From contig CAJNDT010006136.1 of NCBI GenBank assembly GCA_905221615.1, forward strand, positions 1,045,001 through 1,109,000: 64,000 nucleotides of DNA, in the 5' to 3' direction. The translations under genes and the position numbers were made by a program. The DNA is from Symbiodinium sp. CCMP2592 (lineage: Eukaryota > Sar > Dinophyceae > Suessiales > Symbiodiniaceae). This document shows, in pieces, positions 1 to 64,000 of the stretch; positions within the stretch are counted from its first letter, which is position 1; each line of letters opens with the position of its first letter. The notes under the pieces are model-generated. The model was given only the letters and a program-made list of their open reading frames with translations, did not search any database and was not told the origin of the DNA.

Positions 1-907
1 TCTGAGCCGAGAGCGGTTCGCGATCGGGAATGGGCTGCATCACGCCCTCCTTGTTGTTCCATTTGCGGTAGCCGAACCCCGTGGTCGGGTTGTAGAGCTC
101 CATTTGGATCGCTTGTTCTCGGGCATCCTCCTGGTCGATGACTTTCTGGGCACGCTGAGATAGCTCGAGCATCAGTTTCTGCCACAGAATGATGCGCATC
201 GGATGGGTGATGGATTCCGGGTCGTTCCATCGCAACTCGTGCCATCCTTGGGCTGTGGCGAACAGCTTGGGAAGGACTGTGCCCGGGGGCTGAGTTGTGA
301 GGAAGAGGATCCAGGTGGTGGATTGCTGGAGGACTGAGAGAGCGTCCTCGTGTCTCATGAGGAGTCTGGCCATGGTGTGGCACATGAGAGTGAGGTCGGG
401 ACCTGAAGAAGGCCCGTATCCCGGTCCTTGGCGCTGCCACGGTGGTTGGGGGTGGTATCCGGATGGGCGACCCCCTTGACGTCTTGGCGGGCCTCCCTGA
501 GGTGGGGGGCGGTTGGCAGGGTTCTGTTGGCCCTGGGCACCACGGCCTGTTGAGCCCTTGCCCTTGCCTGGCTGGGTGGCTCCTTTGCTGTTGTCCCTCT
601 GCCATTTGGAAGGTCTGTCGGGGACTTCCGTCGATGGAGGATTCGAGGAGTCCGGCATTTCTCCCTGTGGTGGGTGTTCGCTCATGAGCGTCGTTGGGGC
701 CATCAGGGGCTGAGGCTGCTTGGGTATCAGCCGGACCTGCGCTTCGATGCTCTTGAGCTCCTGAGTGGCTTCTTCCAGGTCCTCCGGGCTCACCTGGTGT
801 GCATTGAACATCGAGGGGAGAGTCATCGCGGACCTGAGGCAGGCGGGTCGAATGATGTAGCGCATGCGTGGCTTGCAGTAAATGGACCAGGAACAGGACT
901 GCACACT
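1..907 (-). CDS. LINE ORF2 C-terminal domain, in a shifted frame, runs off the left edge
   Basis: This minus-strand frame opens after a TGA at 910-908 and stays open to base 1. It has strong coding character: FNAHQVSPEDLEEATQELKS near 795-735, a proline/glycine/glutamine-rich linker (about 600-400), then CHTMARLLMRHEDALSVLQ near 390-330, FATAQGWHELRWNDPESITH near 260-205 and YRKWNNKEGVMQPIPDRE near 70-20. A Trp-rich helical domain after the finger array is what I associate with dinoflagellate LINE ORF2 products. It follows ORF2 directly but in another frame, so a one-base-class indel between 907 and 842, an assembly error or frameshifting is needed to join them. Its role is unknown. Confidence 0.75.
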
Positions 908-3900
908 CAGTGGCGTGCTTGATAGGCGCTCCTGTTAAGGAGAGGCTGCAGTAGCGGCAGGTGCTACCAAGGGCCAAAAGCCTGCGATGAGATTGCATGC
1001 GTTGGACGGCTTCGTCACAGCAAGGTATCATGGGGGAGTGTTTGGCTTTGATATGAGCTCGGAGGCCACGCGCTTGGGTCAGCCACTGGTGACAGTACGG
1101 GCAGTGATGGACTGCCTGCGGGAGCATCTTTTTCAGCCATGAGGCGAGCCTTTCCCAACTCCCAACAAGGTAGAGCTGACATTCAGGTCTGTGGTACAGG
1201 GGAGTCGGGTTGAGGTTGTGTTTTGGGGGTAGGGCGTTAAAGCCGTCTGGGACCAAGGTTCGGCAGGATTTGGTGGAGATGTGTATGCGTAGGTTATGCC
1301 ACGAATCACACTGACGGAGGCAATGTCGGCACTGTGGTAGACCTTCTCGACCATGCTGCCAAACGAACAGAGCATGTTCATCTGCCGCGAAGTCAGGCAT
1401 CGAGGCCGGGGCCGTGGTAGCATCTGGATCCATCAAGACAACTGGAGTAGAGGAGGCGTGATCTGGGTCAGGAGCCTGAGCAGGAGGTGGGCGCAGTTCC
1501 GAGGAGGCAGGAGCCTGTCTCACTTGAGTGTGATGGGACTTCCGCATGTGGAGACGAACGGCCTGAAGGGTGCTGTAGCCAACTCCGCAGATTGGGCAGT
1601 TGAGTGGCCGATAGCTGAGGACACTGCTGATGGGCTTGAGGTGGGCGCGAGTAGAGCCTCCCCGAGAAGGGGGCATAGTGGTAGAAGGGTCGGAAGCAGA
1701 GACAGCAGGCGTCGTCGAGTAGTCCTGCAGCAGTTCGAACCAGGTTTCCTGCGCCTCGGTTTGGAACTCCGGGGCTTGTTGGAGATGTCGTTGGATTCGC
1801 TGGTCCAGGGTGTCGCCTGGCGGGTCAAGTTGGCTTCGGAGGAGTAGATCGTGGGAGGTAACCTTGGTGATGTGGCCCGGCAATTTATGGATGAGGCGGA
1901 GCTGAGCGTGGACGAACTGAGAGAGGAGTGTGCGGGAGTGGTAGGTGATGCCTGTGGCCTCCAGAGAGTAAAGGACGACCGGGTAGACACATGTCTTCCA
2001 GACGCGGATTTTGCTGGCTAGGGTCAGTGCCCGACAGCGGAGGACCTTGGCCAGTCGCCAGTAGGCCTGCCAGCCAAGGTGCAGGCGATGTTGCAGGTTG
2101 AGAGCTTCATGGTTCTGGTAGGCAACTCTGGCTCCAAGGTAGGTATGGGCGTCAACTATCTTGATGAGCATGGTAGTTTGGCCTACGCGAAGCTTAATGG
2201 CGGGCTCGCCTGTTTCCAGCTTGGCAAGTCTAGGGCGAAGAGTGCTTCTGGCCGCAGTACCTTGGAGATTGAGCAGGAAGACAGTTTTCGTGGGCGACAC
2301 TCGGAGGCCTGCTTCGTGGAGGAGCTGGATCAGTATACCTGCCGCGCGCAGGCTTGAACGGAATTGTTCCTGTGTCCGTATGGTCCAGGAGGACCAGATG
2401 TCATCGGCATAGAGGGTGGGCTCTCCTAATATCTCCTTCTTTTGAGTGATTGTCTCCTTGAACTTTAGGTAGAGCTTTGTGGTTGCCATAGACCACAGGA
2501 GGGGCGAAAGACCGCAGCCCTGACGGATGCCCTGTGAGAGCTCGACTTCATCTTTGTGCCCTGCCAGCTCGAAGGTGAGTTTGGCCTGGTCGTGGATGTG
2601 GAGCGCAAGCGCTACCTCTTCTGATGTCAGGCCTGCAGCCTGCATTGAAGTCACAAGCTGTTCTCTTGGCAGCGAATCAAAGGCTTTATCAACGTCCAGG
2701 CTGAGCGAGAGACCCCCAGCGAGTTGACAGGGGGTGGCGCCAGAGTGGCGCTGATGTCTTTTGGGAATAGCGGCTGCAGCCAGGGTTCGTGCTTCATGTA
2801 AGTGGCTGCATACACGGCTGATCGCGTCCGTGGTGCTGCGATTGCTGACGTAGGCGAATTGTGGTGCTTGGCGGATGTATGCTTCGGCTCTGTCACGTAT
2901 ACGGTCTGCCAGCATCATGGCTAGGATCTTGCTGCCAGGTGGGAGGAGGCAGATGGGGCGCAGTTGTTTCGGGAGACGAGCCATGGTCACCTTTGGGATG
3001 AGGCATACATGTACGCGGTGCCAGTCCTCGGGTAGGCAGTAGGCAGGCGGCTGGAGGCAGTGCTTCAGGCCCTCCGCTAGGTCTGGCCCAATAGCTGTGG
3101 AGGCGACTTGCCACACGCGGGCAGGCATGTAGTCCGGTGGAAGGGCCTTCCGGGCTGGGAGGCGCGCGAGGGCGCTGCTTACCTCGTCGGCAGTGAAGTG
3201 AAGGTCTACAGCAGGTTGTGGTGGCGTGGGTCGACTTGTGGTTGTTTGGTATAGGCCCTCGAAGTGTTGACGAATGGCCTTGAGTTCCTCCTGCGGGGAC
3301 ATCAGCATGCCATCCGCATCGCGCAGCTGGATGCGGGAGTGTCGGGTCTTTGGAGCCAGAAGCCGGGTGGCTTTGTAGAGGGCTCCCGGGGTGGTGCTGC
3401 GTTCCGCCTCACTGAGGATGTTGTCAAGGCGCTCTTGTTTGCGAAGCCGGCCTCGTTTGTGGAGAATGTTTTGTGTCGTGCGGATTTGCTGCGTGAGGTG
3501 AAGGGCTTGGGCTTTTTGAGCAAATGTTGTCGTAGGCTGTGCTTGTTTGAGTCGCTTGAGCCGCCAGAGCTCTTTAACAGTGATGGTGGTGTCTGGTGCG
3601 TCGTGGCTCGGCTTTGTTGGAGTAGTCCTGGTGAGGCCTGCCGAGGCTGTAAGGCTGTCCCATGTCTGTTGGAGAAGAAGATTGATGTGTCTGCAGGGGT
3701 CTGCTCCGGGGGGTGTGGGCCGGAGCTGCAGCTGGACTGCTACGGAGTGTGCAAGTTTGGGGCCAAGTGAGGGGTCCGCAGCTAACGCAGCCTGTGTGGA
3801 GGCAGCGTTCCAACGTTGGCATGGGGACGGCCTGGCTTTGGGGAGCAGGCGGTGACTTGGCCAAGGCATAGTTGTTTCGAGGGGGCGGTGGCGGTTTCCT

Positions 3901-5312
3901 TGTGGTGGAACGAACGGAGCGCTCCTCAGCGCGCCAGCCCGTCGCGTGCATCGATCCGATTGAGCTTCCCTGCACAAGATGAAGTCTATGCGGGTCCTGG
4001 TTGCAGAGGGTCCCGTTCCGGCAACGTAGGTGGCGGCATTGGCTTGCCGGCCAAAGGTGGTGACAGCCAGGAGCTGATTATCCCTTAGGAGGCTTTGGAG
4101 TCTCCCGTAGTCCTTCTGTGGTGGGACCGTTTTGTCGAGCAGGGCTGCTGTGCGTGCCAGTCGGGGTGCATCCGGTGGCGGAACACACTGTGTGTTAAAG
4201 TCGCCGAGCACTAGCAGCTGGTGGCGTTGGGCAATCCGTCCAATGACAGTGGACAGTTTGCTCCAGACTTTTTCACGACACTCGAGCAGCTTTTCCTGTG
4301 TGGGGGTGACGGTGGAGTTGGTGGACCAACAGTGCTGGTAGAGGCTGATGATAGAGATGGGTGGTTCGGTGGCTAGCTTAGTGTACAGCAGTCTGCCAGG
4401 GATAACATGATCAGTGCGCACCTGGTGGGTGCTGGCCAAGTCCTGGTGAATCAGATGGAGAATTCCTGCACTGCGGGTTTTAGTATCCAGGGAGCTATGC
4501 AGGTGCCAGTAGCCCTGGGCCTGCCACTCACTGGTAAAGGTCCAGTGGGTCTCCTGGATGGAGAGTATGTGGATCGGTCTGCCTTGAAGGGCTTCCATAT
4601 GCATCCAGACATAAACTTCATCGAGTTTGGCGGTGCTGAGGCCGCCCGCGTTCCAGGAGATGGCTCGGTACCTTTTTGGGGAGGCAGCAGGTTCTGGCGG
4701 TGTGGACAACTGGGCTTGAGCATGGGGGTCAGGTTGTCTGACGGTATCTGAGTGGTAGACCTGGCCTTTATATCGGGCAGTTCCCGTGGTAGCAAGGCGC
4801 TTCAGGAACCTCGCGTAGGAGCGTTTCTTGACCGGAGAGGAGTGTGCAGCAAATGGCGAGGCGGGATCGCCTGAAGTAGGTGGCGCGCGAAGCTTTGCCG
4901 CACTGCGCGGCCTTCGAAGTGCAATAGTAGCGACTTCAGGGGAGTTCGCGACTGTCTCCCCAACCCTCGCACCTGCCGAACTCAGAAGCTGGGATCCTAG
5001 GATGATGGCCTTGAGGTAGGCTGGGGTTCGTCCTTGTGTTCGCGTCTGAGTTCGGTCCCCGGATTTGGGACCGGGGCGGCTCGACTTATGGAGAGCTGAG
5101 GGTGTGTGTGTGCGTCGTGTCGTCTGCGCTGCTGGGGGAGGAGCAGCTCTGAAGGTAGTGAGGGGCTGCTTGAGCCCAGGGGTCAGCTTCTTGAGGGGCA
5201 GGCGGAGCTGCAGAGCACAACGGCTGACAAGAGGCAGTTGCATCAGTGTCTTTTCGCAGATCCGTTCATGCCGTGCTGGTCGTAGCAAGGGTCCAATAAT
5301 AAGAATGGCCAT
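842..5312 (-). CDS. LINE ORF2: APE endonuclease, reverse transcriptase, zinc-finger-like motifs
   Basis: The start is ATG at 5312-5310, ten bases after the ORF1 stop; the frame has no stop down to the window edge. Residues 1-215 are basic and proline-rich without a recognised fold. About 215-470 is an APE-like endonuclease: ISWNAGG, QETHW (near 4550), GDFNTQ (near 4200), RIDFIL (near 3985) and a final RHRPL in place of the usual SDH. About 750-1050 is the reverse transcriptase: HVCLIPK, motif A DVDKAFD (2696-2675), motif B GIRQGCGLSPLLWS (about 2540-2490), catalytic YADD (2411-2400) and HTYLGARV. Four Cys/His clusters follow at 1598-1533, 1331-1262, 1103-1037 and 959-903. The enzyme would nick target DNA and prime cDNA synthesis. 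Coding-like sequence leaves this frame between 907 and 842. Confidence 0.9.
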
Positions 5313-5325
5313 CGTATAAGGGTTA
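5313..5325 (-). promoter_or_regulatory. ORF1 stop / ORF2 restart junction
   Basis: On the minus strand the junction reads TAACCCTTATACG followed by ATG. Ten bases separate the ORF1 stop from the ORF2 start. Such spacing suits termination-reinitiation of translation, a known strategy in some LINEs; this use here is inferred. Confidence 0.4.
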
Positions 5326-5889
5326 ATCCAGGCTGTGTAGGTCCAGTTCCTGTCGCGGGGGTGCTTGGGGTTTCGTAGGACCTGAGAGGGGTGCCTGGTC
5401 TGTACCCGGGAGAGGAGGGGCTGTCTCATCAGTACGGTCCGGTGCAAACTGGTGATAATGCAGCCTGCACAGGGTGCAAGCCGGGGACGGTACAAATTCT
5501 GCCGGGTCCCCCTCCATAGGTCTGCCATCGGGCAGGGCATCACACAATTGAGCTCTCCACGCGCTGTGACACAGGGAGATCTGAGGCCAATTGGCGAATG
5601 TCGGGGCAGTGTCCGATACCAGCCTGTAGCCTTCGCAGATGTGGAAGGCTGGAGAGGTTGCTGTAGCATGGAACTCCTGGCGGGGGCGACCTTGACAGAT
5701 GGCACAGGCCTCCTCAGGTTGAGCACGAAAGCTGTGGGGCCAGCCCTCCACCCAATGATCACTGCACACTGGGATGGAGACAGACGAATCAAATCGAAGA
5801 GAGGTGGCCCTTGCACGACGATGTCCCGCAAGACGTCTTGCTTCTCTACGGGCCAACCTGTGCGGATCTGATCGGGGCTGCTGGGGGTG
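5323..5889 (-). pseudogene. LINE ORF1, C-terminal segment with Cys/His motifs
   Basis: The frame is open from 5889 and ends at TAA 5325-5323. It contains Cys/His clusters CAICQGRPRQEFH, FHICEGYRLVSD, LCHSAW and CTLCRLHYHQF, which look like one or two zinc-binding modules, and a proline-rich tail. Codons are GC3-rich and regular. It lies directly before ORF2, with only ten bases between this stop and the ORF2 ATG, a stop-restart layout known in non-LTR elements. The segment upstream is coding in a different frame, so ORF1 is broken around 5846-5889. RNA or nucleic-acid binding is inferred from the Cys/His content. Confidence 0.6.
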
Positions 5890-6184
5890 TTAAGAGGAGT
5901 TTGGACTCTTGAGGCCGGGGCTGCTGAGAGGTCGGAGTGCGCGCTGCCAGTGAGATCTGGCTGCGTACCATACAGGCAACGTTGCATGGGAAGAACCATC
6001 GGCAGCCGAGGTTCCGGCCACTGCAGCGACTCGGGACAGTGACCTGTAGCTGTTGCAGAAGAGCGGCAGTCAATGGAAGAATGGTAGGGGGGACCAGGGT
6101 AGAGCAGGAGGCGGCCGCAGAGGCATGCGCGGGCTCTCGTCGGAGTTTTCTTCGCAAGCTGAAGCTGAAGATACGCCATGGGAC
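5846..6184 (-). pseudogene. LINE ORF1 segment, Cys-rich, frame-shifted
   Basis: This third minus-strand frame is open from 6184 to the stop at 5848-5846. Coding-like peptide includes LQVTVPSRCSGRNLGCRWFF followed by PCNVACMVRSQ, giving a tight C-x6-C-x5-C-x3-C cluster. It bridges the acidic segment upstream (stop at 6228-6226) and the final ORF1 segment downstream, each in another frame. Small indels would join the three. No intron signals were obvious, so decay or assembly indels are the simplest reading. Confidence 0.5.
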
Positions 6185-6225
6185 CTAGCTCTGCAGATGC
6201 CTGCTTGTTGCACTGGCAGAGCAAA

Positions 6226-6912
6226 CTATTCGAGGCATTCGGACTCAGTGAGCGTCCATACCGACTCGCAGGAGGGCGACTCCTCTGGTTCGACCTCGAC
6301 CTCAACCCATGGGCCTGCATACTGCTGGAGGTCACCTGCAGGCTCATATTCGACGTGCGGCAGTCGAAATCTGGTCTTGTGGTCTCCGGAGGCAGGTACC
6401 AGCTGAGCAGTTTCCGTTGTGCATAGGCTGGCAGCCGGGTCGGTATCGTCCTCTGACTCCGGGTGGATAACCTCCGAGCTCCTGTTGTCGGCAGCTGGCT
6501 CGTCCCAGTCTGGCTCCAAATGCCAGATACTGGGTGCCACCGCTGGTCCAGCTTCCAGGGGCGGAGGTGTCCTATCCTCCGCTTTCTTGGGCATCTTTTT
6601 GGGCTTCGGCGGCATTCTCCTGGGGGTCTCCTTCGGCTCCACGTTTGAGCTGCCCTGGCTGCCTGTGCTGGTTGCGGAGAGGCCTGGACCATCTGGGTCA
6701 CGGGAGGAGCCTGGTTCGGCTGCTTCTGAGGATGCCCTCGGGCGTTTCTTCGGAAGAGGGCGAAGCTTGCCGTCCGGCGTCGTCGCCGGTTTGGGCCGTG
6801 CCCGTGGTGGTGGCTCGGAGACCGGCGGGGTGTCCTTCTGCAGGTCGTCGGCCTGGGGCTCGTCCTCCTCCGGATCTCCGGCTCCTGCCCGCATCGACCG
6901 CCAGATGGCCAT
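6226..6912 (-). pseudogene. LINE ORF1 segment, acidic and lysine/proline-rich
   Basis: It begins at ATG 6912-6910 and ends at TAG 6228-6226. Composition is strongly protein-like with GC3-rich codons: acidic GDPEEDEPQADDLQKD, a basic PPKPKKMPKKAED stretch, then IWHLEPDWDEPAADN and WVEVEVEPEESPS. No known domain is recognised; it looks disordered. The frame differs from the Cys-rich segment immediately upstream (7700-6905), and the ATG could be an internal codon rather than a start. Confidence 0.5.
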
Positions 6913-7700
6913 GGAGTACCTAGTGATAGGTGGAGGCGCTCGTCGCCAGCGGGCTCTTTGTAGAGCGCGTCGCGTAGCCAGTTGTCGGGCCCTCCTGAGG
7001 GGGCATTGTCCTTGGCGTCCGCGAGGACGAAGTAGCCACCTAGGGTTGATCGGAACCATTGGGCACACGGCAGGTGGCTCACGCTACACGAGGTAAGGGC
7101 AGGGCGCCTGGGCACTACGCAAGTCTGGGTCTGTCTGTGAATGCCTAGCATGGGGCTATGAGTCCAGCCTTGCACCGGGGTGCGGGGGAAGTGGGCCTCC
7201 ATTGAAAACTGTTCTGCTCCCTGGACGTGTGCCATGCTGTTCTTCTGTGAGCAGCGCAGGTGACAGACATCTTCAAGTGAGGCGCTGTTAGCAACAATGG
7301 CAGTCAGCTGCAGCGACCGGCGTAGCATGCAGTAACCTGGGATCTGAGGCCGCAGCAGGTCTGGTGCCGGAGGAGAGCACGTGTTTCCTTCGGCTGTGTC
7401 GTGCTTGGAGAAGGTACCTGCGCTGGTGCAAATAAGGCAGTGGCGCCGCGTGGCACGGTTGCAGCTACGGGCGTGGTGGAGGCAGGCACACCGGACATGC
7501 TGCTGGAGAGCCACCTCCGGTGGCACAGTACCAGCGAGGACACAGCTATCGCGTGCGGCTCCGGCTAGGCCCCTGTCGCGGCAGGAGGCGAAGGCGGTGC
7601 CAACCTCAGTACGGCATGCAGTGATTGTGGTCGACCCGGATGGCTCAGAGTGAGAAGGCTGAGCACTGCAACTATTGCTGCTGGCAGGGTGCCTGTAAGC
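6905..7700 (-). pseudogene. LINE ORF1 segment, Cys/His-rich
   Basis: In the same frame as ORF2 this stretch has clear coding character. It contains a dense Cys/His cluster near 7490-7420 (VRCACLHHARSCNRATRRHC then LICTS), more cysteines near 7250 (DVCHLRCSQKN), and a charged segment DNWLRDALYKEPAGDERLHL near 6985-6930. Zinc binding is inferred. It is flanked by coding-like segments in other frames on both sides. Confidence 0.5.
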
Positions 7701-7749
7701 GGCAGTGCAGTTATTTTCCCGCCGGCTTGGACTGTGATTGGCGTCCGGG

Positions 7750-8020
7750 TGAACCGGAAGAAGAGTCCGCCGAGGGGGCAGTAACTGAGGCCAGCGGCCG
7801 TGTCGAGGATGTTGTGGAAGAGGTTCTGCTGCACTGTTCCGTCTAGGGACCACCAGATCCAGATCCAGGTCCACTGGGCCCACTGGGACGGATATGGATC
7901 GTAATTGTCCATCCTTGAGTGTGGACCGTGGTAGTAGTGGAAGCGGGGGCAGCTGTTCGAATCGGTCGAGACGGAGGTCTGGGCCCCGGGCTGGAGGGGC
8001 CATGGCCGACAGGTCCGCAT
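7750..8020 (-). pseudogene. LINE ORF1 segment, Trp/Tyr-rich
   Basis: In a third frame, near 7945-7840, the peptide RFHYYHGPHSRMDNYDPYPS then QWAQWTWIWIWWSLDGT is strikingly rich in Trp and Tyr. This kind of composition is common in dinoflagellate retroelement proteins I recall, but I cannot name a domain. The frame remains open to 7565, though coding character is less clear below 7750. Confidence 0.4.
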
Positions 8021-8445
8021 CCTCCCGCAGGTGGTCTGGCGCCAAAGCTCGTTGCTGGTGTGGGTGGTGGCGGTCCGCTCGAAGGATTGTGAGTCGGAAG
8101 GGGACCTGGCGTATCCATTGGCATAGCTGCTGGTAGGGGAGCCATGGCTCCTGCAGGGGTAACCCCTGGCAGCGGTGGGGCCGGCGAGGCCTCGACGGTT
8201 GCCGGCGGAGCTGCCGTAGTCTCAGGTCCCACTGGAGCCGGTGATCTGCTTCGCGGCCGGTTGACAGGCACCGGAGGTGGCGGACCTCGTGGCGCGGCAC
8301 TGGAGTCTGCCGGCTCATCTGGTGAATCAGGGCTGCTGGGAGACGTCGGCTCACTGATGCTCTCCTCCGCAGCGGGCTTAGCCTTTGCTGAGGAAGCTGC
8401 CGAACCCCTGCCCCTACCACGGCTTCGCTGATTCCTTGGTGCCAT
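7950..8445 (-). pseudogene. LINE ORF1 segment, Arg/Gly then Pro/Ala-rich; possible start at 8445
   Basis: An ATG at 8445-8443 begins MAPRNQRSRGRGRGSAASSA, followed by a serine/proline/acidic stretch and a long proline-rich tail. It reads like a real N-terminus of a basic RNA-binding protein, so the element may start a protein here. The frame is that of the acidic segment at 6226-6912, but the stop at 7843 and different frames in between show that this copy is not continuous. Confidence 0.45.
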
Positions 8446-8899
8446 GAGGCCCTCCGCCTGTTGCCGGGCTGGTCTACAGAATCTAGACAGTCTCGAGCCA
8501 CAGCAGCTGCCATGGTTCCTCGGGTGACTCGAAGCACAAGGAAGTAACAGTGCACGGTGCTGCTGGGGCGGCTGCAGAAGAGCCGGCTGCTGGACAGGCA
8601 AGGTGAAGGCTGCAGTCGCTGCAGGCGCTGAGGGCTCCCTGCGGGATCGTGGGTAGAGGGAGTGGGCTCTGTGCACGGATGTCTCGGCAGGTGATGCCCG
8701 CACGCCAGGCTAGTTTTGCTCGGCATGCCTGGTCCTAGCTGAGCTCGGGTCCTTACGAGAGAAGCCTCACACTGCAGAGGATGAGGGCGAGCTCCGGTCA
8801 CAGTCCTGCACCAAGGATCATTGCAGTAGTATTGGGACCAGAGTGGCTGTAACAGGACAGAGCTGAGGCTTCGGCATGCTTTGGCACGGCTCTTGGCTG

Positions 8900-10338
8900 A
8901 GCTGGAGGAGCGAGGTCTTGAGGGCCGGCTGCCCGCGGTGGCGGGCTGAAGGAGTTTGGTAATGAGCTCTCCCGCTCGGAGGGGGCTTCCGGTTACAGCC
9001 GGGGCAGGTGGTGCCCGTTCTAGACTTCGGTGGACCGGTTGACACTGCCTGGGTGTGGCTGGCTCTGAGTCAGAGTAGTAGGAGTAGCTGTCGTCCTCCA
9101 GTGGGCGGCCTTGGTCTGCCCGGTGTTGTCTGTAGAGAGCTGGGGGCATGACAGGTGGACCTGGATTCGCTGCTCTTGGTCTCGTCGAGGGCCGGTCAAC
9201 TTGTCGAGAGAGGGAGGCTCTTTTCCGAGGGGGATCCTGCTGTTGGACAGGGGTGCCGCTGGGAGCTGTGTTCCGACGAGGCTTCTTAGGCGGCGACGGT
9301 GTGCCCTGGGGCCGCGCTGACTTGGAAGGAGGTGGTCTGTTCGAAGGGCTTCGAGACCGGGGTCTGCGCCTGAGCTTCGGACTGGGCGGCCGTCGGGAAC
9401 GCGAGGAAGAGCGTCGGCTGTGTGTCAGTCTCTTCGACGAGGTGCCCGGTCTTGAGCGGCCCGCGGACCTCAGGCGAATTGGGGCCGTCTTTGGCCTTGG
9501 TTCCAGGTCTCTCCTGTCTGGCTGCTGTTCTTGCATAAGCTCCTCATGTAAGCGCTGCATCCAACCTGGAGAGCGATGATAGAACGCCTCGGAGTAGACG
9601 GTGCAGGGCGGAGGTGCAGCTTCCCGGGGATGTCGAACAGCTTCACACTCCTGAGTGTACAGACGGTTCAGCCTGCCGGGGCGAGACTGGTCACGTCGTC
9701 GCTTGCTGTCTGATCGCGGCATTCCGTCAGGGGCCTTGAATATCAGGTCTAGAGGGGACCAGGGCGGGTTTCCTGTTTGAGAGGTACCCGGCTGCGTCAG
9801 AAGCCAAACACAACCGGACAGAGGAGCGGCACTGGCTTTAGGCAGTGGCGGTGGCCTACTCGATGAGAGGGCCTGTGTGGTCGGCGGAGGTAGGCTGACC
9901 TGAAGGTCCATCAGGAACGGCACCAGGCAGCTGTGGCAGGAGAGGTCTGACAGGTGTCGGAAGGCTCTGGTACAGAGGTCAGGGCAGTGAGGCTCCAGCT
10001 CGGCGAGAGCTTGCACCTGAGTATCGCGTGGGGCAGTCACATCGGCATCCATGGAAGCAGATGCCGGGGGACAGACCACCGCAGGCGAGGACCCCTCTAG
10101 CCTGGGTGCGCGGGCAGAGGTGAGGAAATGACAGCGGACAGAGTGCTCGGTGTGAGTCACGGGCAGTGTTGTCCTCGTAGCAGGGTCACCTGGGCCAACG
10201 CAGGGGCAGGACAAGTGGGGATGGGTGTTAGTAGGGCCAAGAGCACAGGTCGCGAGCACAAGCCGATATCGATCTTTTGCTGTTGCCAGTATCAAGTCGG
10301 CGCTGCACTGCTGGGCAACTTGGTTAAAACGGCTTCCC
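8900..10338 (-). pseudogene. LINE ORF1 segment, Cys/His plus Arg/Ser-rich
   Basis: This stretch is in the ORF2 frame and looks coding throughout. A Cys/His region lies near 9995-9920 (EPHCPDLCTRAFRHLSDLSC then HSC). From ATG 9722 the peptide runs MPRSDSKRRRDQSRPGRLNR and later WMQRLHEELMQEQQPDRRD, then an RS-like block between about 9480 and 9200 with many Arg-Ser and Pro-Ser dipeptides, ending in EDDSYSYYSDSEPA near 9080. RNA binding or nuclear targeting is inferred from the RS block. Confidence 0.5.
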
Positions 10339-10794
10339 TCAAGACTTATCTGTAGAAGGGAGGGGGCCTGGCGCCTTTGGTGCGTTCTCTGTGCTGACTG
10401 GAGAGCGGGATCTCGATCGAGGGCGCTTTGGATCCGTGGAGCTGGAGGGCTTGGCCAGGGAAGCAAGAGTCCGCTCCGCTTCGTCTGCAGCTGCCATGAG
10501 ATCCGCCGTGTCAATGGAGTCCGGAGAGCCCGGCTGGGCCTGAGGGTGCTGACTGCTCTGAGGCTCGTCAGCGGTCGGCAGGGGACCAGGGCGCAGTGCA
10601 GTTGCTGATCCGATGCGGTCCCAGTTATTGGTGTTCCAGACCTGGTTGTGCAGTCCTGCACGGTAGCGTTCCTTAACGATCGAGTTGTCCAGGGTCTGAC
10701 GCAGACTGGCCAGCGTTGCTGCAAGGCTAGTATGCTCCGAGGGTGGAGGCGGTCCAGACGATGTGGCAGGATGGCCGGATGGCGACTGCGACAT
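10339..10794 (-). pseudogene. LINE ORF1, possible N-terminal segment
   Basis: It starts at a true ATG (10794-10792) and stops at TGA 10341-10339, 151 codons. The peptide contains LAATLASLRQTLDNSIVKER and WNTNNWDRIGSATALR, then DTADLMAAADEAERTLASLA, which looks helical, and KRPRSRSRSP. This is the most upstream convincing coding segment and may be the N-terminus of ORF1. The following coding-like segment is in another frame. Confidence 0.5.
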
Positions 10795-11112
10795 GACTCG
10801 GCGGATCCTTGGTGGGCTGCGTGGTCCCGGATAGTGGGTCTAGTCAACAGCTTGAGCCTGCAGGCATGGGCGGGAGAACTAGAAGAGCATGGCAGCCTCT
10901 GGTGGGTTCTCCACTTGCAGTGCTTCGGTGCTGTCTGAGGTTCGGGCCACGCAGTCCAGGGCAGTGCAGCCAGACACAGTGACAGTGATTTGGACCCAGC
11001 GGCTTGCGGATGGGGGGGTAGGGGATGCGGAGGGGAAAGGTAGGCCAGGAGGAAAAGAAGGCGTAGTTGCGCCATCCTGCAGCCTACTCTATGCGCACAC
11101 GACACACTAACT

Positions 11113-11140
11113 GTCGTCGTTCGAGCCCAGGTGCTTAGCA
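11113..11140. other. boundary between LINE and microsatellite
   Basis: A short non-repetitive stretch between GC-rich LINE sequence and the TGGTAG array. No poly(A), target duplication or promoter motif is visible. Confidence 0.3.
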
Positions 11141-11297
11141 GTAGTTGCAGTGGTAGTGGTAGTGGTAGTGGTAGTGGTAGTGGTATTTTTAGTGGTAGTG
11201 GTAGTGGTAGTGGTAGTGGTAGTGGTAGTGGTAGTGGTAGTGGTAGTCGTCGTCGTCGTTGTCGTCGTAGCAGTGGCGTAGTAGCAGCAGTAGTAGG
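11141..11297. repeat. (TGGTAG)n / (TCG)n microsatellite
   Basis: About 95 bases of TGGTAG hexamers with one interruption (TATTTT) are followed by TCG/GTC and AGC/AGT trinucleotides. It abuts the 5' side of the LINE. The poly-Thr frame on the minus strand here is a microsatellite artefact. Confidence 0.9.
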
Positions 11298-12305
11298 GCT
11301 TGCGAAGGTGGTTTAGCAGCAAACAACACCATTGCCAGCTGCTGGGGCCAACGGTTGTTTTCCATGACTACTACTACTTCTACTGCGGCTGCTACTTGTA
11401 TCGATTGCCATGTGCTTGCAACATTGCTTTCGGCTCCACCGATAGGGCGGTGTTCGCCACGACCGACAGTGGTTCAGAGGACAGGGGTGGGACACACGTG
11501 CGGTATCACCACTATGTTAATGTTAACTCAAATTCCCACTGGCACCCAAAACAAAAAGCTTCGGGACTTGAGTGTGTCTTCATGTCGTTCCGTTGCTTGG
11601 GATGACACTGGAGTTCTTTGGTTGTGCAATCTGCTTCTGAATGACTCAGGGTTTAGGGTTGCTCCGCGTGAGTGAAAATTACGACATCCTTTTAACAACG
11701 AGTTTTGGGGCATCCCACAGAGGTGTGCAATCTATATGCATCTGTGTTTATAGAACAATAACTTCAACAGAATGCGTATCATACATAGCAGAACCACATG
11801 TCACATCATATACCAAAGTATGAGATAATACACAAGCATAGCATAACATACCGTAACATGATGATGTGCATGAGTGAAAGACAGGTTCCGTCCGGATACC
11901 ACTCCGGCACCACTGCAGAAATGCAGCGGTGATTAGCAGACCGCGAATGTTTTGAAGACCAAAGCGGAGCCAATATTTAATAAAGTGAGTGCTTTCTGCC
12001 ACTGATTATCATTCGGCGTCCTGGGCAATCGTGTCCAAGAATGCACACCCGCGCCACAGCTCGCCTACCGCACACAATCCCATCCGTCTCTACACCCAGT
12101 AGAAGCATAATGATGTATCGCGGCATAGCCCAACACCAGACCGGTCAAAACCCTAAACTTTACCTTAACCTACCAAAACCTACAAAAATGCAGGGTCCCC
12201 ATAAATTCCCTCTTGGGGTTTATAATAGGGACCTACCAAAATGGTAGTTATGGTAGCTTAAGGTAAACTTAAGTCCGCAAGAGGCCAGGAAGACAAAAGT
12301 CGAGC
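11298..12305. other. spacer without recognised gene
   Basis: Mixed-composition sequence with no telomere-like array or clear palindrome and no convincing coding frame. Short open frames here have no coding character. Confidence 0.5.
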
Positions 12306-12385
12306 CTAAACCCTAAAACCCTAACCCCTAAAACCCTAAACCCTAACCCCTAAAACCCTAAACCCTAAAACCCTAAACCCTAACA
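12306..12385. repeat. telomere-like array, CCCTAAA orientation
   Basis: Heptamers and octamers of CCCTAAA, CCCTAAAA and CCCCTAAAA. Plant-type (TTTAGGG) telomere repeats are also used by dinoflagellates; here the array is interstitial and degenerate. Confidence 0.9.
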
Positions 12386-12443
12386 CCCCGCTCTGCAGGG
12401 AAGTCCTGGCCCCCGGCCCCAACCCTCCGTCCTCCAGACAGTC

Positions 12444-12545
12444 CCCAGAGACTCCCTTAATTAAGGAATATACCTTAAATCATATTAGGGCTCCTACTAT
12501 AATTTTAGGTATATTCCTTAATTAAGGGATAGTGGAGTCTCTGGG
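12444..12545. repeat. PalC palindrome
   Basis: The terminal repeat CCCAGAGACTCC and inner arm CCTTAATTAAGGAATATACC pair with the right side ending GGAGTCTCTGGG. Flanks TC/TA do not match. It lies between a C-strand and a G-strand telomere-like stretch. Confidence 0.85.
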
Positions 12546-12566
12546 TAGAAAGGCCCCTATTACGGG

Positions 12567-12612
12567 CATTAAGGGTTTAGGGTTCAGGGTTCAGAGTTTG
12601 GGGTTTAGGGTC
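12567..12612. repeat. telomere-like sequence, TTTAGGG orientation
   Basis: A short run of TTTAGGG, TTCAGGG and TTTGGGG variants, opposite in orientation to the array before PalC. Confidence 0.7.
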
Positions 12613-14720
12613 TACCGCGGCCCCGCTGCCCCTGGTTCTTGTGACTCTGCTAAAGTTAAAGTCGGGTTTGAAGGATGGCGCGCTGAGATCGCAGGCCCAA
12701 ATTCAGGCCTGCCTGGCCGTTTCGTAAGACTGAATGTGTAAGAAGTTGATAAGTAGAAGATAGGATTTGGATGTACATTATACTGTGCTTGTAATATGAA
12801 CCCTATTTCAGGAATAAGGTGAGTAGTTAATCAGGCCCCAAGATAGTGGTTGCAACGGGACGTCTCGATTCTTAATCTTTCTGAATCCGTTTGCATATTG
12901 GCTTAACCTAATTCAAGTTATAGTGCAGCTTGTCCAGGGTTGAACCCTTCAGTTTCGGATTTAGGGTTCGTGAGAAGAGTTCAGAGTTTGTAAGAGTTTT
13001 GGGGTTCACAAGGGTATAGTGTGAGATTGTAAGGTCTTTGGGTTGATAAGCATTTTGTGTTTTTGACTTGTAAATGTTTGAAATAGGTTCAGGGTTCTGT
13101 GCTTCCAGGCTTTAGGGATTCTGACTAACACCTGCTCGATCGTAGAATGGGCTCAGGTGGGGGGGGGGGTGTGATATTGTCGGGGGCCTGAGTACTTCGA
13201 ATGGCGTGATGGGGTAGACTAGACTATATTCGAGCTTATTTAGGATTCAGGGGGATCTTCTTCGTAATTATTGCGCTTGTATTCTAGCAAGACAAGGACC
13301 CGTTCAAGGGCTCCCATGAGGGTAAGTCCAAACGCTTTTGGTTTTCAGATCCGGGGTTAGGGGTTTGGGTTTAGGCTTAGCATCTAGGTTTAGAGTTTAC
13401 AGTTGCATCTCGAACAGAACAATGACTATACTCACAGAGGGCGCGCGAAATGACAAATTTCCCAAAGGTCTAGAGGCCAAGAACATGTCCAGACCATTGG
13501 CTCCATCCACTCCTAGAGTGAGACGGAAAAGCCCTGACAAAGTAACCACGTGGAAGCTGCGTTAGGTTTCGCAGCGGTGGCCTGTGAAATCAACAGTCAT
13601 CTTTTGGCTACTTGGGCTTTGGGGCTTAGCCGATCCTTCACAGGTATACCTAGGCTTCCCCAGGCAGACCGATCCCTGAAACGATTCTGCGAGGCAATAC
13701 CATGGCGGCTGGCATGACAGGCGCAGTTGTTTGCTTGGATTGCTGGTTCCATGGCAGAGTGTTCGGACATGAACTTGCCGATGCTCTGATGCAATCGAGT
13801 GTGACGTGTGCGTGTGTGTAATAAGTTCAGTAAGTTCCTGCATGTGGGCTAGGTTCGTTTTGGGATTAAGGTTCTAGAATTACACTGGAAACACCGTGCC
13901 GTGAACCCTTGGTTTTGTCCTTCAAAACCGCAAGTAAGCCTGGTAGGGGGCACGTACTTACTTGGGGCCGCGAGTGAACCTACTATTATGCCACTCGTTC
14001 CCACGTCGGGCCTGCGCGCAGGAAAGTCTTTGAAATGCTCACCCATAGGTTGCAAGGATGCAAGGAGCCTTTGTAGCAGGCTTGCTGGGGGACTCCATGC
14101 AACATTCTGTACGTAACGGCCAACACCACTTCCTCAATCAAGGGCTCCTAATTTAGGACCCGCTACATTCGGAAGTTTGAGAGAACAAGGGGCCCCCAAA
14201 AAGAGCCCTGCATAGTAGGATGTGTAACAAATGCTTCAAAGGATCATGATTACCAAATCGGACGTGTTTAGAACTTACCCTACACCCGAAACCCTACATA
14301 ATACACCTTAGCCCGAAACTGCCGGACAAAATGAATCCGAGAGCATATACCTTGATTAAGGACCCTGAGACTTGGTAACCGTTGGTTTCACCTCCAACGG
14401 AGAGGCCTAAATCCTAAACCCCTTTAGGATTTGGGGGCGAGGGGGAGGGGGGGGCAGGGGGCCTTCATGCCCATAATAAGGACTTAGTAAGGCCTATTTA
14501 TAGTCCCTTACCCCACTCCCCGCTCCCCTGGGGGTCCCTATGAATTTAAGGACTCTGTCTCGCCATCAAACGGGTACGCTGCAATGTAAAATCTTGACTT
14601 GTGATGCCTCCCGTATTAGGCCTTGCGCAGAAAACAAACGACCACGATAAACAATCACCCAAACTTGCTTCTCTCTTCTTTCCTCTCTCAGTGTCACGTG
14701 ATTGTTGTTTTTGTTAATGT
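12613..14720. other. spacer with scattered TTAGGG-like words
   Basis: No gene or clear palindrome is recognised. It contains isolated GGGTTTAGG words, a 10-G run near 13160 and a G/C-run region near 14410-14530. Confidence 0.5.
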
Positions 14721-14721
14721 T

Positions 14722-14761
<40 letters not shown>

Positions 14762-14848
14762 TCTATATCTCTCTCTCTCTCTCTCTCTCTCTACCGGATC
14801 CCTCTCACCCTCTCTACGTGCTTTTTTTGTACTCAATTATGCATACGC

Positions 14849-14890
<42 letters not shown>

Positions 14891-14926
14891 CATACATACA
14901 TACATACATACATACGTGTGTGTGTA
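14721..14926. repeat. CT, TA, CATA and GT microsatellites
   Basis: CT repeat at 14721-14792, TA repeat at about 14851-14886, CATA repeat to 14914 and then GT. Open frames here are repeat artefacts. Confidence 0.9.
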
Positions 14927-15044
14927 TGCACATTTCTCTCACGACACGGTCTCTTACGTATATCGAAGAGGCTAGAAAGATGGTCAGTTACTTGTATAAC
15001 TGTATGTCTTGACAACAGCATATTGATAAACATAGGGTCAAACC

Positions 15045-15050
<6 letters not shown>

Positions 15051-15088
<38 letters not shown>
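15051..15088. repeat. TA/CA microsatellite
   Basis: About 28 bases of TA followed by a CA run. Confidence 0.9.
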
Positions 15089-15488
15089 CAAGTTTATCAG
15101 TCGGCAACTATCACCAACCAGGACAGATTCCACGCCCCAGCGTTTCTGTGTATGGGACATGAAGTCTCGACGCCTGAAGCCCGCTGCCTTCAGTCGTACA
15201 TCCCCCAAAACCTACGAAATTCCATCTGCTTCAACCTCTTCGCCCTGAGCCTTAACATCCGGAACCCCACACCACGGCACTCTAAACCCTAAACCTTAAA
15301 CCCTGAGTGCGTGGGCTCTGTGCTGAAGCTAGGTCATGAGGGACTTGCATGCGTGTGCACTCATCAGGGTCCGAACTGCTTCCCAAAAAACCCTGAGCGC
15401 TAGCATGGCATGTTGCCAGTTCCTTACGACACGATGGGTCTGCAGACTGCAGACCTCGCCAGCGCCTCAAGTAGAGTCGTTCGGAACA

Positions 15489-15688
15489 CTTGGAGGTTCA
15501 TGGATAGATATATGGGTTCCTTTGAGGGTCCCTTTAAAGGGATCTACAGGGATTCTATGAGGGTATAGCATTTAGGGCCTACTTGGAGGTTCATGGGTAG
15601 TTATAAGTGGGGTGAAAAGTCCCCTAATACAGGTTGTAAGTATAGTTACCTCAGTAACCCCAATTATAACTACCCATGAACCTCCAAG
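15489..15688. repeat. PalA composite: arm + telomere/TTTAAAGG cassette + full PalA
   Basis: A PalA arm (ACTTGGAGGTTCATGG, 15489-15511) is followed by a cassette with CCCTTTAAAGGGATCTACAG and a TTTAGGG word, and then by a complete PalA (15582-15688) starting with the same arm. It is the mirror image of the composite at 58491-58695. The full copy is flanked by TA on the left and CA on the right. Confidence 0.8.
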
Positions 15689-16193
15689 CAGTGTTTAGGA
15701 ATCTGCCAGGTCAGGGTGTAGGTAAGATGTGAATCTCGGGATTTGGCTGCGGAAGATGGGGCTTAAAGATTCTGCAACGGTCAAGTTTCGCAAAGTAGTC
15801 CCGAATGAATTGTCAAATCAGGAACTTGCCCTGACAGTAAACCCTTATCCCTGTCATCCTAGGCCGTTATGCTCAGTTTTTTCGAAAGTACATTGGCTAA
15901 CAAGAGGTGAGGCTTTCAATGTAATTTCTGCTCTACTAGTAGAGGAGCAAGGATGATTCACACTATGTTATTGCGTCTCCTCCAGCCAGATATCAACACT
16001 TCGTCCCCGACAATCTACGCTGATTCCGAGGGTTGTTGTTACGATTCTGTGCGGTGTTTGGGGTTTGTAGGGTTTCGTCTTATCGTACATTGTGCCAAGC
16101 AGGTCCTGGTAAAATTATCCCAGCATGATGCCTGGACCAAGGAGCACAAAGCCTCACATCCGAGCCCTCCAGAGGAGGGCACGACCTTACAGC

Positions 16194-16301
16194 CCCTAAG
16201 GCTCCATGTACCCTTATAGCATATACTTAGGCCTTAAAGTACCTATGTAGGGACCCCTTTAAGGCTTAAGATCTACTATAAAGGTACATGGAGCCTTTGG
16301 G
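16194..16301. repeat. PalD palindrome with 3-bp duplication AGC
   Basis: Left end CCCTAAGGCTCCATGTACCC, right end GTACATGGAGCCTTTGGG, centre with AAAGTACCTATGTAGGGAC. Exact AGC flanks lie at 16191-16193 and 16302-16304. Confidence 0.85.
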
Positions 16302-16326
16302 AGCTGATTTGAGAGCCCTAATATAA

Positions 16327-16422
16327 GGGGCATTGATACTTACCCATAGTATTGTGAGGGTTCCAATTCATATAATTATAGCATAATGGCCCCCACAACC
16401 CTGTTCTAATTATAAAGGCCCC
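16327..16422. repeat. PalM palindrome, diverged
   Basis: Starts AGGGGC and ends TTATAAAGGCCC; the centre resembles other PalM copies (ATAATTATAGCATAATGGCC). Confidence 0.6.
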
Positions 16423-17137
16423 TGTTTTACCACCCGAACCCCCAACAACTTCCACCCCCAAACGCCTAATCTAGGGTTTGGGGGCAAAACAGACGGCTTC
16501 GGGTTTAGTAAACCCTCAACCCGAAACACCGCAAAGTGCTGAGATCACCAATCAGTGGCCCCTTCGATCTGGCGAAGTACGCCCGAAGGAGTTCCGCACT
16601 GAGCAATTTTTGCCCTTGAGATCCTGTAACAGAGCCCTTACAGGAGCCCTTCAAGGATCCCATGAGGGTTCTGACAGGAGTTTCGATTATTCTTACAGGG
16701 TTTCGCTAACTCTTGCAGGGTTTCTACAACTAATTCTCTGAGGCTTCTATAATGCTTCAGGGTTTCCAAGCTCTTTCGTGTTTTTTTGCAAGGGTGCTAT
16801 AATTGTACCGTACTTTTGGGTTTGGGGTTGACGGCCGTGAGATGCCTAGAGCTTGGGGCTTAGAGTTTAGGGGTTTAGGGCTTTGGGTTTGGAATGTAGG
16901 TGTTCAGGACGTCGGGTTTAGTGCTATGGGCTTGGGATTTAGGATTTAGGGCGTAGGGCTCATAAGATTCGGCTTGCAGTGTCCATAAGAAGTCACTCGG
17001 GTTTGACCGTCCTGGGACGTTCTGAGCCATAGTAGTTTGTGTCTGGAATATTTAACCCACACGTCTGAAGCTGCATCGTCCAAACAATGGCTTGCACTAG
17101 GGTCCCCATGGCCATCCAATTCATCCCTACAGTGATC

Positions 17138-17231
17138 CCGAGAAAGTTGGAACACGAATTGAGGATGATTGGTGCTGGGATTCCCTATATGCTACCCTAG
17201 GGGCGAGGATAATGATGTTCCAACTTTCTGG
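17138..17231. repeat. PalG palindrome
   Basis: Arms GAGAAAGTTGGAACA and TGTTCCAACTTTCTGG enclose a centre similar to the 31.3 kb copy. Confidence 0.75.
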
Positions 17232-17286
17232 CCTCTACTTTAAACCGTAGCCCTAGATCCCATAAGCTGTGCTTACGACAACCCTA

Positions 17287-17398
17287 CTTGGAGGTTCATG
17301 GGTAGTTATAAGTGGGGTTATAAGTCCCCTAATACGGGTTAAAAGTATAGCTACCCTACTTATATTACCCTACTTATTGCTGCCCATGAACCTCCGAG
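17287..17398. repeat. PalA palindrome
   Basis: CTTGGAGGTTCATGGGTAGT at the left and CATGAACCTCCGAG at the right; flanks TA/TG. The centre holds GTCCCCTAATACGGG. Confidence 0.85.
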
Positions 17399-17483
17399 TG
17401 CTGTCTGGTGTTTAGTAGGGAATGGGGGAATGGATCCCTATAGTAGTCCCTATATTATAGTCCCCATAGCCCATTCCCCCATT

Positions 17484-17591
17484 CCCAGAGACTCCAATAT
17501 CCCTTATTCAGGAACATGTTTCAAATCATATTAGGGATCCTACTATAATTTCAGGTATATTCCTTAATTAAGGGATATTGGAGTCTCTGGG
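17484..17591. repeat. PalC palindrome with 2-bp duplication TT
   Basis: CCCAGAGACTCCAATATCCC to GATATTGGAGTCTCTGGG, flanked by TT at 17482-17483 and 17592-17593. Confidence 0.85.
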
Positions 17592-18128
17592 TTCCCAGCT
17601 AAGAACCAGACAGCCCAGACTCCCGGGGAACGATGAGGTTTTTCAAAACGTCCCATGACTACGGCGTCCACATCCCTTGCCATGCGGGGCAGAGCTTTCA
17701 GGCAAGGTTTGCAGGGTTTAAAAAAGTTTCTTGTAGTGCGTCTGCTGTCGTTGTTTTAGTGTTTGTTGAGGTTTCATTAAGGGTTGAGCTTATTCCCGAA
17801 ACTGCCTTGACGGCTTCCCTGTGCGGGGAGTAGGCCCCTTCTGTGGGATTACAGTAGAGATGAAAGCAGGACGATATACATAAAAAGAAGAAGCAGGTTG
17901 ATGGGTTAGGGTTTTGCGCTTGGGGTTCAGGGTCTAGAGCTAACAAGTTCAGGTTTATGGCTTTAGGGTTTAGGGTTTCCGGCTTAGGTTGTTGTGTAGG
18001 ATTTTGTGTTTAGGGCTTAGATTTGACTGGGGTTGCGGAAAAATCGGCAGACGACAGATGTGCTTTGTAAGGGCCTCCTAGGGCATCGAATGTGGGAAAT
18101 GCGGCTTCGAGTTTCGAACTTGAGGACG

Positions 18129-18153
18129 TATGTATATATATATATATATATAT
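18129..18153. repeat. TA microsatellite
   Basis: About 23 bases of TA. Confidence 0.85.
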
Positions 18154-18302
18154 GCATTAGCCCTTACAAACCTCGCCGATCCCCCAGTGCCTTTCGTGGT
18201 TCTGTGTTTGTGTTTGAGGGGGAGGTGATTGGCGTTCCATTCTTGCTGTTTCTTATGAGCTCGTGCAGTGAAAGTTTCCTTGCGTCTTCGTCAAGTAACA
18301 TA

Positions 18303-18396
18303 GGGGCCTTAATAATCAGAATCGGGTTTCGGGGCCCATTATACCATAGTTATAGTAATGGACCCCCAAAATAGTATCGGTGGTTATTAAGGCCCC
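18303..18396. repeat. PalM palindrome with TA duplication
   Basis: GGGGCCTTAATAATCAGAAT to GTTATTAAGGCCCC, TA on both sides. The centre contains CCATAGTTATAGTAATGG. Confidence 0.85.
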
Positions 18397-19060
18397 TACA
18401 CTACATGCTTAGAATAGCCCTTATACTAATCCTATAGACGCCTTCACCAGGAACCCTTAAATGAACCCAAACAATAGTATTGTTGACTAGGGAATTTTGA
18501 ATGATGGCTGCATGTTTACTCTGGTATACTATGATCAACTTTAGTAGGATATCACGTATGTACTAGTGCCAATCTATACTATAAGGCTGCTGCAAAGTTT
18601 TATCCTTGGCGTAGTCTTCATCGGCTAAATTGTGCCTGGTGCCTTTAGAACATTTCATGCTTTCTTACTGGGTTTAACAGTCTGACAGCATCTTTCGACT
18701 GTTTGTTCAGGGGGTTGTCAAGGGCGAACCAATTTAAGACTCCGGCGCTCCTCCCAGCAAATTGTTCAGGCTAGGAGGATGTGTCAGCCGGAATATCCTT
18801 ATTGTTATTGTCATTTTGCTGATTGATAATCTTTTGGCAAACTACATTTGCGCATATATTCTTATTCATTTAGCAGTATGCTTGTGATGCTGAATGAGGT
18901 TGTTTTGGGTGTTGGTTGTTGTTTAAACCCGATCCAGTGTGAACCCGAAACACTAAACCCAACCCGAAACCCTGCGCCCATTGAGGCCCCCTACATTCCC
19001 GCCGGAACCTCCAAGCGCATGGGTGCCTTCTACGAGAAGACGGGGGCACCCTGGCGGAGT
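18397..19060. other. spacer without recognised gene
   Basis: AT-richer sequence; no palindrome, array or coding-like frame was recognised. Confidence 0.45.
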
Positions 19061-19061
19061 T

Positions 19062-19171
19062 TCTGAGGGACTCCAATATCACTTAATTAAGGAATAGACC
19101 TTAAATTATAGTGGGATCCCTAATGTAATTTAGGGTATATTCCTTAATTAAGGGATATTGGAGTCTCTGGG
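19062..19171. repeat. PalC palindrome
   Basis: The right arm ends GGAGTCTCTGGG; the left terminus is diverged (TCTGAGGGACTCC). Inner arms ATTAAGGAATA and TATTCCTTAATTAAGG are clear. Confidence 0.8.
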
Positions 19172-20072
19172 TTCTGAGGGGTCCAGGAGTTTTGGGTTTT
19201 TGATTGGAGCCTCGGGTTTCACAATACAAGACCCCCCCCCCGAGGCCTTATGGTCTTTAATAGTGGGTGTTTGGAGTATGATAGAGGGTACTTGGGGGGG
19301 GGGGGTAGAGGTAGGGGTGTTTAGGGTTTGGGCTTTTGGAGTGAAGGGGTTCAGAATCCTGGAGTTATATTGTGTGACGTTTGTTTTGTTCTTGGCTTTT
19401 GGGCTGTTGGGGTTTTGGGGTTTAGAGGCTATAATGTTGAGCGTGGGTTTTTTTGGAGTTTATGGTTTTGGGGGTGTTGGGTTTTAGGGCTTTGGGTTTG
19501 GAAAGAGGGGAAGTATTGGCCTGATTATGTGAATAGAACCTCTTAAACGCACAGACACCCAAGATAAGGGACTCAACCTTGGACCCTAAACAGCAGAGTA
19601 GTAATAGCAAGGACAGTCCAAGAAGGCGAGTCAAATATTGACCCTGCGTATGTAGTACAATCCCTACTACAAGGATTCTTACATGAGGTATCCCTCGTTC
19701 TCAGCAACCAACTGGTTTGGTGTTTAAGATGTACGTGCTGGCCTGTAACTTAATGGCTGTAGGTAACCTTTAACCTTTTGGGGCTCATATTTTCCTACCG
19801 TAATTCAAATGGTTAACCTTTTTGGGGCTGGGGTACTCAGCCCCTGGATCCAAGACGATGAAGCCTCTACCTCGCCTCCTGAACGGTAAGTTGTACCAAC
19901 CCCTAAACCCTAAAACGCCTAAACCCCCACCTGGAACTGAAGAAGCCTACCGCCTTTTTTGTAAAATCATAACTTACCCTAAAAGGTAGGCTATCTGGGT
20001 TAAGATAAACCATATATAGACCCTAGTATTGAAACCGCGTGGGCTACATGAGTCTACAGTTTGCTGACACTG

Positions 20073-20188
20073 CTTGGAGGTTCATGGGTAGTTATACAAA
20101 AAGGGGTTATATGTCCTTGATATGGGTTATAAGTAGAGCTACCCTACTTATAACCCTACCAATTAAGAACTACCCATGAACCTCCAAG
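20073..20188. repeat. PalA palindrome with 2-bp duplication TG
   Basis: CTTGGAGGTTCATGGGTAGT to ACTACCCATGAACCTCCAAG, TG on both sides. Confidence 0.85.
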
Positions 20189-20819
20189 TGAGGTTATGCA
20201 GCACCGGACAGAACCTGGCTTCAGAGACAAGAAGGCCGTCCCGTTGGAGCTGAGGGTATAGGGCCCTTTGAAGCCTCAACCTCAAGCGAAGTCAAAGTTC
20301 TACCAATACCGACACCTGTACCCTCCAAAAACTAGGCAAAATACTGGGACAAAACCTACAACAGACGCCCAGGTAAGCCTTCAAACCAGGTAGCTTGAGA
20401 CGTCCTATTGGCATCCCTGTAGCGAGAGTTGAGACATCCCGAAGTCGACAACCCTTAAGTATCCCTTAACCCCTTAAGGCAACCCTTAAGGTAACCTTTA
20501 AGCACACCCGTAAGCTGTCTACGTTGCGAAAATGTCCGGAAGCACAGACCCGGAGGCTTAGAAAGACCATTTGGATTACCAACCCACGCTTTGTAGGGTT
20601 TAAGGGGTCAGGGTGAGGGTTTAGGGTTTGGGATTTAGGGTTTATGGTTTTGTGTTTGCGGTTTAGGCTTCTATCGTGAAGCTCCTCCATTTAGATTCGG
20701 GCTGGTGGGCGATTGTTCAAGGGTCTCGGATTGGTTTTCAGAGTTTCTTCTGCGGACCCACGTGATTCAGTGCACGGGTGGCAGTGGTCAAAACGACGGC
20801 GACCCCCGCTTCAGCTGTC

Positions 20820-20950
20820 GATACTACTACCACTACCGCTTTCCTGTTACCGCTACTGCGACAGCGACTGCGACTGCGACGCTGCTACTGCTGATGCTAC
20901 TGGCTGCTGCTGTTGCTACTGCCACTGCGAGTGCTTGAGCTACTGCTGCT
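20820..20950. repeat. CTG/CTA/GAC degenerate trinucleotide repeat
   Basis: Interrupted trinucleotide and hexanucleotide repeat (ACTGCGAC, GCTGCTACTG). Confidence 0.8.
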
Positions 20951-20969
20951 CCCATCCTCGTCGCCACTA

Positions 20970-21199
20970 CTTGGAGGGTCTTCAGGGGACTTAGTAACTG
21001 GTTATTTTAGGGACTTATAAGTACCATAACCCCAATTAGGGTCCCTTTTGTGGTACTCATAAGTCTACTTACTTCCTACTGACTAAGTCCCTGAACCCTA
21101 AACCCTAAACCCTATAGTAGCTCTATAGAGCCCTTTAAAGGAACCCTTAGAATCCCCTTTAAAGGAGCCCCCTACTACGTCCCCTAAAGACCCTCCAAG
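20970..21199. repeat. PalB composite with internal telomere-like cassette, TA duplication
   Basis: Starts CTTGGAGGGTCTTCAGGGGA and ends AGACCCTCCAAG with TA on both sides. The expected right arm (ACTAAGTCCCTGAACCC) ends near 21104 and is followed by CCCTAAA heptamers and CCCTTTAAAGGAACCC words, after which the arm is repeated (CTACGTCCCCTAAAGACCCTCC). Ordinary PalB copies are about 135 bp. Confidence 0.8.
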
Positions 21200-21271
21200 T
21201 ATCCGGTACCAGGGCGGCGCCACGCTAACGGAGCTGCCCATGGCGGACTACGGTGTCCTAGCTTCAACTAG

Positions 21272-21372
21272 GATGCCCAGTAGTACCCTTATTCCCTTTT
21301 TGTAGTCCTAGGTTCCTTATAAAGTTACCCAATACCAAAAAGAGAGGCCTTTTTATTCTTAGGTTACTGGGT
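21272..21372. repeat. PalV palindrome, diverged
   Basis: AGTACCCTTATTCCCTTTTT and CCTTTTTATTCTTAGG arms, similar to the copies at 24.4 and 39.6 kb. Confidence 0.55.
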
Positions 21373-21386
21373 ATCCTAGTCAATTT

Positions 21387-21503
21387 CCCAAAGTCCCAAA
21401 GGGTCCTATGTGTTTTTATGGGGGATACTTCCCTAAGTCATAGTAGTAATTCCTAATATGGAAACCCTACATTCTACTATATCGGTACATTGGACCCTTT
21501 GGG
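21387..21503. repeat. PalH palindrome with 3-bp duplication TTT
   Basis: Left end CCCAAAGTCCCAAAGGGTCC carries a duplicated terminus; right end GGACCCTTTGGG. TTT lies on both sides (21384-21386, 21504-21506). Confidence 0.8.
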
Positions 21504-21617
21504 TTTGGATTCGCATGGTGCATGCGTGGAGTTTGGCAAAGTGTTTTGGAAGGACATTTTAGCACGAGGCTTCTTGCCATTATGGGTACTACGGATGAAT
21601 AGATTGGAATAGGTGTT

Positions 21618-21685
21618 GGGGGCCAATTATACTGCAATTGTAATGAGGAAACCCACAAAATAGTATTGGTAACGATTTAGGCCCC
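21618..21685. repeat. PalM palindrome, short copy
   Basis: GGGGCCAATTATACTG to GATTTAGGCCCC, shorter than other copies. Confidence 0.6.
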
Positions 21686-21778
21686 TACAGTGTATAGCGA
21701 GATCGCGTTTGTCTCTTCAGAGATTCGGATTTGGGACCACGGTCCAGCCTGGAATCTTCGGGTTATTCAAAAGCTTTA

Positions 21779-21887
21779 CCCAAAGGGTCCAATGTACCGA
21801 TGTCGTAGACTGTAGGGTTTCCATATTAGGAAATACTATTATGACTTAGGGAAGTGTCCCCCCTAACAGTACACAGGACCCTTTGGA
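21779..21887. repeat. PalH palindrome with 3-bp duplication TTA
   Basis: CCCAAAGGGTCCAATGTACC to AGGACCCTTTGGA with TTA at 21776-21778 and 21888-21890; orientation opposite to the copy at 21.4 kb. Confidence 0.85.
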
Positions 21888-22209
21888 TTACGGTTTTTCG
21901 GATTAAGGCTATCGGCTTTATAGGGTTTAGGGCTGCCTTCGGGTTTAGGGGTGGGGCAGTGTTGGATTCAGTTGAGGGTGTCGGGGCTTCGAGGTCTCTG
22001 GAAACCCTAAACCCTAAATCCAACCTTAAACCCTAAACCTGAGCTCCAAATCCTAAACCCTCAACCCTCAGCCAGATGGATTAGTCAGCCCAGGAAGGTA
22101 TCCTGCAGAGCTGCGGTGTGGTGAGTTTCAGGTTAGCTAGGGTTGAAGCGCAGTGTTCAAGTGTTCCCGGATACACCCTAAAGAGACTGAAGAGCCAAGC
22201 TTCAGGAAT

Positions 22210-22227
22210 TATATATATATATATATA
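22210..22227. repeat. TA microsatellite
   Basis: Short TA run. Confidence 0.8.
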
Positions 22228-22329
22228 CGGAAATCATAATAGGGAGCACGAAAAAAGCCAAGTAAACCCTGAACAACCCAAAACAATTAACCCCTAGACC
22301 CTTGTGGATCCTGTCTGTCTTAGTCGGAG

Positions 22330-22929
22330 GAGCAGCAGCAGAAACAGAGACAATTTGGTCTGGAGCTAATGGAAGCCGCAGTCGCAAGATATGAAGTTGG
22401 CGCACCGTCGAGTGCTGATCGAGTGCCACCAACGGTTGAGCCCACGGATAGTTGTGAGACAGAAACCAAAACCTTTGCTCTCACCCCTGACGGGGAAGAT
22501 GCCTTCGGCAGCAGTGTCGATGTGGGTTATATGGCTTCGCTTTTAGACTATCACAAGGCTCCCGTGGAGGTGCAGTTAGGCCTGGACGCCGCGATGAAAA
22601 CCGAGTGGCAGAAATACACCGAGTTTAATGCGGTGGTCCCTTGCACAGACTTGCCCTGCGTTTGGACGGCCTCCTGCAGTGGTGGCACGTCTGGTACGAA
22701 CAGCACCACCCGAGAGGCGACTTCTCGCCTTACCGCGGCTATTGCGTGCTGTTATGCAGTTGCAGGAAAATGCGGCCTCGCTGGGAGAACTCGGCCCTGC
22801 TTCCTTGCCGCAGATGTCTTTCTGCTTACTAGCCAAAGGATGCGGAATCCCTTGCATGCCTTGAGCGTCTTTGCCAGGTGGAGGACGACGATGGAGTTGA
22901 TGCAATCAAAACCGGAAAGCCAGATATGA
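22330..22929 (+). CDS. coding-like island, possible retroelement polyprotein fragment
   Basis: The frame is open from after a TAG at 22320, through ATG 22369, to a stop after 22926 (about 186 codons from the ATG). The first 95 codons look most protein-like, with acidic/polar content and the segment DVGYMASLLDYHKAPVEVQL then AAMKTEWQKYTEFNAVVP. A Trp-plus-acidic motif of this kind precedes the reverse transcriptase in copia-type polyproteins, so a decayed copia fragment is possible, but no catalytic motif is present. The downstream half is Cys/Thr-rich and may be out of frame. It is not adjacent to other genes; PalM follows at 22973. Confidence 0.35.
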   Translation, partial: EQQQKQRQFGLELMEAAVARYEVGAPSSADRVPPTVEPTDSCETETKTFALTPDGEDAFGSSVDVGYMASLLDYHKAPVEVQLGLDAAMKTEWQKYTEFNAVVPCTDLPCVWTASCSGGTSGTNSTTREATSRLTAAIACCYAVAGKCGLAGRTRPCFLAADVFLLTSQRMRNPLHALSVFARWRTTMELMQSKPESQI

Positions 22930-22972
22930 TGCTGGATCTGTTGATGAAGTGAATGTGAAGGCGCACAATATA

Positions 22973-23066
22973 GGGGCCTGAATGGTTACCCATACTAATT
23001 GGGGGTTCCTTATCATAATTATTGTATAGTTTTCCCTCCAAACCCTATTCGAATTATTAAGGCCCC
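22973..23066. repeat. PalM palindrome with TA duplication
   Basis: GGGGCCTGAATGGTTACCCA to CGAATTATTAAGGCCCC with TA on both sides. Confidence 0.85.
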
Positions 23067-23453
23067 TACATCGCCGGAAGCCAGAGCTACCTCACTGTGA
23101 TCGCAGAGTATGAAGCTTGGATCATACGCTAAGACGCCTGAGCTTCTGTGTCCCTGAATTCCGCAGCACCGACTCGAAGACGTTGATTCGCCTCATGTAG
23201 GCCGCAGGCCCTAACTTGGGCCTCAATACTTAAAGCACGGCTTTCGGGGTATATTCTCGTAGATCTATTTTCAGGAACCGTAGAGCGCCCTGGATGAAAG
23301 CTGACTCGAAACACAATGCCAAATTCCTAACCCAGAACCGGGGACTGCACAGGTTTTCAGTTGTTGAGTCTCCGCAAAAACCCGAAACCCCAATAAACCG
23401 ACAACCCGGAACCGTAAACCTTGATCTCTACACCCTTAATCCTATAAGCCCTA

Positions 23454-23563
23454 CTTGGACGTTCATGGGTCGTAACAGGGTTATGAGATACATATAAACC
23501 ATATCAAGGGACTGATAGCCCCACTTATGATAACTTATAACTATATACCCATGAACCTCCAAG
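23454..23563. repeat. PalA palindrome with TA duplication
   Basis: CTTGGACGTTCATGGG to CCCATGAACCTCCAAG; TA on both sides. Confidence 0.8.
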
Positions 23564-23565
23564 TA

Positions 23566-23660
23566 CAAACCCTAACCCCCCAAACCCTAAACTCCTAAAC
23601 CCGAAGCCCCTAAATTCTAAAGCCTAAACCCTAAACTCTAAACCCTAAACCCTGAACCCA
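23566..23660. repeat. telomere-like array, CCCTAAA orientation
   Basis: Degenerate CCCTAAA and CCCCTAAA units directly after PalA. Confidence 0.85.
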
Positions 23661-23820
23661 AGTACAAGCCCTGAACCAGGAAAACGTCTGAGTTTGAACC
23701 CTGCCGGTTGAATAACCCCCCAGGCACTCTGCGAAGATCAACAAGGCAAGACGATTCAGGGAAGCTTTTGGGGTGAGAGGTCCGATGTTTCGATTGCGAG
23801 ATTTTAGGGCTTGGCTACTT

Positions 23821-23889
23821 TACCCAAGTACCTATATAGGGACTACATTACGGCCAAAGTATATACTATGAGTACTTGGAACCTTAGGG
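23821..23889. repeat. PalD palindrome, 5'-truncated
   Basis: Contains CCAAGTACCTATATAGGGAC and GGCCAAAGTATATACTATGA, ending GGAACCTTAGGG; the left arm is missing. Confidence 0.65.
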
Positions 23890-24240
23890 TTAGGTCCTTA
23901 TATCGAGCCGGCAAACCGGGCGGGTTTCAGAGCAGAGGGTCTCTACTGGACTTGCCGCTTGTTTATGCCCAACGGACACTGACTTAGTCTTGGAGCCACC
24001 CCACCACAGACAATCGCACCTCTCCCGCAAGTCACGTTCTGGAGCTCTCGAAGTTAAGCTTCCCTGCGCAAGGGCTGACGGGTGCACTGTACACGCTGAA
24101 GCACATTGACCTGAACACCAAACGAGGGTCCAACTACCCATGTATGTGTCAAAGTTTTTGCTATATGGGTGCATGATGCATGGACGCTTAGGGGTATTTC
24201 CCGAATTTACTTATTGGCTTTTGTCTTTGTTGCTTTCTTG

Positions 24241-24243
<3 letters not shown>

Positions 24244-24271
<28 letters not shown>
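24244..24271. repeat. CT microsatellite
   Basis: About 28 bases of CT. Confidence 0.85.
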
Positions 24272-24356
24272 AGGTTTGCTTTAACGTACCCAAAACCCGG
24301 AATCGATTCAACACCCAAAGAGAGACCAATGCATTTTTCAAGACAACCTAAGACCT

Positions 24357-24465
24357 AGAGTAGGCCCGTCTTCCCTTTTTCTAGGGTTCAGGTTCCCTTA
24401 TAAGCCCCTTTGAAACCAAAAAGGGCACCCTTTTCATTCCTACTGTAGGTTACTCTTGGGTCTAG
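24357..24465. repeat. PalV palindrome
   Basis: AGAGTAGGCCCGTCTTCCC to TAGGTTACTCTT; inner arms CCCTTTTTCTAGGG and AAAAAGGGCACCC. Confidence 0.6.
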
Positions 24466-25479
24466 CAGAGGCCTCGTGACCTCGGGGGAACCTTCTCGGT
24501 CCAAGTCCCCTTGGTAGGCCCGGCTTCCCCCCAAATTCCCTAAACCCCCGAAGCCCTAAACCCTATATAAGCCCTAAGCCTACCTAGGCCTCCCAACTAG
24601 CCTATATTCACTAAATATCCACGATGAAGGACCATATTAATGGGCACCCTAAACCCTAAACCCTAAACCTTGGGGGGGTTCCTGATAGGCTTAAACCCCC
24701 AACCAAAGACCTCAGTCGTCCTTGCGGGGGTGTCGCGAAGGTTCCCGACAGCTAGCACTCTCGTCCTCGACCGTAGCGCACCCCCGCTGCCGGCGTCAGA
24801 GAGGCAGGAATTGCGACTCATTTTGTCAGGGTTAAGGTTAAGGATTTCGGGTTGAGGGCTGAAGGGTGAAATGGTGTCGGGTCAAAGGCCTCAGGGTTGG
24901 GGTTTGGGTATTCATGGTTGCCGTACGAGAAGTGGCTTCCATTGACACATTCTTACTTGCGTTACTTGGATTCCCACGCATAGTACTTTGCTACTGCTGC
25001 GACCTCTGCTGCATTATGTGTAGTTTTGTTTTGTTGATAACCCCCGCTGCCGTTTGGAAGTCAACGTTTAAGAATGTGTATGGAGATGCATCCCAGAAGA
25101 GTCCGTACACAGGTCCAGGATAAATCTTTATTTGGGCTTGCAAGCTAAGGCAGTAATCCGCCAAGCACTCGTGAAGTGCCCAGCACAGCCCCTTCAAGTC
25201 ACCGAAAGCTTCCCGCATCCTTGTGAGCCAGCCAGATCCCAGCACAGATCCCAGCATAGAAAGCAAGGTGCAGAACGAAGCAACAGCTGAAACTGTTCGG
25301 AATTGCTCAACACGGTTGCTCAAAACTTTTCGACAACCATACCCTTAACAAGTTTTTCTATACGCCCAAACCCTCAACCCACAAATTCGCGAACCCAAAT
25401 CCCAAAGCTTGTCGAGGCTGACCATCTCTGCACCCAACGACCGGCCTCCCAGCGACGCAGGGAGCAGGACCGACTTTTG

Positions 25480-25760
25480 GGGGGTTTGGGGATGTTTGGG
25501 GGTTTAGGGTTTAGGGGATCTAGAATTTTTTGGGGGGGGTTAGGGTTCAGGGGATTTAAAACGTGGGGGGTTTAGGGTTTAGGGGATCTAGAATTTGGGG
25601 GGGGGGGGGGGGGGGTTAGGGTTTAGGTGATTTAGAATTTGGGGGTGTAGGGCTTAGGAGATTTAGAATTTGGGGGGTTTAGGGTTCAGGGGATTTAGAA
25701 TGTGGTGGTTCAGGGTTTAGACGATTTAGAATCTTGAAGGTGTAGGGTTTAGGGTTTTTG
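25480..25760. repeat. G-rich tandem repeat with telomere-like words
   Basis: GGGGATCTAGAATTTGGGG-like units recur seven times at intervals of about 31-44 bases between TTTAGGG words, including a 19-G run at 25597-25615. Confidence 0.8.
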
Positions 25761-26413
25761 GGACTTCGGCATAAAGGCTGTGATTGAAGTTTGGGGGTTA
25801 TTGAAGAAATACAGAAGGTTTTGGGCGCAGGCCCGCAAACCTTTTTTACTAAGCTGGAGCTTCTCTGGCCGGAGCCACTTTTGAAGAGGATCCTCGTCAT
25901 GTCTTGTTATTTTCACGTATTTGGGGTCTTTCCCTGAACATGTGGGAGCAGAGGCGTTTCCACCCTCCAAGTTTTGCCATGTGCAGATTAGGCCCAAGGT
26001 TTAGGGTTCAGGTCCAATCAGGGTTATATGCCCTATGGAGCCATAATGCCGCAAGGGTACCCAACATTCCTTGCTGACGAGACAGGCGTGTCCTTACATG
26101 ATCACCCTAAACCCCTAAACCCTAAACCGTGGCTCTGCGCACATTGCGCTGGAAGCTCCTTGGAGAATGGCATGTTGTCGCATGACTTTCATTCCTGGCC
26201 CAGAAAGCTCTAGCCTTGGTTTCAAAAGGCTACTTTGGGGCCTCTGGGTGGGGTTTAGGGTTTAGGGTTCAGAAACAAGTTTGCCAGAAACTCCAAAACC
26301 CTAAGTTAAAGGAAAGTCCTCAATTAAGTGATGTTGGGGTTCCAGCCTTGCCTTCGAAAGACCGCCAAAATCCTGAGCACATTAAATCATAGTAGGGTTC
26401 GTATTACAACTTA

Positions 26414-26522
26414 CCTATAGTTTCCATTGTAGTTCCTTTTTTGGTTAACCAGTTTTATGGTTAGGACCCTACCATAGAGTTTTTGGTTAGCCAAATCCAG
26501 GAATTACAATGGAGACTATAGG
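26414..26522. repeat. PalN palindrome with TA duplication
   Basis: CCTATAGTTTCCATTGTAGT to ACAATGGAGACTATAGG with TA on both sides. Confidence 0.85.
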
Positions 26523-26724
26523 TAATAGGGTTCGTAGTTTAACTTAAGGGATATTCCAGCCTTAGCCTTTTGACAATAAACCCCTACAATTTCCAACAGC
26601 CCTAAACCCCCAAACCCGTAGAGGATCTCATAAAGGCCTAAGCCCTACCCTACCTTAACCCCGAACAACCTACGTTTGTAAGGACATATGTAAGGAAATC
26701 ATAGTAAGGAACCCTTAAAGCATC

Positions 26725-27117
26725 AACCCTAAACCCTAAACCCAAAACCTTAAATCCTAAACCCTAAACCCAAAACCCTAAACCCAAAACCTTAAATCCT
26801 AAACCCTAAACCCTAAACCCTAAACCCTGAACCCAAAGCCCTAAACCCTAAACCCAAAGCCCTAAACCCAAAACCCAAAACCCTGAACCCTGAACCCTAA
26901 ACCAAAAACCCTAAACCCTAAACCCTAAACCCTAAACCCTGAACCCTAAACCCAAAACCCAGAACCCTAAACCCTGAACCCAAAACCCTAAACCCTAAAC
27001 CCAAAACCCAAAACCCTAAACCCTGAACCCAAAACCCTAAACCCTAAGCCCTAAGCCCTAAACCCTGAACCCAAAGCCCTAAACCCTGAACCCCAAACCC
27101 ATAAACCCTGAACCCCC
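26725..27117. repeat. telomere-like array, CCCTAAA orientation, about 390 bp
   Basis: Longest CCCTAAA-type array in the window, mixed with CCCAAAA, CCCTGAA and CCCAAAG variants. Confidence 0.9.
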
Positions 27118-27262
27118 AGAGCCTTGGTTTCGAAAGGCGGTCGAACGCCAGCAAGGCGTCGAGCAGGCGCTCCCAGGGCTCGAAGGCACGAGGGTCATGC
27201 CGGGATAATCCTAGGGGTTGAGGGCTTTTAGTGTTTTCTTAGGGCTTTTAGTGTTTTCTTAC

Positions 27263-27353
27263 GGGTACTTAGAAATATTTTGTTAATTTTTTGGTTAAAA
27301 TAATTCCTAAGAAACAGCTAAAGTTATACATTTTGCTAGGGTTCTAAGTTCAG
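27263..27353. repeat. PalO element
   Basis: GGGTACTTAGAAATATTTTG to GCTAGGGTTCTAAGTTCAG. Four copies occur in the window; only the outer ACTTAGAA/TTCTAAGT ends are inverted. Confidence 0.8.
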
Positions 27354-27949
27354 GAAAGGTAATCCTAGGGTTTTAGGGCTTTTTAGTGTTTTAGGGTTTG
27401 AGGGCTTAGGGTTTAATTAGAACTTGGGGTTTAGGGTTTCTAGGATTTGGATTTTGGGGTTTAGGGCTTAGGGTTTTCAATTTGGGGGTTAGGGTTTGGG
27501 GTAGTAGCAGGGAGACCCTTTTTCGGGGAGCCTGCTTGGCCCTACTTCTGGCTCTCTTAAAAGGGGCCTTCTTGTGATGGTCTATATTTCCAAGGGTCCC
27601 ATAATCCTAACTCCCAATCCTAGCTTCCTGGGATGCTTGCTGCTGCCTGCCATGTTTATGCTTGTTTTGAGAGGGTTTGGAGGTCAGGATTCAGAGTGTG
27701 GGTGTCAGCTAGGTTCCTGAGCAGTAACGTGTTACTAGTTTTCTTTTTGGGTTCCCTTAGTAAAACCAAACAGTAGGAAAGAGGTTGTCCTTATGATGAA
27801 GGTGCCATTCAGGAACCCAGAATCCCTTTCGCCTCAGGGTAGCACGAGGGGGTTTTTATACGGGTTCTGCATAAGGATACTACAAGTGTTCTTTATATAA
27901 GGGTTCAATATAGGTGTAGTCAAAGCGTTTAGGAACGAGGTTCTAGGGT
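27354..27949. other. spacer with G-strand telomere-like words
   Basis: TTTAGGG-like words at 27360-27500, then mixed sequence without a recognised gene. Confidence 0.45.
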
Positions 27950-28063
27950 CCATGCCCCCATAATGTATGTACTTTGGCCTTCAAAGTACCTATATAGAGA
28001 CTACGTTATCACGGCCTAAGCATGTACTATACTAATTATGCAGGTATATACATGGAGCCTTAG
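27950..28063. repeat. PalD palindrome, diverged
   Basis: Left half ATGTACTTTGGCCTTCAAAGTA and right half TACATGGAGCCTTA match PalD; the left terminus is degraded. Confidence 0.6.
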
Positions 28064-28111
28064 CCAATACAGGCGCCAGCATTTGCTGTCTCTTCTCTAG
28101 GCTGTTAGTTC

Positions 28112-28252
28112 TTTGGCCTTAAAGCAGTCCCTATATAAGTACTTTGGGGGCCAAAGTACATACGATTTGGGCACATGCACCCTTAAACCCTATATCCTAA
28201 ACCCTTATAGGAACCCTTAAAGGAACCCCTATATGGGTACCCTGGGACCCTT
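28112..28252. repeat. PalD composite with cassette and repeated arm
   Basis: A partial PalD ends GGGCACATGCACCCTTA near 28184. It is followed by CCCTATATCCTAAACCC and ATAGGAACCCTTAAAGGAAC, and then by a repeated PalD end GGGTACCCTGGGACCCTTAG. Confidence 0.6.
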
Positions 28253-28919
28253 AGGGGGAGAAGCCAGGGTTTGTTGGTTGTCACCCTAATGCAGACCCTT
28301 GATCGATAAGGGCTTGAATGCTATAGGGGCCTTCGGCGGCCTTAGTAATTAGAACACGGTTTTCGAGGGTAGGGTATGCTTTACGTATACTTTACGTATA
28401 CTACAGGAGCCCTCAGGAATTGTGTCGCTAGTTTATTTGGTTTCTGTTTTGTGCAACCCCCTGCTCTCGCTCCGCACCGAAAGAAAACCAGCAAGAAAGT
28501 TCAGGATTGCTGGCAGCGTGTTATTCCAGGATTGTCTCAAGCTTTCTAGGAGGCTTGTTAGAGGTCTTGACGTCCGTTACCCTTATGTAACCCTAGACCC
28601 TAACATTATAGTGTTGTGATGAGTTTTGCCTTGTATACCCCAAGCCCCAAACGTGCCAGCCCAGGGCCTTCGACAAGAAGAGGCAAAAATCATCTTCAAA
28701 CCCCAAAGTTCAAGGATCGCCAAAACCGACCGCCAAGGGCGCATACTCCATATTTTGACGAGTACTTGCATCCCTTATGCTTTAAGACATGGCTTGTTCA
28801 CCGTCAAGCGCCCGTCTTCTTTTGGCATGCTTCCAAGTCAGCTGGCCGAACCCCGTTCTGAGTATTGGTGTTTTTGCAGAAGGCTTACGAAACTTCACTC
28901 ATTTAGTCTAACCATATAG

Positions 28920-28950
28920 GCCACTATATATAATACATAAGGCCAAAAAC

Positions 28951-28981
<31 letters not shown>

Positions 28982-29066
28982 GATGTATGTATACACATAG
29001 TGTAATATAATATAACATAATATGTATAGAATACTATATTATAATATATTATATACTATACATATG
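28920..29066. repeat. AT-rich microsatellite region
   Basis: AT repeat at 28951-28978 followed by ATA-rich sequence. Confidence 0.8.
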
Positions 29067-29239
29067 CTCTAGGAACCCCAGTCTGACCATTAAGGCTGCC
29101 CGTGTTTGAAGACCGAAGACCCTAATCCCGAAACTTAAACCCTAAGCCCTCAACCTAATCAAACGCCAAAATCTCCTGAAACCTGAGCGCTATAAACCCT
29201 CAACCCTCAACAAGACTAGGCGCCTTAACAAGTTCCTAT

Positions 29240-29310
29240 ACCATTATGGCGGCTCTTGATTATAATGATAGTATAGCCCAAGCCCTATTCTAGTTATTTA
29301 GGCCCCCTAT
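29240..29310. repeat. PalM palindrome, degraded
   Basis: The right half CCCTATTCTAGTTATTTAGG matches PalM; the left half is weak. Confidence 0.45.
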
Positions 29311-29328
29311 ATTAGTCCGCTTTGTTTT

Positions 29329-29437
29329 CCCTAAGGCTCCATGTATCCATATAGTAGGTACTTAGGCCTTAAAGTACCTATATAGGGACCCCTTTAAGGC
29401 CTAAGTAGCTACTATATGAGAACATGGAGCCTTTGGG
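29329..29437. repeat. PalD palindrome with 3-bp duplication TTT
   Basis: CCCTAAGGCTCCATGTATCC to AACATGGAGCCTTTGGG; TTT at 29326-29328 and 29438-29440. Confidence 0.85.
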
Positions 29438-29543
29438 TTTGAGACTCGCAGAGGTGTCCCGAGCCAGCTCCCAACCCAGCTGGGCCCGACGGACCGCGTC
29501 TCAGCAGAGGCCTTTGGACAAGAGCCGGTCGTGGGATTTAACA

Positions 29544-29650
29544 GGTTTAGGGGTTTAGGGTTAAGGGTTTAGGGTTTAGGGGTTTAGGGTTTAGGGGTTT
29601 AGGGTTTAGGGGTTTAGGGTTTAGGGGTTTAGGGTTTAGGGTGTAGTGGT
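29544..29650. repeat. telomere-like array, TTTAGGG orientation
   Basis: Alternating TTTAGGG and TTTAGGGG units, fairly regular. Confidence 0.9.
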
Positions 29651-30022
29651 TCAGGGTTCAGGGTGTGTAGAGTATATACTGTACGGCTCAAGGTAAACAG
29701 GGACATGATCCCCCTTGCCGTAAATGGTATTATAGTCGGGAGCCTGATGTCAAGGCTTGTTTTGGGACATGAGCCGCTTCCCCCGAGGTTCCTGCGCGTC
29801 CTTCGTGGACCCGGAAACACCCCAACATGAATTCGAGACAACCTCAAACTGTTTCAATCGTTGAGTCGATTTCTGAAAGCACCATAAACCCTTCACCCCT
29901 ATCATGAACATGTATAAATTCTCTATATGGATACGCCTGATGGAAGCCCTTATTGCATTATTGCAGTAACCCCTTACAGACTTCTGCAGCAGCCCGATTA
30001 CATACCGCCGAACACTGCGCTA

Positions 30023-30136
30023 CCCAGAGACTCCAATATCCCTTCATTAAGGAACATGCCTTAAAAAATAGTAATTAGGATCCCTAATATGACTTAAGGG
30101 CTATTCCTTGACTAAGGGAGATTGGAGTCTCTGCGG
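30023..30136. repeat. PalC palindrome with 2-bp duplication TA
   Basis: CCCAGAGACTCCAATATCCC to GATTGGAGTCTCTGCGG, TA on both sides. Confidence 0.8.
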
Positions 30137-30299
30137 TACCGGGCAGGGCTCAGAGTTGGAATTTCGACGCGCTGCCTTTCTACGAAAGGCAGGGATGCTC
30201 CCAAAGTACCGAAAAGGGTTCGCTTAAAGGGTTCCCTCAAGGGTCCCTTCAAGGATTTCTACGAGGGTACTATACCAGGGTTTGGGGTGTCAGGATCCT

Positions 30300-30397
30300 G
30301 AGTAGCTATATAGTAGAACGTAGGTTTTCTATATTCGGATTTACTATAATGGTTTGGGAAAGTATCCCCCACAACTGAGCCTAGGGGCCATTGGGGG
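30300..30397. repeat. PalH palindrome, diverged, preceded by a cassette-like stretch
   Basis: TAGTAGAACGTAGGTTTTCT to GCCTAGGGGCCATTGGGG matches PalH. Upstream (30197-30280) CCCAAAGTACC, TTAAAGGGTTCC and CCCTTCAAGGATTTC may be another arm-plus-cassette. Confidence 0.5.
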
Positions 30398-30837
30398 ATG
30401 TACCTAGACGCTATAGTTGCATCTGATAGCTTGTTTTGGGTAGCCGACATGATGGTTGGGATCTGATAATCAGAAGATAGGCTATAAGTATATGTATATC
30501 AAAAACTGTACTACATTCCTGGGCCTAGGTAGGGTGGAGCGGTATAATGATGACGATCTATTCGGATTGCATTACGGGTCAAGGGGTTGGCGTTGTTGCG
30601 TTTGGGATCTTCAGGTTTGGTGTTCAAAGGTTGCTGGGTGTAGGATTCTGGGGGGAGGGCTTCACAGAGATCCGGTTCACTGTGCTAATCTTGCGGAGTT
30701 TCAATGTGAAGGAATTTCCCGGCGGATGAAACCCGAAACCCTTACCCTAGTGCAGACTTTGAGGCGCCTTTCGGCCTGGGTATAGATTTTGTCATATCTT
30801 CTACAATCGGATGATACACTTCATGGAGTTTAGGGCT

Positions 30838-31015
30838 AGAACCCTAAACCCTAAACCTAGACCCTAAACCGCTTGCGCTGTTGAGAGTACACGTTCGAGG
30901 GTGTGCTGTCAACACGAAGTCGGTATGCAGCGCCAGCGGTCTGGAGCTGCAGTTAAACCCAAAGACCCTAACTCCTAAACCCTAAAGCCCGTAACCCTAA
31001 ACCCGACATCCTAGC
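30838..31015. repeat. telomere-like words, CCCTAAA orientation
   Basis: Two short clusters of CCCTAAA variants separated by unique sequence. Confidence 0.6.
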
Positions 31016-31167
31016 CAGGACCCCCCATGGGCCATTGAATGGAGCCCTTATGGCCCTTAATAGTGGGTATTTGTGGTGTATCAGAGTGTAGCTGGGAGTC
31101 CAGGCCTAAACTCGACATCCTAACTCCAAAAGCCTTGTCCCCCGTAAGCCCAACAGTCCATGGCTAT

Positions 31168-31270
31168 CTTCTGGTTGGCTCTTAGAACTTTAACTTTTGA
31201 GGTTTCCATATGAACCCATAATAAGGAGGCTAGAAGTTTAACTTTTAGGAGGGGTCCAGAAGTCAGCCAA
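31168..31270. repeat. PalP palindrome
   Basis: CTTCTGGTTGGCTCTTAGAA to CCAGAAGTCAGCCAA; inner arms ACTTTAACTTTT and AGTTTAACTTTTAGGAGG. Confidence 0.65.
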
Positions 31271-31327
31271 GTAACCAGGCCCAAACTCGCTTGATATAGA
31301 GATCCAGAGACTTGGCAGAAGCAATAC

Positions 31328-31426
31328 AGGGAACTCCAGAAAGTTGGAATATGGTTTCATGGTAGGATACCCTATAATTTACCATAGAAGGGTTAGGATA
31401 ATCATATTCCAACTTTCTGGCTTTTA
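31328..31426. repeat. PalG palindrome
   Basis: GGGAACTCCAGAAAGTTGGA to TTCCAACTTTCTGGCTTT. The outermost bases of the two ends differ in the same way in several copies. Confidence 0.8.
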
Positions 31427-31545
31427 CCTTACTCCATGATCCTGCCAGGAGCAATGCGACATACGGGAAGACCTGGCGCGATGCGGAGTCGCACTATGCG
31501 GTCAAGCCAGGTCCCCCTCTTGAACCTCTACCAAAACGGAAGCCC

Positions 31546-31687
31546 CCAAAAGTATGTAGAATAATGGCCTTTGAAAGGTGTTGGGCTATAATTTTACCTA
31601 CTTTGGGGGGGTCAAAAACCCACCAAAGTAGGTAGAATGATAGTCCAACACCTTTAAACCGCTAATATTCTACATACTTTTGGGGTC
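31546..31687. repeat. PalT long palindrome
   Basis: About 65-base arms: CCCCAAAAGTATGTAGAATA to TATTCTACATACTTTTGGGG, also TTGGGCTATAATTTTACC against GGTAGAATGATAGTCCAA. The loop is only a few bases (GGGGTCAAAAACCC). Confidence 0.85.
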
Positions 31688-31995
31688 CAGGTAGAACGGT
31701 TTCGGGTTCCGGGGTTTCGAGGGTTTAGCCTCAGAGTTCCAGGGAAAGGCTTTCGGTTTGGAAGTTTCGAGTTCTGGGATTCGTGGCTGCAGCTTAGGGC
31801 CCTGTGCCCGAATAAGTCCTGGGTTGCTCTTTGGGATAATTTTTAATTTCTCTTATTTCCTTATAAAGGGAACCTATTCAGAAATAATTTTCAAAAGGTT
31901 TAAAGCACAACCCAGAGTCTGTTGATACCGCGGCCTCTAGCAAAGGAGCTGCGGTGCCTAGAATCCATCCAGCGCTAGGGAGGAAGATCCAACAG

Positions 31996-31997
<2 letters not shown>

Positions 31998-32027
<30 letters not shown>

Positions 32028-32050
32028 GATTATCATCATATTCATCATCA
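31998..32050. repeat. ATC microsatellite
   Basis: ATC/ATG trinucleotides; the poly-Ile frame is an artefact. Confidence 0.85.
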
Positions 32051-32385
32051 CAATCATCCACATCGCTGCTACCGTCACTTCAACAATCGCAATCGTGCCC
32101 ATTGCCGCTGACAGCGACATGAACGCTCCAGATGCTGGTGATCATGGACAGTATGATGCCCATGCCTGTGATAGCTGTGATGGCAATAATCTGGAGGTCT
32201 GAGCAATTTCTTACAGTAAGCCCCTGTATTTCCGTGATAGTTCTACTCTTACTAAAACTACCAGTTACTATTGCTGTAACTCTTATTGTCGCAAGTCTCA
32301 TTGGCATTACTATCATTAATATTGCTATTATTCTGGGTCTTGCTGTAAAACAACACATCGTATTAGTAAATTAGTAAGGCCCCTG

Positions 32386-33458
32386 TATGATGCGGCACCG
32401 CTTCGCAACATTTGAGCTCCTGCCAGCTGGAAAATCAGAGTCTGGCTACGTAGACCCACAAGAGCCGGGCACTCAGGGGGTCTCGGTGTCTTGTTCTGGT
32501 TTAGGGTTTCAGTGTCTTAGGATATACGGGTTTAGGGCTTCAGGGTTTAACGGTCTTAGGATTTAGGGTTTTAGGATGGAAGGCTGCTTCTGATGAGCCC
32601 CTTTTAGGAGCTAGTCAATACTCGCAGGGTTCTGTGCGCAGGGCAGAGGCTTTATAGAGCGCTGGGCTGAGGGTTGTGTTGCGGGCTTATGACCTTAAGG
32701 TCATAAGGTTTCCTGATTACAACTTATACAAAAGTTGGGCTTCGATATACCCCAAAACTTTCTACTCGTGCAGGCCCTAAACTATGTGACACGGTGGCTT
32801 CCCCAGTAATTGGTTGCCGATGCAGAACCCTATTAGCTGGCTCGCTGCAGGCTCATAGCCACACTGACGCGTGCCGACTACTGATGGGCGGTTCGGCAGC
32901 GCTGGATGGTATCCTGAACGACGTCGAGTCTCTAGTGTCCTTTACTATCGAGGCTATCGAGGGTCACTAGAATTGCATGCACCTCGTCGCTCGAGGGTTT
33001 GCAATCGGGGTGTGATGGAGCACAGTATCCAGAACCAGAGGGACATCGTACGTTCACGAGCGTGCAACTGCCACATGTCCCAAACTCCTGAACTGGAAAC
33101 CCTGAAACCGGAAACAACGTCAACCTGAGACCCCAAAATTTGTAGACCCCATGCCCACATCTCCAAGGCCCTATAACCCTACAACCTTGCAGCCCGAAAA
33201 CCGTAAACGCGTTTCGAGCCCCCACCCTCGCCCCCACTGACAAACTCGCAGCAGCAGAGCCGAAACGCGGCTCCTGGATGCCATGCAGCAGCTGTCCTAG
33301 GGTGAAGGGTTTATCGACTGTTGAGGAGTTTTGGAGTTTGTCGTGAGTTGGGTCTTTATGTGCGAAACCACCTGATAAGGGGACTTTCGTGTTTCGAGGT
33401 TGACCAGCGTATGAAGAGAAGGCCTGGAGTCTGGAGTCTGAACCATGTGCTACACTAC
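32386..33458. other. spacer without recognised gene
   Basis: A few TTTAGGG-like words near 32500-32570; otherwise mixed unique sequence. A 32871-33128 open frame lacks clear coding character. Confidence 0.45.
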
Positions 33459-33461
33459 TTA

Positions 33462-33570
33462 CCCTAAGGGTCCAAAGGATACAATGATAAGGTACTCTGG
33501 TTACCGAAAGTAGCTATGTAGGTTAACATTTGGGAGAGTATATGATTATTATGTACTTGGACCCTTAGGG
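33462..33570. repeat. PalQ palindrome with 3-bp duplication TTA
   Basis: CCCTAAGGGTCCAAAGGATA to TACTTGGACCCTTAGGG with TTA at 33459-33461 and 33571-33573. Confidence 0.85.
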
Positions 33571-33724
33571 TTACTGTAGTTCGAAAACCTACATGCTCAG
33601 GGTTCCTTACAGCGCTAGGCTTTCTGGATTACACAACTAAGAACTCGGGTCGAGGCTTGAGGGTATGGGGAGTCAGCTGCGCGTATCCAAGCTGCGACGT
33701 GGAATCCGTGCATGTGTCACAGGT

Positions 33725-33831
33725 GTAAGGGTCCATGTACCCAAATAGTATATGCTTTGGCCCGAAAGTACCTATGTAGGGACTACGTTAAGGCCACAGT
33801 ATATACAATTTGGGCACATGGACCCTTAGGG
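33725..33831. repeat. PalD palindrome
   Basis: TAAGGGTCCATGTACCCAAA to GGGCACATGGACCCTTAGGG; the left terminus lost its first bases. Confidence 0.8.
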
Positions 33832-34194
33832 ACAGTTTCACCCAGATGGCCCAGATGGCAAACGTCATCTTATCAACTGTAGCTACGGCTGAGGGTTTAG
33901 GGGCTACCCTCTCGTTCCTGAAACGCTACATAAACCCTGAAGCCCCAAAACCCCAAATGCTGAACCCATGAACCCGAACACTGAGCATCGATCACAAGGA
34001 CCGTCAAGACCTCAACCCTCGACCTCGCTCGCCCAAGCTACTTGGGGGTGTGAGTCGATGAGTCCGATGAACACAAATGAACCCTAAACGGCCTTAACCA
34101 AAGCCGTATCGTGCGAAGCACCATTATTCCTTTAGGTCCCAGGGCACCAGATACCACACCTGTCGAGTTTAGGTCTAAGATCTAACCCCTACAC

Positions 34195-34310
34195 CCACTA
34201 AACCCTGAACCCTAAAGCCCCTAAATCCTGAACCCTGAACCCTAAACCCCCTAATTAAACCCTAAGCCCCCTTATTAACCCTTAACCCCCTAATCCCTAA
34301 ACCCTTAACA
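34195..34310. repeat. telomere-like sequence, CCCTAAA orientation
   Basis: Degenerate CCCTAAA, CCCTGAA and CCCCCTAA units. Confidence 0.7.
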
Positions 34311-34436
34311 TAGGAGATGCTTGAGAAGATGTTGGAGCGGAGACCGAAAAGCCTAGACCGGAGTCTCCGCAGTCTGGAGGGGTTGGTTGCCTAGACTAGG
34401 CTATCCCTGAGGGTTCCTTTGAGAACTTTTAGTTAT

Positions 34437-34549
34437 CTTGGCATTCTTCTGGCTGGCTCCTAGGACTTTAACTTTTTGGGTTTCTGTACTTATTGTAATC
34501 AGGAGGTTAAAAGTTTGACTTTTAGGAGGAGTTCGGAAGTCAGCCAAGT
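34437..34549. repeat. PalP palindrome
   Basis: CTTGGCATTCTTCTGGCTGG to TCGGAAGTCAGCCAAG, same family as the 31.2 kb copy. Confidence 0.7.
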
Positions 34550-34757
34550 TACCTTGACCCCAACATGCGGCTCTAAATGTTAAGGCCCTCTCTTGGAACC
34601 TACAAGTAGCCGCAAGTATCAGGAACCCTCGATATGCTCAGTCGCCTCCGCCGCAAGTTGACACACCGTGCGCACCAAGAAAGCGTTGGCCCACCGGACC
34701 TTTTGGGCAGTCGGTTAAGGTTTAGGGGTTAGGGGTTCAGGGTTTAGAGTAGTAAAG

Positions 34758-34856
34758 GGAACTCCAGAAAGTTGGAATATGGATTACTGGTAGGATCCCC
34801 TATAATCTACCTTAAAGGGGTTACGATAATGATATTCCAACTTTCTGGCTTCTACT
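34758..34856. repeat. PalG palindrome
   Basis: GGGAACTCCAGAAAGTTGGA to ATTCCAACTTTCTGGCTTCT. Confidence 0.8.
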
Positions 34857-35110
34857 GTATAGGGATCGGAGGAAGGTGGAAGTGGGCATTTGTTTTCCTA
34901 AGGGTTCCGCATTTAATTTGTGTTACCAGCACTTTAAAATGGCATTCCAATTGTCAAGGCTGGGCCTTTGGACCTTTACGGTATAAGGTAAAGTATGATG
35001 TGACGGGCCGTTCATGCCTCGGCGGCTTTGGGCTATTGACATTGACACCTTTGTTCCCGATTGAATATTGGATCTCGGAGAACTGCTGTCCCATAGTCGC
35101 TTGAACTTAA

Positions 35111-35213
35111 AGTAAAGCCAGAAAGTTGGAATATGATTATCCTAGGCCCTTTATGGTAAATTATAAGGTATCCTACCCTGAAACCATATTCCAACTTTCT
35201 GGAGTTCCCTGTA
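35111..35213. repeat. PalG palindrome, inverted relative to neighbours
   Basis: GTAAAGCCAGAAAGTTGGAA to CCAACTTTCTGGAGTTCCCT; the two outer ends are swapped compared with 31.3 and 34.8 kb. Confidence 0.8.
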
Positions 35214-35406
35214 AGACCCTGAACCTCTGGAGTTCCCCGTAAGACCCTCATATTAATATAGATATAGTAGGACCTTAATAGTAGCCCTATTATGGACTCT
35301 TACTGTATGGGGGCCGTACCTAAAATTTAGTTTTGCTTCCAGCAGTCGTCTGACCCACCCGGACTCTATGGGCCCTTGAACCCTGCAAGGCGTCAACTCC
35401 CAGTTT

Positions 35407-35635
35407 CCCAAAGGGTCCTATGTACTGTTATGGGGGATACTTCCCTAAGTCATAATTTAGAAGCTGCCCCCACCCTGTAATAGTGGTATAATAGGAATAT
35501 AATAGGGCCCTAATATAATAGTAATATGAGCCTTATGGTCACTATTACAGGGTGGCGGCAGCTTCTAAGTCATAATAGTAATTCCTAATATGGAAACCCT
35601 ACATTCTACTATATCGGTACATTGGACCCTTTGGG
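35407..35635. repeat. PalH palindrome split by a nested element, 3-bp duplication TTT
   Basis: The host begins CCCAAAGGGTCCTATGTACT and ends TACATTGGACCCTTTGGG; TTT lies at 35404-35406 and 35636-35638. It is interrupted at 35457-35568 by PalI. Confidence 0.9.
35457..35568. mobile_element. PalI: 112-bp nested element, 29-bp inverted repeats, 8-bp target duplication
   Basis: TTAGAAGCTGCC at the left and GGCAGCTTCTAA at the right extend to 29-bp terminal inverted repeats with one mismatch. The 8-bp duplication GTCATAAT lies at 35449-35456 and 35569-35576; intact PalH copies carry this site once. An 8-bp duplication is typical of hAT-like transposons; the assignment is inference. Confidence 0.9.
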
Positions 35636-35787
35636 TTTCGAAATCTTTGCAACCTGAGCTGGTCTGTCATGTGAACACAGGAGCCCTGCGACGTGCTAAA
35701 CCCTAAGCCCAAGACCCCAAAGCCTAAAACCTTACCTTAACCCACCAGCCCCCTACCTTTTCTGTAGGTGCTTGTTGTAAATCCAAC

Positions 35788-35889
35788 TATGGGAGTTTCC
35801 GAAAATTAGGGGTACATTATTTTGGGTTCCTCATTTTCAGGATCCTACTATTTGCATATTTGGGTCCCCTGTTTTGAAAACTCCCATAC
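35788..35889. repeat. PalF palindrome, AT flanks
   Basis: GGGAGTTTCCGAAAATTAGG to CCTGTTTTGAAAACTCCC; flanked by AT on both sides. Confidence 0.8.
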
Positions 35890-35939
35890 GGAGTCTATAA
35901 GGGCCCAACAAACAAGCAGGTTTTGCTAGGTTAACGTAT

Positions 35940-36051
35940 CCCCAAATGTCCAAGTACCTATATAATAATCATGTACTCTCCCAAATATTCACCTACATAA
36001 CATTATCCTTAACCCAAGTACCTTATTCTTGGGTCTTTGGGACCCTTAGGG
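35940..36051. repeat. PalQ palindrome with 3-bp duplication TAT
   Basis: CCCCAAATGTCCAAGTACCT to CTTTGGGACCCTTAGGG; TAT at 35937-35939 and 36052-36054. Confidence 0.8.
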
Positions 36052-36065
36052 TATACTCTACCTAT

Positions 36066-36163
36066 AGGCTCATACCCTACCCCTTTTTTAAGGTACTTAC
36101 TTTTCTATATAGGAGATCCTAACCATAAAATTAGGTACCCTAAAAATGGGGTAGGGTATGACC
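36066..36163. repeat. PalR palindrome
   Basis: CTCATACCCTACCCCTTTTT to AAAATGGGGTAGGGTATG. Confidence 0.75.
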
Positions 36164-36250
36164 CTCTAGGTATTGAGGCACGGGGCTCTCTCGGAGGGAC
36201 TCTCGAACTGTAGGGCTTCGGCTTCAAGGGTTGGGGTTGCTTTCATTAGG

Positions 36251-36367
36251 GACTCAAAAAAGCACATAAGCATAGGCATTTTATAGGGATATCCCTACCT
36301 CATTGGGTAATGAAGGGGTTTATATGGGATATCTCTATCCTCATTTTTGCTTATGTGCTTTTTTGAG
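36251..36367. repeat. PalJ palindrome
   Basis: CTCAAAAAAGCACATAAGC to GCTTATGTGCTTTTTTGAG, perfect 19-base outer arms. The centre has duplicated GGGATATC words. Confidence 0.85.
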
Positions 36368-36369
36368 GC

Positions 36370-38400
36370 CCGATTTAAGGGTATCTGTAAGGGTACTACA
36401 AAAATACTCCAAGGAAGGCTTCAGGGCCAGGTTCAGGGTTGTAGGGCTCCCGGAAAAAAACACTTTCAGGGTGCTACAAAGTAAAGCTTCAAGGCTTTGG
36501 GAGTTGAGGGTCATAGGTTGAATCAGTGAAGGGTTTCAGAATTTCAGGGATAAGCGAGAAATGGTGTGCTGCGGTCGTCACAGCGTTTGCTCAAGGGTGC
36601 GCCAGGGGTATGCGGGGCTCCAACCGCCACCTGTTCGGCGGCTGGCCGCGCGGCTTCAAAGTTTGATGATTTGACATTACGATACCGTCCTAGAGGTCGG
36701 AACAACCCTGATGGTTCTGACGCACTCTTGGTCCAAAGCCAAAATTCTAAGCATCAAGGCCCTCGGTATCATAGCACACCATGTGCCATGCTACGGTGCT
36801 AGATGTGTGTGGATGTGGCTGGCTTTGGGGGACTTGGCTTTGGTTGGTTTGGTGCCTTTGGTGTTGGGGCGGGTCCAACACTACGTCAGCTTACCTAGAC
36901 CCCCAACCTAGCCGCTTTTATACCTATAACGACCCGCTATTAAGGACCATAAGGCTCTATTAAAGGGCATTTGTCCTGGTAGGTTGAGGAGGTACTGTAG
37001 GGTGTAAACAAGGAGAAGTGTAAGGATGAGGGTTAGAGACCTCGCGTCTTTGCAAGCAGTCTGAACAATGAGCGTCATTTGAGAACCATAGGACCTTCAA
37101 CAATGAATGAGCAAGAGTTTCCTTCATGAGCCCTGGAAGATACTCCACCCTGTTCCACTTGTGGTGCGTCGGCAGCCACTCTAACTCCGAAACCCCTAAA
37201 CCACTGCTAGTAGATCCTATAAACCCCTAGACCGTGTAAACCCTCGAACATGTACTATCTTTTTGGGGCGACCCTTTTCTCTTCTCAACAGACAGATATT
37301 GAGCATCAAGAGGCAACCCGGACGAGACATCATAGCAGATCCAGCTAGATGGCTCTTGCGGACTTATTTGTAATCGTGTTCCTGTTTGGGTCATGTTTGC
37401 CTGAAAACCTACCAAATTACCTTCTACAGGAGAATGCAGTCAGCATCTTGGTAGAGCTCTGCGTTGCTAGTATAGAAGCCTGGACAAAAAAGTAATTACA
37501 AAAGTACCACCTTGGCGTCCCGAATAGAACTATTCTAGTTGCAACCACTGAACCCTAACCCTAAACCCTGAACCCTGAACCCATACCCCAAAACTCCATT
37601 CACACCCATGGATCCCGGTCGTCACCTCTTCAAGGCATGCCGCCTCCTCGACAAGCACAGGAGGTAGAGGACCGCTTGTCCGAAACCTTAATTACTCGCC
37701 AAAACCTAAGCGCTGTGCCCTTAAACCCTACACCCTCAACGCTATAAGCCCTGTAACTTCCGCCCTAAGTCTGAAACCTCATAGATCTAACTCCTAAAGC
37801 CTGAGTTTCCCCGGACCTTGACCTTGTCCTCTCCGGGTTCGGAGTTGCAACCCTTTCTTTCAGGCTTGCAGCGTGCTTTTGTGTGCTATATGATAGAGGT
37901 CGATGCGGTGTTTATAAGGCTTCTAGCTTTTTCGCTGCCCATGTCTTCATCGAGGACCAACCTAACGTGCCTGACTACACCATGTCCAAAGTTTTTTGGA
38001 TGGTTGCTTCGGGCCTACTGACGCCGAAGAAACGTGTCGCCATTTGCTTCGCATAGGGCCTGAGGATCCTTCAGTTCAACCCCTGAAGCCGAATGTCTGG
38101 GCTACAGGTAGGGTTTAGGGTTTTTAGGGTTTGGGGTTTAGGGTACGGTTTAGTAGGTTTAGAGTTGTGACATTGTGGGCAAAGGGCCTCAACTTTCAAT
38201 CCTGAACCCATTCAACATGTCTTCGACCCAAATGAAGACCCAGCTCCGCGAGGCTTCAGCCACACATACTCCTCATAGGAGGCCAACAGGGGTTTTAGCC
38301 TATGGAGGTTTAGTAGGGATTAGGGTTCCCAATAATAGGGTTCATATTCAGGAATCCCTACCCCAAGAATCTTAAACCCCCCTTTTGGCCTCCCATCAAC
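36370..38400. other. spacer without recognised gene
   Basis: Mixed sequence with telomere-like words near 37545-37590 and 38100-38160. Several short open frames (for example 36566-36802) show no recognised domain. Confidence 0.45.
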
Positions 38401-38406
38401 TCCTAT

Positions 38407-38517
38407 AGTAGAAGCCAGAAAGTTGGAACATTAGACTCCTCATGCCCTTAAGGTAAAATATAAGGGATCCTAGCACTAATCCTCCTAAAGCCATGTTCCA
38501 ACTTTCTGGCTTCTACT
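38407..38517. repeat. PalG palindrome, complete ends
   Basis: AGTAGAAGCCAGAAAGTTGG to CCAACTTTCTGGCTTCTACT, the only copy with matching outer ends on both sides. Confidence 0.85.
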
Positions 38518-38689
38518 CTAAATCAGGACACCCAAGACGAAATTTTGTAGCCAGGGAGAGAAGCCCTCCATGGCTTAGGGTTTTGAGCTTAGGGTCTAGA
38601 GTTTGGGTTTGGGGTTTCTGCTTTCCGTTTGCTTGGTGCTTTTGAACTGCCGGGATTTGCTGAGCAGTGAGGAGTACCCTTTCAAGGAT

Positions 38690-38707
38690 ATATATATATA
38701 TATATAG
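38690..38707. repeat. TA microsatellite
   Basis: Short TA run before a coding-like island. Confidence 0.8.
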
Positions 38708-38748
38708 AGATATAGTATCTATGTATATATAGTATAGTTTCTTTAGGG

Positions 38749-38832
38749 CCCTGAAGTAACCGAGGAGTCATCCGAAGAAGCATCGTCCTCTGCGTCGGAG
38801 TCTGAAGAGGACGCTCAACAACCCACAACCCT
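38749..38832 (+). other. short coding-like island, acidic/serine-rich
   Basis: One frame reads EVTEESSEEASSSASESEED, a low-complexity acidic segment unlike its surroundings. No start, stop or splice site can be assigned. It follows a TA repeat and the word GGGCCCTGAAGTAACC, which recurs at 41.05 kb. Confidence 0.25.
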
Positions 38833-39446
38833 AACCTGAACCCCAAAACCCAATTTTTGTTTTTTTTCTATCTTATGAACTCAATAAACCCCACTTCCTG
38901 TTTCTCTATCTTATGAAATCAATGAAGGCTACGTAGCTCGGGTTTTTGTGAGCCGTAGTTATAGATCATTGAAGCCTAAAGGCAGAAGCCTACAGACCCT
39001 ACATCCCTAGACGGTACATCCGGGAGCGCAGCAGGCCTGAAATTTTGCAGCTTCCGTTCCGGAGTCTTTCTGCTTTAAGTTTTCCAGGGTGTATCGGGAT
39101 TATCGGGGTCTAAGGTTTGGAAAGCCTGTGACAAGCTGCTGAGAAGGTCATATTTATTTGATTACCCTCGAATCGGAAGCTCTTCCTTGCACCTTCATTC
39201 CAAAATCCTTTACCTCGTTGAGCCTTGATATCTCATATAGAAGCCTGGACCAGTACCGGACCAATATGATTTCTCAAGGTTCGTTGTTTGCTTCTTCTAT
39301 GCAGTACCCTCCAAATCCTATTCTAGTCTAATTGTTCAGGCCTCTCCCCTGCATTTTCGAACTTGTTTTGGGTTTGGGAAGAAGAAGCACTTTGCTCCGC
39401 CAGGCGTGCCTGTGTAGCGTTTTCGTGTTTCCTTCAGTGGTTGACC

Positions 39447-39548
39447 TGGGTAGTTGTCAAAATCGTGGCCCCTTTTTGGGTACCCTAAACATAAGGTGCC
39501 GTATTATATTAGGGACCCCAAAAGGGCCTAACTTTGACAACCACCCAC
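39447..39548. repeat. PalE palindrome
   Basis: TGGGTAGTTGTCAAAATCGT to TTGACAACCACCCA; the centre holds GGTGCCGTATTATATTAGGG. Confidence 0.8.
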
Positions 39549-39598
39549 CTAGTGTTTCGATTTACCAGGCACCCTCGAAGGCAGATAATATGGCTAGG

Positions 39599-39690
39599 AC
39601 CCGGAGTAGGCCCTTATTCCCTTTTTTAGGGTTTTAGATTCCCTTATAACCCCCTTGAAACCAAAAAGGGCACCCTTTTTATTCCTAGGT
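39599..39690. repeat. PalV palindrome
   Basis: CCCGGAGTAGGCCCTTATTC to CACCCTTTTTATTCCTAGGT; abuts PalB. Confidence 0.6.
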
Positions 39691-39698
39691 TACTCTTA

Positions 39699-39831
39699 CT
39701 TGGAGGGTCGGGGGACTTAGTAAGTAGAAAGTAAGTAGACTTATAAGTACCCTAAAAGGGACCCTAATTGGGGTTATGGTACTTACAAGTCCCTAAAAAT
39801 AACCACTTACTAAGTCCCCCGACCCTCCAAG
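39699..39831. repeat. PalB palindrome with TA duplication
   Basis: CTTGGAGGGTCGGGGGACTT to AAGTCCCCCGACCCTCCAAG with TA on both sides; perfect 20-base outer arms. Confidence 0.9.
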
Positions 39832-39933
39832 TAGGTCTAGATGGTGTCTTCCAAGGTCTGCCGTTTTCCAGAGGCCTGCAGAAGCTAGGACCCCACCACA
39901 GCCAAACAGTAGGGTAGGTAACGTTGAACCTTC

Positions 39934-39959
39934 TTTTTTTTTTTTTTGGGGGGGGGGGG
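39934..39959. repeat. poly(T)-poly(G) run
   Basis: About 14 T followed by 12 G. Confidence 0.85.
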
Positions 39960-40207
39960 CTATAGCCCTGTATGATCCCAAAGGCTAACCCTTGGTTCCC
40001 CTAGGACCCTCCACCCAAATTGTCAACCACTGGAAGCCATGGTCGTAGAGCCCTACCGACGAAGAGCGACACCAGCCACAATCATTACCCTAAACCCGAA
40101 ACCATCGTATCTGACCTCACGAAGCCCGAGCCGATAAAAGAAGCCCACGAGCATGCTAAACAGAAGCTGTCCGAGCCCTGATGTCACGGAGTGGGGTTTT
40201 GGCCTGT

Positions 40208-40226
40208 CATACATATATATATATAT

Positions 40227-40272
<46 letters not shown>

Positions 40273-40294
40273 TTATATATATATATACATAAAA

Positions 40295-40331
<37 letters not shown>

Positions 40332-40350
40332 TGTATTTGTTTATATATAT
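40208..40350. repeat. TA/CA microsatellite cluster
   Basis: Three TA blocks separated by CACACA and AAATT. Confidence 0.9.
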
Positions 40351-40636
40351 ATGTAAACATATACATATTATACATACATACAACAATGAATGTAATATAC
40401 AATACATAAGGAAGTCTTCGGCCCAACCCGTACACGATGGTGACTGTCATCGTGATCTTTCGTAATCATCGATCGCCGTACGTTGCTTGCTCATCTTGTT
40501 TTATGTCTCCACCACGTCAATGCCGTGGACATCATCATCGCAGTCACCGTGCTCAATTATGCTACAAGAAATGCTTTCCATCACTCTCATCAACGTCGTC
40601 ATAGCAACCAAAACTCCTTCAACCCCCATGCCCTTA

Positions 40637-40742
40637 CAGAATCCATATAGAGCCCGTAGAGAACCCTTATAGAACCCTTAAAGAGGCGTATAGAACCCTT
40701 ATAGAACTTGTAAAGAACTCTTCTAGAACCCTCATAGAACAC
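40637..40742. repeat. short tandem repeat AGAACCCTTAT
   Basis: About eight degenerate 11-13-base units (AGAACCCTTATAGAACCC), related to the cassette sequence found with palindromes. Confidence 0.7.
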
Positions 40743-40826
40743 CCCAAGCTGGAGAGACCCGAACCCTAGGAATCAAAATAGCCTGAAAGCCTTATATGGT
40801 TTGGTCTTTGAGCCCAAAAGCCTTTA

Positions 40827-40848
40827 TATATATATATATATATATATG
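40827..40848. repeat. TA microsatellite
   Basis: About 22 bases of TA. Confidence 0.85.
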
Positions 40849-40869
40849 AGGCATTAGATCCCTATAGGG

Positions 40870-40975
40870 GAAGAGACCAGACGCGAGGAGGCTGCACCCG
40901 CGCCCGCTTCAGAGCCGGCTCAGCCTGCTGCACCCAGCGTGCAGCTGGTCTACAATAACGGAGGGACCCTGTAGA
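40870..40975 (+). other. short coding-like island, Ala/Pro-rich
   Basis: One frame reads EETRREEAAPAPASEPAQPA then APSVQLVYNNGG and a TAG. It is GC-rich within AT-rich, repeat-rich sequence and has the look of a C-terminal exon. No protein is recognised. Confidence 0.3.
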
Positions 40976-41011
40976 TCCCTTAAAGGAGCTCTTAGAGTAG
41001 CCTTTAAAGGA

Positions 41012-41044
<33 letters not shown>
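40976..41044. repeat. cassette-like TTTAAAGG words and TA microsatellite
   Basis: GATCCCTTAAAGGAGCTC and CCTTTAAAGGAACCC precede a TA run (41017-41044). Confidence 0.7.
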
Positions 41045-41050
<6 letters not shown>

Positions 41051-41341
41051 GGGCCCTACAGTAACCTAGGAGTCTTCTTCCCTCACCATAAGCCCCCCCA
41101 CCCCCTCCCTAAACCTGCAACCCTTAACCCTAATTACTATTACTTATTCTCTATAGACCCTAAACCCGAAACCCCGAACCCTATACGAGTATTCCTTGCA
41201 CCCTTAACCCCACTATGGAGGCGCTTCTTGAAATGAAAGGTTCCTTGTTGAACTCTTGATCCGGGACTAAGGAGTCTGACCCGAAGAGATTCCGAGATTG
41301 AAGGGCTCCTTGCTGTTGGTTCTCAGAAAGGCGTACTAATA

Positions 41342-41454
41342 GGGGCCTACATAATTACCACTAATACTATAGGGGTTCCTCAATAGACAATTTAATATTG
41401 CTATATCAATAGTATAATATTCCCCCCAAGCTCTATTCTAATTATGAAGGCCCC
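41342..41454. repeat. PalM palindrome with TA duplication
   Basis: GGGGCCTACATAATTACCAC to TCTAATTATGAAGGCCCC; TA on both sides. Confidence 0.8.
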
Positions 41455-41608
41455 TATATTAGCCCGTTGTGCAATGCAGGATACTATCGAGCCCCTTAGA
41501 GGTCGCATGTAGATCTTCCTGTTGTCGCCTCCTACTATTTTGAGTTAGGCCCTTACCAGGAGTCGCGCGCACCCCAATTCCTAAACTCCCGAGACTCTAA
41601 GGGCTTTC

Positions 41609-41658
41609 AACCCCGAACCCTGGTTTAGGGTTCAGGGTTTGGGGTTTAGGGTTTAGGC
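41609..41658. repeat. tail-to-tail telomere-like palindrome
   Basis: CAACCCCGAACCCTGG turns directly into TTTAGGGTTCAGGGTTTGG, so C-strand and G-strand heptamers meet. Confidence 0.6.
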
Positions 41659-41780
41659 TGAATCGTGTAAGCCTAAACCTAGAACCCTTTAAATCCCAAA
41701 CCTATAAGCGCACGCCTTGCCAAGCTCGAAAGCATAAGCCCCATACCCTAAGCCTCCTAAACCCGATAGACTGTATACCC

Positions 41781-41892
41781 TGCTTGAAGGCTCATAGGTA
41801 CTTTTAAGCGGGGTTATAGTTCCCTTGACCTGGGTTCCAACTATAGTTGGTTACTCTACTTATAGCCGTATAGCTACCGATGATAAATCCTC
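41781..41892. repeat. PalA palindrome, degraded
   Basis: GCTTGAAGGCTCATAGGTAC at the left; the right arm is strongly diverged. Confidence 0.5.
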
Positions 41893-42038
41893 AACCCTAA
41901 ACCCCTAAACCCTAAGCCCTTGCACTCACAAAAACCCTACCCTAAGGCTCCCAAAGGGGTCATGGGCTTTCCGGGGGAAGGGTTTGGGCTTTGGGGGACT
42001 ATTGTTTGGGATTTCACTACGAGGGTCCAGGAGTCTTA

Positions 42039-42176
42039 CTTGGAGGGTCGGGGGACTTAGAAACTGGTTATTTTGGGGACTTATAACTTATAAGTACCAT
42101 AACCCCAATTAGGGTCCCATTTGGGTACTTATAAGTCTACTTACTACCTACTTACTAAGTCCCCCGACCCTCCAAG
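42039..42176. repeat. PalB palindrome
   Basis: CTTGGAGGGTCGGGGGACTT to AAGTCCCCCGACCCTCCAAG; flanks TA/TT. Confidence 0.9.
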
Positions 42177-42301
42177 TTCGGTAATCCCTAAACCCCAAAG
42201 CCCCGAGGCCGGCAGACCCCTCCCAAGCTGCGGAGAAGAGAGCAGCAGCTCTGGCCGAGCAGCTGGCTCAAAGGCTCCCAAAACACGGATCGGCCCCTTC
42301 G

Positions 42302-42505
42302 GGGTTAGGGTTCAGAGGTTTAGGGGTTTAGGGTTTTAGGGGTTTAGGGATTTCGGGCTTCATTCAGGGTTTGGGGGTTCAGGGTTTAGGGTTTGGGGTG
42401 TACGTGTTCAAGTGTAGGGTTTAGGGTTTGGGGTTTAAAAGATTAGGGTTTTCCAATACTTGGGTACATGGGACTAGGGATTAGGGTTTAGGGTTTCGGG
42501 TGGTA
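42302..42505. repeat. telomere-like sequence, TTTAGGG orientation
   Basis: Degenerate TTTAGGG and TTTGGGG units with unique interruptions. Confidence 0.75.
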
Positions 42506-42547
42506 GTAATGTGGCACAATTTTGGGCTACGGGTCAGTCCCTTAGGG

Positions 42548-42572
42548 CATATATATATATATATATATATAT
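42548..42572. repeat. TA microsatellite
   Basis: About 24 bases of TA. Confidence 0.85.
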
Positions 42573-43730
42573 CATGGTTTACCTCATCACACCAAGTCCA
42601 ACCTTTTTGATCATTCTTTGTTATGATTTTATTGTTATAAACCCTTGCAGCCGATAGTCGTTGTAGGAAGTTTCGGGTCATGGTCAGACTGCTTGGGGGG
42701 CGCATAGGTTTGTTTTTCGATATTCTTGTGTCTACATGTTCAGATGCGACGGGGTTCGCGAGGTCTACTTAGATGTCCCAAAGAGGTAGCAAACCGCGGA
42801 TGTATGCTGTTACCGCCCCAAGCGTTCGGAAGATCGGTTTCAGATGTAGCACTTTCAACAGAAAATGGAGTGTAGGCGTTGGCGAGTGAAAACTCTTGTG
42901 AACAGACTGCAGATCGGATGTCTTCTATCTCCTACGACACTGCCTCGAGGAATGTGCAGCCAAAGCATCCAGATTTCGGGCTCGACTTCTCAAAGTAACC
43001 CAGACCATGAACTGCGTTCCGTTTTAGGCTACATATCGCATTACTGTATACCACAGTGACTATCGAGCAGGTTGTCCGGCAAAAGGTTCCAAGTAGAATT
43101 GGTAGACCTTACTTCGACCCCCCCCCCCCCCGAAATCGTATATGTTTTCTGTTACTTCTGACGATTTATTTCTGCGATTGTCCTAATCTTAATTTTATTG
43201 TAGTCTAACTTCTCGACCTTCAGACGTTGGGCGTTTGACGCTTTTTGTGTTAGCCTGGGTGTGTCAGGACGTCGTCAATGAGCAGGCTCCGGGTTGCGAG
43301 CCAATTGTCGGATAGCGCCAGAACTACAGTTTCCTTAGGAATTATGTTTATGTTGGTTCTAAGGGGGGTATAGAGAAAGCTGGTGAGAAAGCTTGTGGCC
43401 CGGGCTTCAATAATTGGTTGGCAAAGGTTTTCCCCTTGTCTTCCCTAAATAGTTAGAGGGGAGCATAGGCCAAAGTTTACCTTGACCATCGACAACTCTT
43501 GTTGATAACAAAAGCCCTGATGCTCGAAGGGCTTGCATTATACGGCTTTTGGGTTCAAATGCCCTACCATATAAAGATTTGTTGGTTGGTTTGAGGATCA
43601 GAATAAGGAAATCATGAGGAGCCCAACGCACTTAGGTTTTGGCGAGATCCTTGACCCGAAGGCTATGGCCCAAAAGCCTCATATAGCATGGTATTTGGTA
43701 GTATGAGTCCATACAGAGCCTTGCCTAGCG
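42573..43730. other. spacer without recognised gene
   Basis: Repeat-poor stretch. An open frame at 42865-43059 (+) is present but has no recognised domain. A 12-C run lies near 43121. Confidence 0.4.
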
Positions 43731-43734
43731 GGTC

Positions 43735-43838
43735 ATACCTTACCTCGTGCTCAGGGTTTCTAGCTTTTATGGTTAGGATCTGCTATATAAGAAAGTAAGT
43801 TCCCCAAAAAAGAGGCAGGGTATGCCCCTAAAGGTATG
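43735..43838. repeat. PalR palindrome, diverged
   Basis: CATACCTTACCTCGTGC to AGAGGCAGGGTATG; the centre TTATGGTTAGGATCTGCTAT matches the 36.1 kb copy in reverse. Confidence 0.6.
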
Positions 43839-44337
43839 GTGTGTAGGGCTGAGGGTTGGAAGTTTATGGTTTAGGGTTTGTTCAGGGCCTTTAGGCCTTG
43901 TGGCATGAAGGCGCGACGCCCTTTTCCACTACATTCTAAACCTGAACGTCGAGCTGAAACTAAGACCCTGAACCTACTCCCAATCTCTCGAAACCCTGTT
44001 CCCCCGAACTCCTATACTCGAAACCCTGTCCAGACTACATCTTGAAACTGACCCCTCAAACACATCCTTTGAACATCTCTGAACGGAAAGCCTCTGTAAG
44101 CCCCAAAATTCATGAATTTTGTCCAGAACTTTCTGGAGCCGTCGAAGGAACCCTTACAGAAGCCTGTTGTGTAACAAACCTGAAACACCAGACCGGCTGA
44201 TTCCTGCACTGCCCTAAAGCCTCTGAAACCCCTCAACCGTACACCCTGAAACCCTCAAGCCCTAATCCCTTAAGTCTTGTAAACCTTAAGCCGTCTTAAG
44301 CCCTTAAACCCGCGAGCCCTGCACTCCTAAGCCCCGA

Positions 44338-44660
44338 AACTCCTAAACCAGACAAAAACCTAAACCCCAAATCCCCAAAACCCCTAATCCCCAAAACCCC
44401 AAAACCCCTAAACCCCTAGGTCTCTAAACCCCAAAACCCCCAAAACCCCTAAACCCCAAAACCCCTAAACCCCCAAACCCCAAATCCCCAAAACCCCTAA
44501 ACCCCTAAACCCCAAAACTCCTAAACCCCTAAACCCCAAAACCCCAACACACCTAAACCTGAAAGCCTAAACCCTAAATCTCTAAGGCCCTAAACCCCAA
44601 AACCACTAAACCCCTGAACCTGAAAGCCTAAACCCCTAAATCCTCTAAGGCCCTAAACCC
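44338..44660. repeat. telomere-like array, CCCCTAAA/CCCCAAA orientation
   Basis: About 320 bases of CCCCTAAA, CCCCAAAA and CCCCAAAT units, C-richer than the other arrays. Confidence 0.85.
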
Positions 44661-44727
44661 TGACCAGGCAGGCGGGTGCATCACCTTCTGAGGCCTCTTT
44701 GGGTGTGGAGGGGAAGAGGGGGGTACG

Positions 44728-44822
44728 GTTGATGATATAAATCCTGCCTTACCTTAAGGACCCTAAACGATGGGAATTATGGTATATTCCTCATTATGGG
44801 TCATGCAGGATTTTGTCCATCA
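44728..44822. repeat. PalW palindrome
   Basis: GTTGATGATATAAATCCTGC to GCAGGATTTTGTCCATCAG. Confidence 0.65.
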
Positions 44823-44995
44823 GCCCTAGTAATCGACCTGAATATTTTCGGGTATAGGGTTTACGGTTTATATAGGGTTTAGCGGTCGGCTTAATCATAG
44901 TTTTGCGTATAGGGTCAAGGGTTTGAGGCAAAGTCTTGGTATAGGGTGTAGGGGTGGCAATCGGTCTTCATGATATCAATAGGGTCTGGCTTCCT

Positions 44996-45334
<339 letters not shown>

Positions 45335-45452
45335 CCCTGAGGGATTCAACAAGATGGGGTCCGGCTTACAGTCGAAGGCACCGACCAAATGGAGCAGGTA
45401 CAGAGCACGGCCTCGACAATCGGGGTCAAGATCCTCAACCAGCAGAATTTTC

Positions 45453-45546
45453 GGGTACTTAGAAATAATTTTTAATTTTTGGTTATTATTATCCCTAAGA
45501 AACAGCTAAAATTATGATTTTTGCTAGGGTTCTAAGTTCAGTATAG
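45453..45546. repeat. PalO element
   Basis: GGGTACTTAGAAATAATTTT to GGGTTCTAAGTTCAGTATAG. Confidence 0.85.
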
Positions 45547-45594
45547 TATGTAGGTTTGGAAGAGTAAATGATTATTAGGTACTTGGACCCTTTG
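45547..45594. repeat. PalQ right half
   Basis: TATGTAGGTTTGGAAGAGTA to GTACTTGGACCCTTTGAGG, joined directly to the PalO end. Confidence 0.65.
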
Positions 45595-45726
45595 AGGAGA
45601 ACAACAACAACACGTCACAGGGGCACATGAGCATCGAACCTATGCAAGCCCACACGCAAGAGCTGGACTGAGCTTCTACAACGTGGAGGCTTTGCTACCC
45701 AACCCAAAGGGAAGGGGAACAACTTA

Positions 45727-45821
45727 GGGGTACTTAGAAACAATTTTTAATTTTTGGTTATTATAATCCCGAAGAAACAGCTAAAATTATAATTTTTGCT
45801 AGGGTTCTAAGTTCAGTATAG
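45727..45821. repeat. PalO element
   Basis: Nearly identical to the copy at 45453-45546, about 180 bases downstream of it. Confidence 0.85.
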
Positions 45822-46405
45822 AAGGGAAGGGGAACAGGCAAGGGCACTGCGACGTTCTATGATGCCAATGACAAGATTGCGTTGCTCTGGGTTCCCGGCC
45901 AGGATGAAATCGACCTCCTTACGGAGTAAGGAACACTGGGTTGTCCTTTGGGATCTCTTGTACTTTCCTCACTACTTTGTAGAGAACCATAACAGTAAAT
46001 AATTTTCAACGGGCTTAAAGGACAACTCAGAACAGTCTTCATTCGTAGTTTTCAGGCTTCTGTATGGCCTGAAAAAGGGTTGGTTTAGGGCTTAGGGGTG
46101 TTGATCAAACGCCTGAATCCCTAAACCCTGAAACGTAAACCTGAAGGGTGGGTTATGACCCTCAAGGTAGGGTTTGGAGTTGAGGCGACTCCTCGAACTT
46201 GAAGAGGATGTAGGGAGCGTTGCTGAAAGATCCGCATTGCCTAAAGTCATCGAAAACCACCCCCCCAATTCAGTAACCCTGAACCCCAGATCCCTCAAGA
46301 TTGTAATTTCCTCATGTTTTACATAAACCCGAAACCGTACCCTAAACTCTCTGGACCCTACAACCTTGAACCCTGTTGCTCGGGAAACCCTGAAATACAA
46401 CCACC

Positions 46406-46604
46406 CGAAGGGTCCATGTACCCATATAGAGATACATGAGCCCCAAAGTACCCATATAGAGACTACATGAAGGCCAAAGTATATACTATCTGAGCACATG
46501 GACCCTTATACCCTAAACCCTTATCGAACCCGTATAGATCCCTTAAAGGATCCCTTACGGCACCCTTAAAGGACCCTTAACTATATGAGTACATGGACCC
46601 TTAG
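46406..46604. repeat. PalD composite: full PalD + cassette + repeated end
   Basis: PalD runs from GAAGGGTCCATGTACCCATA to CACATGGACCCTTA (46507). It is followed by CCCTAAACCCTTATCG and GATCCCTTAAAGGATCCCTT, and then by ACTATATGAGTACATGGACC CTTAGGG, a repeat of the PalD end. Confidence 0.8.
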
Positions 46605-46691
46605 GGCCAGTGCCGGGCCAGGCGCCGAAGACTGCTGTCGCAGTTGCATCGGAGAAGACCGAAGGCGGCTTAGCTGCGTGCTAGTAATATC

Positions 46692-46785
46692 GGAGCCTTA
46701 ATAATTAGAACAGAGTTTTAGGGCAGGTTATACTATAAATATAGTAAGGAACACCCAAAATAGTATAGGTAATAATTAAGGCTCC
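46692..46785. repeat. PalM palindrome
   Basis: GGAGCCTTAATAATTAGAAC to AATAATTAAGGCTCC. Confidence 0.8.
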
Positions 46786-47127
46786 TACATTACGTTTCTG
46801 TGGGTTTAGGGGTTTAGGGTTTAGGGCTTTGGATTTAATTAGGCGTTTAGGGTTGATAATAGGGTCGAGGGTTTAGGGCTTAGGGTAGATAATTGGCTTT
46901 AGGTGTCCAGGGCTTAGGATTTATGATTTAAAACATTATGGTTTATGGGCCTAGGTCTACCGTTTAGGTCTATGCTTCGGTGTGGGGTTTGAGGTTCATG
47001 GTAAGATTCAGGGTTGTTTAGCGAGCTTACATTTAGGGGGTCCTTTCTTTGAGCAGTAGTCTCGCGCTTTTGGTTTGAAGCACGGCTTCTGTATAAGTGT
47101 TTCATGGTCCTCTCTAGGGTTTTTTAT

Positions 47128-47281
47128 AGGATCCTTAAGGGAGGGTGGTTCAAGGGGGGAGGGTATAAGGAATCCTTGGGGGACTGTAAGGCGGGAACCT
47201 TAGGGAGTACTAGGGAGAATTAGGGATCACTAGGCTATATACCCCCCTTATCCCCCCTTGGACCCCCCTCCCTTAAGGATA
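47128..47281. repeat. PalU long G/C-rich palindrome
   Basis: ATCCTTAAGGGAGGGTGG and GGGGGGAGGGTATA pair with TATACCCCCCTTATCCCC and CCCTCCCTTAAGGAT. Confidence 0.8.
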
Positions 47282-47474
47282 CTACAATATTAGGTTGTAT
47301 TCTTGACCAACTAAACATGGCGCTGCCACTGTCGTCAGCAGCTGCTGGCTTGCCAATGTTCTTGCCCGCGCGTCTTCTGCTCGTGGTCGTCGTGACGATG
47401 CGCTGCAAATGATGAGTGCGGTGGTGATGATTGGTTGTGCTTTCCGGTGTTTAAATGCTCCTGTCCCAGTGTGC

Positions 47475-47586
47475 ATGTGGGCGGTTGTCAAAATTAGGGT
47501 TCTTTTTTGGGTCCTTATTAAAATACGGCACCTATTAAACTTAGGGTACCCAAAAAGGGACCCTAATTTTCACAACCACACATGTA
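47475..47586. repeat. PalE palindrome
   Basis: TGGGCGGTTGTCAAAATTAG to CTAATTTTCACAACCACACA; CATG-like flanks on both sides. Confidence 0.8.
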
Positions 47587-47671
47587 CTAAGCCCCCCCTG
47601 AAGCCGCAAACCGCCTGGTCAGCCGGCGCCTCGCAACACGTGGCTGTGAGAAGACCTTCCTTCAGTCAAGA

Positions 47672-47775
47672 TATTGGAGTTTCCGAAAACTAGGGGGTTA
47701 TTTGGGGGTCCTTATAACAAGGTTCCTACTATGTAGGGTGCCATATTAGGGTCCCCTATTTTCGGAAACTCCCAT
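47672..47775. repeat. PalF palindrome, ATAT flanks
   Basis: TGGAGTTTCCGAAAACTAGG to CCTATTTTCGGAAACTCCC; ATAT on both sides. Confidence 0.8.
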
Positions 47776-47879
47776 ATGCCGATGCACCCAACCACCAAGA
47801 TATTATCCATAGCCAGGCCATATACATGAAGTTCATGTCTAAGGGTTTGGGTTGTGTATGGGTTTAGGGTTTGTACGGT

Positions 47880-49640
47880 CTAGGGGATATTCACCCGCAA
47901 TCTCGTCCGACAGGGCTGGAAGTGGGTGTGCCCTCGTTGCAGCGTTGCAACCATAGTTCCATGGTTTTGTTCAAACGCGGCCCTACATATGATTCTTCAT
48001 GCCAGAACCCGCTGCATGCAATTACTTGTGCAAGCTGAGCTTGAGTTTGTCCTCACGATAGCTATGCGCCTTATGCGCAGTTGCCCACCAAGTCGGCATC
48101 CCATATATACCAGCAGATGTGTCAACATCGCAGTGGCAAATCCCTGGCGGGCTATGCTGCGTAAGTCTGCAGAAGGCACCATACCTCGCGTTTAGTCACA
48201 CGTGGTTGCACGATATTTTCGAACTTCGTTTTAAAGGCAACGGGAGGAGTGTGTTGTGTGGGAGTTCATTCTCATCTCGTTGCTTCGGGATTGTCCGCGA
48301 GAGCACCCAGAAGCAGACTGCCCGATGGGAGTCTCCGAAAGCTAGGGGCACCTTATTAAGTTCCTTATAATATGGATCCTGCTATCTAGGGTACGTACTA
48401 TATTAGGGTCCCCTAATTTTGTCGGAAACTGCCAGATAACGTCGGAGTTCTGGTTCTCACGATCTTGACAACGATAGTTACTTGTCGTGGGTTCGCTGGA
48501 ACTAGCTAGAAGACGTCGTGCAAATTTGTTAAAGAGTATGGAGTCCGTTGTATATAGTCAAGAAGGGTTCAGGGCTCATGCTGCGGCATCCGGCAGCTCA
48601 GTTTTATGGGTTGGTTCATGTCCACATTGTTGTTCACAATTCATTCAGGGTTGGCGCGAGAGCAGTCCATTTCCATCAAACGGATCCATGAGAGGTTCCA
48701 TGTGTGCAGCACTGCTCCTGTGCACAAGCCGCATTCTCGAACATACGAGACTGTACCGGCATTCTCCAAGCCGCCAAGACTGATTCCAATTTGTTTTCCG
48801 TAGTTGCCACTGCATTTGATTCCAAGGTTGAGTAGTCATGATATACGGCCTAATCATACAGCTTTTTGGTCTGTTGAGCATAAAACCTTCAGCATCCGTG
48901 ATGTTAGTTTGGGTTCTTCGGCTTTGCCCCTCTGGGGGTTTTCAGGAGAACGCCATTATGGAACAATCAGCGACAGCTTGGCTATTGCGATGGGCGCTGT
49001 TTTGCATCATGGGTCTTATGGTGCTGCATGTTTGCATCAAAATGCAAAGAGAAGCCAGTATGCCGATCTTGTGAAGCATGTTCTTAACGCTTGACTCCGA
49101 TGTGTTCCGGCCAAATACAAGGTTTCGGTTTGTTCATTTCGTGGGGCGGACGACTACCGGCCTAGGAAGGTGCGTGTAATCAGGATCTGTTTGAAGAAAG
49201 TACCATAATAAACCGCAACCATCGAGTTCAAAGGACCACCCAGACACAGACGAGAACCGCTGCCACCTTCTGATTCCTAACTAATCAGCCAGTTATATAC
49301 GTGCCTGCTAACGAACTAGCTACCTGGACTGCCTAACGAACGAACGAACTAACAAGTTAACCCGTTAACTCAGTCAGACACAAACCTGCTGAATAACTTC
49401 TTAGCTGTAGAAGCAAATAACCAACTAGTTAAGCCATCATCAGGAAAGTAGTTATGTACCTACCTACTCAGTGGTCTAAATTGAACTATCGCACTAAACG
49501 AACAAACTAATTAGCTTATGGACTACCGAACCAGTTACCTAGCTAACTAACTGTCTGACAAATCAGGTATCAGCTGAGCGAATGAACGAACGAAGTAACA
49601 ATTTGCATAACTGTTTAACCAACGCTCGTTAGCTAGCCAG
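47880..49640. other. repeat-poor stretch with short open frames
   Basis: Telomere-like words are almost absent. Open frames at 47926-48195, 48487-48783 and 48838-49074 (+) are present without a recognised domain; the last has hydrophobic stretches. PalF at 48327 interrupts it. It could hold exons, but I cannot support a gene. Near 49260-49620 there are many CTAACTA/GAACGAAC words. Confidence 0.35.
48327..48432. repeat. PalF palindrome
   Basis: GGGAGTCTCCGAAAGCTAGG to TTTTGTCGGAAACTGCC. Confidence 0.7.
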
Positions 49641-49731
49641 GTGGATAGCAAGCCAAGTACTGCCAGAATGATATTACCATTGCCACGTGCACTGCTTTTC
49701 GGACTGGGAATACTGCTACTGCTACTACAAA

Positions 49732-49795
<64 letters not shown>

Positions 49796-49796
49796 G
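49732..49796. repeat. CTA microsatellite
   Basis: About 21 CTA units within a wider CTA/CTG-rich region (49700-49870). Poly-Leu and poly-Ser frames are artefacts. Confidence 0.9.
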
Positions 49797-50545
49797 CTAC
49801 TCCTAGTCAAGTTCCTACTGTTACCGGCAGTCCTTTTCCTGCTACTCCTAAACTTCTACTACTTCTACTACTAATGCTGTGCTGCTGCCACTATTATTAG
49901 CATTATTAGCACTATTGCTAGCAATAGTGCGATGCCAAGATGTCGAGCACCTGATCCTCGAAGCCGAGCAAGAGGAGCGACTGAGTGGGTGTGGGGTTTA
50001 GTCTACCTCCTCCAGAAGCATTGTCAGCTAATAAGGTCTCAGCCTTCAGCTTTTGTCGGAACTGGGATGGCACGGTGCCACGGCGTTTACGGCTTCAGGC
50101 GACCACCTTTATACAATCCCACCCCGTGGGCACTGATTTGTTTGGCTACCTTACGAGAATTGTATTGATTCATGCCATGGAGCTGCGCTTGGTTAGAATT
50201 CATATTTCGGGTGGTCGTCCGATGCTTATAGTCCCGGAGCCTTCGGCCCGAGTCCCGCCCTGAACTTAACTAGGCGCTGGTTGGGCTTCAACTGCAAGCG
50301 GCACTTTCGGTGGCATCTGTGTTCGGCCTCTTCCACGGCCTTGAAAACCTTCGAAACCTTGGAGGAGCCATCTGAACACAGGAGGTCCCACGGCCCTTGA
50401 ACCCAAAGCCCCCAAAACCCTAGACCCTCAGGCCTTCACCGAGTTCAACATTCTTTAAGTTGACGCTGCACTAAACTGCAGGGTTCACATGTCTAGCTAC
50501 ATGTCCTTCAACCCCATGTATGAACCCGGCCGCAATCCCTAATGT

Positions 50546-50697
50546 CCTTTTCAATGACATATACCAGGCTGTTCAGTGGTACACTTTTTTACTTTTAGGT
50601 TTCTGGGCCCCTATTTTAAAATAAGAAGCCCTAAAAAAGTATCTACTTTTTCCCAGTGGGTTACTGAACAGCCTAGCATATATGGAACCTGAAAAGG
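50546..50697. repeat. PalK palindrome
   Basis: The inner core CAGGCTGTTCAGTGG / TACTGAACAGCCTAG is clear (50564-50676); outer CCTTTTCA / TGAAAAGG extends the arms. Confidence 0.7.
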
Positions 50698-50774
50698 TAC
50701 GTCTTTTCGAGTTTCGGTATGCAGCCCTTCAGTCCTAAACCATACAGCGTAACCAGGCACCTTCGTCTTGTCTT

Positions 50775-50866
50775 GACACCTAAACCCCAGACCCCTACAC
50801 CCCTAAACCCTTAAACCCTAAACCCCTGAACCCTTAAACCCTAAACCTTAAACCCAAAACCCTTTG
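50775..50866. repeat. telomere-like sequence, CCCTAAA orientation
   Basis: Degenerate CCCTAAA and CCCTTAAA units. Confidence 0.8.
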
Positions 50867-50953
50867 TCCTGGCCTTCGGGATTTGTCCTTCGAGTTTCGG
50901 TCTTCGAGGGTTCTTTCAGGTCCAGGGCTCGAGGGCTTTAGGGCCCTCGACAT

Positions 50954-51041
50954 AAAAGGCCCCAATGTAGTTCTTTTTTGGGATTACCTTATAGGATTCT
51001 AAGAATGAATCCCAAAAAGGAACTATTTTGGGGCCTTAGGG
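50954..51041. repeat. PalL palindrome
   Basis: AAAGGCCCCAATGTAGTTC to GGAACTATTTTGGGGCCTTA. Confidence 0.7.
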
Positions 51042-51074
51042 CATGGCGAGGAGTTCTAAAACCTAGTAGCCTTT

Positions 51075-51570
51075 TTGGGGAGGTACCCGCAATCGACGCT
51101 CTCTCATGCGCGATCCGACTTGCTCGTTCTTCAGCCGGATAATTCTGGGATCTTGAATCCACAAATCCCGGCGGAGGCATCAAGTATGCTGCGCTTGGCT
51201 GGAAGCCGTGTTCCGTTGACCCAAGCTAACCAGCTGGTAGCCCTAGCAGCTGCAGCCCGACCAACAGCTAATCGGCCAGTGCTTCCCCATTCCAGAGTGC
51301 TAGCGTTAGCTCAATGCCGCGCAGAGTTGGAATTGCTCGAAGCTGCCTATAGTCTCCATTGTAGTTCCTTTTTTTGGTGAACCAAAAACTCTATTATAGG
51401 ATCCTAACCATAAATCTGGTTAACCAAAAAAAGGAACTACAATGGAAACTATAGGTATGCCCCGGCAGAACACTGGCAACCCCAACGGTGGACAGCGGAT
51501 CTTCCAGGGCGCGGTTGGTGCACCGCTCCTACCACCTGGCGGGCTCATAGGCCCAAATGCGTGGCCCGGA
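51075..51570 (+). pseudogene. coding-like island interrupted by PalN
   Basis: Before PalN (51075-51345) a frame reads SSMLRLAGSRVPLTQANQLV and later CRAELELLEA, rich in Ala and Leu. After PalN (51458-51570) a frame reads PRQNTGNPNGGQRIFQGAVG then PLLPPGGLIGPNAWPG. PalN plus one 2-bp copy is 112 bp, so removing it changes phase and puts these two frames together. No known protein is recognised and no start or stop is assigned. It might be a gene fragment, or an exon with an introner-like insertion. Confidence 0.35.
51346..51455. repeat. PalN palindrome inside coding-like sequence
   Basis: CCTATAGTCTCCATTGTAGT to ACAATGGAAACTATAGG; flanks TG/TA (other copies have TA/TA). Confidence 0.85.
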
Positions 51571-51641
51571 GTGGGTAGTATAGCCCCTATATAATCCCTT
51601 TAAAAGGTTAACCTTTAGTTCCCCATGATACCCGACAAGTA
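51563..51641. repeat. PalS element, partial
   Basis: GGGTAGTATAGCCCC to CCCCATGATACCCGACAAG; shares its right part with the 53.1 kb copy. Confidence 0.55.
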
Positions 51642-52108
51642 GGAAAAGGGCTCCATCCGGGTTCGGCATTATTTCTAAGTGCTGTTGAGGCTTCGAAGTA
51701 GCCAATACGATCGCGGGCTTTCTGATCGTGGGAGTTGCGTTGGTTAGCATACGGACGTGTGTTTATGCTTACTCACTGGCAATCAGGATCAGAGTTAAGC
51801 TTGAATAGGGTTCGGGGTTTAGCGGTTTAGGGTTAGGGGTTTAGGGGTTTAGGGGCTTGGGGTGTAGGGCTTAGGAGCTGCGGCTCAGGGTTCATGACCT
51901 GAGTTGTAGGGCTTAGGCATGGAACTGCCTGCTACTGCGGTGCCGCAAGAAAGGTCGTGACATATGAGCAAAGGTCAGGCCGAAGACGCTGACCTCTGTA
52001 TGTTATAACGGGGCCTCTAAGGTGAGAGTTCGCAGGTCAGGGTATGAGAAGACAACTCTGTCCTAAACTAGACGAGCAAGGGGTGAGCATGACCCAGGGG
52101 TTAACATT

Positions 52109-52216
52109 TCCAAAGGGTCCAAAGTACCCATATAGTAGAATGTAGGGTTTCTATAGTAGGAATTGCTACTATGATTTGGGGAAGCATCTCCCATAGCAGT
52201 ACCTAGGACCTTTGGG
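52109..52216. repeat. PalH palindrome with 3-bp duplication ATT
   Basis: TCCAAAGGGTCCAAAGTACC to TAGGACCTTTGGG; ATT at 52106-52108 and 52217-52219. Confidence 0.85.
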
Positions 52217-52553
52217 ATTACAACCCACAACCCTTGACCCACAAGCTCCAGCTCTAATCCCTGCGCCCATCAGAACCCTCAAGCCCACATCCTAAGCCCC
52301 CCCAAAACCCCAGACCCTCGACCCCCTAAGCCCTCAACTCCAAGCTCAGAAGGCTTGCATAGCCCAGAAGTAGCAGGATCTTGTCGTGATTGGCAATGCC
52401 GCCAACTGCAGCTCTTGGATTGGCCAGGCCGCCCCGCAGTCGGCGTTCAACTGTTTGGGATTTCAGGCTACAGAGAATTTACGGGTTCAACGCCTCCGGG
52501 GGACGGGGTTCAGGGGTTTGGGGCTCAAGACTAGACGCCGTTTTTTGTGGTAA

Positions 52554-53052
52554 ATGCTGCCAGCAAAACGTTTGTGGCTGCGGCCACGAGGACGGCATTC
52601 ATATTCAGCATCCAGGCAGTATAGCGACGACATCATCATTGCGTCGATGCCAGGATTGCGCCCTAAGGACCTGCAAAGGTTGACCTTTGGTCCTCAAGCA
52701 TCACAACCACACGGCGACTGGCTGCAGCTGGGCCTTAAAGAGTGTGACCCTAAGGGTCCATGTACCGTACCCATATAGAGATACATGGGCCCCAAAGTAC
52801 CTATACAGGGACTACATCAGGGCCAATGTATACTATATGAGTACATGGACCCTTAGGGTGATCACACTTCATAGGACTGGGTCTATTCGTATCTTCGTTA
52901 CTGCGAAGGCTGGCGCCAGAAGCCGTGAGCTTAAGGCGCGCCCCTTCCTAACATTCTACGTTTCAACATCGTATTGGCGGGCTAGATCATTGAAGCAAAG
53001 TGCTGGACTTTTGGGGTCTCCCTTGCCAGCGGAGTGGCCTGGACGTTTCTGA
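52554..53052 (+). other. weak coding-like stretch around PalD
   Basis: A frame left of PalD reads SDDIIIASMPGLRPKDLQRL and HGDWLQLGLKEC. Another frame stays open through PalD to 53052. Removal of PalD plus TGA is 114 bp and phase-neutral, so it does not discriminate. No protein is recognised. Confidence 0.2.
52748..52858. repeat. PalD palindrome with 3-bp duplication TGA
   Basis: CCCTAAGGGTCCATGTACCG to GAGTACATGGACCCTTAGGG; TGA at 52745-52747 and 52859-52861. Confidence 0.9.
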
Positions 53053-53086
53053 TGAACCCGTTTGCTTATCATCCTAGTAGTCGAGT

Positions 53087-53183
53087 AGGTAACCTTTAAC
53101 CTTTTTTGGGTAGTATAGTCCCTATATAGTCCCTATATAACCAAAAAGGTTAACCTTTAGTTCCCTATGATACCCGACAAGTA
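53087..53183. repeat. PalS element
   Basis: AGGTAACCTTTAACCTTTTT to AAAAAGGTTAACCTTTAG plus GATACCCGACAAGTAGG. The inner arms are inverted, the outer ends less clear. Confidence 0.6.
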
Positions 53184-53329
53184 GGTCATGATGGGGGTAA
53201 GCATTGAGCAAATCGAGTGGCTGAAGCTGATAGTCGGAGGGGATGTCACTTTACCGTGCTGTCTTATACAGGACCTTCTCAGAAGCAAGTTCGGGGAAGC
53301 GTAAACTCTCAACTCCTGAAAGCCAAAGC

Positions 53330-53420
53330 CCCCAAACCGTGCAAACCCTAAACCCTTAAGCCCCTAAACCTCTACACACAAAACCCTGAACCCCTAAAGC
53401 CCTAAAGCCCTAAACCCTAC
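53330..53420. repeat. telomere-like sequence, CCCTAAA orientation
   Basis: Degenerate units including CCCTAAAGCC. Confidence 0.7.
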
Positions 53421-53841
53421 GACCTTCGTCTCCGAACTCGCTTTCCTCACGACATGGCCCGAACTATTGCCTCGAACGTCTGCGTGTTCCTTTGGGGGGG
53501 GATGGGTAGTAGAGTAGGCAACCTTTAACCCTTTTTTTGGGCTACTACGACCACTACATAATCGTAAACGTTCGGTTTTTCTTTCGGGAGTTTGCAGTCA
53601 GTTTCAGCCCGCAGCCAACATCCTGAGGCCTAAATTCGCTTGGCATCAAGGTCCAGAGAATGGCAAAATCAATACCCGTATAGACCGTGACTACCTACAG
53701 CTATCTACTACTTCTTGTCATACGTGCTATAATTCACCACCACCAACCCCCCCCCCCCGCCGCCCACCCGCACCCTGTTCGAATTCTTCAGCCCCCAGGC
53801 TAGACTCCAGCGTCTGAGAGTTGAAGTCATTCAGAACCCTA

Positions 53842-53948
53842 CCTATAGTCTCCATTGTAGTTCCCTTTTTGGGTTAACCAAAAACTCTATTATAGGATCC
53901 TAACCATAGAACTTTTTAACCAAGAATAACTACAATGGAGACTATAGG
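53842..53948. repeat. PalN palindrome with TA duplication
   Basis: CCTATAGTCTCCATTGTAGT to CTACAATGGAGACTATAGG; TA on both sides. Confidence 0.85.
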
Positions 53949-53971
53949 TAGACCCTAAACCTCAAACCTTA

Positions 53972-54066
53972 GGGGTACTTAGAAATAGTTTTTAATTTTT
54001 GGTTATTATAATCCCTAAGAAACAGCTAAAATTATAAATTGTGCTAGGGTTCTAAGTTCAGTATAG
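53972..54066. repeat. PalO element
   Basis: GGGGTACTTAGAAATAGTTT to GGGTTCTAAGTTCAGTATAG. Confidence 0.85.
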
Positions 54067-54517
54067 AAACCTGAGCCTCGATAGTGCGAACCCAGGGCAG
54101 AGCACCGTAAGCACTCAATCTGAAGTGAATCACGGGACGCTTTAGGGGCTGGGGTTTCAGGTTTAGTGTTGTGGGCCTTTGGGTTTTCTATAGGGTCCAG
54201 GGTCACTCAACAATTCAAGAATTTGGCATAGGCTGTATGCTGGCTTTGGAGACTCGAATGTCCAAAGCTTGGTGGTGCCTGTCCGGAGGCCATTTCCGAT
54301 AGCCATTTTGTGGCAATTGCTCTGGCCCCAGCGGGCTAGGGGTGGAGGTTAGAGCTCAACTTCGGGTATTTCCTTGCCCACCCCCAAAATAGAATAGTTA
54401 CCCTCATCATACTCGACTACAGCTTGGGTTTTAGGGGGTCAGTGCTTGAGGGTTTCGGATTTTAAAGTTTAGGCGTGGGTTTGAGTTCGGGTGCAGTGAT
54501 CAGGACTTCTGGCAGCC

Positions 54518-54706
54518 GACTTGATGTTTTTGGAAGCGAAGACGACCCCAGACCCTAGATCCCAACCCTCTTCGAGCCATAACTTCGTGCAGTGGCAGCC
54601 GATCGTGAAGCTACGAGTGTGGAGGGAACACCTTGCGGCGCGAGATACGAAGCTAGACTTGGAAGATGACGATCGGCTCCCAGAAAAGTACTCCAGAAAA
54701 GGATAG
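54518..54706 (+). other. short coding-like island, charged
   Basis: One frame reads LMFLEAKTTPDPRSQPSSSH then WQPIVKLRVWREHLAARDTK and LDLEDDDRLPEKYSRKG before a TAG. Codon pattern and charge look protein-like. No domain is recognised. Confidence 0.3.
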
Positions 54707-54769
54707 AAGCAGGACAAGACAGCAGCCACAGGCAAACCTGAAATCTGTTGCACTGCCGTCTCCACTCTA

Positions 54770-54866
54770 CCCTAAGGCCGCACAGTAGTTCCATGTTTTT
54801 TGGTTCATCTTTAGAGTCCTACAAGGTAATCCCAAAAAGGAACTACTATAGTAAGGGGCCTTAGGG
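54770..54866. repeat. PalL palindrome with TA duplication
   Basis: CCCTAAGGCCGCACAGTAGT to AAGGGGCCTTAGGG; TA on both sides. Confidence 0.8.
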
Positions 54867-55129
54867 TAAGCCCAATTCAATTGCTTCACAGATCTCATGA
54901 ACCCTGCCAGAACTGTTCTTTGATATGTGTCGAGTCAGCTGTGGTACGAACACCCGGCAAATCAAACCCCACATGCAATCTTCCTTCCCTTGACACGATA
55001 GCCTACTGTACACGTCAATGACGTCAAGCACGATTAAACAGACAGCAGCCCCTCTCCCGACCCCATCCAACTTTCAAGTCCTTTCTAGACCCTTGCTTCG
55101 AGGCCAACCCCAAAATTTCAAAAAATCCA

Positions 55130-55220
55130 ATAATTAGGTACTCGGTTTCAGGATAATTAGTAGTTATGTAGGTTAGGGTTTTGGAGAGAAAATGATTGTT
55201 ACGTACTTGGACCCTTAGGG
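55130..55220. repeat. PalQ palindrome, left arm diverged
   Basis: TAGTTATGTAGGTTAGGG in the centre and ACGTACTTGGACCCTTAGGG at the right. Confidence 0.7.
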
Positions 55221-55311
55221 CTTGCTTCGGGGCCAATGGCCCACCCAGGAAAGCTGGCACCAATCGCACACCCGGGCGCGGATCGGGGTCATCGGCTCAC
55301 CCAGCTCCTGG

Positions 55312-55384
55312 GTTTAGGGCTTAGGGTTTAGGGTTTAGGGTTTTAGGGTTTAGGGCTTAGGACCCTAAACCCTAAACCCTAAAA
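55312..55384. repeat. head-to-head telomere-like junction
   Basis: TTTAGGG units run up to about 55360 and then switch to CCCTAAA units at GGACCCTAAACC. G-strand meeting C-strand in this order is the arrangement expected from an end-to-end fusion. Confidence 0.75.
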
Positions 55385-55614
55385 GCTGGGGAGCCGTCGC
55401 AGTGCCATCGACAGAGGGTGCTTTGAAGAGGTTGCAAGGTCTCGGCATCAAAAGCTTTGCACCGATTGCATGCGGGAAGCTGGTTCCGGACTACTTGCGG
55501 AAACTCCCGGAGCTGTACAAGAAGACCTCTGTGGCTTTGCTGGACGGAGAACAGTTTCACCTGAAGTCTTGGAGGCTGTCGGACTCGCTAAATTTCTTCT
55601 TGGACAGGTTCTGA
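55385..55614 (+). other. coding-like island, possible exon
   Basis: A frame from about 55402 reads LKRLQGLGIKSFAPIACGKL then VPDYLRKLPELYKKTSVALL and DGEQFHLKSW, ending in TGA at 55612-55614. A second frame (55470-55868) is also open. Codon use in the first is convincing, but no family is recognised. Confidence 0.35.
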
Positions 55615-55869
55615 ACGGAATCGATGCCGTCGACTTCGGACTGCTCCCGAAAAGCGTCCTCTGGGAGGAGATCTGTGTCCGAAGAGTCACGTTTGTTGAC
55701 ATCTTGCTCGCCGGCAAGCCGACACAGCAATACAGCGCAAGCGTCTTCACGAACTCGACTGCTTTGTTGAACTGTCAACCCCAAAAAAGCACCCCAACAT
55801 ACCCACACCTATATTATGATTTCCTTATCTACGTCCATAATAAAGTAGGTTCTTTAGGGCCCAAATAGA

Positions 55870-56035
55870 CCCTCAACCGATCCCTGCCCCTAAACCTCAA
55901 ATCCTATACCCAAACCTTCAACCCGAAATCCTGTACCCAAACCCTTCAACCCTAAACCTTAAATCCTACACCCAAACCCGAAACCCCAAACCCTAAACCT
56001 CACACCCAACCCCAAACCCTAAACCCTAAAGCGAA
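55870..56035. repeat. telomere-like sequence, CCCTAAA/CCCAAA orientation
   Basis: Degenerate CCCTCAA, CCCAAAC and CCCTAAA units with AAATCCT(A/G)TACCC words. Confidence 0.7.
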
Positions 56036-56112
56036 CCCCCAGGTGAAAACCCCTATGGCACCAAGCACGTCGGTGATTATCGATGCTTGGGCCTTGGAGG
56101 TATTCCTTAGGG

Positions 56113-56156
56113 CTCCTTAGGGTTTAGGGTTTAGGGTTTAGGGTTTAGGGTTTTGA
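56113..56156. repeat. telomere-like array, TTTAGGG orientation
   Basis: Six TTTAGGG units immediately before PalA. Confidence 0.85.
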
Positions 56157-56167
56157 AGCTATCCTTA

Positions 56168-56277
56168 CTTGGAGGCTCATGGGTAGTTATAGGTGATGTT
56201 ATAAGTCCCCTAATATGTGTTATACGTGTAGCTACCCTACTTATAGCCCTACTTATCACTACCCATGAACCTCCAAG
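56168..56277. repeat. PalA palindrome with TA duplication
   Basis: CTTGGAGGCTCATGGGTAGT to ACTACCCATGAACCTCCAAG; TA on both sides. Confidence 0.85.
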
Positions 56278-56423
56278 TAGGGTTAAGGGTTTGTAGTTAA
56301 TTATCCTTAGAGTTCCAGCTATACTAAACAGTAGGTTACGAAGCATAGAATACGTACCTCAGTAATCCTAGGGTATAGAATATGATAGTGCAAAACCCTA
56401 GTCTAATTATTCAGGTTATTTTT

Positions 56424-56424
<1 letters not shown>

Positions 56425-56456
<32 letters not shown>

Positions 56457-56516
56457 CATGTATGTATATATATATATATATATACACATGTATATATTTA
56501 TATATGCATGTGTATA

Positions 56517-56554
<38 letters not shown>
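56425..56554. repeat. TA/CA microsatellite cluster
   Basis: Several TA blocks separated by ACATGTATG-like words. Confidence 0.9.
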
Positions 56555-56557
<3 letters not shown>

Positions 56558-56800
56558 CAGGACAAAGGAGGGCTTCACGGTTCGGGTCTACCCTAATGCT
56601 CTACAGACTCGTACTATTATTACAAGGTTCCTGGCCCAAATACCATGCAAAAGAAAAGCTTTTGGTCTACGTGTTTTGAGCCTAGGACTTTGCAGTTCAG
56701 GGTTCGAGTCATCATTGTGCCACCGTCGTGAGGCCTAGGGATTGCGGTTCGGATACTGGCCGGTGGACAGGTCAGGTTCATCCCTGTAGTTTCGGTGGTT

Positions 56801-56882
56801 CGGATTTAGGAACCAGGATTTACATTTTGGAATTGGGGTGTAGGATTTAGGAACCAGGATTTATATTCAGGAACCAGGATGA
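56801..56882. repeat. inverted copy of the 61/65-bp tandem repeat
   Basis: GGATTTAGGAACCAGGATTT and ATTTTGGAATTGGGG are the reverse complement of the units at 57001-57340. Confidence 0.85.
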
Positions 56883-56885
56883 ATA

Positions 56886-56940
56886 GGTGCCGTATTATAA
56901 TAGGGACCCCGAAAGGGGCCATAATTTTGACAACCACCCA
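56886..56940. repeat. PalE right half
   Basis: GGTGCCGTATTATAATAGGG to TTTTGACAACCACCCA; the left half is missing and replaced by the inverted tandem unit. Confidence 0.75.
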
Positions 56941-57000
56941 CTTTGAAATCATTGCAGCCTCCAACATCCTCAACAGTTCCTATAAAGCAATGCTAGTTCC

Positions 57001-57340
57001 TCAATCCTGGGCCCCAACTCCAAACATCAATTCTTGTTCCTAAATAAATCCTGGTTCCTAAATCCTAGGCCCCAATTCCAAAATATAAATCCTGGGTCCT
57101 GAATATAAATCCTGGTTCCTAAATCCTATATAGGCCCCAATTCCAAAATGTAAATCCTGGTTCCTGAATATAAATCCTGGTTCCTACATCCTAGGCCCCA
57201 ATTCCAAAATATAAATCCTGGTTCCTGAATATAAATCCTGGTTCCTAAATCCTATATAGGCCCCAATTCCAAAATGTAAATCCTGGTTCCTAAATATATA
57301 TCCTGGTTCCTAAATCCTAGGCCCCAATTCCAAAATATTT
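57001..57340. repeat. dimeric tandem repeat, alternating 61 and 65 bp
   Basis: GGCCCCAATTCCAAAAT starts at 57069, 57133, 57194, 57259 and 57320, giving spacings 64, 61, 65, 61. The longer unit has CCTATATAGGCCCC where the shorter has CCTAGGCCCC. Confidence 0.9.
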
Positions 57341-57341
57341 A

Positions 57342-57384
57342 TTTAGGGTACCCAAAAAAGGACCCTAATGTTGACAACCACCCA
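57342..57384. repeat. PalE right half
   Basis: TTAGGGTACCCAAAAAAGGA to TGTTGACAACCACCCA, directly after the tandem repeat. Confidence 0.75.
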
Positions 57385-57506
57385 AGTGGCTTACAGTGCT
57401 CACAGGTGTACGAATGCAGGCGCAAGTCTGGAAGCTCGTCGGCTCGGGCTCGACTGCTGGCGAACTGTTGCCGAGCAGGCTTGAAGCCTACGCCCTAAGC
57501 CCTAAA

Positions 57507-57615
57507 CCCAGAGACTGCAAAATCCTTTAATTAAGGAACATACCTTAAATTATATTAAGGATCCTACTATACTTTAAGGTATATTCCTTAATTAAGGGAT
57601 TTTGGAGTCTCTGGG
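57507..57615. repeat. PalC palindrome with 2-bp duplication AA
   Basis: CCCAGAGACTGCAAAATCCT to GGGATTTTGGAGTCTCTGGG; AA on both sides. Confidence 0.9.
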
Positions 57616-57895
57616 AACCCCGAAAGTCCAAGCTGGTCTGCTCTGAGGTGCATAATCCCAAGGCTCAAGACAAAAAATACTGTAGCCCGAAAGCCTTGCG
57701 CTAACTCAAGAGTATGGTATTTGGGCCCAACACCTTTGCAATATGAGTCCTTGGAGCCCTAGGGTAAGGCAGCCAAGTCCTGAATATCCCACAATTCGGA
57801 GCCTGAACACCATGAGCGCTCATCCGCTCATCCTTCAAACCCCCCACCAAACAGTTTGCTGTTTAAGTACAGCCTATATACAGTGCTTACCTGCA

Positions 57896-57981
57896 AGGGC
57901 CCAAGTACCTAATAATCACATACTCTCCACAATCCTAACCTACATAACTACTGTCCTAAAACCGAGTACCTAGTTATTGGG
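57896..57981. repeat. PalQ palindrome, partial
   Basis: GGGCCCAAGTACCTAATAAT to AAACCGAGTACCTAGTTATT; inverted relative to the 55.1 kb copy. Confidence 0.6.
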
Positions 57982-58490
57982 GGTGATATTTTAAACCCCT
58001 GCACGCAACAATTGGGTCCATCAGGGTGAGCCCTAGTAAAAACCCCGAACCATGAATCTGTAAAGCCGATTGGCCATAAAGGCAGGGGGGATGCTGTCTG
58101 GAGTCCTTGCAGCATGTAAAGCTGAGGCAAAGTTGGCGGAGGAAGCCAACATCAAGCGCGAGGCATCCCAAAGTGGGGCTTTCAAATCTTTGTGGTCAGG
58201 GCTCAATGTACTGGAGGATAGAAGTCGTTAGAAATTCAGTTTACATCCGCTGTTTAGAGCTTAGAGTATTTATCCTAGACATCCTTGCAACACAGAGCAG
58301 CATGTTTCTTGTCAGCGTTCGTGATGGAAGTAGGCGCTTGAATATGCTTGTACAACACGAGCAGTGTTCAATATACAACAGCAAGACGGTGATGACAAAG
58401 AAGTTGACGAACGGCCGGATTGAGAGGAACCGCGGCAACGACGTGGAGTGGCCTCTTACCGCACTGTCCTTGGACGATGTACTGCTCATA

Positions 58491-58695
58491 CTTGGAGGTT
58501 CATGGGTAGTTACAAGTAAGTTTATAAGTAGGGTAACTATACTCATAACCCATATCAGGGGACTTTTAACCTCACTTATAACTGCCCATGCACCTCCAAG
58601 CAGCCCTAAACCCCATACTCTTATAGAATCCCTATAGATCCCTTTAAAGGGACCCTTAAAGGAGCCCTTATAAATACCCATGAACCTCCAAGTAA
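58491..58695. repeat. PalA composite: full PalA + cassette + repeated end
   Basis: Full PalA at 58491-58600 (left flank TA, right flank CA). It is followed by CCCTAAACCCCATACTC and GATCCCTTTAAAGGGACCCT, and then by the repeated end ATACCCATGAACCTCCAAG (58675-58693). Confidence 0.85.
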
Positions 58696-58798
58696 ACCCT
58701 ACACCCCAAACCCTAAACCCCTAAACCCTAAACTCCTAAAGCCCTAAACCCCTAAACCCCTAAACCCTAAACCCCCCCCATAAACCTCCAAGTAGAAG
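58696..58798. repeat. telomere-like array ending in a PalA end fragment
   Basis: CCCTAAA-type units followed by ATAAACCTCCAAGTAG, another PalA terminal fragment. Confidence 0.8.
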
Positions 58799-58862
58799 AG
58801 GTGCTCTAGAAAGGAGTGTCGGAAGGTGCCGGGGCCCGGCTTGACACCTGCTGCCGGCCCAT

Positions 58863-59060
58863 CCCAGAGACTCCAAAATCCCTCAATTAAGGAATATACC
58901 TAGGGTTCCTTTTAAAGGGATCCTTTAAGGCATCTATAGGGTTTAGGGTTTAGGGGGTGCTCTAAGATCCCTTAATTAATTAAGATACCTTAAGTTATAT
59001 CAAGGATCCTACTAGATTTTTAGGTATATTCCTTAATTAGGGGATATTGGAGTCTCTGGG
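58863..59060. repeat. PalC composite with cassette, 2-bp duplication AT
   Basis: CCCAGAGACTCCAAAATCCC and AATTAAGGAATATACCT (left arm), then a cassette with CCTTTTAAAGGGATCC and TTTAGGGTTTAGGG, then the arm again (GATCCCTTAATTAATTAAGA) and the rest of PalC to GGAGTCTCTGGG. AT flanks both sides. Confidence 0.85.
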
Positions 59061-59115
59061 ATGCGCCCCTGACTCTGCAAGGGCAAACCTGAGGCACAAA
59101 CCAACGACCTACAAC

Positions 59116-59224
59116 CCCTCAGGGTCCATGTACCCAACTAGTAGACATTTTGGCCTTAAAGTAGTCGCTATGTAGGTACTTTGGGGCCAAAGTATGTACT
59201 ATTTGGGTACATGGACCCGTAGGG
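59116..59224. repeat. PalD palindrome with 3-bp duplication AAC
   Basis: CCCTCAGGGTCCATGTACCC to GGGTACATGGACCCGTAGGG; AAC at 59113-59115 and 59225-59227. Confidence 0.9.
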
Positions 59225-59957
59225 AACCCGGCTAGGCGATGCCACATGCAACGTGGCACCTACAGAGCCTTGTCGGGAAGTTCTGAACACTACAAACGCA
59301 ACACCTTGTAGAGCCCCAATCAAGCATAGGTCCCGAGCCGCCCTGCAGCCCCTAACTCCTCCCAAAGTAGTACATGGGTTTAGGGTCTAGGGTTTGAGGT
59401 TGTCTTCTAGGCACCCTCGATGGGTATTGATACCTACGTCGCTGCTGACCCCGACTCCTAAACTGCTGGATATCCTGCTTTGGTGAGTATCCTATCCTAT
59501 AATAGTCCTATAACCCCGTGCCGTTTAAGAACTTACAGAAGGCATTCACACAAAGAGCCCTAAGCAGGTAGGTCCTTCGGGGCTAAAGTGGTTTTGGGAT
59601 CCAGGTTCACCCAAATCTCGGCAGGTTCTCCAGCGCCGCTGGGTGGCCTTCCGCGCGAGAAGAAAGGCATCCCATCTTCTAAGGGCCTTTTAGGCGGGTT
59701 TAGGCCCTTAGGGTTCCTTGTTCTAAACAGACGATAATACCAATGTAATACTAATGTAATACTAATATAATAGTAATAGTAATATAAAAACAGTATAATA
59801 CTAATATACCCTAAGCAAGGCCTCACTGTTAGCAAGCTGGGCTTCTTTGGATGGATCACAGCATCATCCTTGCACGCTTTCTGTTCCGGACCAAGCGGGT
59901 GTGACATCCTGTTCAGCGGAGTCACACTGCAGCCCGCTCCAACTTCCGTACAAGATT

Positions 59958-60072
59958 CATGGGAGTTTCCGAAAATAGGGGACCCTAATATGGTACCCGG
60001 TACCCTAAACAGTAGGATCCTTATTATAAGGACCCCAAAATATGGTACCCCCTATTTTCGGAAACTCTCAGA
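59958..60072. repeat. PalF palindrome
   Basis: GGGAGTTTCCGAAAATAGGG to CCCTATTTTCGGAAACTCTC. Confidence 0.8.
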
Positions 60073-60124
60073 TAGCACAACCCTGCTGAAGGCCAAGGCG
60101 AGTCCTAGACGCCCCATTACCTAC

Positions 60125-60249
60125 ATGGGTGGTGGTCAAAATTAGGGTTCCTTTTTGGGTCCTTATTATAATACGGCACCTAATATTTAGGGTGCCCAAC
60201 TAATATTTAGGGTGCCCAAAGAGGGACCATAGTTTTGACAACCACCCAC
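60125..60249. repeat. PalE palindrome with internal duplication
   Basis: TGGGTGGTGGTCAAAATTAG to TTTTGACAACCACCCA; AATATTTAGGGTGCCCAA occurs twice in the centre. Confidence 0.8.
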
Positions 60250-60474
60250 ATTTTCCGTGAATTGCCATACTGTGCGGCAACACACTCTGTGTATGTGTAC
60301 ATACGAAGGATCTGAAGGCAATCGCCTACTACATGTAGCGTTCCAGGTAACGAAACTTTGGTGGTGCTAAGCATTCGGATGAGGCGGCATCAATAATCAG
60401 TACTCGTATGTAGATGTATTCGATGTTGTAGTCTAGGGCTTGCGTTCGGCTCGGGAGCATGCTCTGGGTATCGG

Positions 60475-61077
60475 ATGAAAAGACAGATGGTGGACATCTG
60501 TGAGGACTTTACCAACCAAACACGGGCCCAGAGCTACAGGAGCTTTCATACACCGAGCTGCAAGCGGTTTCAACAGCTTGGCAGTGTCAGCACATCCCTT
60601 TATGGAGCCAGACAGCGAGACGCACAACTGCCAGATTCTGCAGATCCCTACATGGAGCCGCACGGAGTTTGCCGGCCAAGAGATCTTCGATGGCTTTCTT
60701 TTGATTGTGGACCATGCTTGGAGTTACCGGCCATGTATACTTTGGAGGTTCATGGGTAGTTATAAGTGGGGTCATTTAGTCCCTTAAAATGGTTCAAAGT
60801 ATAGTTGCCCTACTTATACTTGTAACACCCATGAACCTCCATGTATACCACATGCGCCCGATGCACACCAATCAGCTGTGCAGGGCGTCAGCAGGCTGCA
60901 TGTTGTGTGGGACAGGATGCTACCCGCGGAGCAAGCAACGCCGCTGAAATGATTGTACCTACCTGCATTTGCCTATATAAATTTATGGGATCAAGCCATT
61001 TCCCGCTTGAGGGTGCCCCGGTAACTCCAGCTGTGGCTCATTCTCTGCCATGCGTTTCGGATGACCTTGGCTGTTAA
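60475..61077 (+). pseudogene. coding-like island interrupted by PalA
   Basis: From ATG 60475 a frame reads MVDICEDFTNQTRAQSYRSF and RPRDLRWLSFDCGPCLELPA, then meets an in-frame TAG inside PalA (60757-60759). After PalA (60841-61077) the same phase is open with CARCTPISCAGRQQAACCVG. Removing 108 bp (PalA plus one ATGTATAC) yields about 165 codons. A second frame, with QEIFDGFLLIVDHAWSYRPC, is also open across the junction, so the true frame is uncertain. No family is recognised. Confidence 0.35.
60741..60840. repeat. PalA palindrome flanked by ATGTATAC
   Basis: TTTGGAGGTTCATGGGTAGT to CACCCATGAACCTCC. ATGTATAC occurs at 60733-60740 and 60841-60848; it may be an 8-bp target duplication or partly diverged PalA ends next to TA. 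Confidence 0.8.
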
Positions 61078-61505
61078 CCCTGGGTTCCCATAAAAACTAA
61101 AAGCCATGGAATTTGTTAGCCTAGAAAAAGGATTGCCCTCGGAAGGGCACTGCTTTTCATACATGTTCGCAGCACTGAACGGTGCTTCTTCCAAGCAATC
61201 CTGTAAGCCCGTAAGCCCACAGCAGTGCTGTTCAGGCGTTCGATAGGGATTCAACTCTATGTCCCAAGCAAAACCCTCACTGCCTATACCTTAACCCATT
61301 TTGACTCCAAATCTTACCTCTGATCTCTAAGCCCCATGAGCCTTAAAGCCCCAAAGCCTATTAGAAGGTTTTGAAGGGCCTCTGACTCTGAGAGTGAAGG
61401 CCCTAAACCCTAAACCCTCTTGCGAGGTCGGAGATCCTCGATTGCCCCTGAAGGTGCCAGCAGGGACTGAACAGAGATTCCCTCAGGTTCTATAAGGGTT
61501 TAGGG

Positions 61506-61555
61506 TATAAGGGTCCGTGTACCGAATTAGAATATACTTTGGGCCCAATGTACCC
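61506..61555. repeat. PalD left half
   Basis: AAGGGTCCGTGTACCGAATT to CTTTGGGCCCAATGTACC; the rest is missing. Confidence 0.6.
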
Positions 61556-61948
61556 CAAAATGGAGCGAAGTGGATTGCACGGGTTTGGGGTTTAGCGGGA
61601 TTATGTTTGCAGTCGTATTGTAAAGTGTGACCGCGCACATCTCTGTCGATCTTATCGTTAAAAAGTCAAAGCTATACCCCATGCCCTAAGGCCCGAAGAA
61701 TAATTGGCCCCAACCCGAAACTAAACTGCAAACCCCAACAAGTTGTTCCACATAACTGCAGTAAAGCTAGTACATGTTTCCTCAACGCATAAGGGAGCAG
61801 TAGACTAGATGTGGGGGTGTGGTGTTTGTTTTCGGGGGTTGGGGATTTAGGGTTTAGGGTTTGGGGGGTGGGATCTCGGACTTCAAACGGCATTTTGGGT
61901 GTTTAAAGCTTTGAGGGCTTAAAGGATCTTCAGTCTACATCATAAGTA

Positions 61949-62056
61949 TATGTGGGTGGTTGTCAAAATTATGGCCCCTTTTTGGGTACCCTAAATATTA
62001 GGTGCCATCCTATATTAGGGACCCAAAAAGGGACCCTAATTTTGACAACTACCCAT
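61949..62056. repeat. PalE palindrome, TATG flanks
   Basis: TGGGTGGTTGTCAAAATTAT to TAATTTTGACAACTACCCA; TATG on both sides. Confidence 0.85.
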
Positions 62057-62065
62057 ATGTAGCCC

Positions 62066-62259
62066 CAAGGGTCCATGTACCCATATAGAGATACATGGGC
62101 CCCAAAGTACCTATGTAGGGACTACATTAAGGCCAGTCTATATACTACATGAATACATGGACCCTTATACCCTAAACCCTTATAGTAATAGATCCCTTAA
62201 AGGATCCCTTATGGTACCTTTAAAGGAACCTGAACTATATGAGTACATGGACCCTTAGG
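62066..62259. repeat. PalD composite: full PalD + cassette + repeated end
   Basis: PalD from CCAAGGGTCCATGTACCCAT to ATACATGGACCCTTA (62167), then CCCTAAACCCTTATAG, GATCCCTTAAAGGATCCCTT and CCTTTAAAGGAACC, then the repeated end ACTATATGAGTACATGGACC. Confidence 0.85.
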
Positions 62260-62284
62260 AGACTTGCCCTCGCAGCCTTGCGCC

Positions 62285-62505
62285 CCAAAGGTAGGGTTTG
62301 GGGGTTCAGGGCTTCAGGGCTTTCGGGCTTGGTGGTTTAGGGTTTTAGGGTTTAGGGCTTTCGGGCTTGGTGGTTTAGGGTTTTAGGGTTTAGGGGGTTT
62401 ATAGGGGTTTAGGGTTTCAGGGTTTAGGGTTTTAGGGGTTTAGGGTTTAGGGTTTTAGGGTTTAGGGGTTACGGTTTAGGGGTTTAGGGTTTAGGGTTAG
62501 AGCCA
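62285..62505. repeat. telomere-like array, TTTAGGG orientation
   Basis: TTTAGGG, TTTTAGGG and TTTAGGGG units, with a duplicated CTTTCGGGCTTGGTGGTTTA phrase. Confidence 0.85.
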
Positions 62506-62974
62506 CTCCTGAGGATAAGTTTGGCCTTAGGTTGCGTGGAGCACATGCCCTAAATTTCTACCTGCGGAAGAATTGAATCCGTAAAACCCCACACCCTGAG
62601 GGCTCAAATTTTTTGGACCTTGAAGACCTGAACTCTAAAACTTGAAGCCAGAATCCCAATCCTCTGAATGCAGCTACTTGTAGTAGCTGCATCGGTAGCC
62701 TCTAACTTTATGGGGTCTATACAATCCTACCATAATTACAAGAAGCCCCTATGTACTTCAGGAGCTGAGCGCACTCTGCGACCAAATGGTGCAGGCCTCC
62801 GGCACATTGCAGCTGCGGCTCTTTTGGCTTAGGGCTTCAGGGTTCAACTGAGGGTTCTACGACTTTTCAGGTTATGTGGCTTACTGTTTAGGGTTTCGCT
62901 GTTCGCAAGACCTTAAATCGAAGGCTCTAAGGACTCATCGCACGAGGCTTTTGATCCTAACCCATACTCTTTGT

Positions 62975-63005
62975 GTATATATATATATATATATCTTAAA
63001 AAAAA

Positions 63006-63036
<31 letters not shown>

Positions 63037-63037
63037 A
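62975..63037. repeat. TA microsatellite around an A run
   Basis: TA repeat, AAAAAAAA, then another TA repeat. Confidence 0.9.
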
Positions 63038-63039
63038 GG

Positions 63040-63735
63040 TTTTTGGGCTATTCGGAGCCTTGGGGGAAGTTGTATTCCTTCAAACGTAGCCAAATTCATC
63101 CCCGGATCCGTTCTTAGGATTGCCGATGGCACTGCTGTCTGCGACTCGGCCATAAGCAAGAAGCCCAAATGGTAGCGAGAGGTATGGCGAGTATGCTGAC
63201 ACTAGCGGCTAGCGACCACGATGTTGATGATGTTATGAACTATAGAGTAGATTACCTTTTGGGCATGTACACGAAGGGTGCCTTATGAGTTTTATGCTGA
63301 GTTTACATACTGTGTGCTATTCTGGGGAGACGGGTACTACAATCCTTGTACCAGCTGATTCTATACGCTCACCAAAACTTGCAAAACCTAAATCTAAACC
63401 GTACCGAACATTCCCACTCCAACGCAGATCCCATCCTCCAACATGGACCCTGAACCGAAAATCCTCGGCCCTAAACCTGGCACTCTTAGACGTTTATGAT
63501 GATTAGACTGCGGTTCTGGGTTGCGCATGATCGTAGAAGCACCTAATACATAATGCCATAAATACATAGAAATATACCAACACGCATATGACTATATATG
63601 TCTGTATACGAAGTTATTCATGCCACGTATATACATAGATATGTGGGTACCCTAAACCCTAAACCCTAATGCAGATATGCACGAGAAAGTCCTACTAACT
63701 TATTGATTATGGTTAAACCTTCACAGCCCTGCCCC
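63040..63735. other. spacer without recognised gene
   Basis: Mixed sequence with two CCCTAAA units near 63650. The open frame at 63285-63506 (+) has no recognised domain. Confidence 0.4.
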
Positions 63736-63736
63736 C

Positions 63737-63840
63737 TAAGGGTCCATGTGCCCAAACAGTACACAAAAGGCACCAAAGGACCTAAATAGGGACTACTTTG
63801 GGGGCCACAGTATATACTATTTGGTCGACAATACATTATG
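63737..63840. repeat. PalD palindrome, right end diverged
   Basis: CCCTAAGGGTCCATGTGCCC at the left and GGCCACAGTATATACTATTT in the right half; the terminal arm is degraded to TTATGTCCATG. Confidence 0.65.
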
Positions 63841-63901
63841 TCCATGCCCATTATAGATATTAATCATCATTGCCCCGGTCAGGGTGTAGAAGAAGCAGTG
63901 A

Positions 63902-64000
63902 CGCAGTTATTGGAGCAGACAGAAGCGAGACGTTGAAGTAACTAAAGGTAAAGCAAACAAGACTCCTTATGTCAAGAAAGACTACAAGGACGACAAGGAC
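63902..64000 (+). other. open frame running off the right edge
   Basis: After a TGA at 63899-63901, 33 codons are open to the end of the window, ending KGKANKTPYVKKDYKDDKD. The Lys/Asp-rich content and loss of repeats may mark an exon beyond the window; the evidence is weak. Confidence 0.2.

Follow-up and report, generated by a model that had tools for sequence, protein, structure and literature searches.

The window, a 64,000-nucleotide stretch of a Symbiodinium sp. CCMP2592 contig, contains composite repeats with a common order of parts: a hairpin, a cassette of CCCTAAA and CCTTTAAAGG words, and an extra arm (Table 1). The hairpin is near-perfect and about 100–125 bp long, and the tail module is telomere-like and spans 50–75 bp. 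In most families the CCCTAAA start of the cassette lies beside the hairpin, and its other end is usually AAGGAACCC. The extra or lone arm is a second copy of the last 10–47 bp of the arm adjoining the cassette. A preliminary description of this DNA had named six such sites and a probable seventh at 28112–28252, and cassette and repeated arm are present at all seven; the decayed lone arm of the seventh was recognized by eye and missed by the automatic repeat test. The inner arm of the PalB (B2) composite lacks its last ~12 bases. An Rfam scan of the window returned no family at gathering score, and a tRNA scan under bacterial settings returned nothing. A short perfect palindrome, tried as a marker, occurred at 67 places and carried little information.

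Table 1. Composite repeats and plain hairpins of the window, in window positions.
Feature	Position	Strand	Parts or further copies
PalA composite	15489..15690	-	lone arm 15489-15513, cassette 15514-15577, hairpin 15578-15690
PalB (B2) composite	20970..21199	+	hairpin 20970-21095, cassette 21096-21170, lone arm 21171-21199
Decayed PalD composite	28104..28256	+	hairpin remnant 28104-28179, cassette 28180-28228, degenerate lone arm 28229-28256
PalD composite	46405..46606	+	hairpin 46405-46503, cassette 46504-46580, lone arm 46581-46606
PalA composite	58491..58692	+	hairpin 58491-58603, cassette 58604-58667, lone arm 58668-58692
PalC composite	58863..59060	-	lone arm 58863-58901, cassette 58902-58955, hairpin 58956-59060
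PalD composite	62064..62259	+	hairpin 62064-62162, cassette 62163-62230, lone arm 62231-62259
Plain PalA hairpin, no cassette (comparison)	17283..17397	-	others 20070-20188, 56166-56277
Plain PalC hairpin, no cassette (comparison)	57513..57615	-	others 17490-17591, 19066-19165, 30023-30129
Plain PalD hairpin, no cassette (comparison)	33728..33825	+	others 52754-52852, 59123-59218

A cassette profile built from the seven window cassettes was searched against 264 kb, comprising the window and 20 stretches of 10 kb, and gave 52 raw matches of at least 20 bits, with none of at least 15 bits in the reversed sequence. A refined profile, built from 15 cassette strings and searched against 314 kb, gave 52 merged cassettes of at least 20 bits, 42 of them outside the window; its reversed control gave seven matches, the best at 6.5 bits. 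The same 314 kb held 213 hairpins, showing the high copy number and dispersal expected of miniature inverted-repeat elements (MITEs). Composites are a minority: a strict detector without gaps, which overlooks some of the known ones, finds an adjacent, inward-pointing cassette at 23 of the 213 hairpins. Three words of the dinoflagellate spliced leader had no match in the 314 kb.

Cassettes sit on hairpins in one polarity. A hairpin adjoined the CCCTAAA side at 20 of 45 cassettes and the other side at 2 (null 5.5%); the corresponding figures in the set of 51 cassettes were 27 and 2 (null 7.6%). Both exceptional cassettes in the latter set also have a hairpin on the CCCTAAA side. Seen from the 213 hairpins, the adjacent cassette points inward in 23 cases and outward in one. 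Of 20 weaker cassettes (15–20 bits), only 3 have a hairpin next to the CCCTAAA end. Word order within the cassette exceeds that of unit-shuffled strings at the 5% level in 25 of 36 cassette pairs, and 7 of the 11 pairs that fail involve family E. The number of words in the cassette body differs between families, and E1 and E2 carry different cassettes with different repeat lengths.

The host hairpins fall into fewer lineages than the preliminary description, which spoke of four unrelated families in the window, had supposed. We count three, because PalA and PalB share CTTGGAGG ends and cross-match by profile: an A hairpin profile matches B1 hairpins at about 41–43 bits, and a B1 hairpin profile matches the PalB of the window at 24 bits. 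Element ends by family include CTTGGAGG, CCCAGAG and CCCTAAGGGTCC. Two further cassette-bearing families, E and F, occur outside the window. The A/B, C, D, E and F hairpins have no evident kinship, yet their cassettes have one polarity and similar word order, so the argument that shared descent of the hosts alone cannot explain the cassettes stands. No cassette was found beside 29 J, L and K2 hairpins with the strict detector, a result of little weight because C, a family with composites, likewise scores 0 of 18.

Within each family, hairpin, cassette and lone arm together form a single dispersed element of ~200 bp whose junctions are fixed. Alignments showed the same junctions across dispersed copies, and composites were near full length at 35–40 of the first 40 matches listed for each of A, B1, C, D and B1rev. 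Composites are about 190–215 bp long with their outermost arms forming inverted repeats, as in MITEs; pairing of the left and outer arms is 0.93 in C, 0.88 in A and 0.76 in B1, and in an A composite folded as a single strand the left arm pairs with the lone arm (z −4.3). C composites have a target duplication of 2 bp, again a MITE trait: of 20 sites, 16 have exactly matching 2-bp flanks, against a mean of 2.1 and a maximum of 6 in shuffles, and none has matching 3-bp flanks. The 2-bp matches of A (15/20) and B1 (18/20) lie within the shuffled range because both families sit mostly at TA. Flanks of 4 bp match at 0 of 20 sites in each of A, B1 and C. Among the B1 loci, L050 and L051 are two copies of the same site. 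Since the composite is one dispersed element, with 2-bp duplications in C, the "repeated arm" is the working right end of that element. Fixed junctions also indicate that most copies derive from spread of the composite and not from fresh events. The possibility that the cassette is simply part of one ancestral long element was thus borne out within families and not between them.

Repetition of the host arm holds at the window sites named in the preliminary description, and the word "always" does not extend beyond them. Of the 27 cassettes whose CCCTAAA side adjoins a hairpin, 20 have a direct repeat scoring at least 11 (cross-pair null 15%). The length of the repeat, previously given as about 20–30 bp, spans roughly 10–47 bp. 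By family it is about 25 bp in A, 31 in B1, 36 in B1rev, 33–39 in C, 22–28 in D and 47 in E1, with 10–46 bp in single copies and boundaries partly set by eye. Cassettes also occur at non-palindromic sites, where 24 were found without a hairpin; a direct repeat accompanies only 4 of these (null 4%), and three of the four belong to a single array, in L018. An element making a long target duplication of constant length fits poorly, because the repeat varies and is unclear at cassettes away from hairpins; constant length as such is ruled out by the observed range.

In B1, B1rev and D, the lone arm directly copies the arm that adjoins the cassette. It matches the inner arm at the informative consensus sites of B1 (4/4), B1rev (4/4) and D (1/1), and A and C have no informative sites. 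Templating by fold-back on the distal arm is ruled out for these three forms, in which the inner arm is followed. In one single copy, G (L018:2271), the lone arm agrees with the distal arm at its one informative base. B1 and its turned form B1rev have the same cassette, and in each the extra arm copies whichever arm adjoins. If only the hairpin had flipped, the lone arm would have stayed as it was; deriving B1rev from a flip therefore requires a further conversion step. The shared cassette and shared TAGA junction may reflect a single gain, after which the hairpin inverted and the arm was converted. Conversion in every copy was rejected: concerted arm change is found only in C, apparently at the subfamily level, and A and B1 are not above shuffles. 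Re-entry junctions inspected by eye had no constant microhomology.

We give about even odds to an account in which MITE-like hairpin transposons were tailed more than once, with back-duplication of the arm, probably through a template switch, and then spread as units. The starting elements would be short non-autonomous DNA transposons in the form of near-perfect hairpins. A strand copied out of such a hairpin would leave its template, copy a G-rich, TTTAGGG-bearing template for 50–75 nt, and rejoin the old template slightly upstream, so that the end of the arm is written twice. The tailed form would then spread as a ~200-bp unit, its outermost arms acting as terminal inverted repeats. Among the three origins proposed in the preliminary description, template switching at the hairpin fits best as the founding event, most copies being later spread; telomerase-type or other break repair may have made the cassette. 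In a chromosome-end search for the cassette source, the telomere-like places lay inside contigs, among the matches listed. The difference between E1 and E2, the lack of evident kinship among families and the retained word order suggest more than one gain, and we infer gain rather than loss. Gain in place was not observed: orthologous sites that are empty or hold only the plain hairpin were not seen. It is possible, though we think it improbable, that a host process copies a G-rich telomere-like template onto strands leaving hairpins, tailing many unrelated transposons in one polarity, and that tail and spare arm make up a common module that aids their spread.

Other readings must be weighed against the same observations. 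The cassette could be a small mobile module that enters hairpin ends and makes a target duplication of variable length; a telomere-repeat transcript or telomerase RNA, reverse transcribed, would be an example. The occurrence of one cassette at opposite ends of one hairpin (B1 and B1rev), TTTAGGG at one fixed cassette end, and published vertebrate TERC-ITS, described as gaining telomere repeats and RNA-derived sequence in one step (PMC8537989), are consistent with it. We nevertheless consider it unlikely, given the scarcity of direct repeats away from hairpins, the differing word numbers of cassette bodies, and the deletions, random additions and lack of transposon bias outlined for TERC-ITS loci in that source (PMC8537989). 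Alternatively, the composite could be ancestral in every family, the cassette being inherited or kept for a function and plain hairpins arising by recombination between inner and lone arms. Direct arm repeats about 60–90 bp apart favor such deletion, plain and tailed B1 have a common right-end type, and divergence is lower in the cassette than in the middle of the hairpin in A, B1, C and B1rev (four of five families), figures that carry a selection bias since copies were not chosen by hairpin alone. The absence of evident kinship among the A, C, D, E and F hairpins although their cassettes align, the two different cassettes of E and, weakly, the untailed J, L and K2 hairpins make this origin decidedly unlikely. 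Were the host process described above at work, the lower divergence of the module would reflect function.

Two same-family hairpins might also have flanked telomere-like DNA and moved together, the second being mostly lost to leave a lone arm. This accounts for the variable length of the lone arm and for its match to the inner arm, but leaves the 23-to-1 polarity unexplained and requires, on each occasion, telomere-like DNA with its words in the same order; we regard it as very improbable. Chance proximity of common repeats deserves mention in a genome that abounds in CCCTAAA words and 12-mer arrays and has 9950 overlapping exact matches to (CCCTAAA)9; it is contradicted by the polarity, by arm repeats in excess of the null and by junctions that stay fixed across dispersed copies, and its probability is negligible.

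Extrapolation from the 314 kb, which is not a strictly random sample, gives several hundred thousand hairpins genome-wide and roughly 80,000 with a tail, so that a single copying or repair pathway, acting repeatedly, could shape a noticeable part of the genome. Tailed hairpins are one possible reason for scattered telomere-like words in such a genome, and they tie interstitial telomere-like DNA, hairpin replication and transposon evolution into one testable object. A literature search, mainly at the level of abstracts, found no report of hairpin elements with telomere-like tails.

The composites resemble MITEs and palindromic (hairpin, foldback) transposons in being short, non-coding and high in copy number, with inverted ends and plain hairpin forms, and C composites share a 2-bp target duplication with MITEs. 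Unlike MITEs, the tailed forms add a telomere-like module and a third arm copy, in one polarity across families. Introners, as summarized in PMC9860276, are likewise short and non-autonomous with inverted ends, occur in dinoflagellates and other algae, and are reported in Symbiodinium microadriaticum, where the example given makes 4-bp target duplications and forms introns; the elements described here differ from that example in the 2-bp duplication of C and the absence of 4-bp matches in A, B1 and C. Very short templated insertions at yeast break sites are ascribed to fold-back in the account of PMC11724301, and those described there are inverted duplications. They are similar as very short templated copies, but here the arm copy is direct, with the telomere-like module in between. 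TERC-ITS and other interstitial telomeric sequences also join telomere repeats to non-telomeric sequence, a structure attributed in PMC8537989 to probable copying during repair. In contrast to the lack of transposon preference outlined there, a hairpin lies beside 27 of 51 cassettes against a null of 7.6%, and the module is located at the ends of transposons, accompanied by a direct repeat of the arm.

The preliminary description had placed a telomere-like cassette between a palindrome and a repeat of that palindrome's arm, and this arrangement was borne out at the window sites it named. In these composites (~200 bp), which are real and orderly structures, the cassette is a series of 7–13-bp words, typically CCCTAAA (zero to two times), CCCTTATAGAA, CCCTATAGAT, CCCTTTAAAGGAG, CCCTTTAAGGAA and CCC. 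A profile of the seven window cassettes, which as seeds are recovered by construction, gave 52 raw matches of at least 20 bits in 264 kb; the reversed sequence gave no match of at least 15 bits. An ungapped scan of 264 kb found 190 hairpins and none in block-shuffled sequence, and removal of telomere-type hairpins left 161, with a median span of 113 bp. The main sample, 314 kb picked by position and not by content, comprised the window and stretches L005–L029, two of these being adjacent to the window; within L012, 2.5 kb is N. A further 76 narrow stretches, L030–L105, were taken after searches of the genome (1.098 Gb, 5383 contigs; the window is bases 1045001–1109000 of contig C5274), whose size and TTTAGGG-type repeats may point to a dinoflagellate. 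Interstitial telomere arrays are frequent genome-wide, (CCCTAAA)9 having 9950 overlapping exact matches.

Cassette and hairpin are joined in one polarity. Of 45 merged cassettes of at least 20 bits, 20 have a hairpin at the CCCTAAA end and 2 at the opposite end, one of the 2 having both, compared to 5.5% at random places. Outside the window, a manual count of the same cassettes gave 16/37 and 2/37, two of the 37 being without flank on one side, and weaker cassettes (15–20 bits) gave 3/20 and 1/20. With a refined model (52 cassettes, one removed for missing flank) the values were 27/51 and 2/51 against a null of 7.6%, and both of the latter two also have a CCCTAAA-side hairpin. Counted from 213 hairpins, 23 cassettes faced inward and one outward (binomial p = 3e-6). 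The hairpin-side detector is ungapped and overlooks known composites, scoring 0/18 for family C and 0/6 for group G.

At consensus sites where the two hairpin arms differ, the lone arm beyond the cassette is of the inner type at 4/4 sites in B1, 4/4 in B1rev (B1 with its hairpin turned) and 1/1 in D; A and C have zero informative sites. The cassette and the TAGA ahead of it are the same in B1 and B1rev, but B1rev has its hairpin turned and carries the other type of lone arm. Judged from these consensus sequences, the lone arm repeats, as a direct copy, the arm adjoining the cassette. One single copy of G (L018:2271) is opposite at one base. Arm and cassette have also expanded together in tandem.

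Coordinates of tandem expansions and of further elements observed
Location	Strand	Feature
C2502:251250-251757		Arm + cassette expansion, 84-bp unit
C2068:763433-763875		Arm + cassette expansion, 103-bp unit
L018:7012-7379		Arm + cassette expansion, array
L013:2801-3127		Nested insertion: B1-type hairpin within PalA composite at cassette junction
L016:9658-9981		Stretch containing a GGAGTTTCCGAAAA-type hairpin, flanked by two cassettes, CCCTAAA end inward in both
L019:3276-3489		PalD hairpin + two consecutive cassettes; cassette end relative to loop opposite to window copies
L011:1941-2305		Long stretch of degenerate 12-mers, CCTTTAAAGGAA type; cassette vocabulary without defined module
Window 26725-27115		Telomere array, ~56 heptamers
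Window 56989-57338		Tandem array, periods 65 and 126 bp; no relation to cassettes seen
Window 3-11312	minus	LINE-like element in 60% GC part: single 3770-aa open frame, open at window edge; reverse transcriptase domain RVT_1 at aa 2772-3014
L006:3-7595	minus	2531-aa open frame with RVT_2 (copia-like reverse transcriptase)

The composite as a whole is the mobile unit. Genome searches with whole composites scored the best 40 of 1730–4091 first-look candidates each, most similar first, so that the numbers reaching at least 90% query coverage (counted by eye, self included: A 38, B1 40, C 38, D 40, B1rev 35, E 21 and F 22, the F query containing some flank) are uninformative on the share of composites. 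In alignments of 20 A, 20 B1, 20 C, 7 B1rev and 5 D copies, almost every copy has the inner and the outer junction at the same place. At 16/20 sites the two flanks of a C composite share exactly 2 bp, with diverse dinucleotides (shuffled mean 2.1, maximum 6), and a 3-bp match occurs at 0/20. A and B1 lie mostly at TA, and their 2-bp matches (15/20 and 18/20; L050 and L051 among the B1 sites are one duplicated site) show no excess over shuffles. Pairing of the left arm in C is more complete with the outer arm (93% of cells) than with the inner one (84%). The left and outer arms of C also vary jointly, with 25 cells concordant against a null of 10.8 (maximum 19), whereas neither A nor B1 has an excess of such joint change over the null. 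As a single strand, the A composite folds its left arm onto the lone arm (z −4.3; equal fold in 0/200 shuffles). Among copies picked by similarity to a cassette-containing query, divergence is lower in the cassette than in the middle of the hairpin for A (0.060 vs 0.102), B1 (0.038 vs 0.091), C (0.032 vs 0.104) and B1rev (0.027 vs 0.082), with D the exception (0.039 vs 0.036).

The favoured reading is that hairpins gained cassettes more than once; a less likely one is that composites are the old form and plain hairpins later losses. Cassettes are carried by families without evident kinship (A/B, C, D, E and F), with one or two sampled examples each in G, H and I, and the five E1 copies differ from the two E2 copies in both cassette and repeat length. 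Of the 36 pairs formed by nine cassettes, 25 preserve word order beyond unit-shuffled versions (5% level), E being involved in 7 of the 11 failures; this test is uncorrected, with non-independent pairs and hand-trimmed strings. By the ungapped detector, cassettes accompany 0/29 hairpins of J, L and K2 against 17/67 of A/B, D, E, F and H, in groups set post hoc that exclude C (0/18), G (0/6), I (1/8) and 'other' (5/85). This contrast leans slightly towards gain, and only slightly because C scores zero despite having composites; for the same reason loss, which we consider unlikely, is given somewhat more room.

The best-fitting candidate for the founding event is template switching at the hairpin, in which the strand being copied would exit the hairpin, copy a telomere-like G-rich template starting at its TTTAGGG side, and re-enter the original template upstream. 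Such a model fits the direct copy of the adjacent arm, its variable length, the single polarity and the hairpin setting; no constant microhomology was observed at re-entry junctions. Similar traces would be expected from break repair with telomerase-type addition or from a telomere-like RNA that was reverse-transcribed.

Hairpin MITE-like elements and interstitial telomere-like DNA are of a known kind, and their combination is new as far as literature searches show. The nearest published case found is that of the vertebrate TERC-ITS loci (PMC8537989), which are without transposon bias and arm copies, unlike the composites here.
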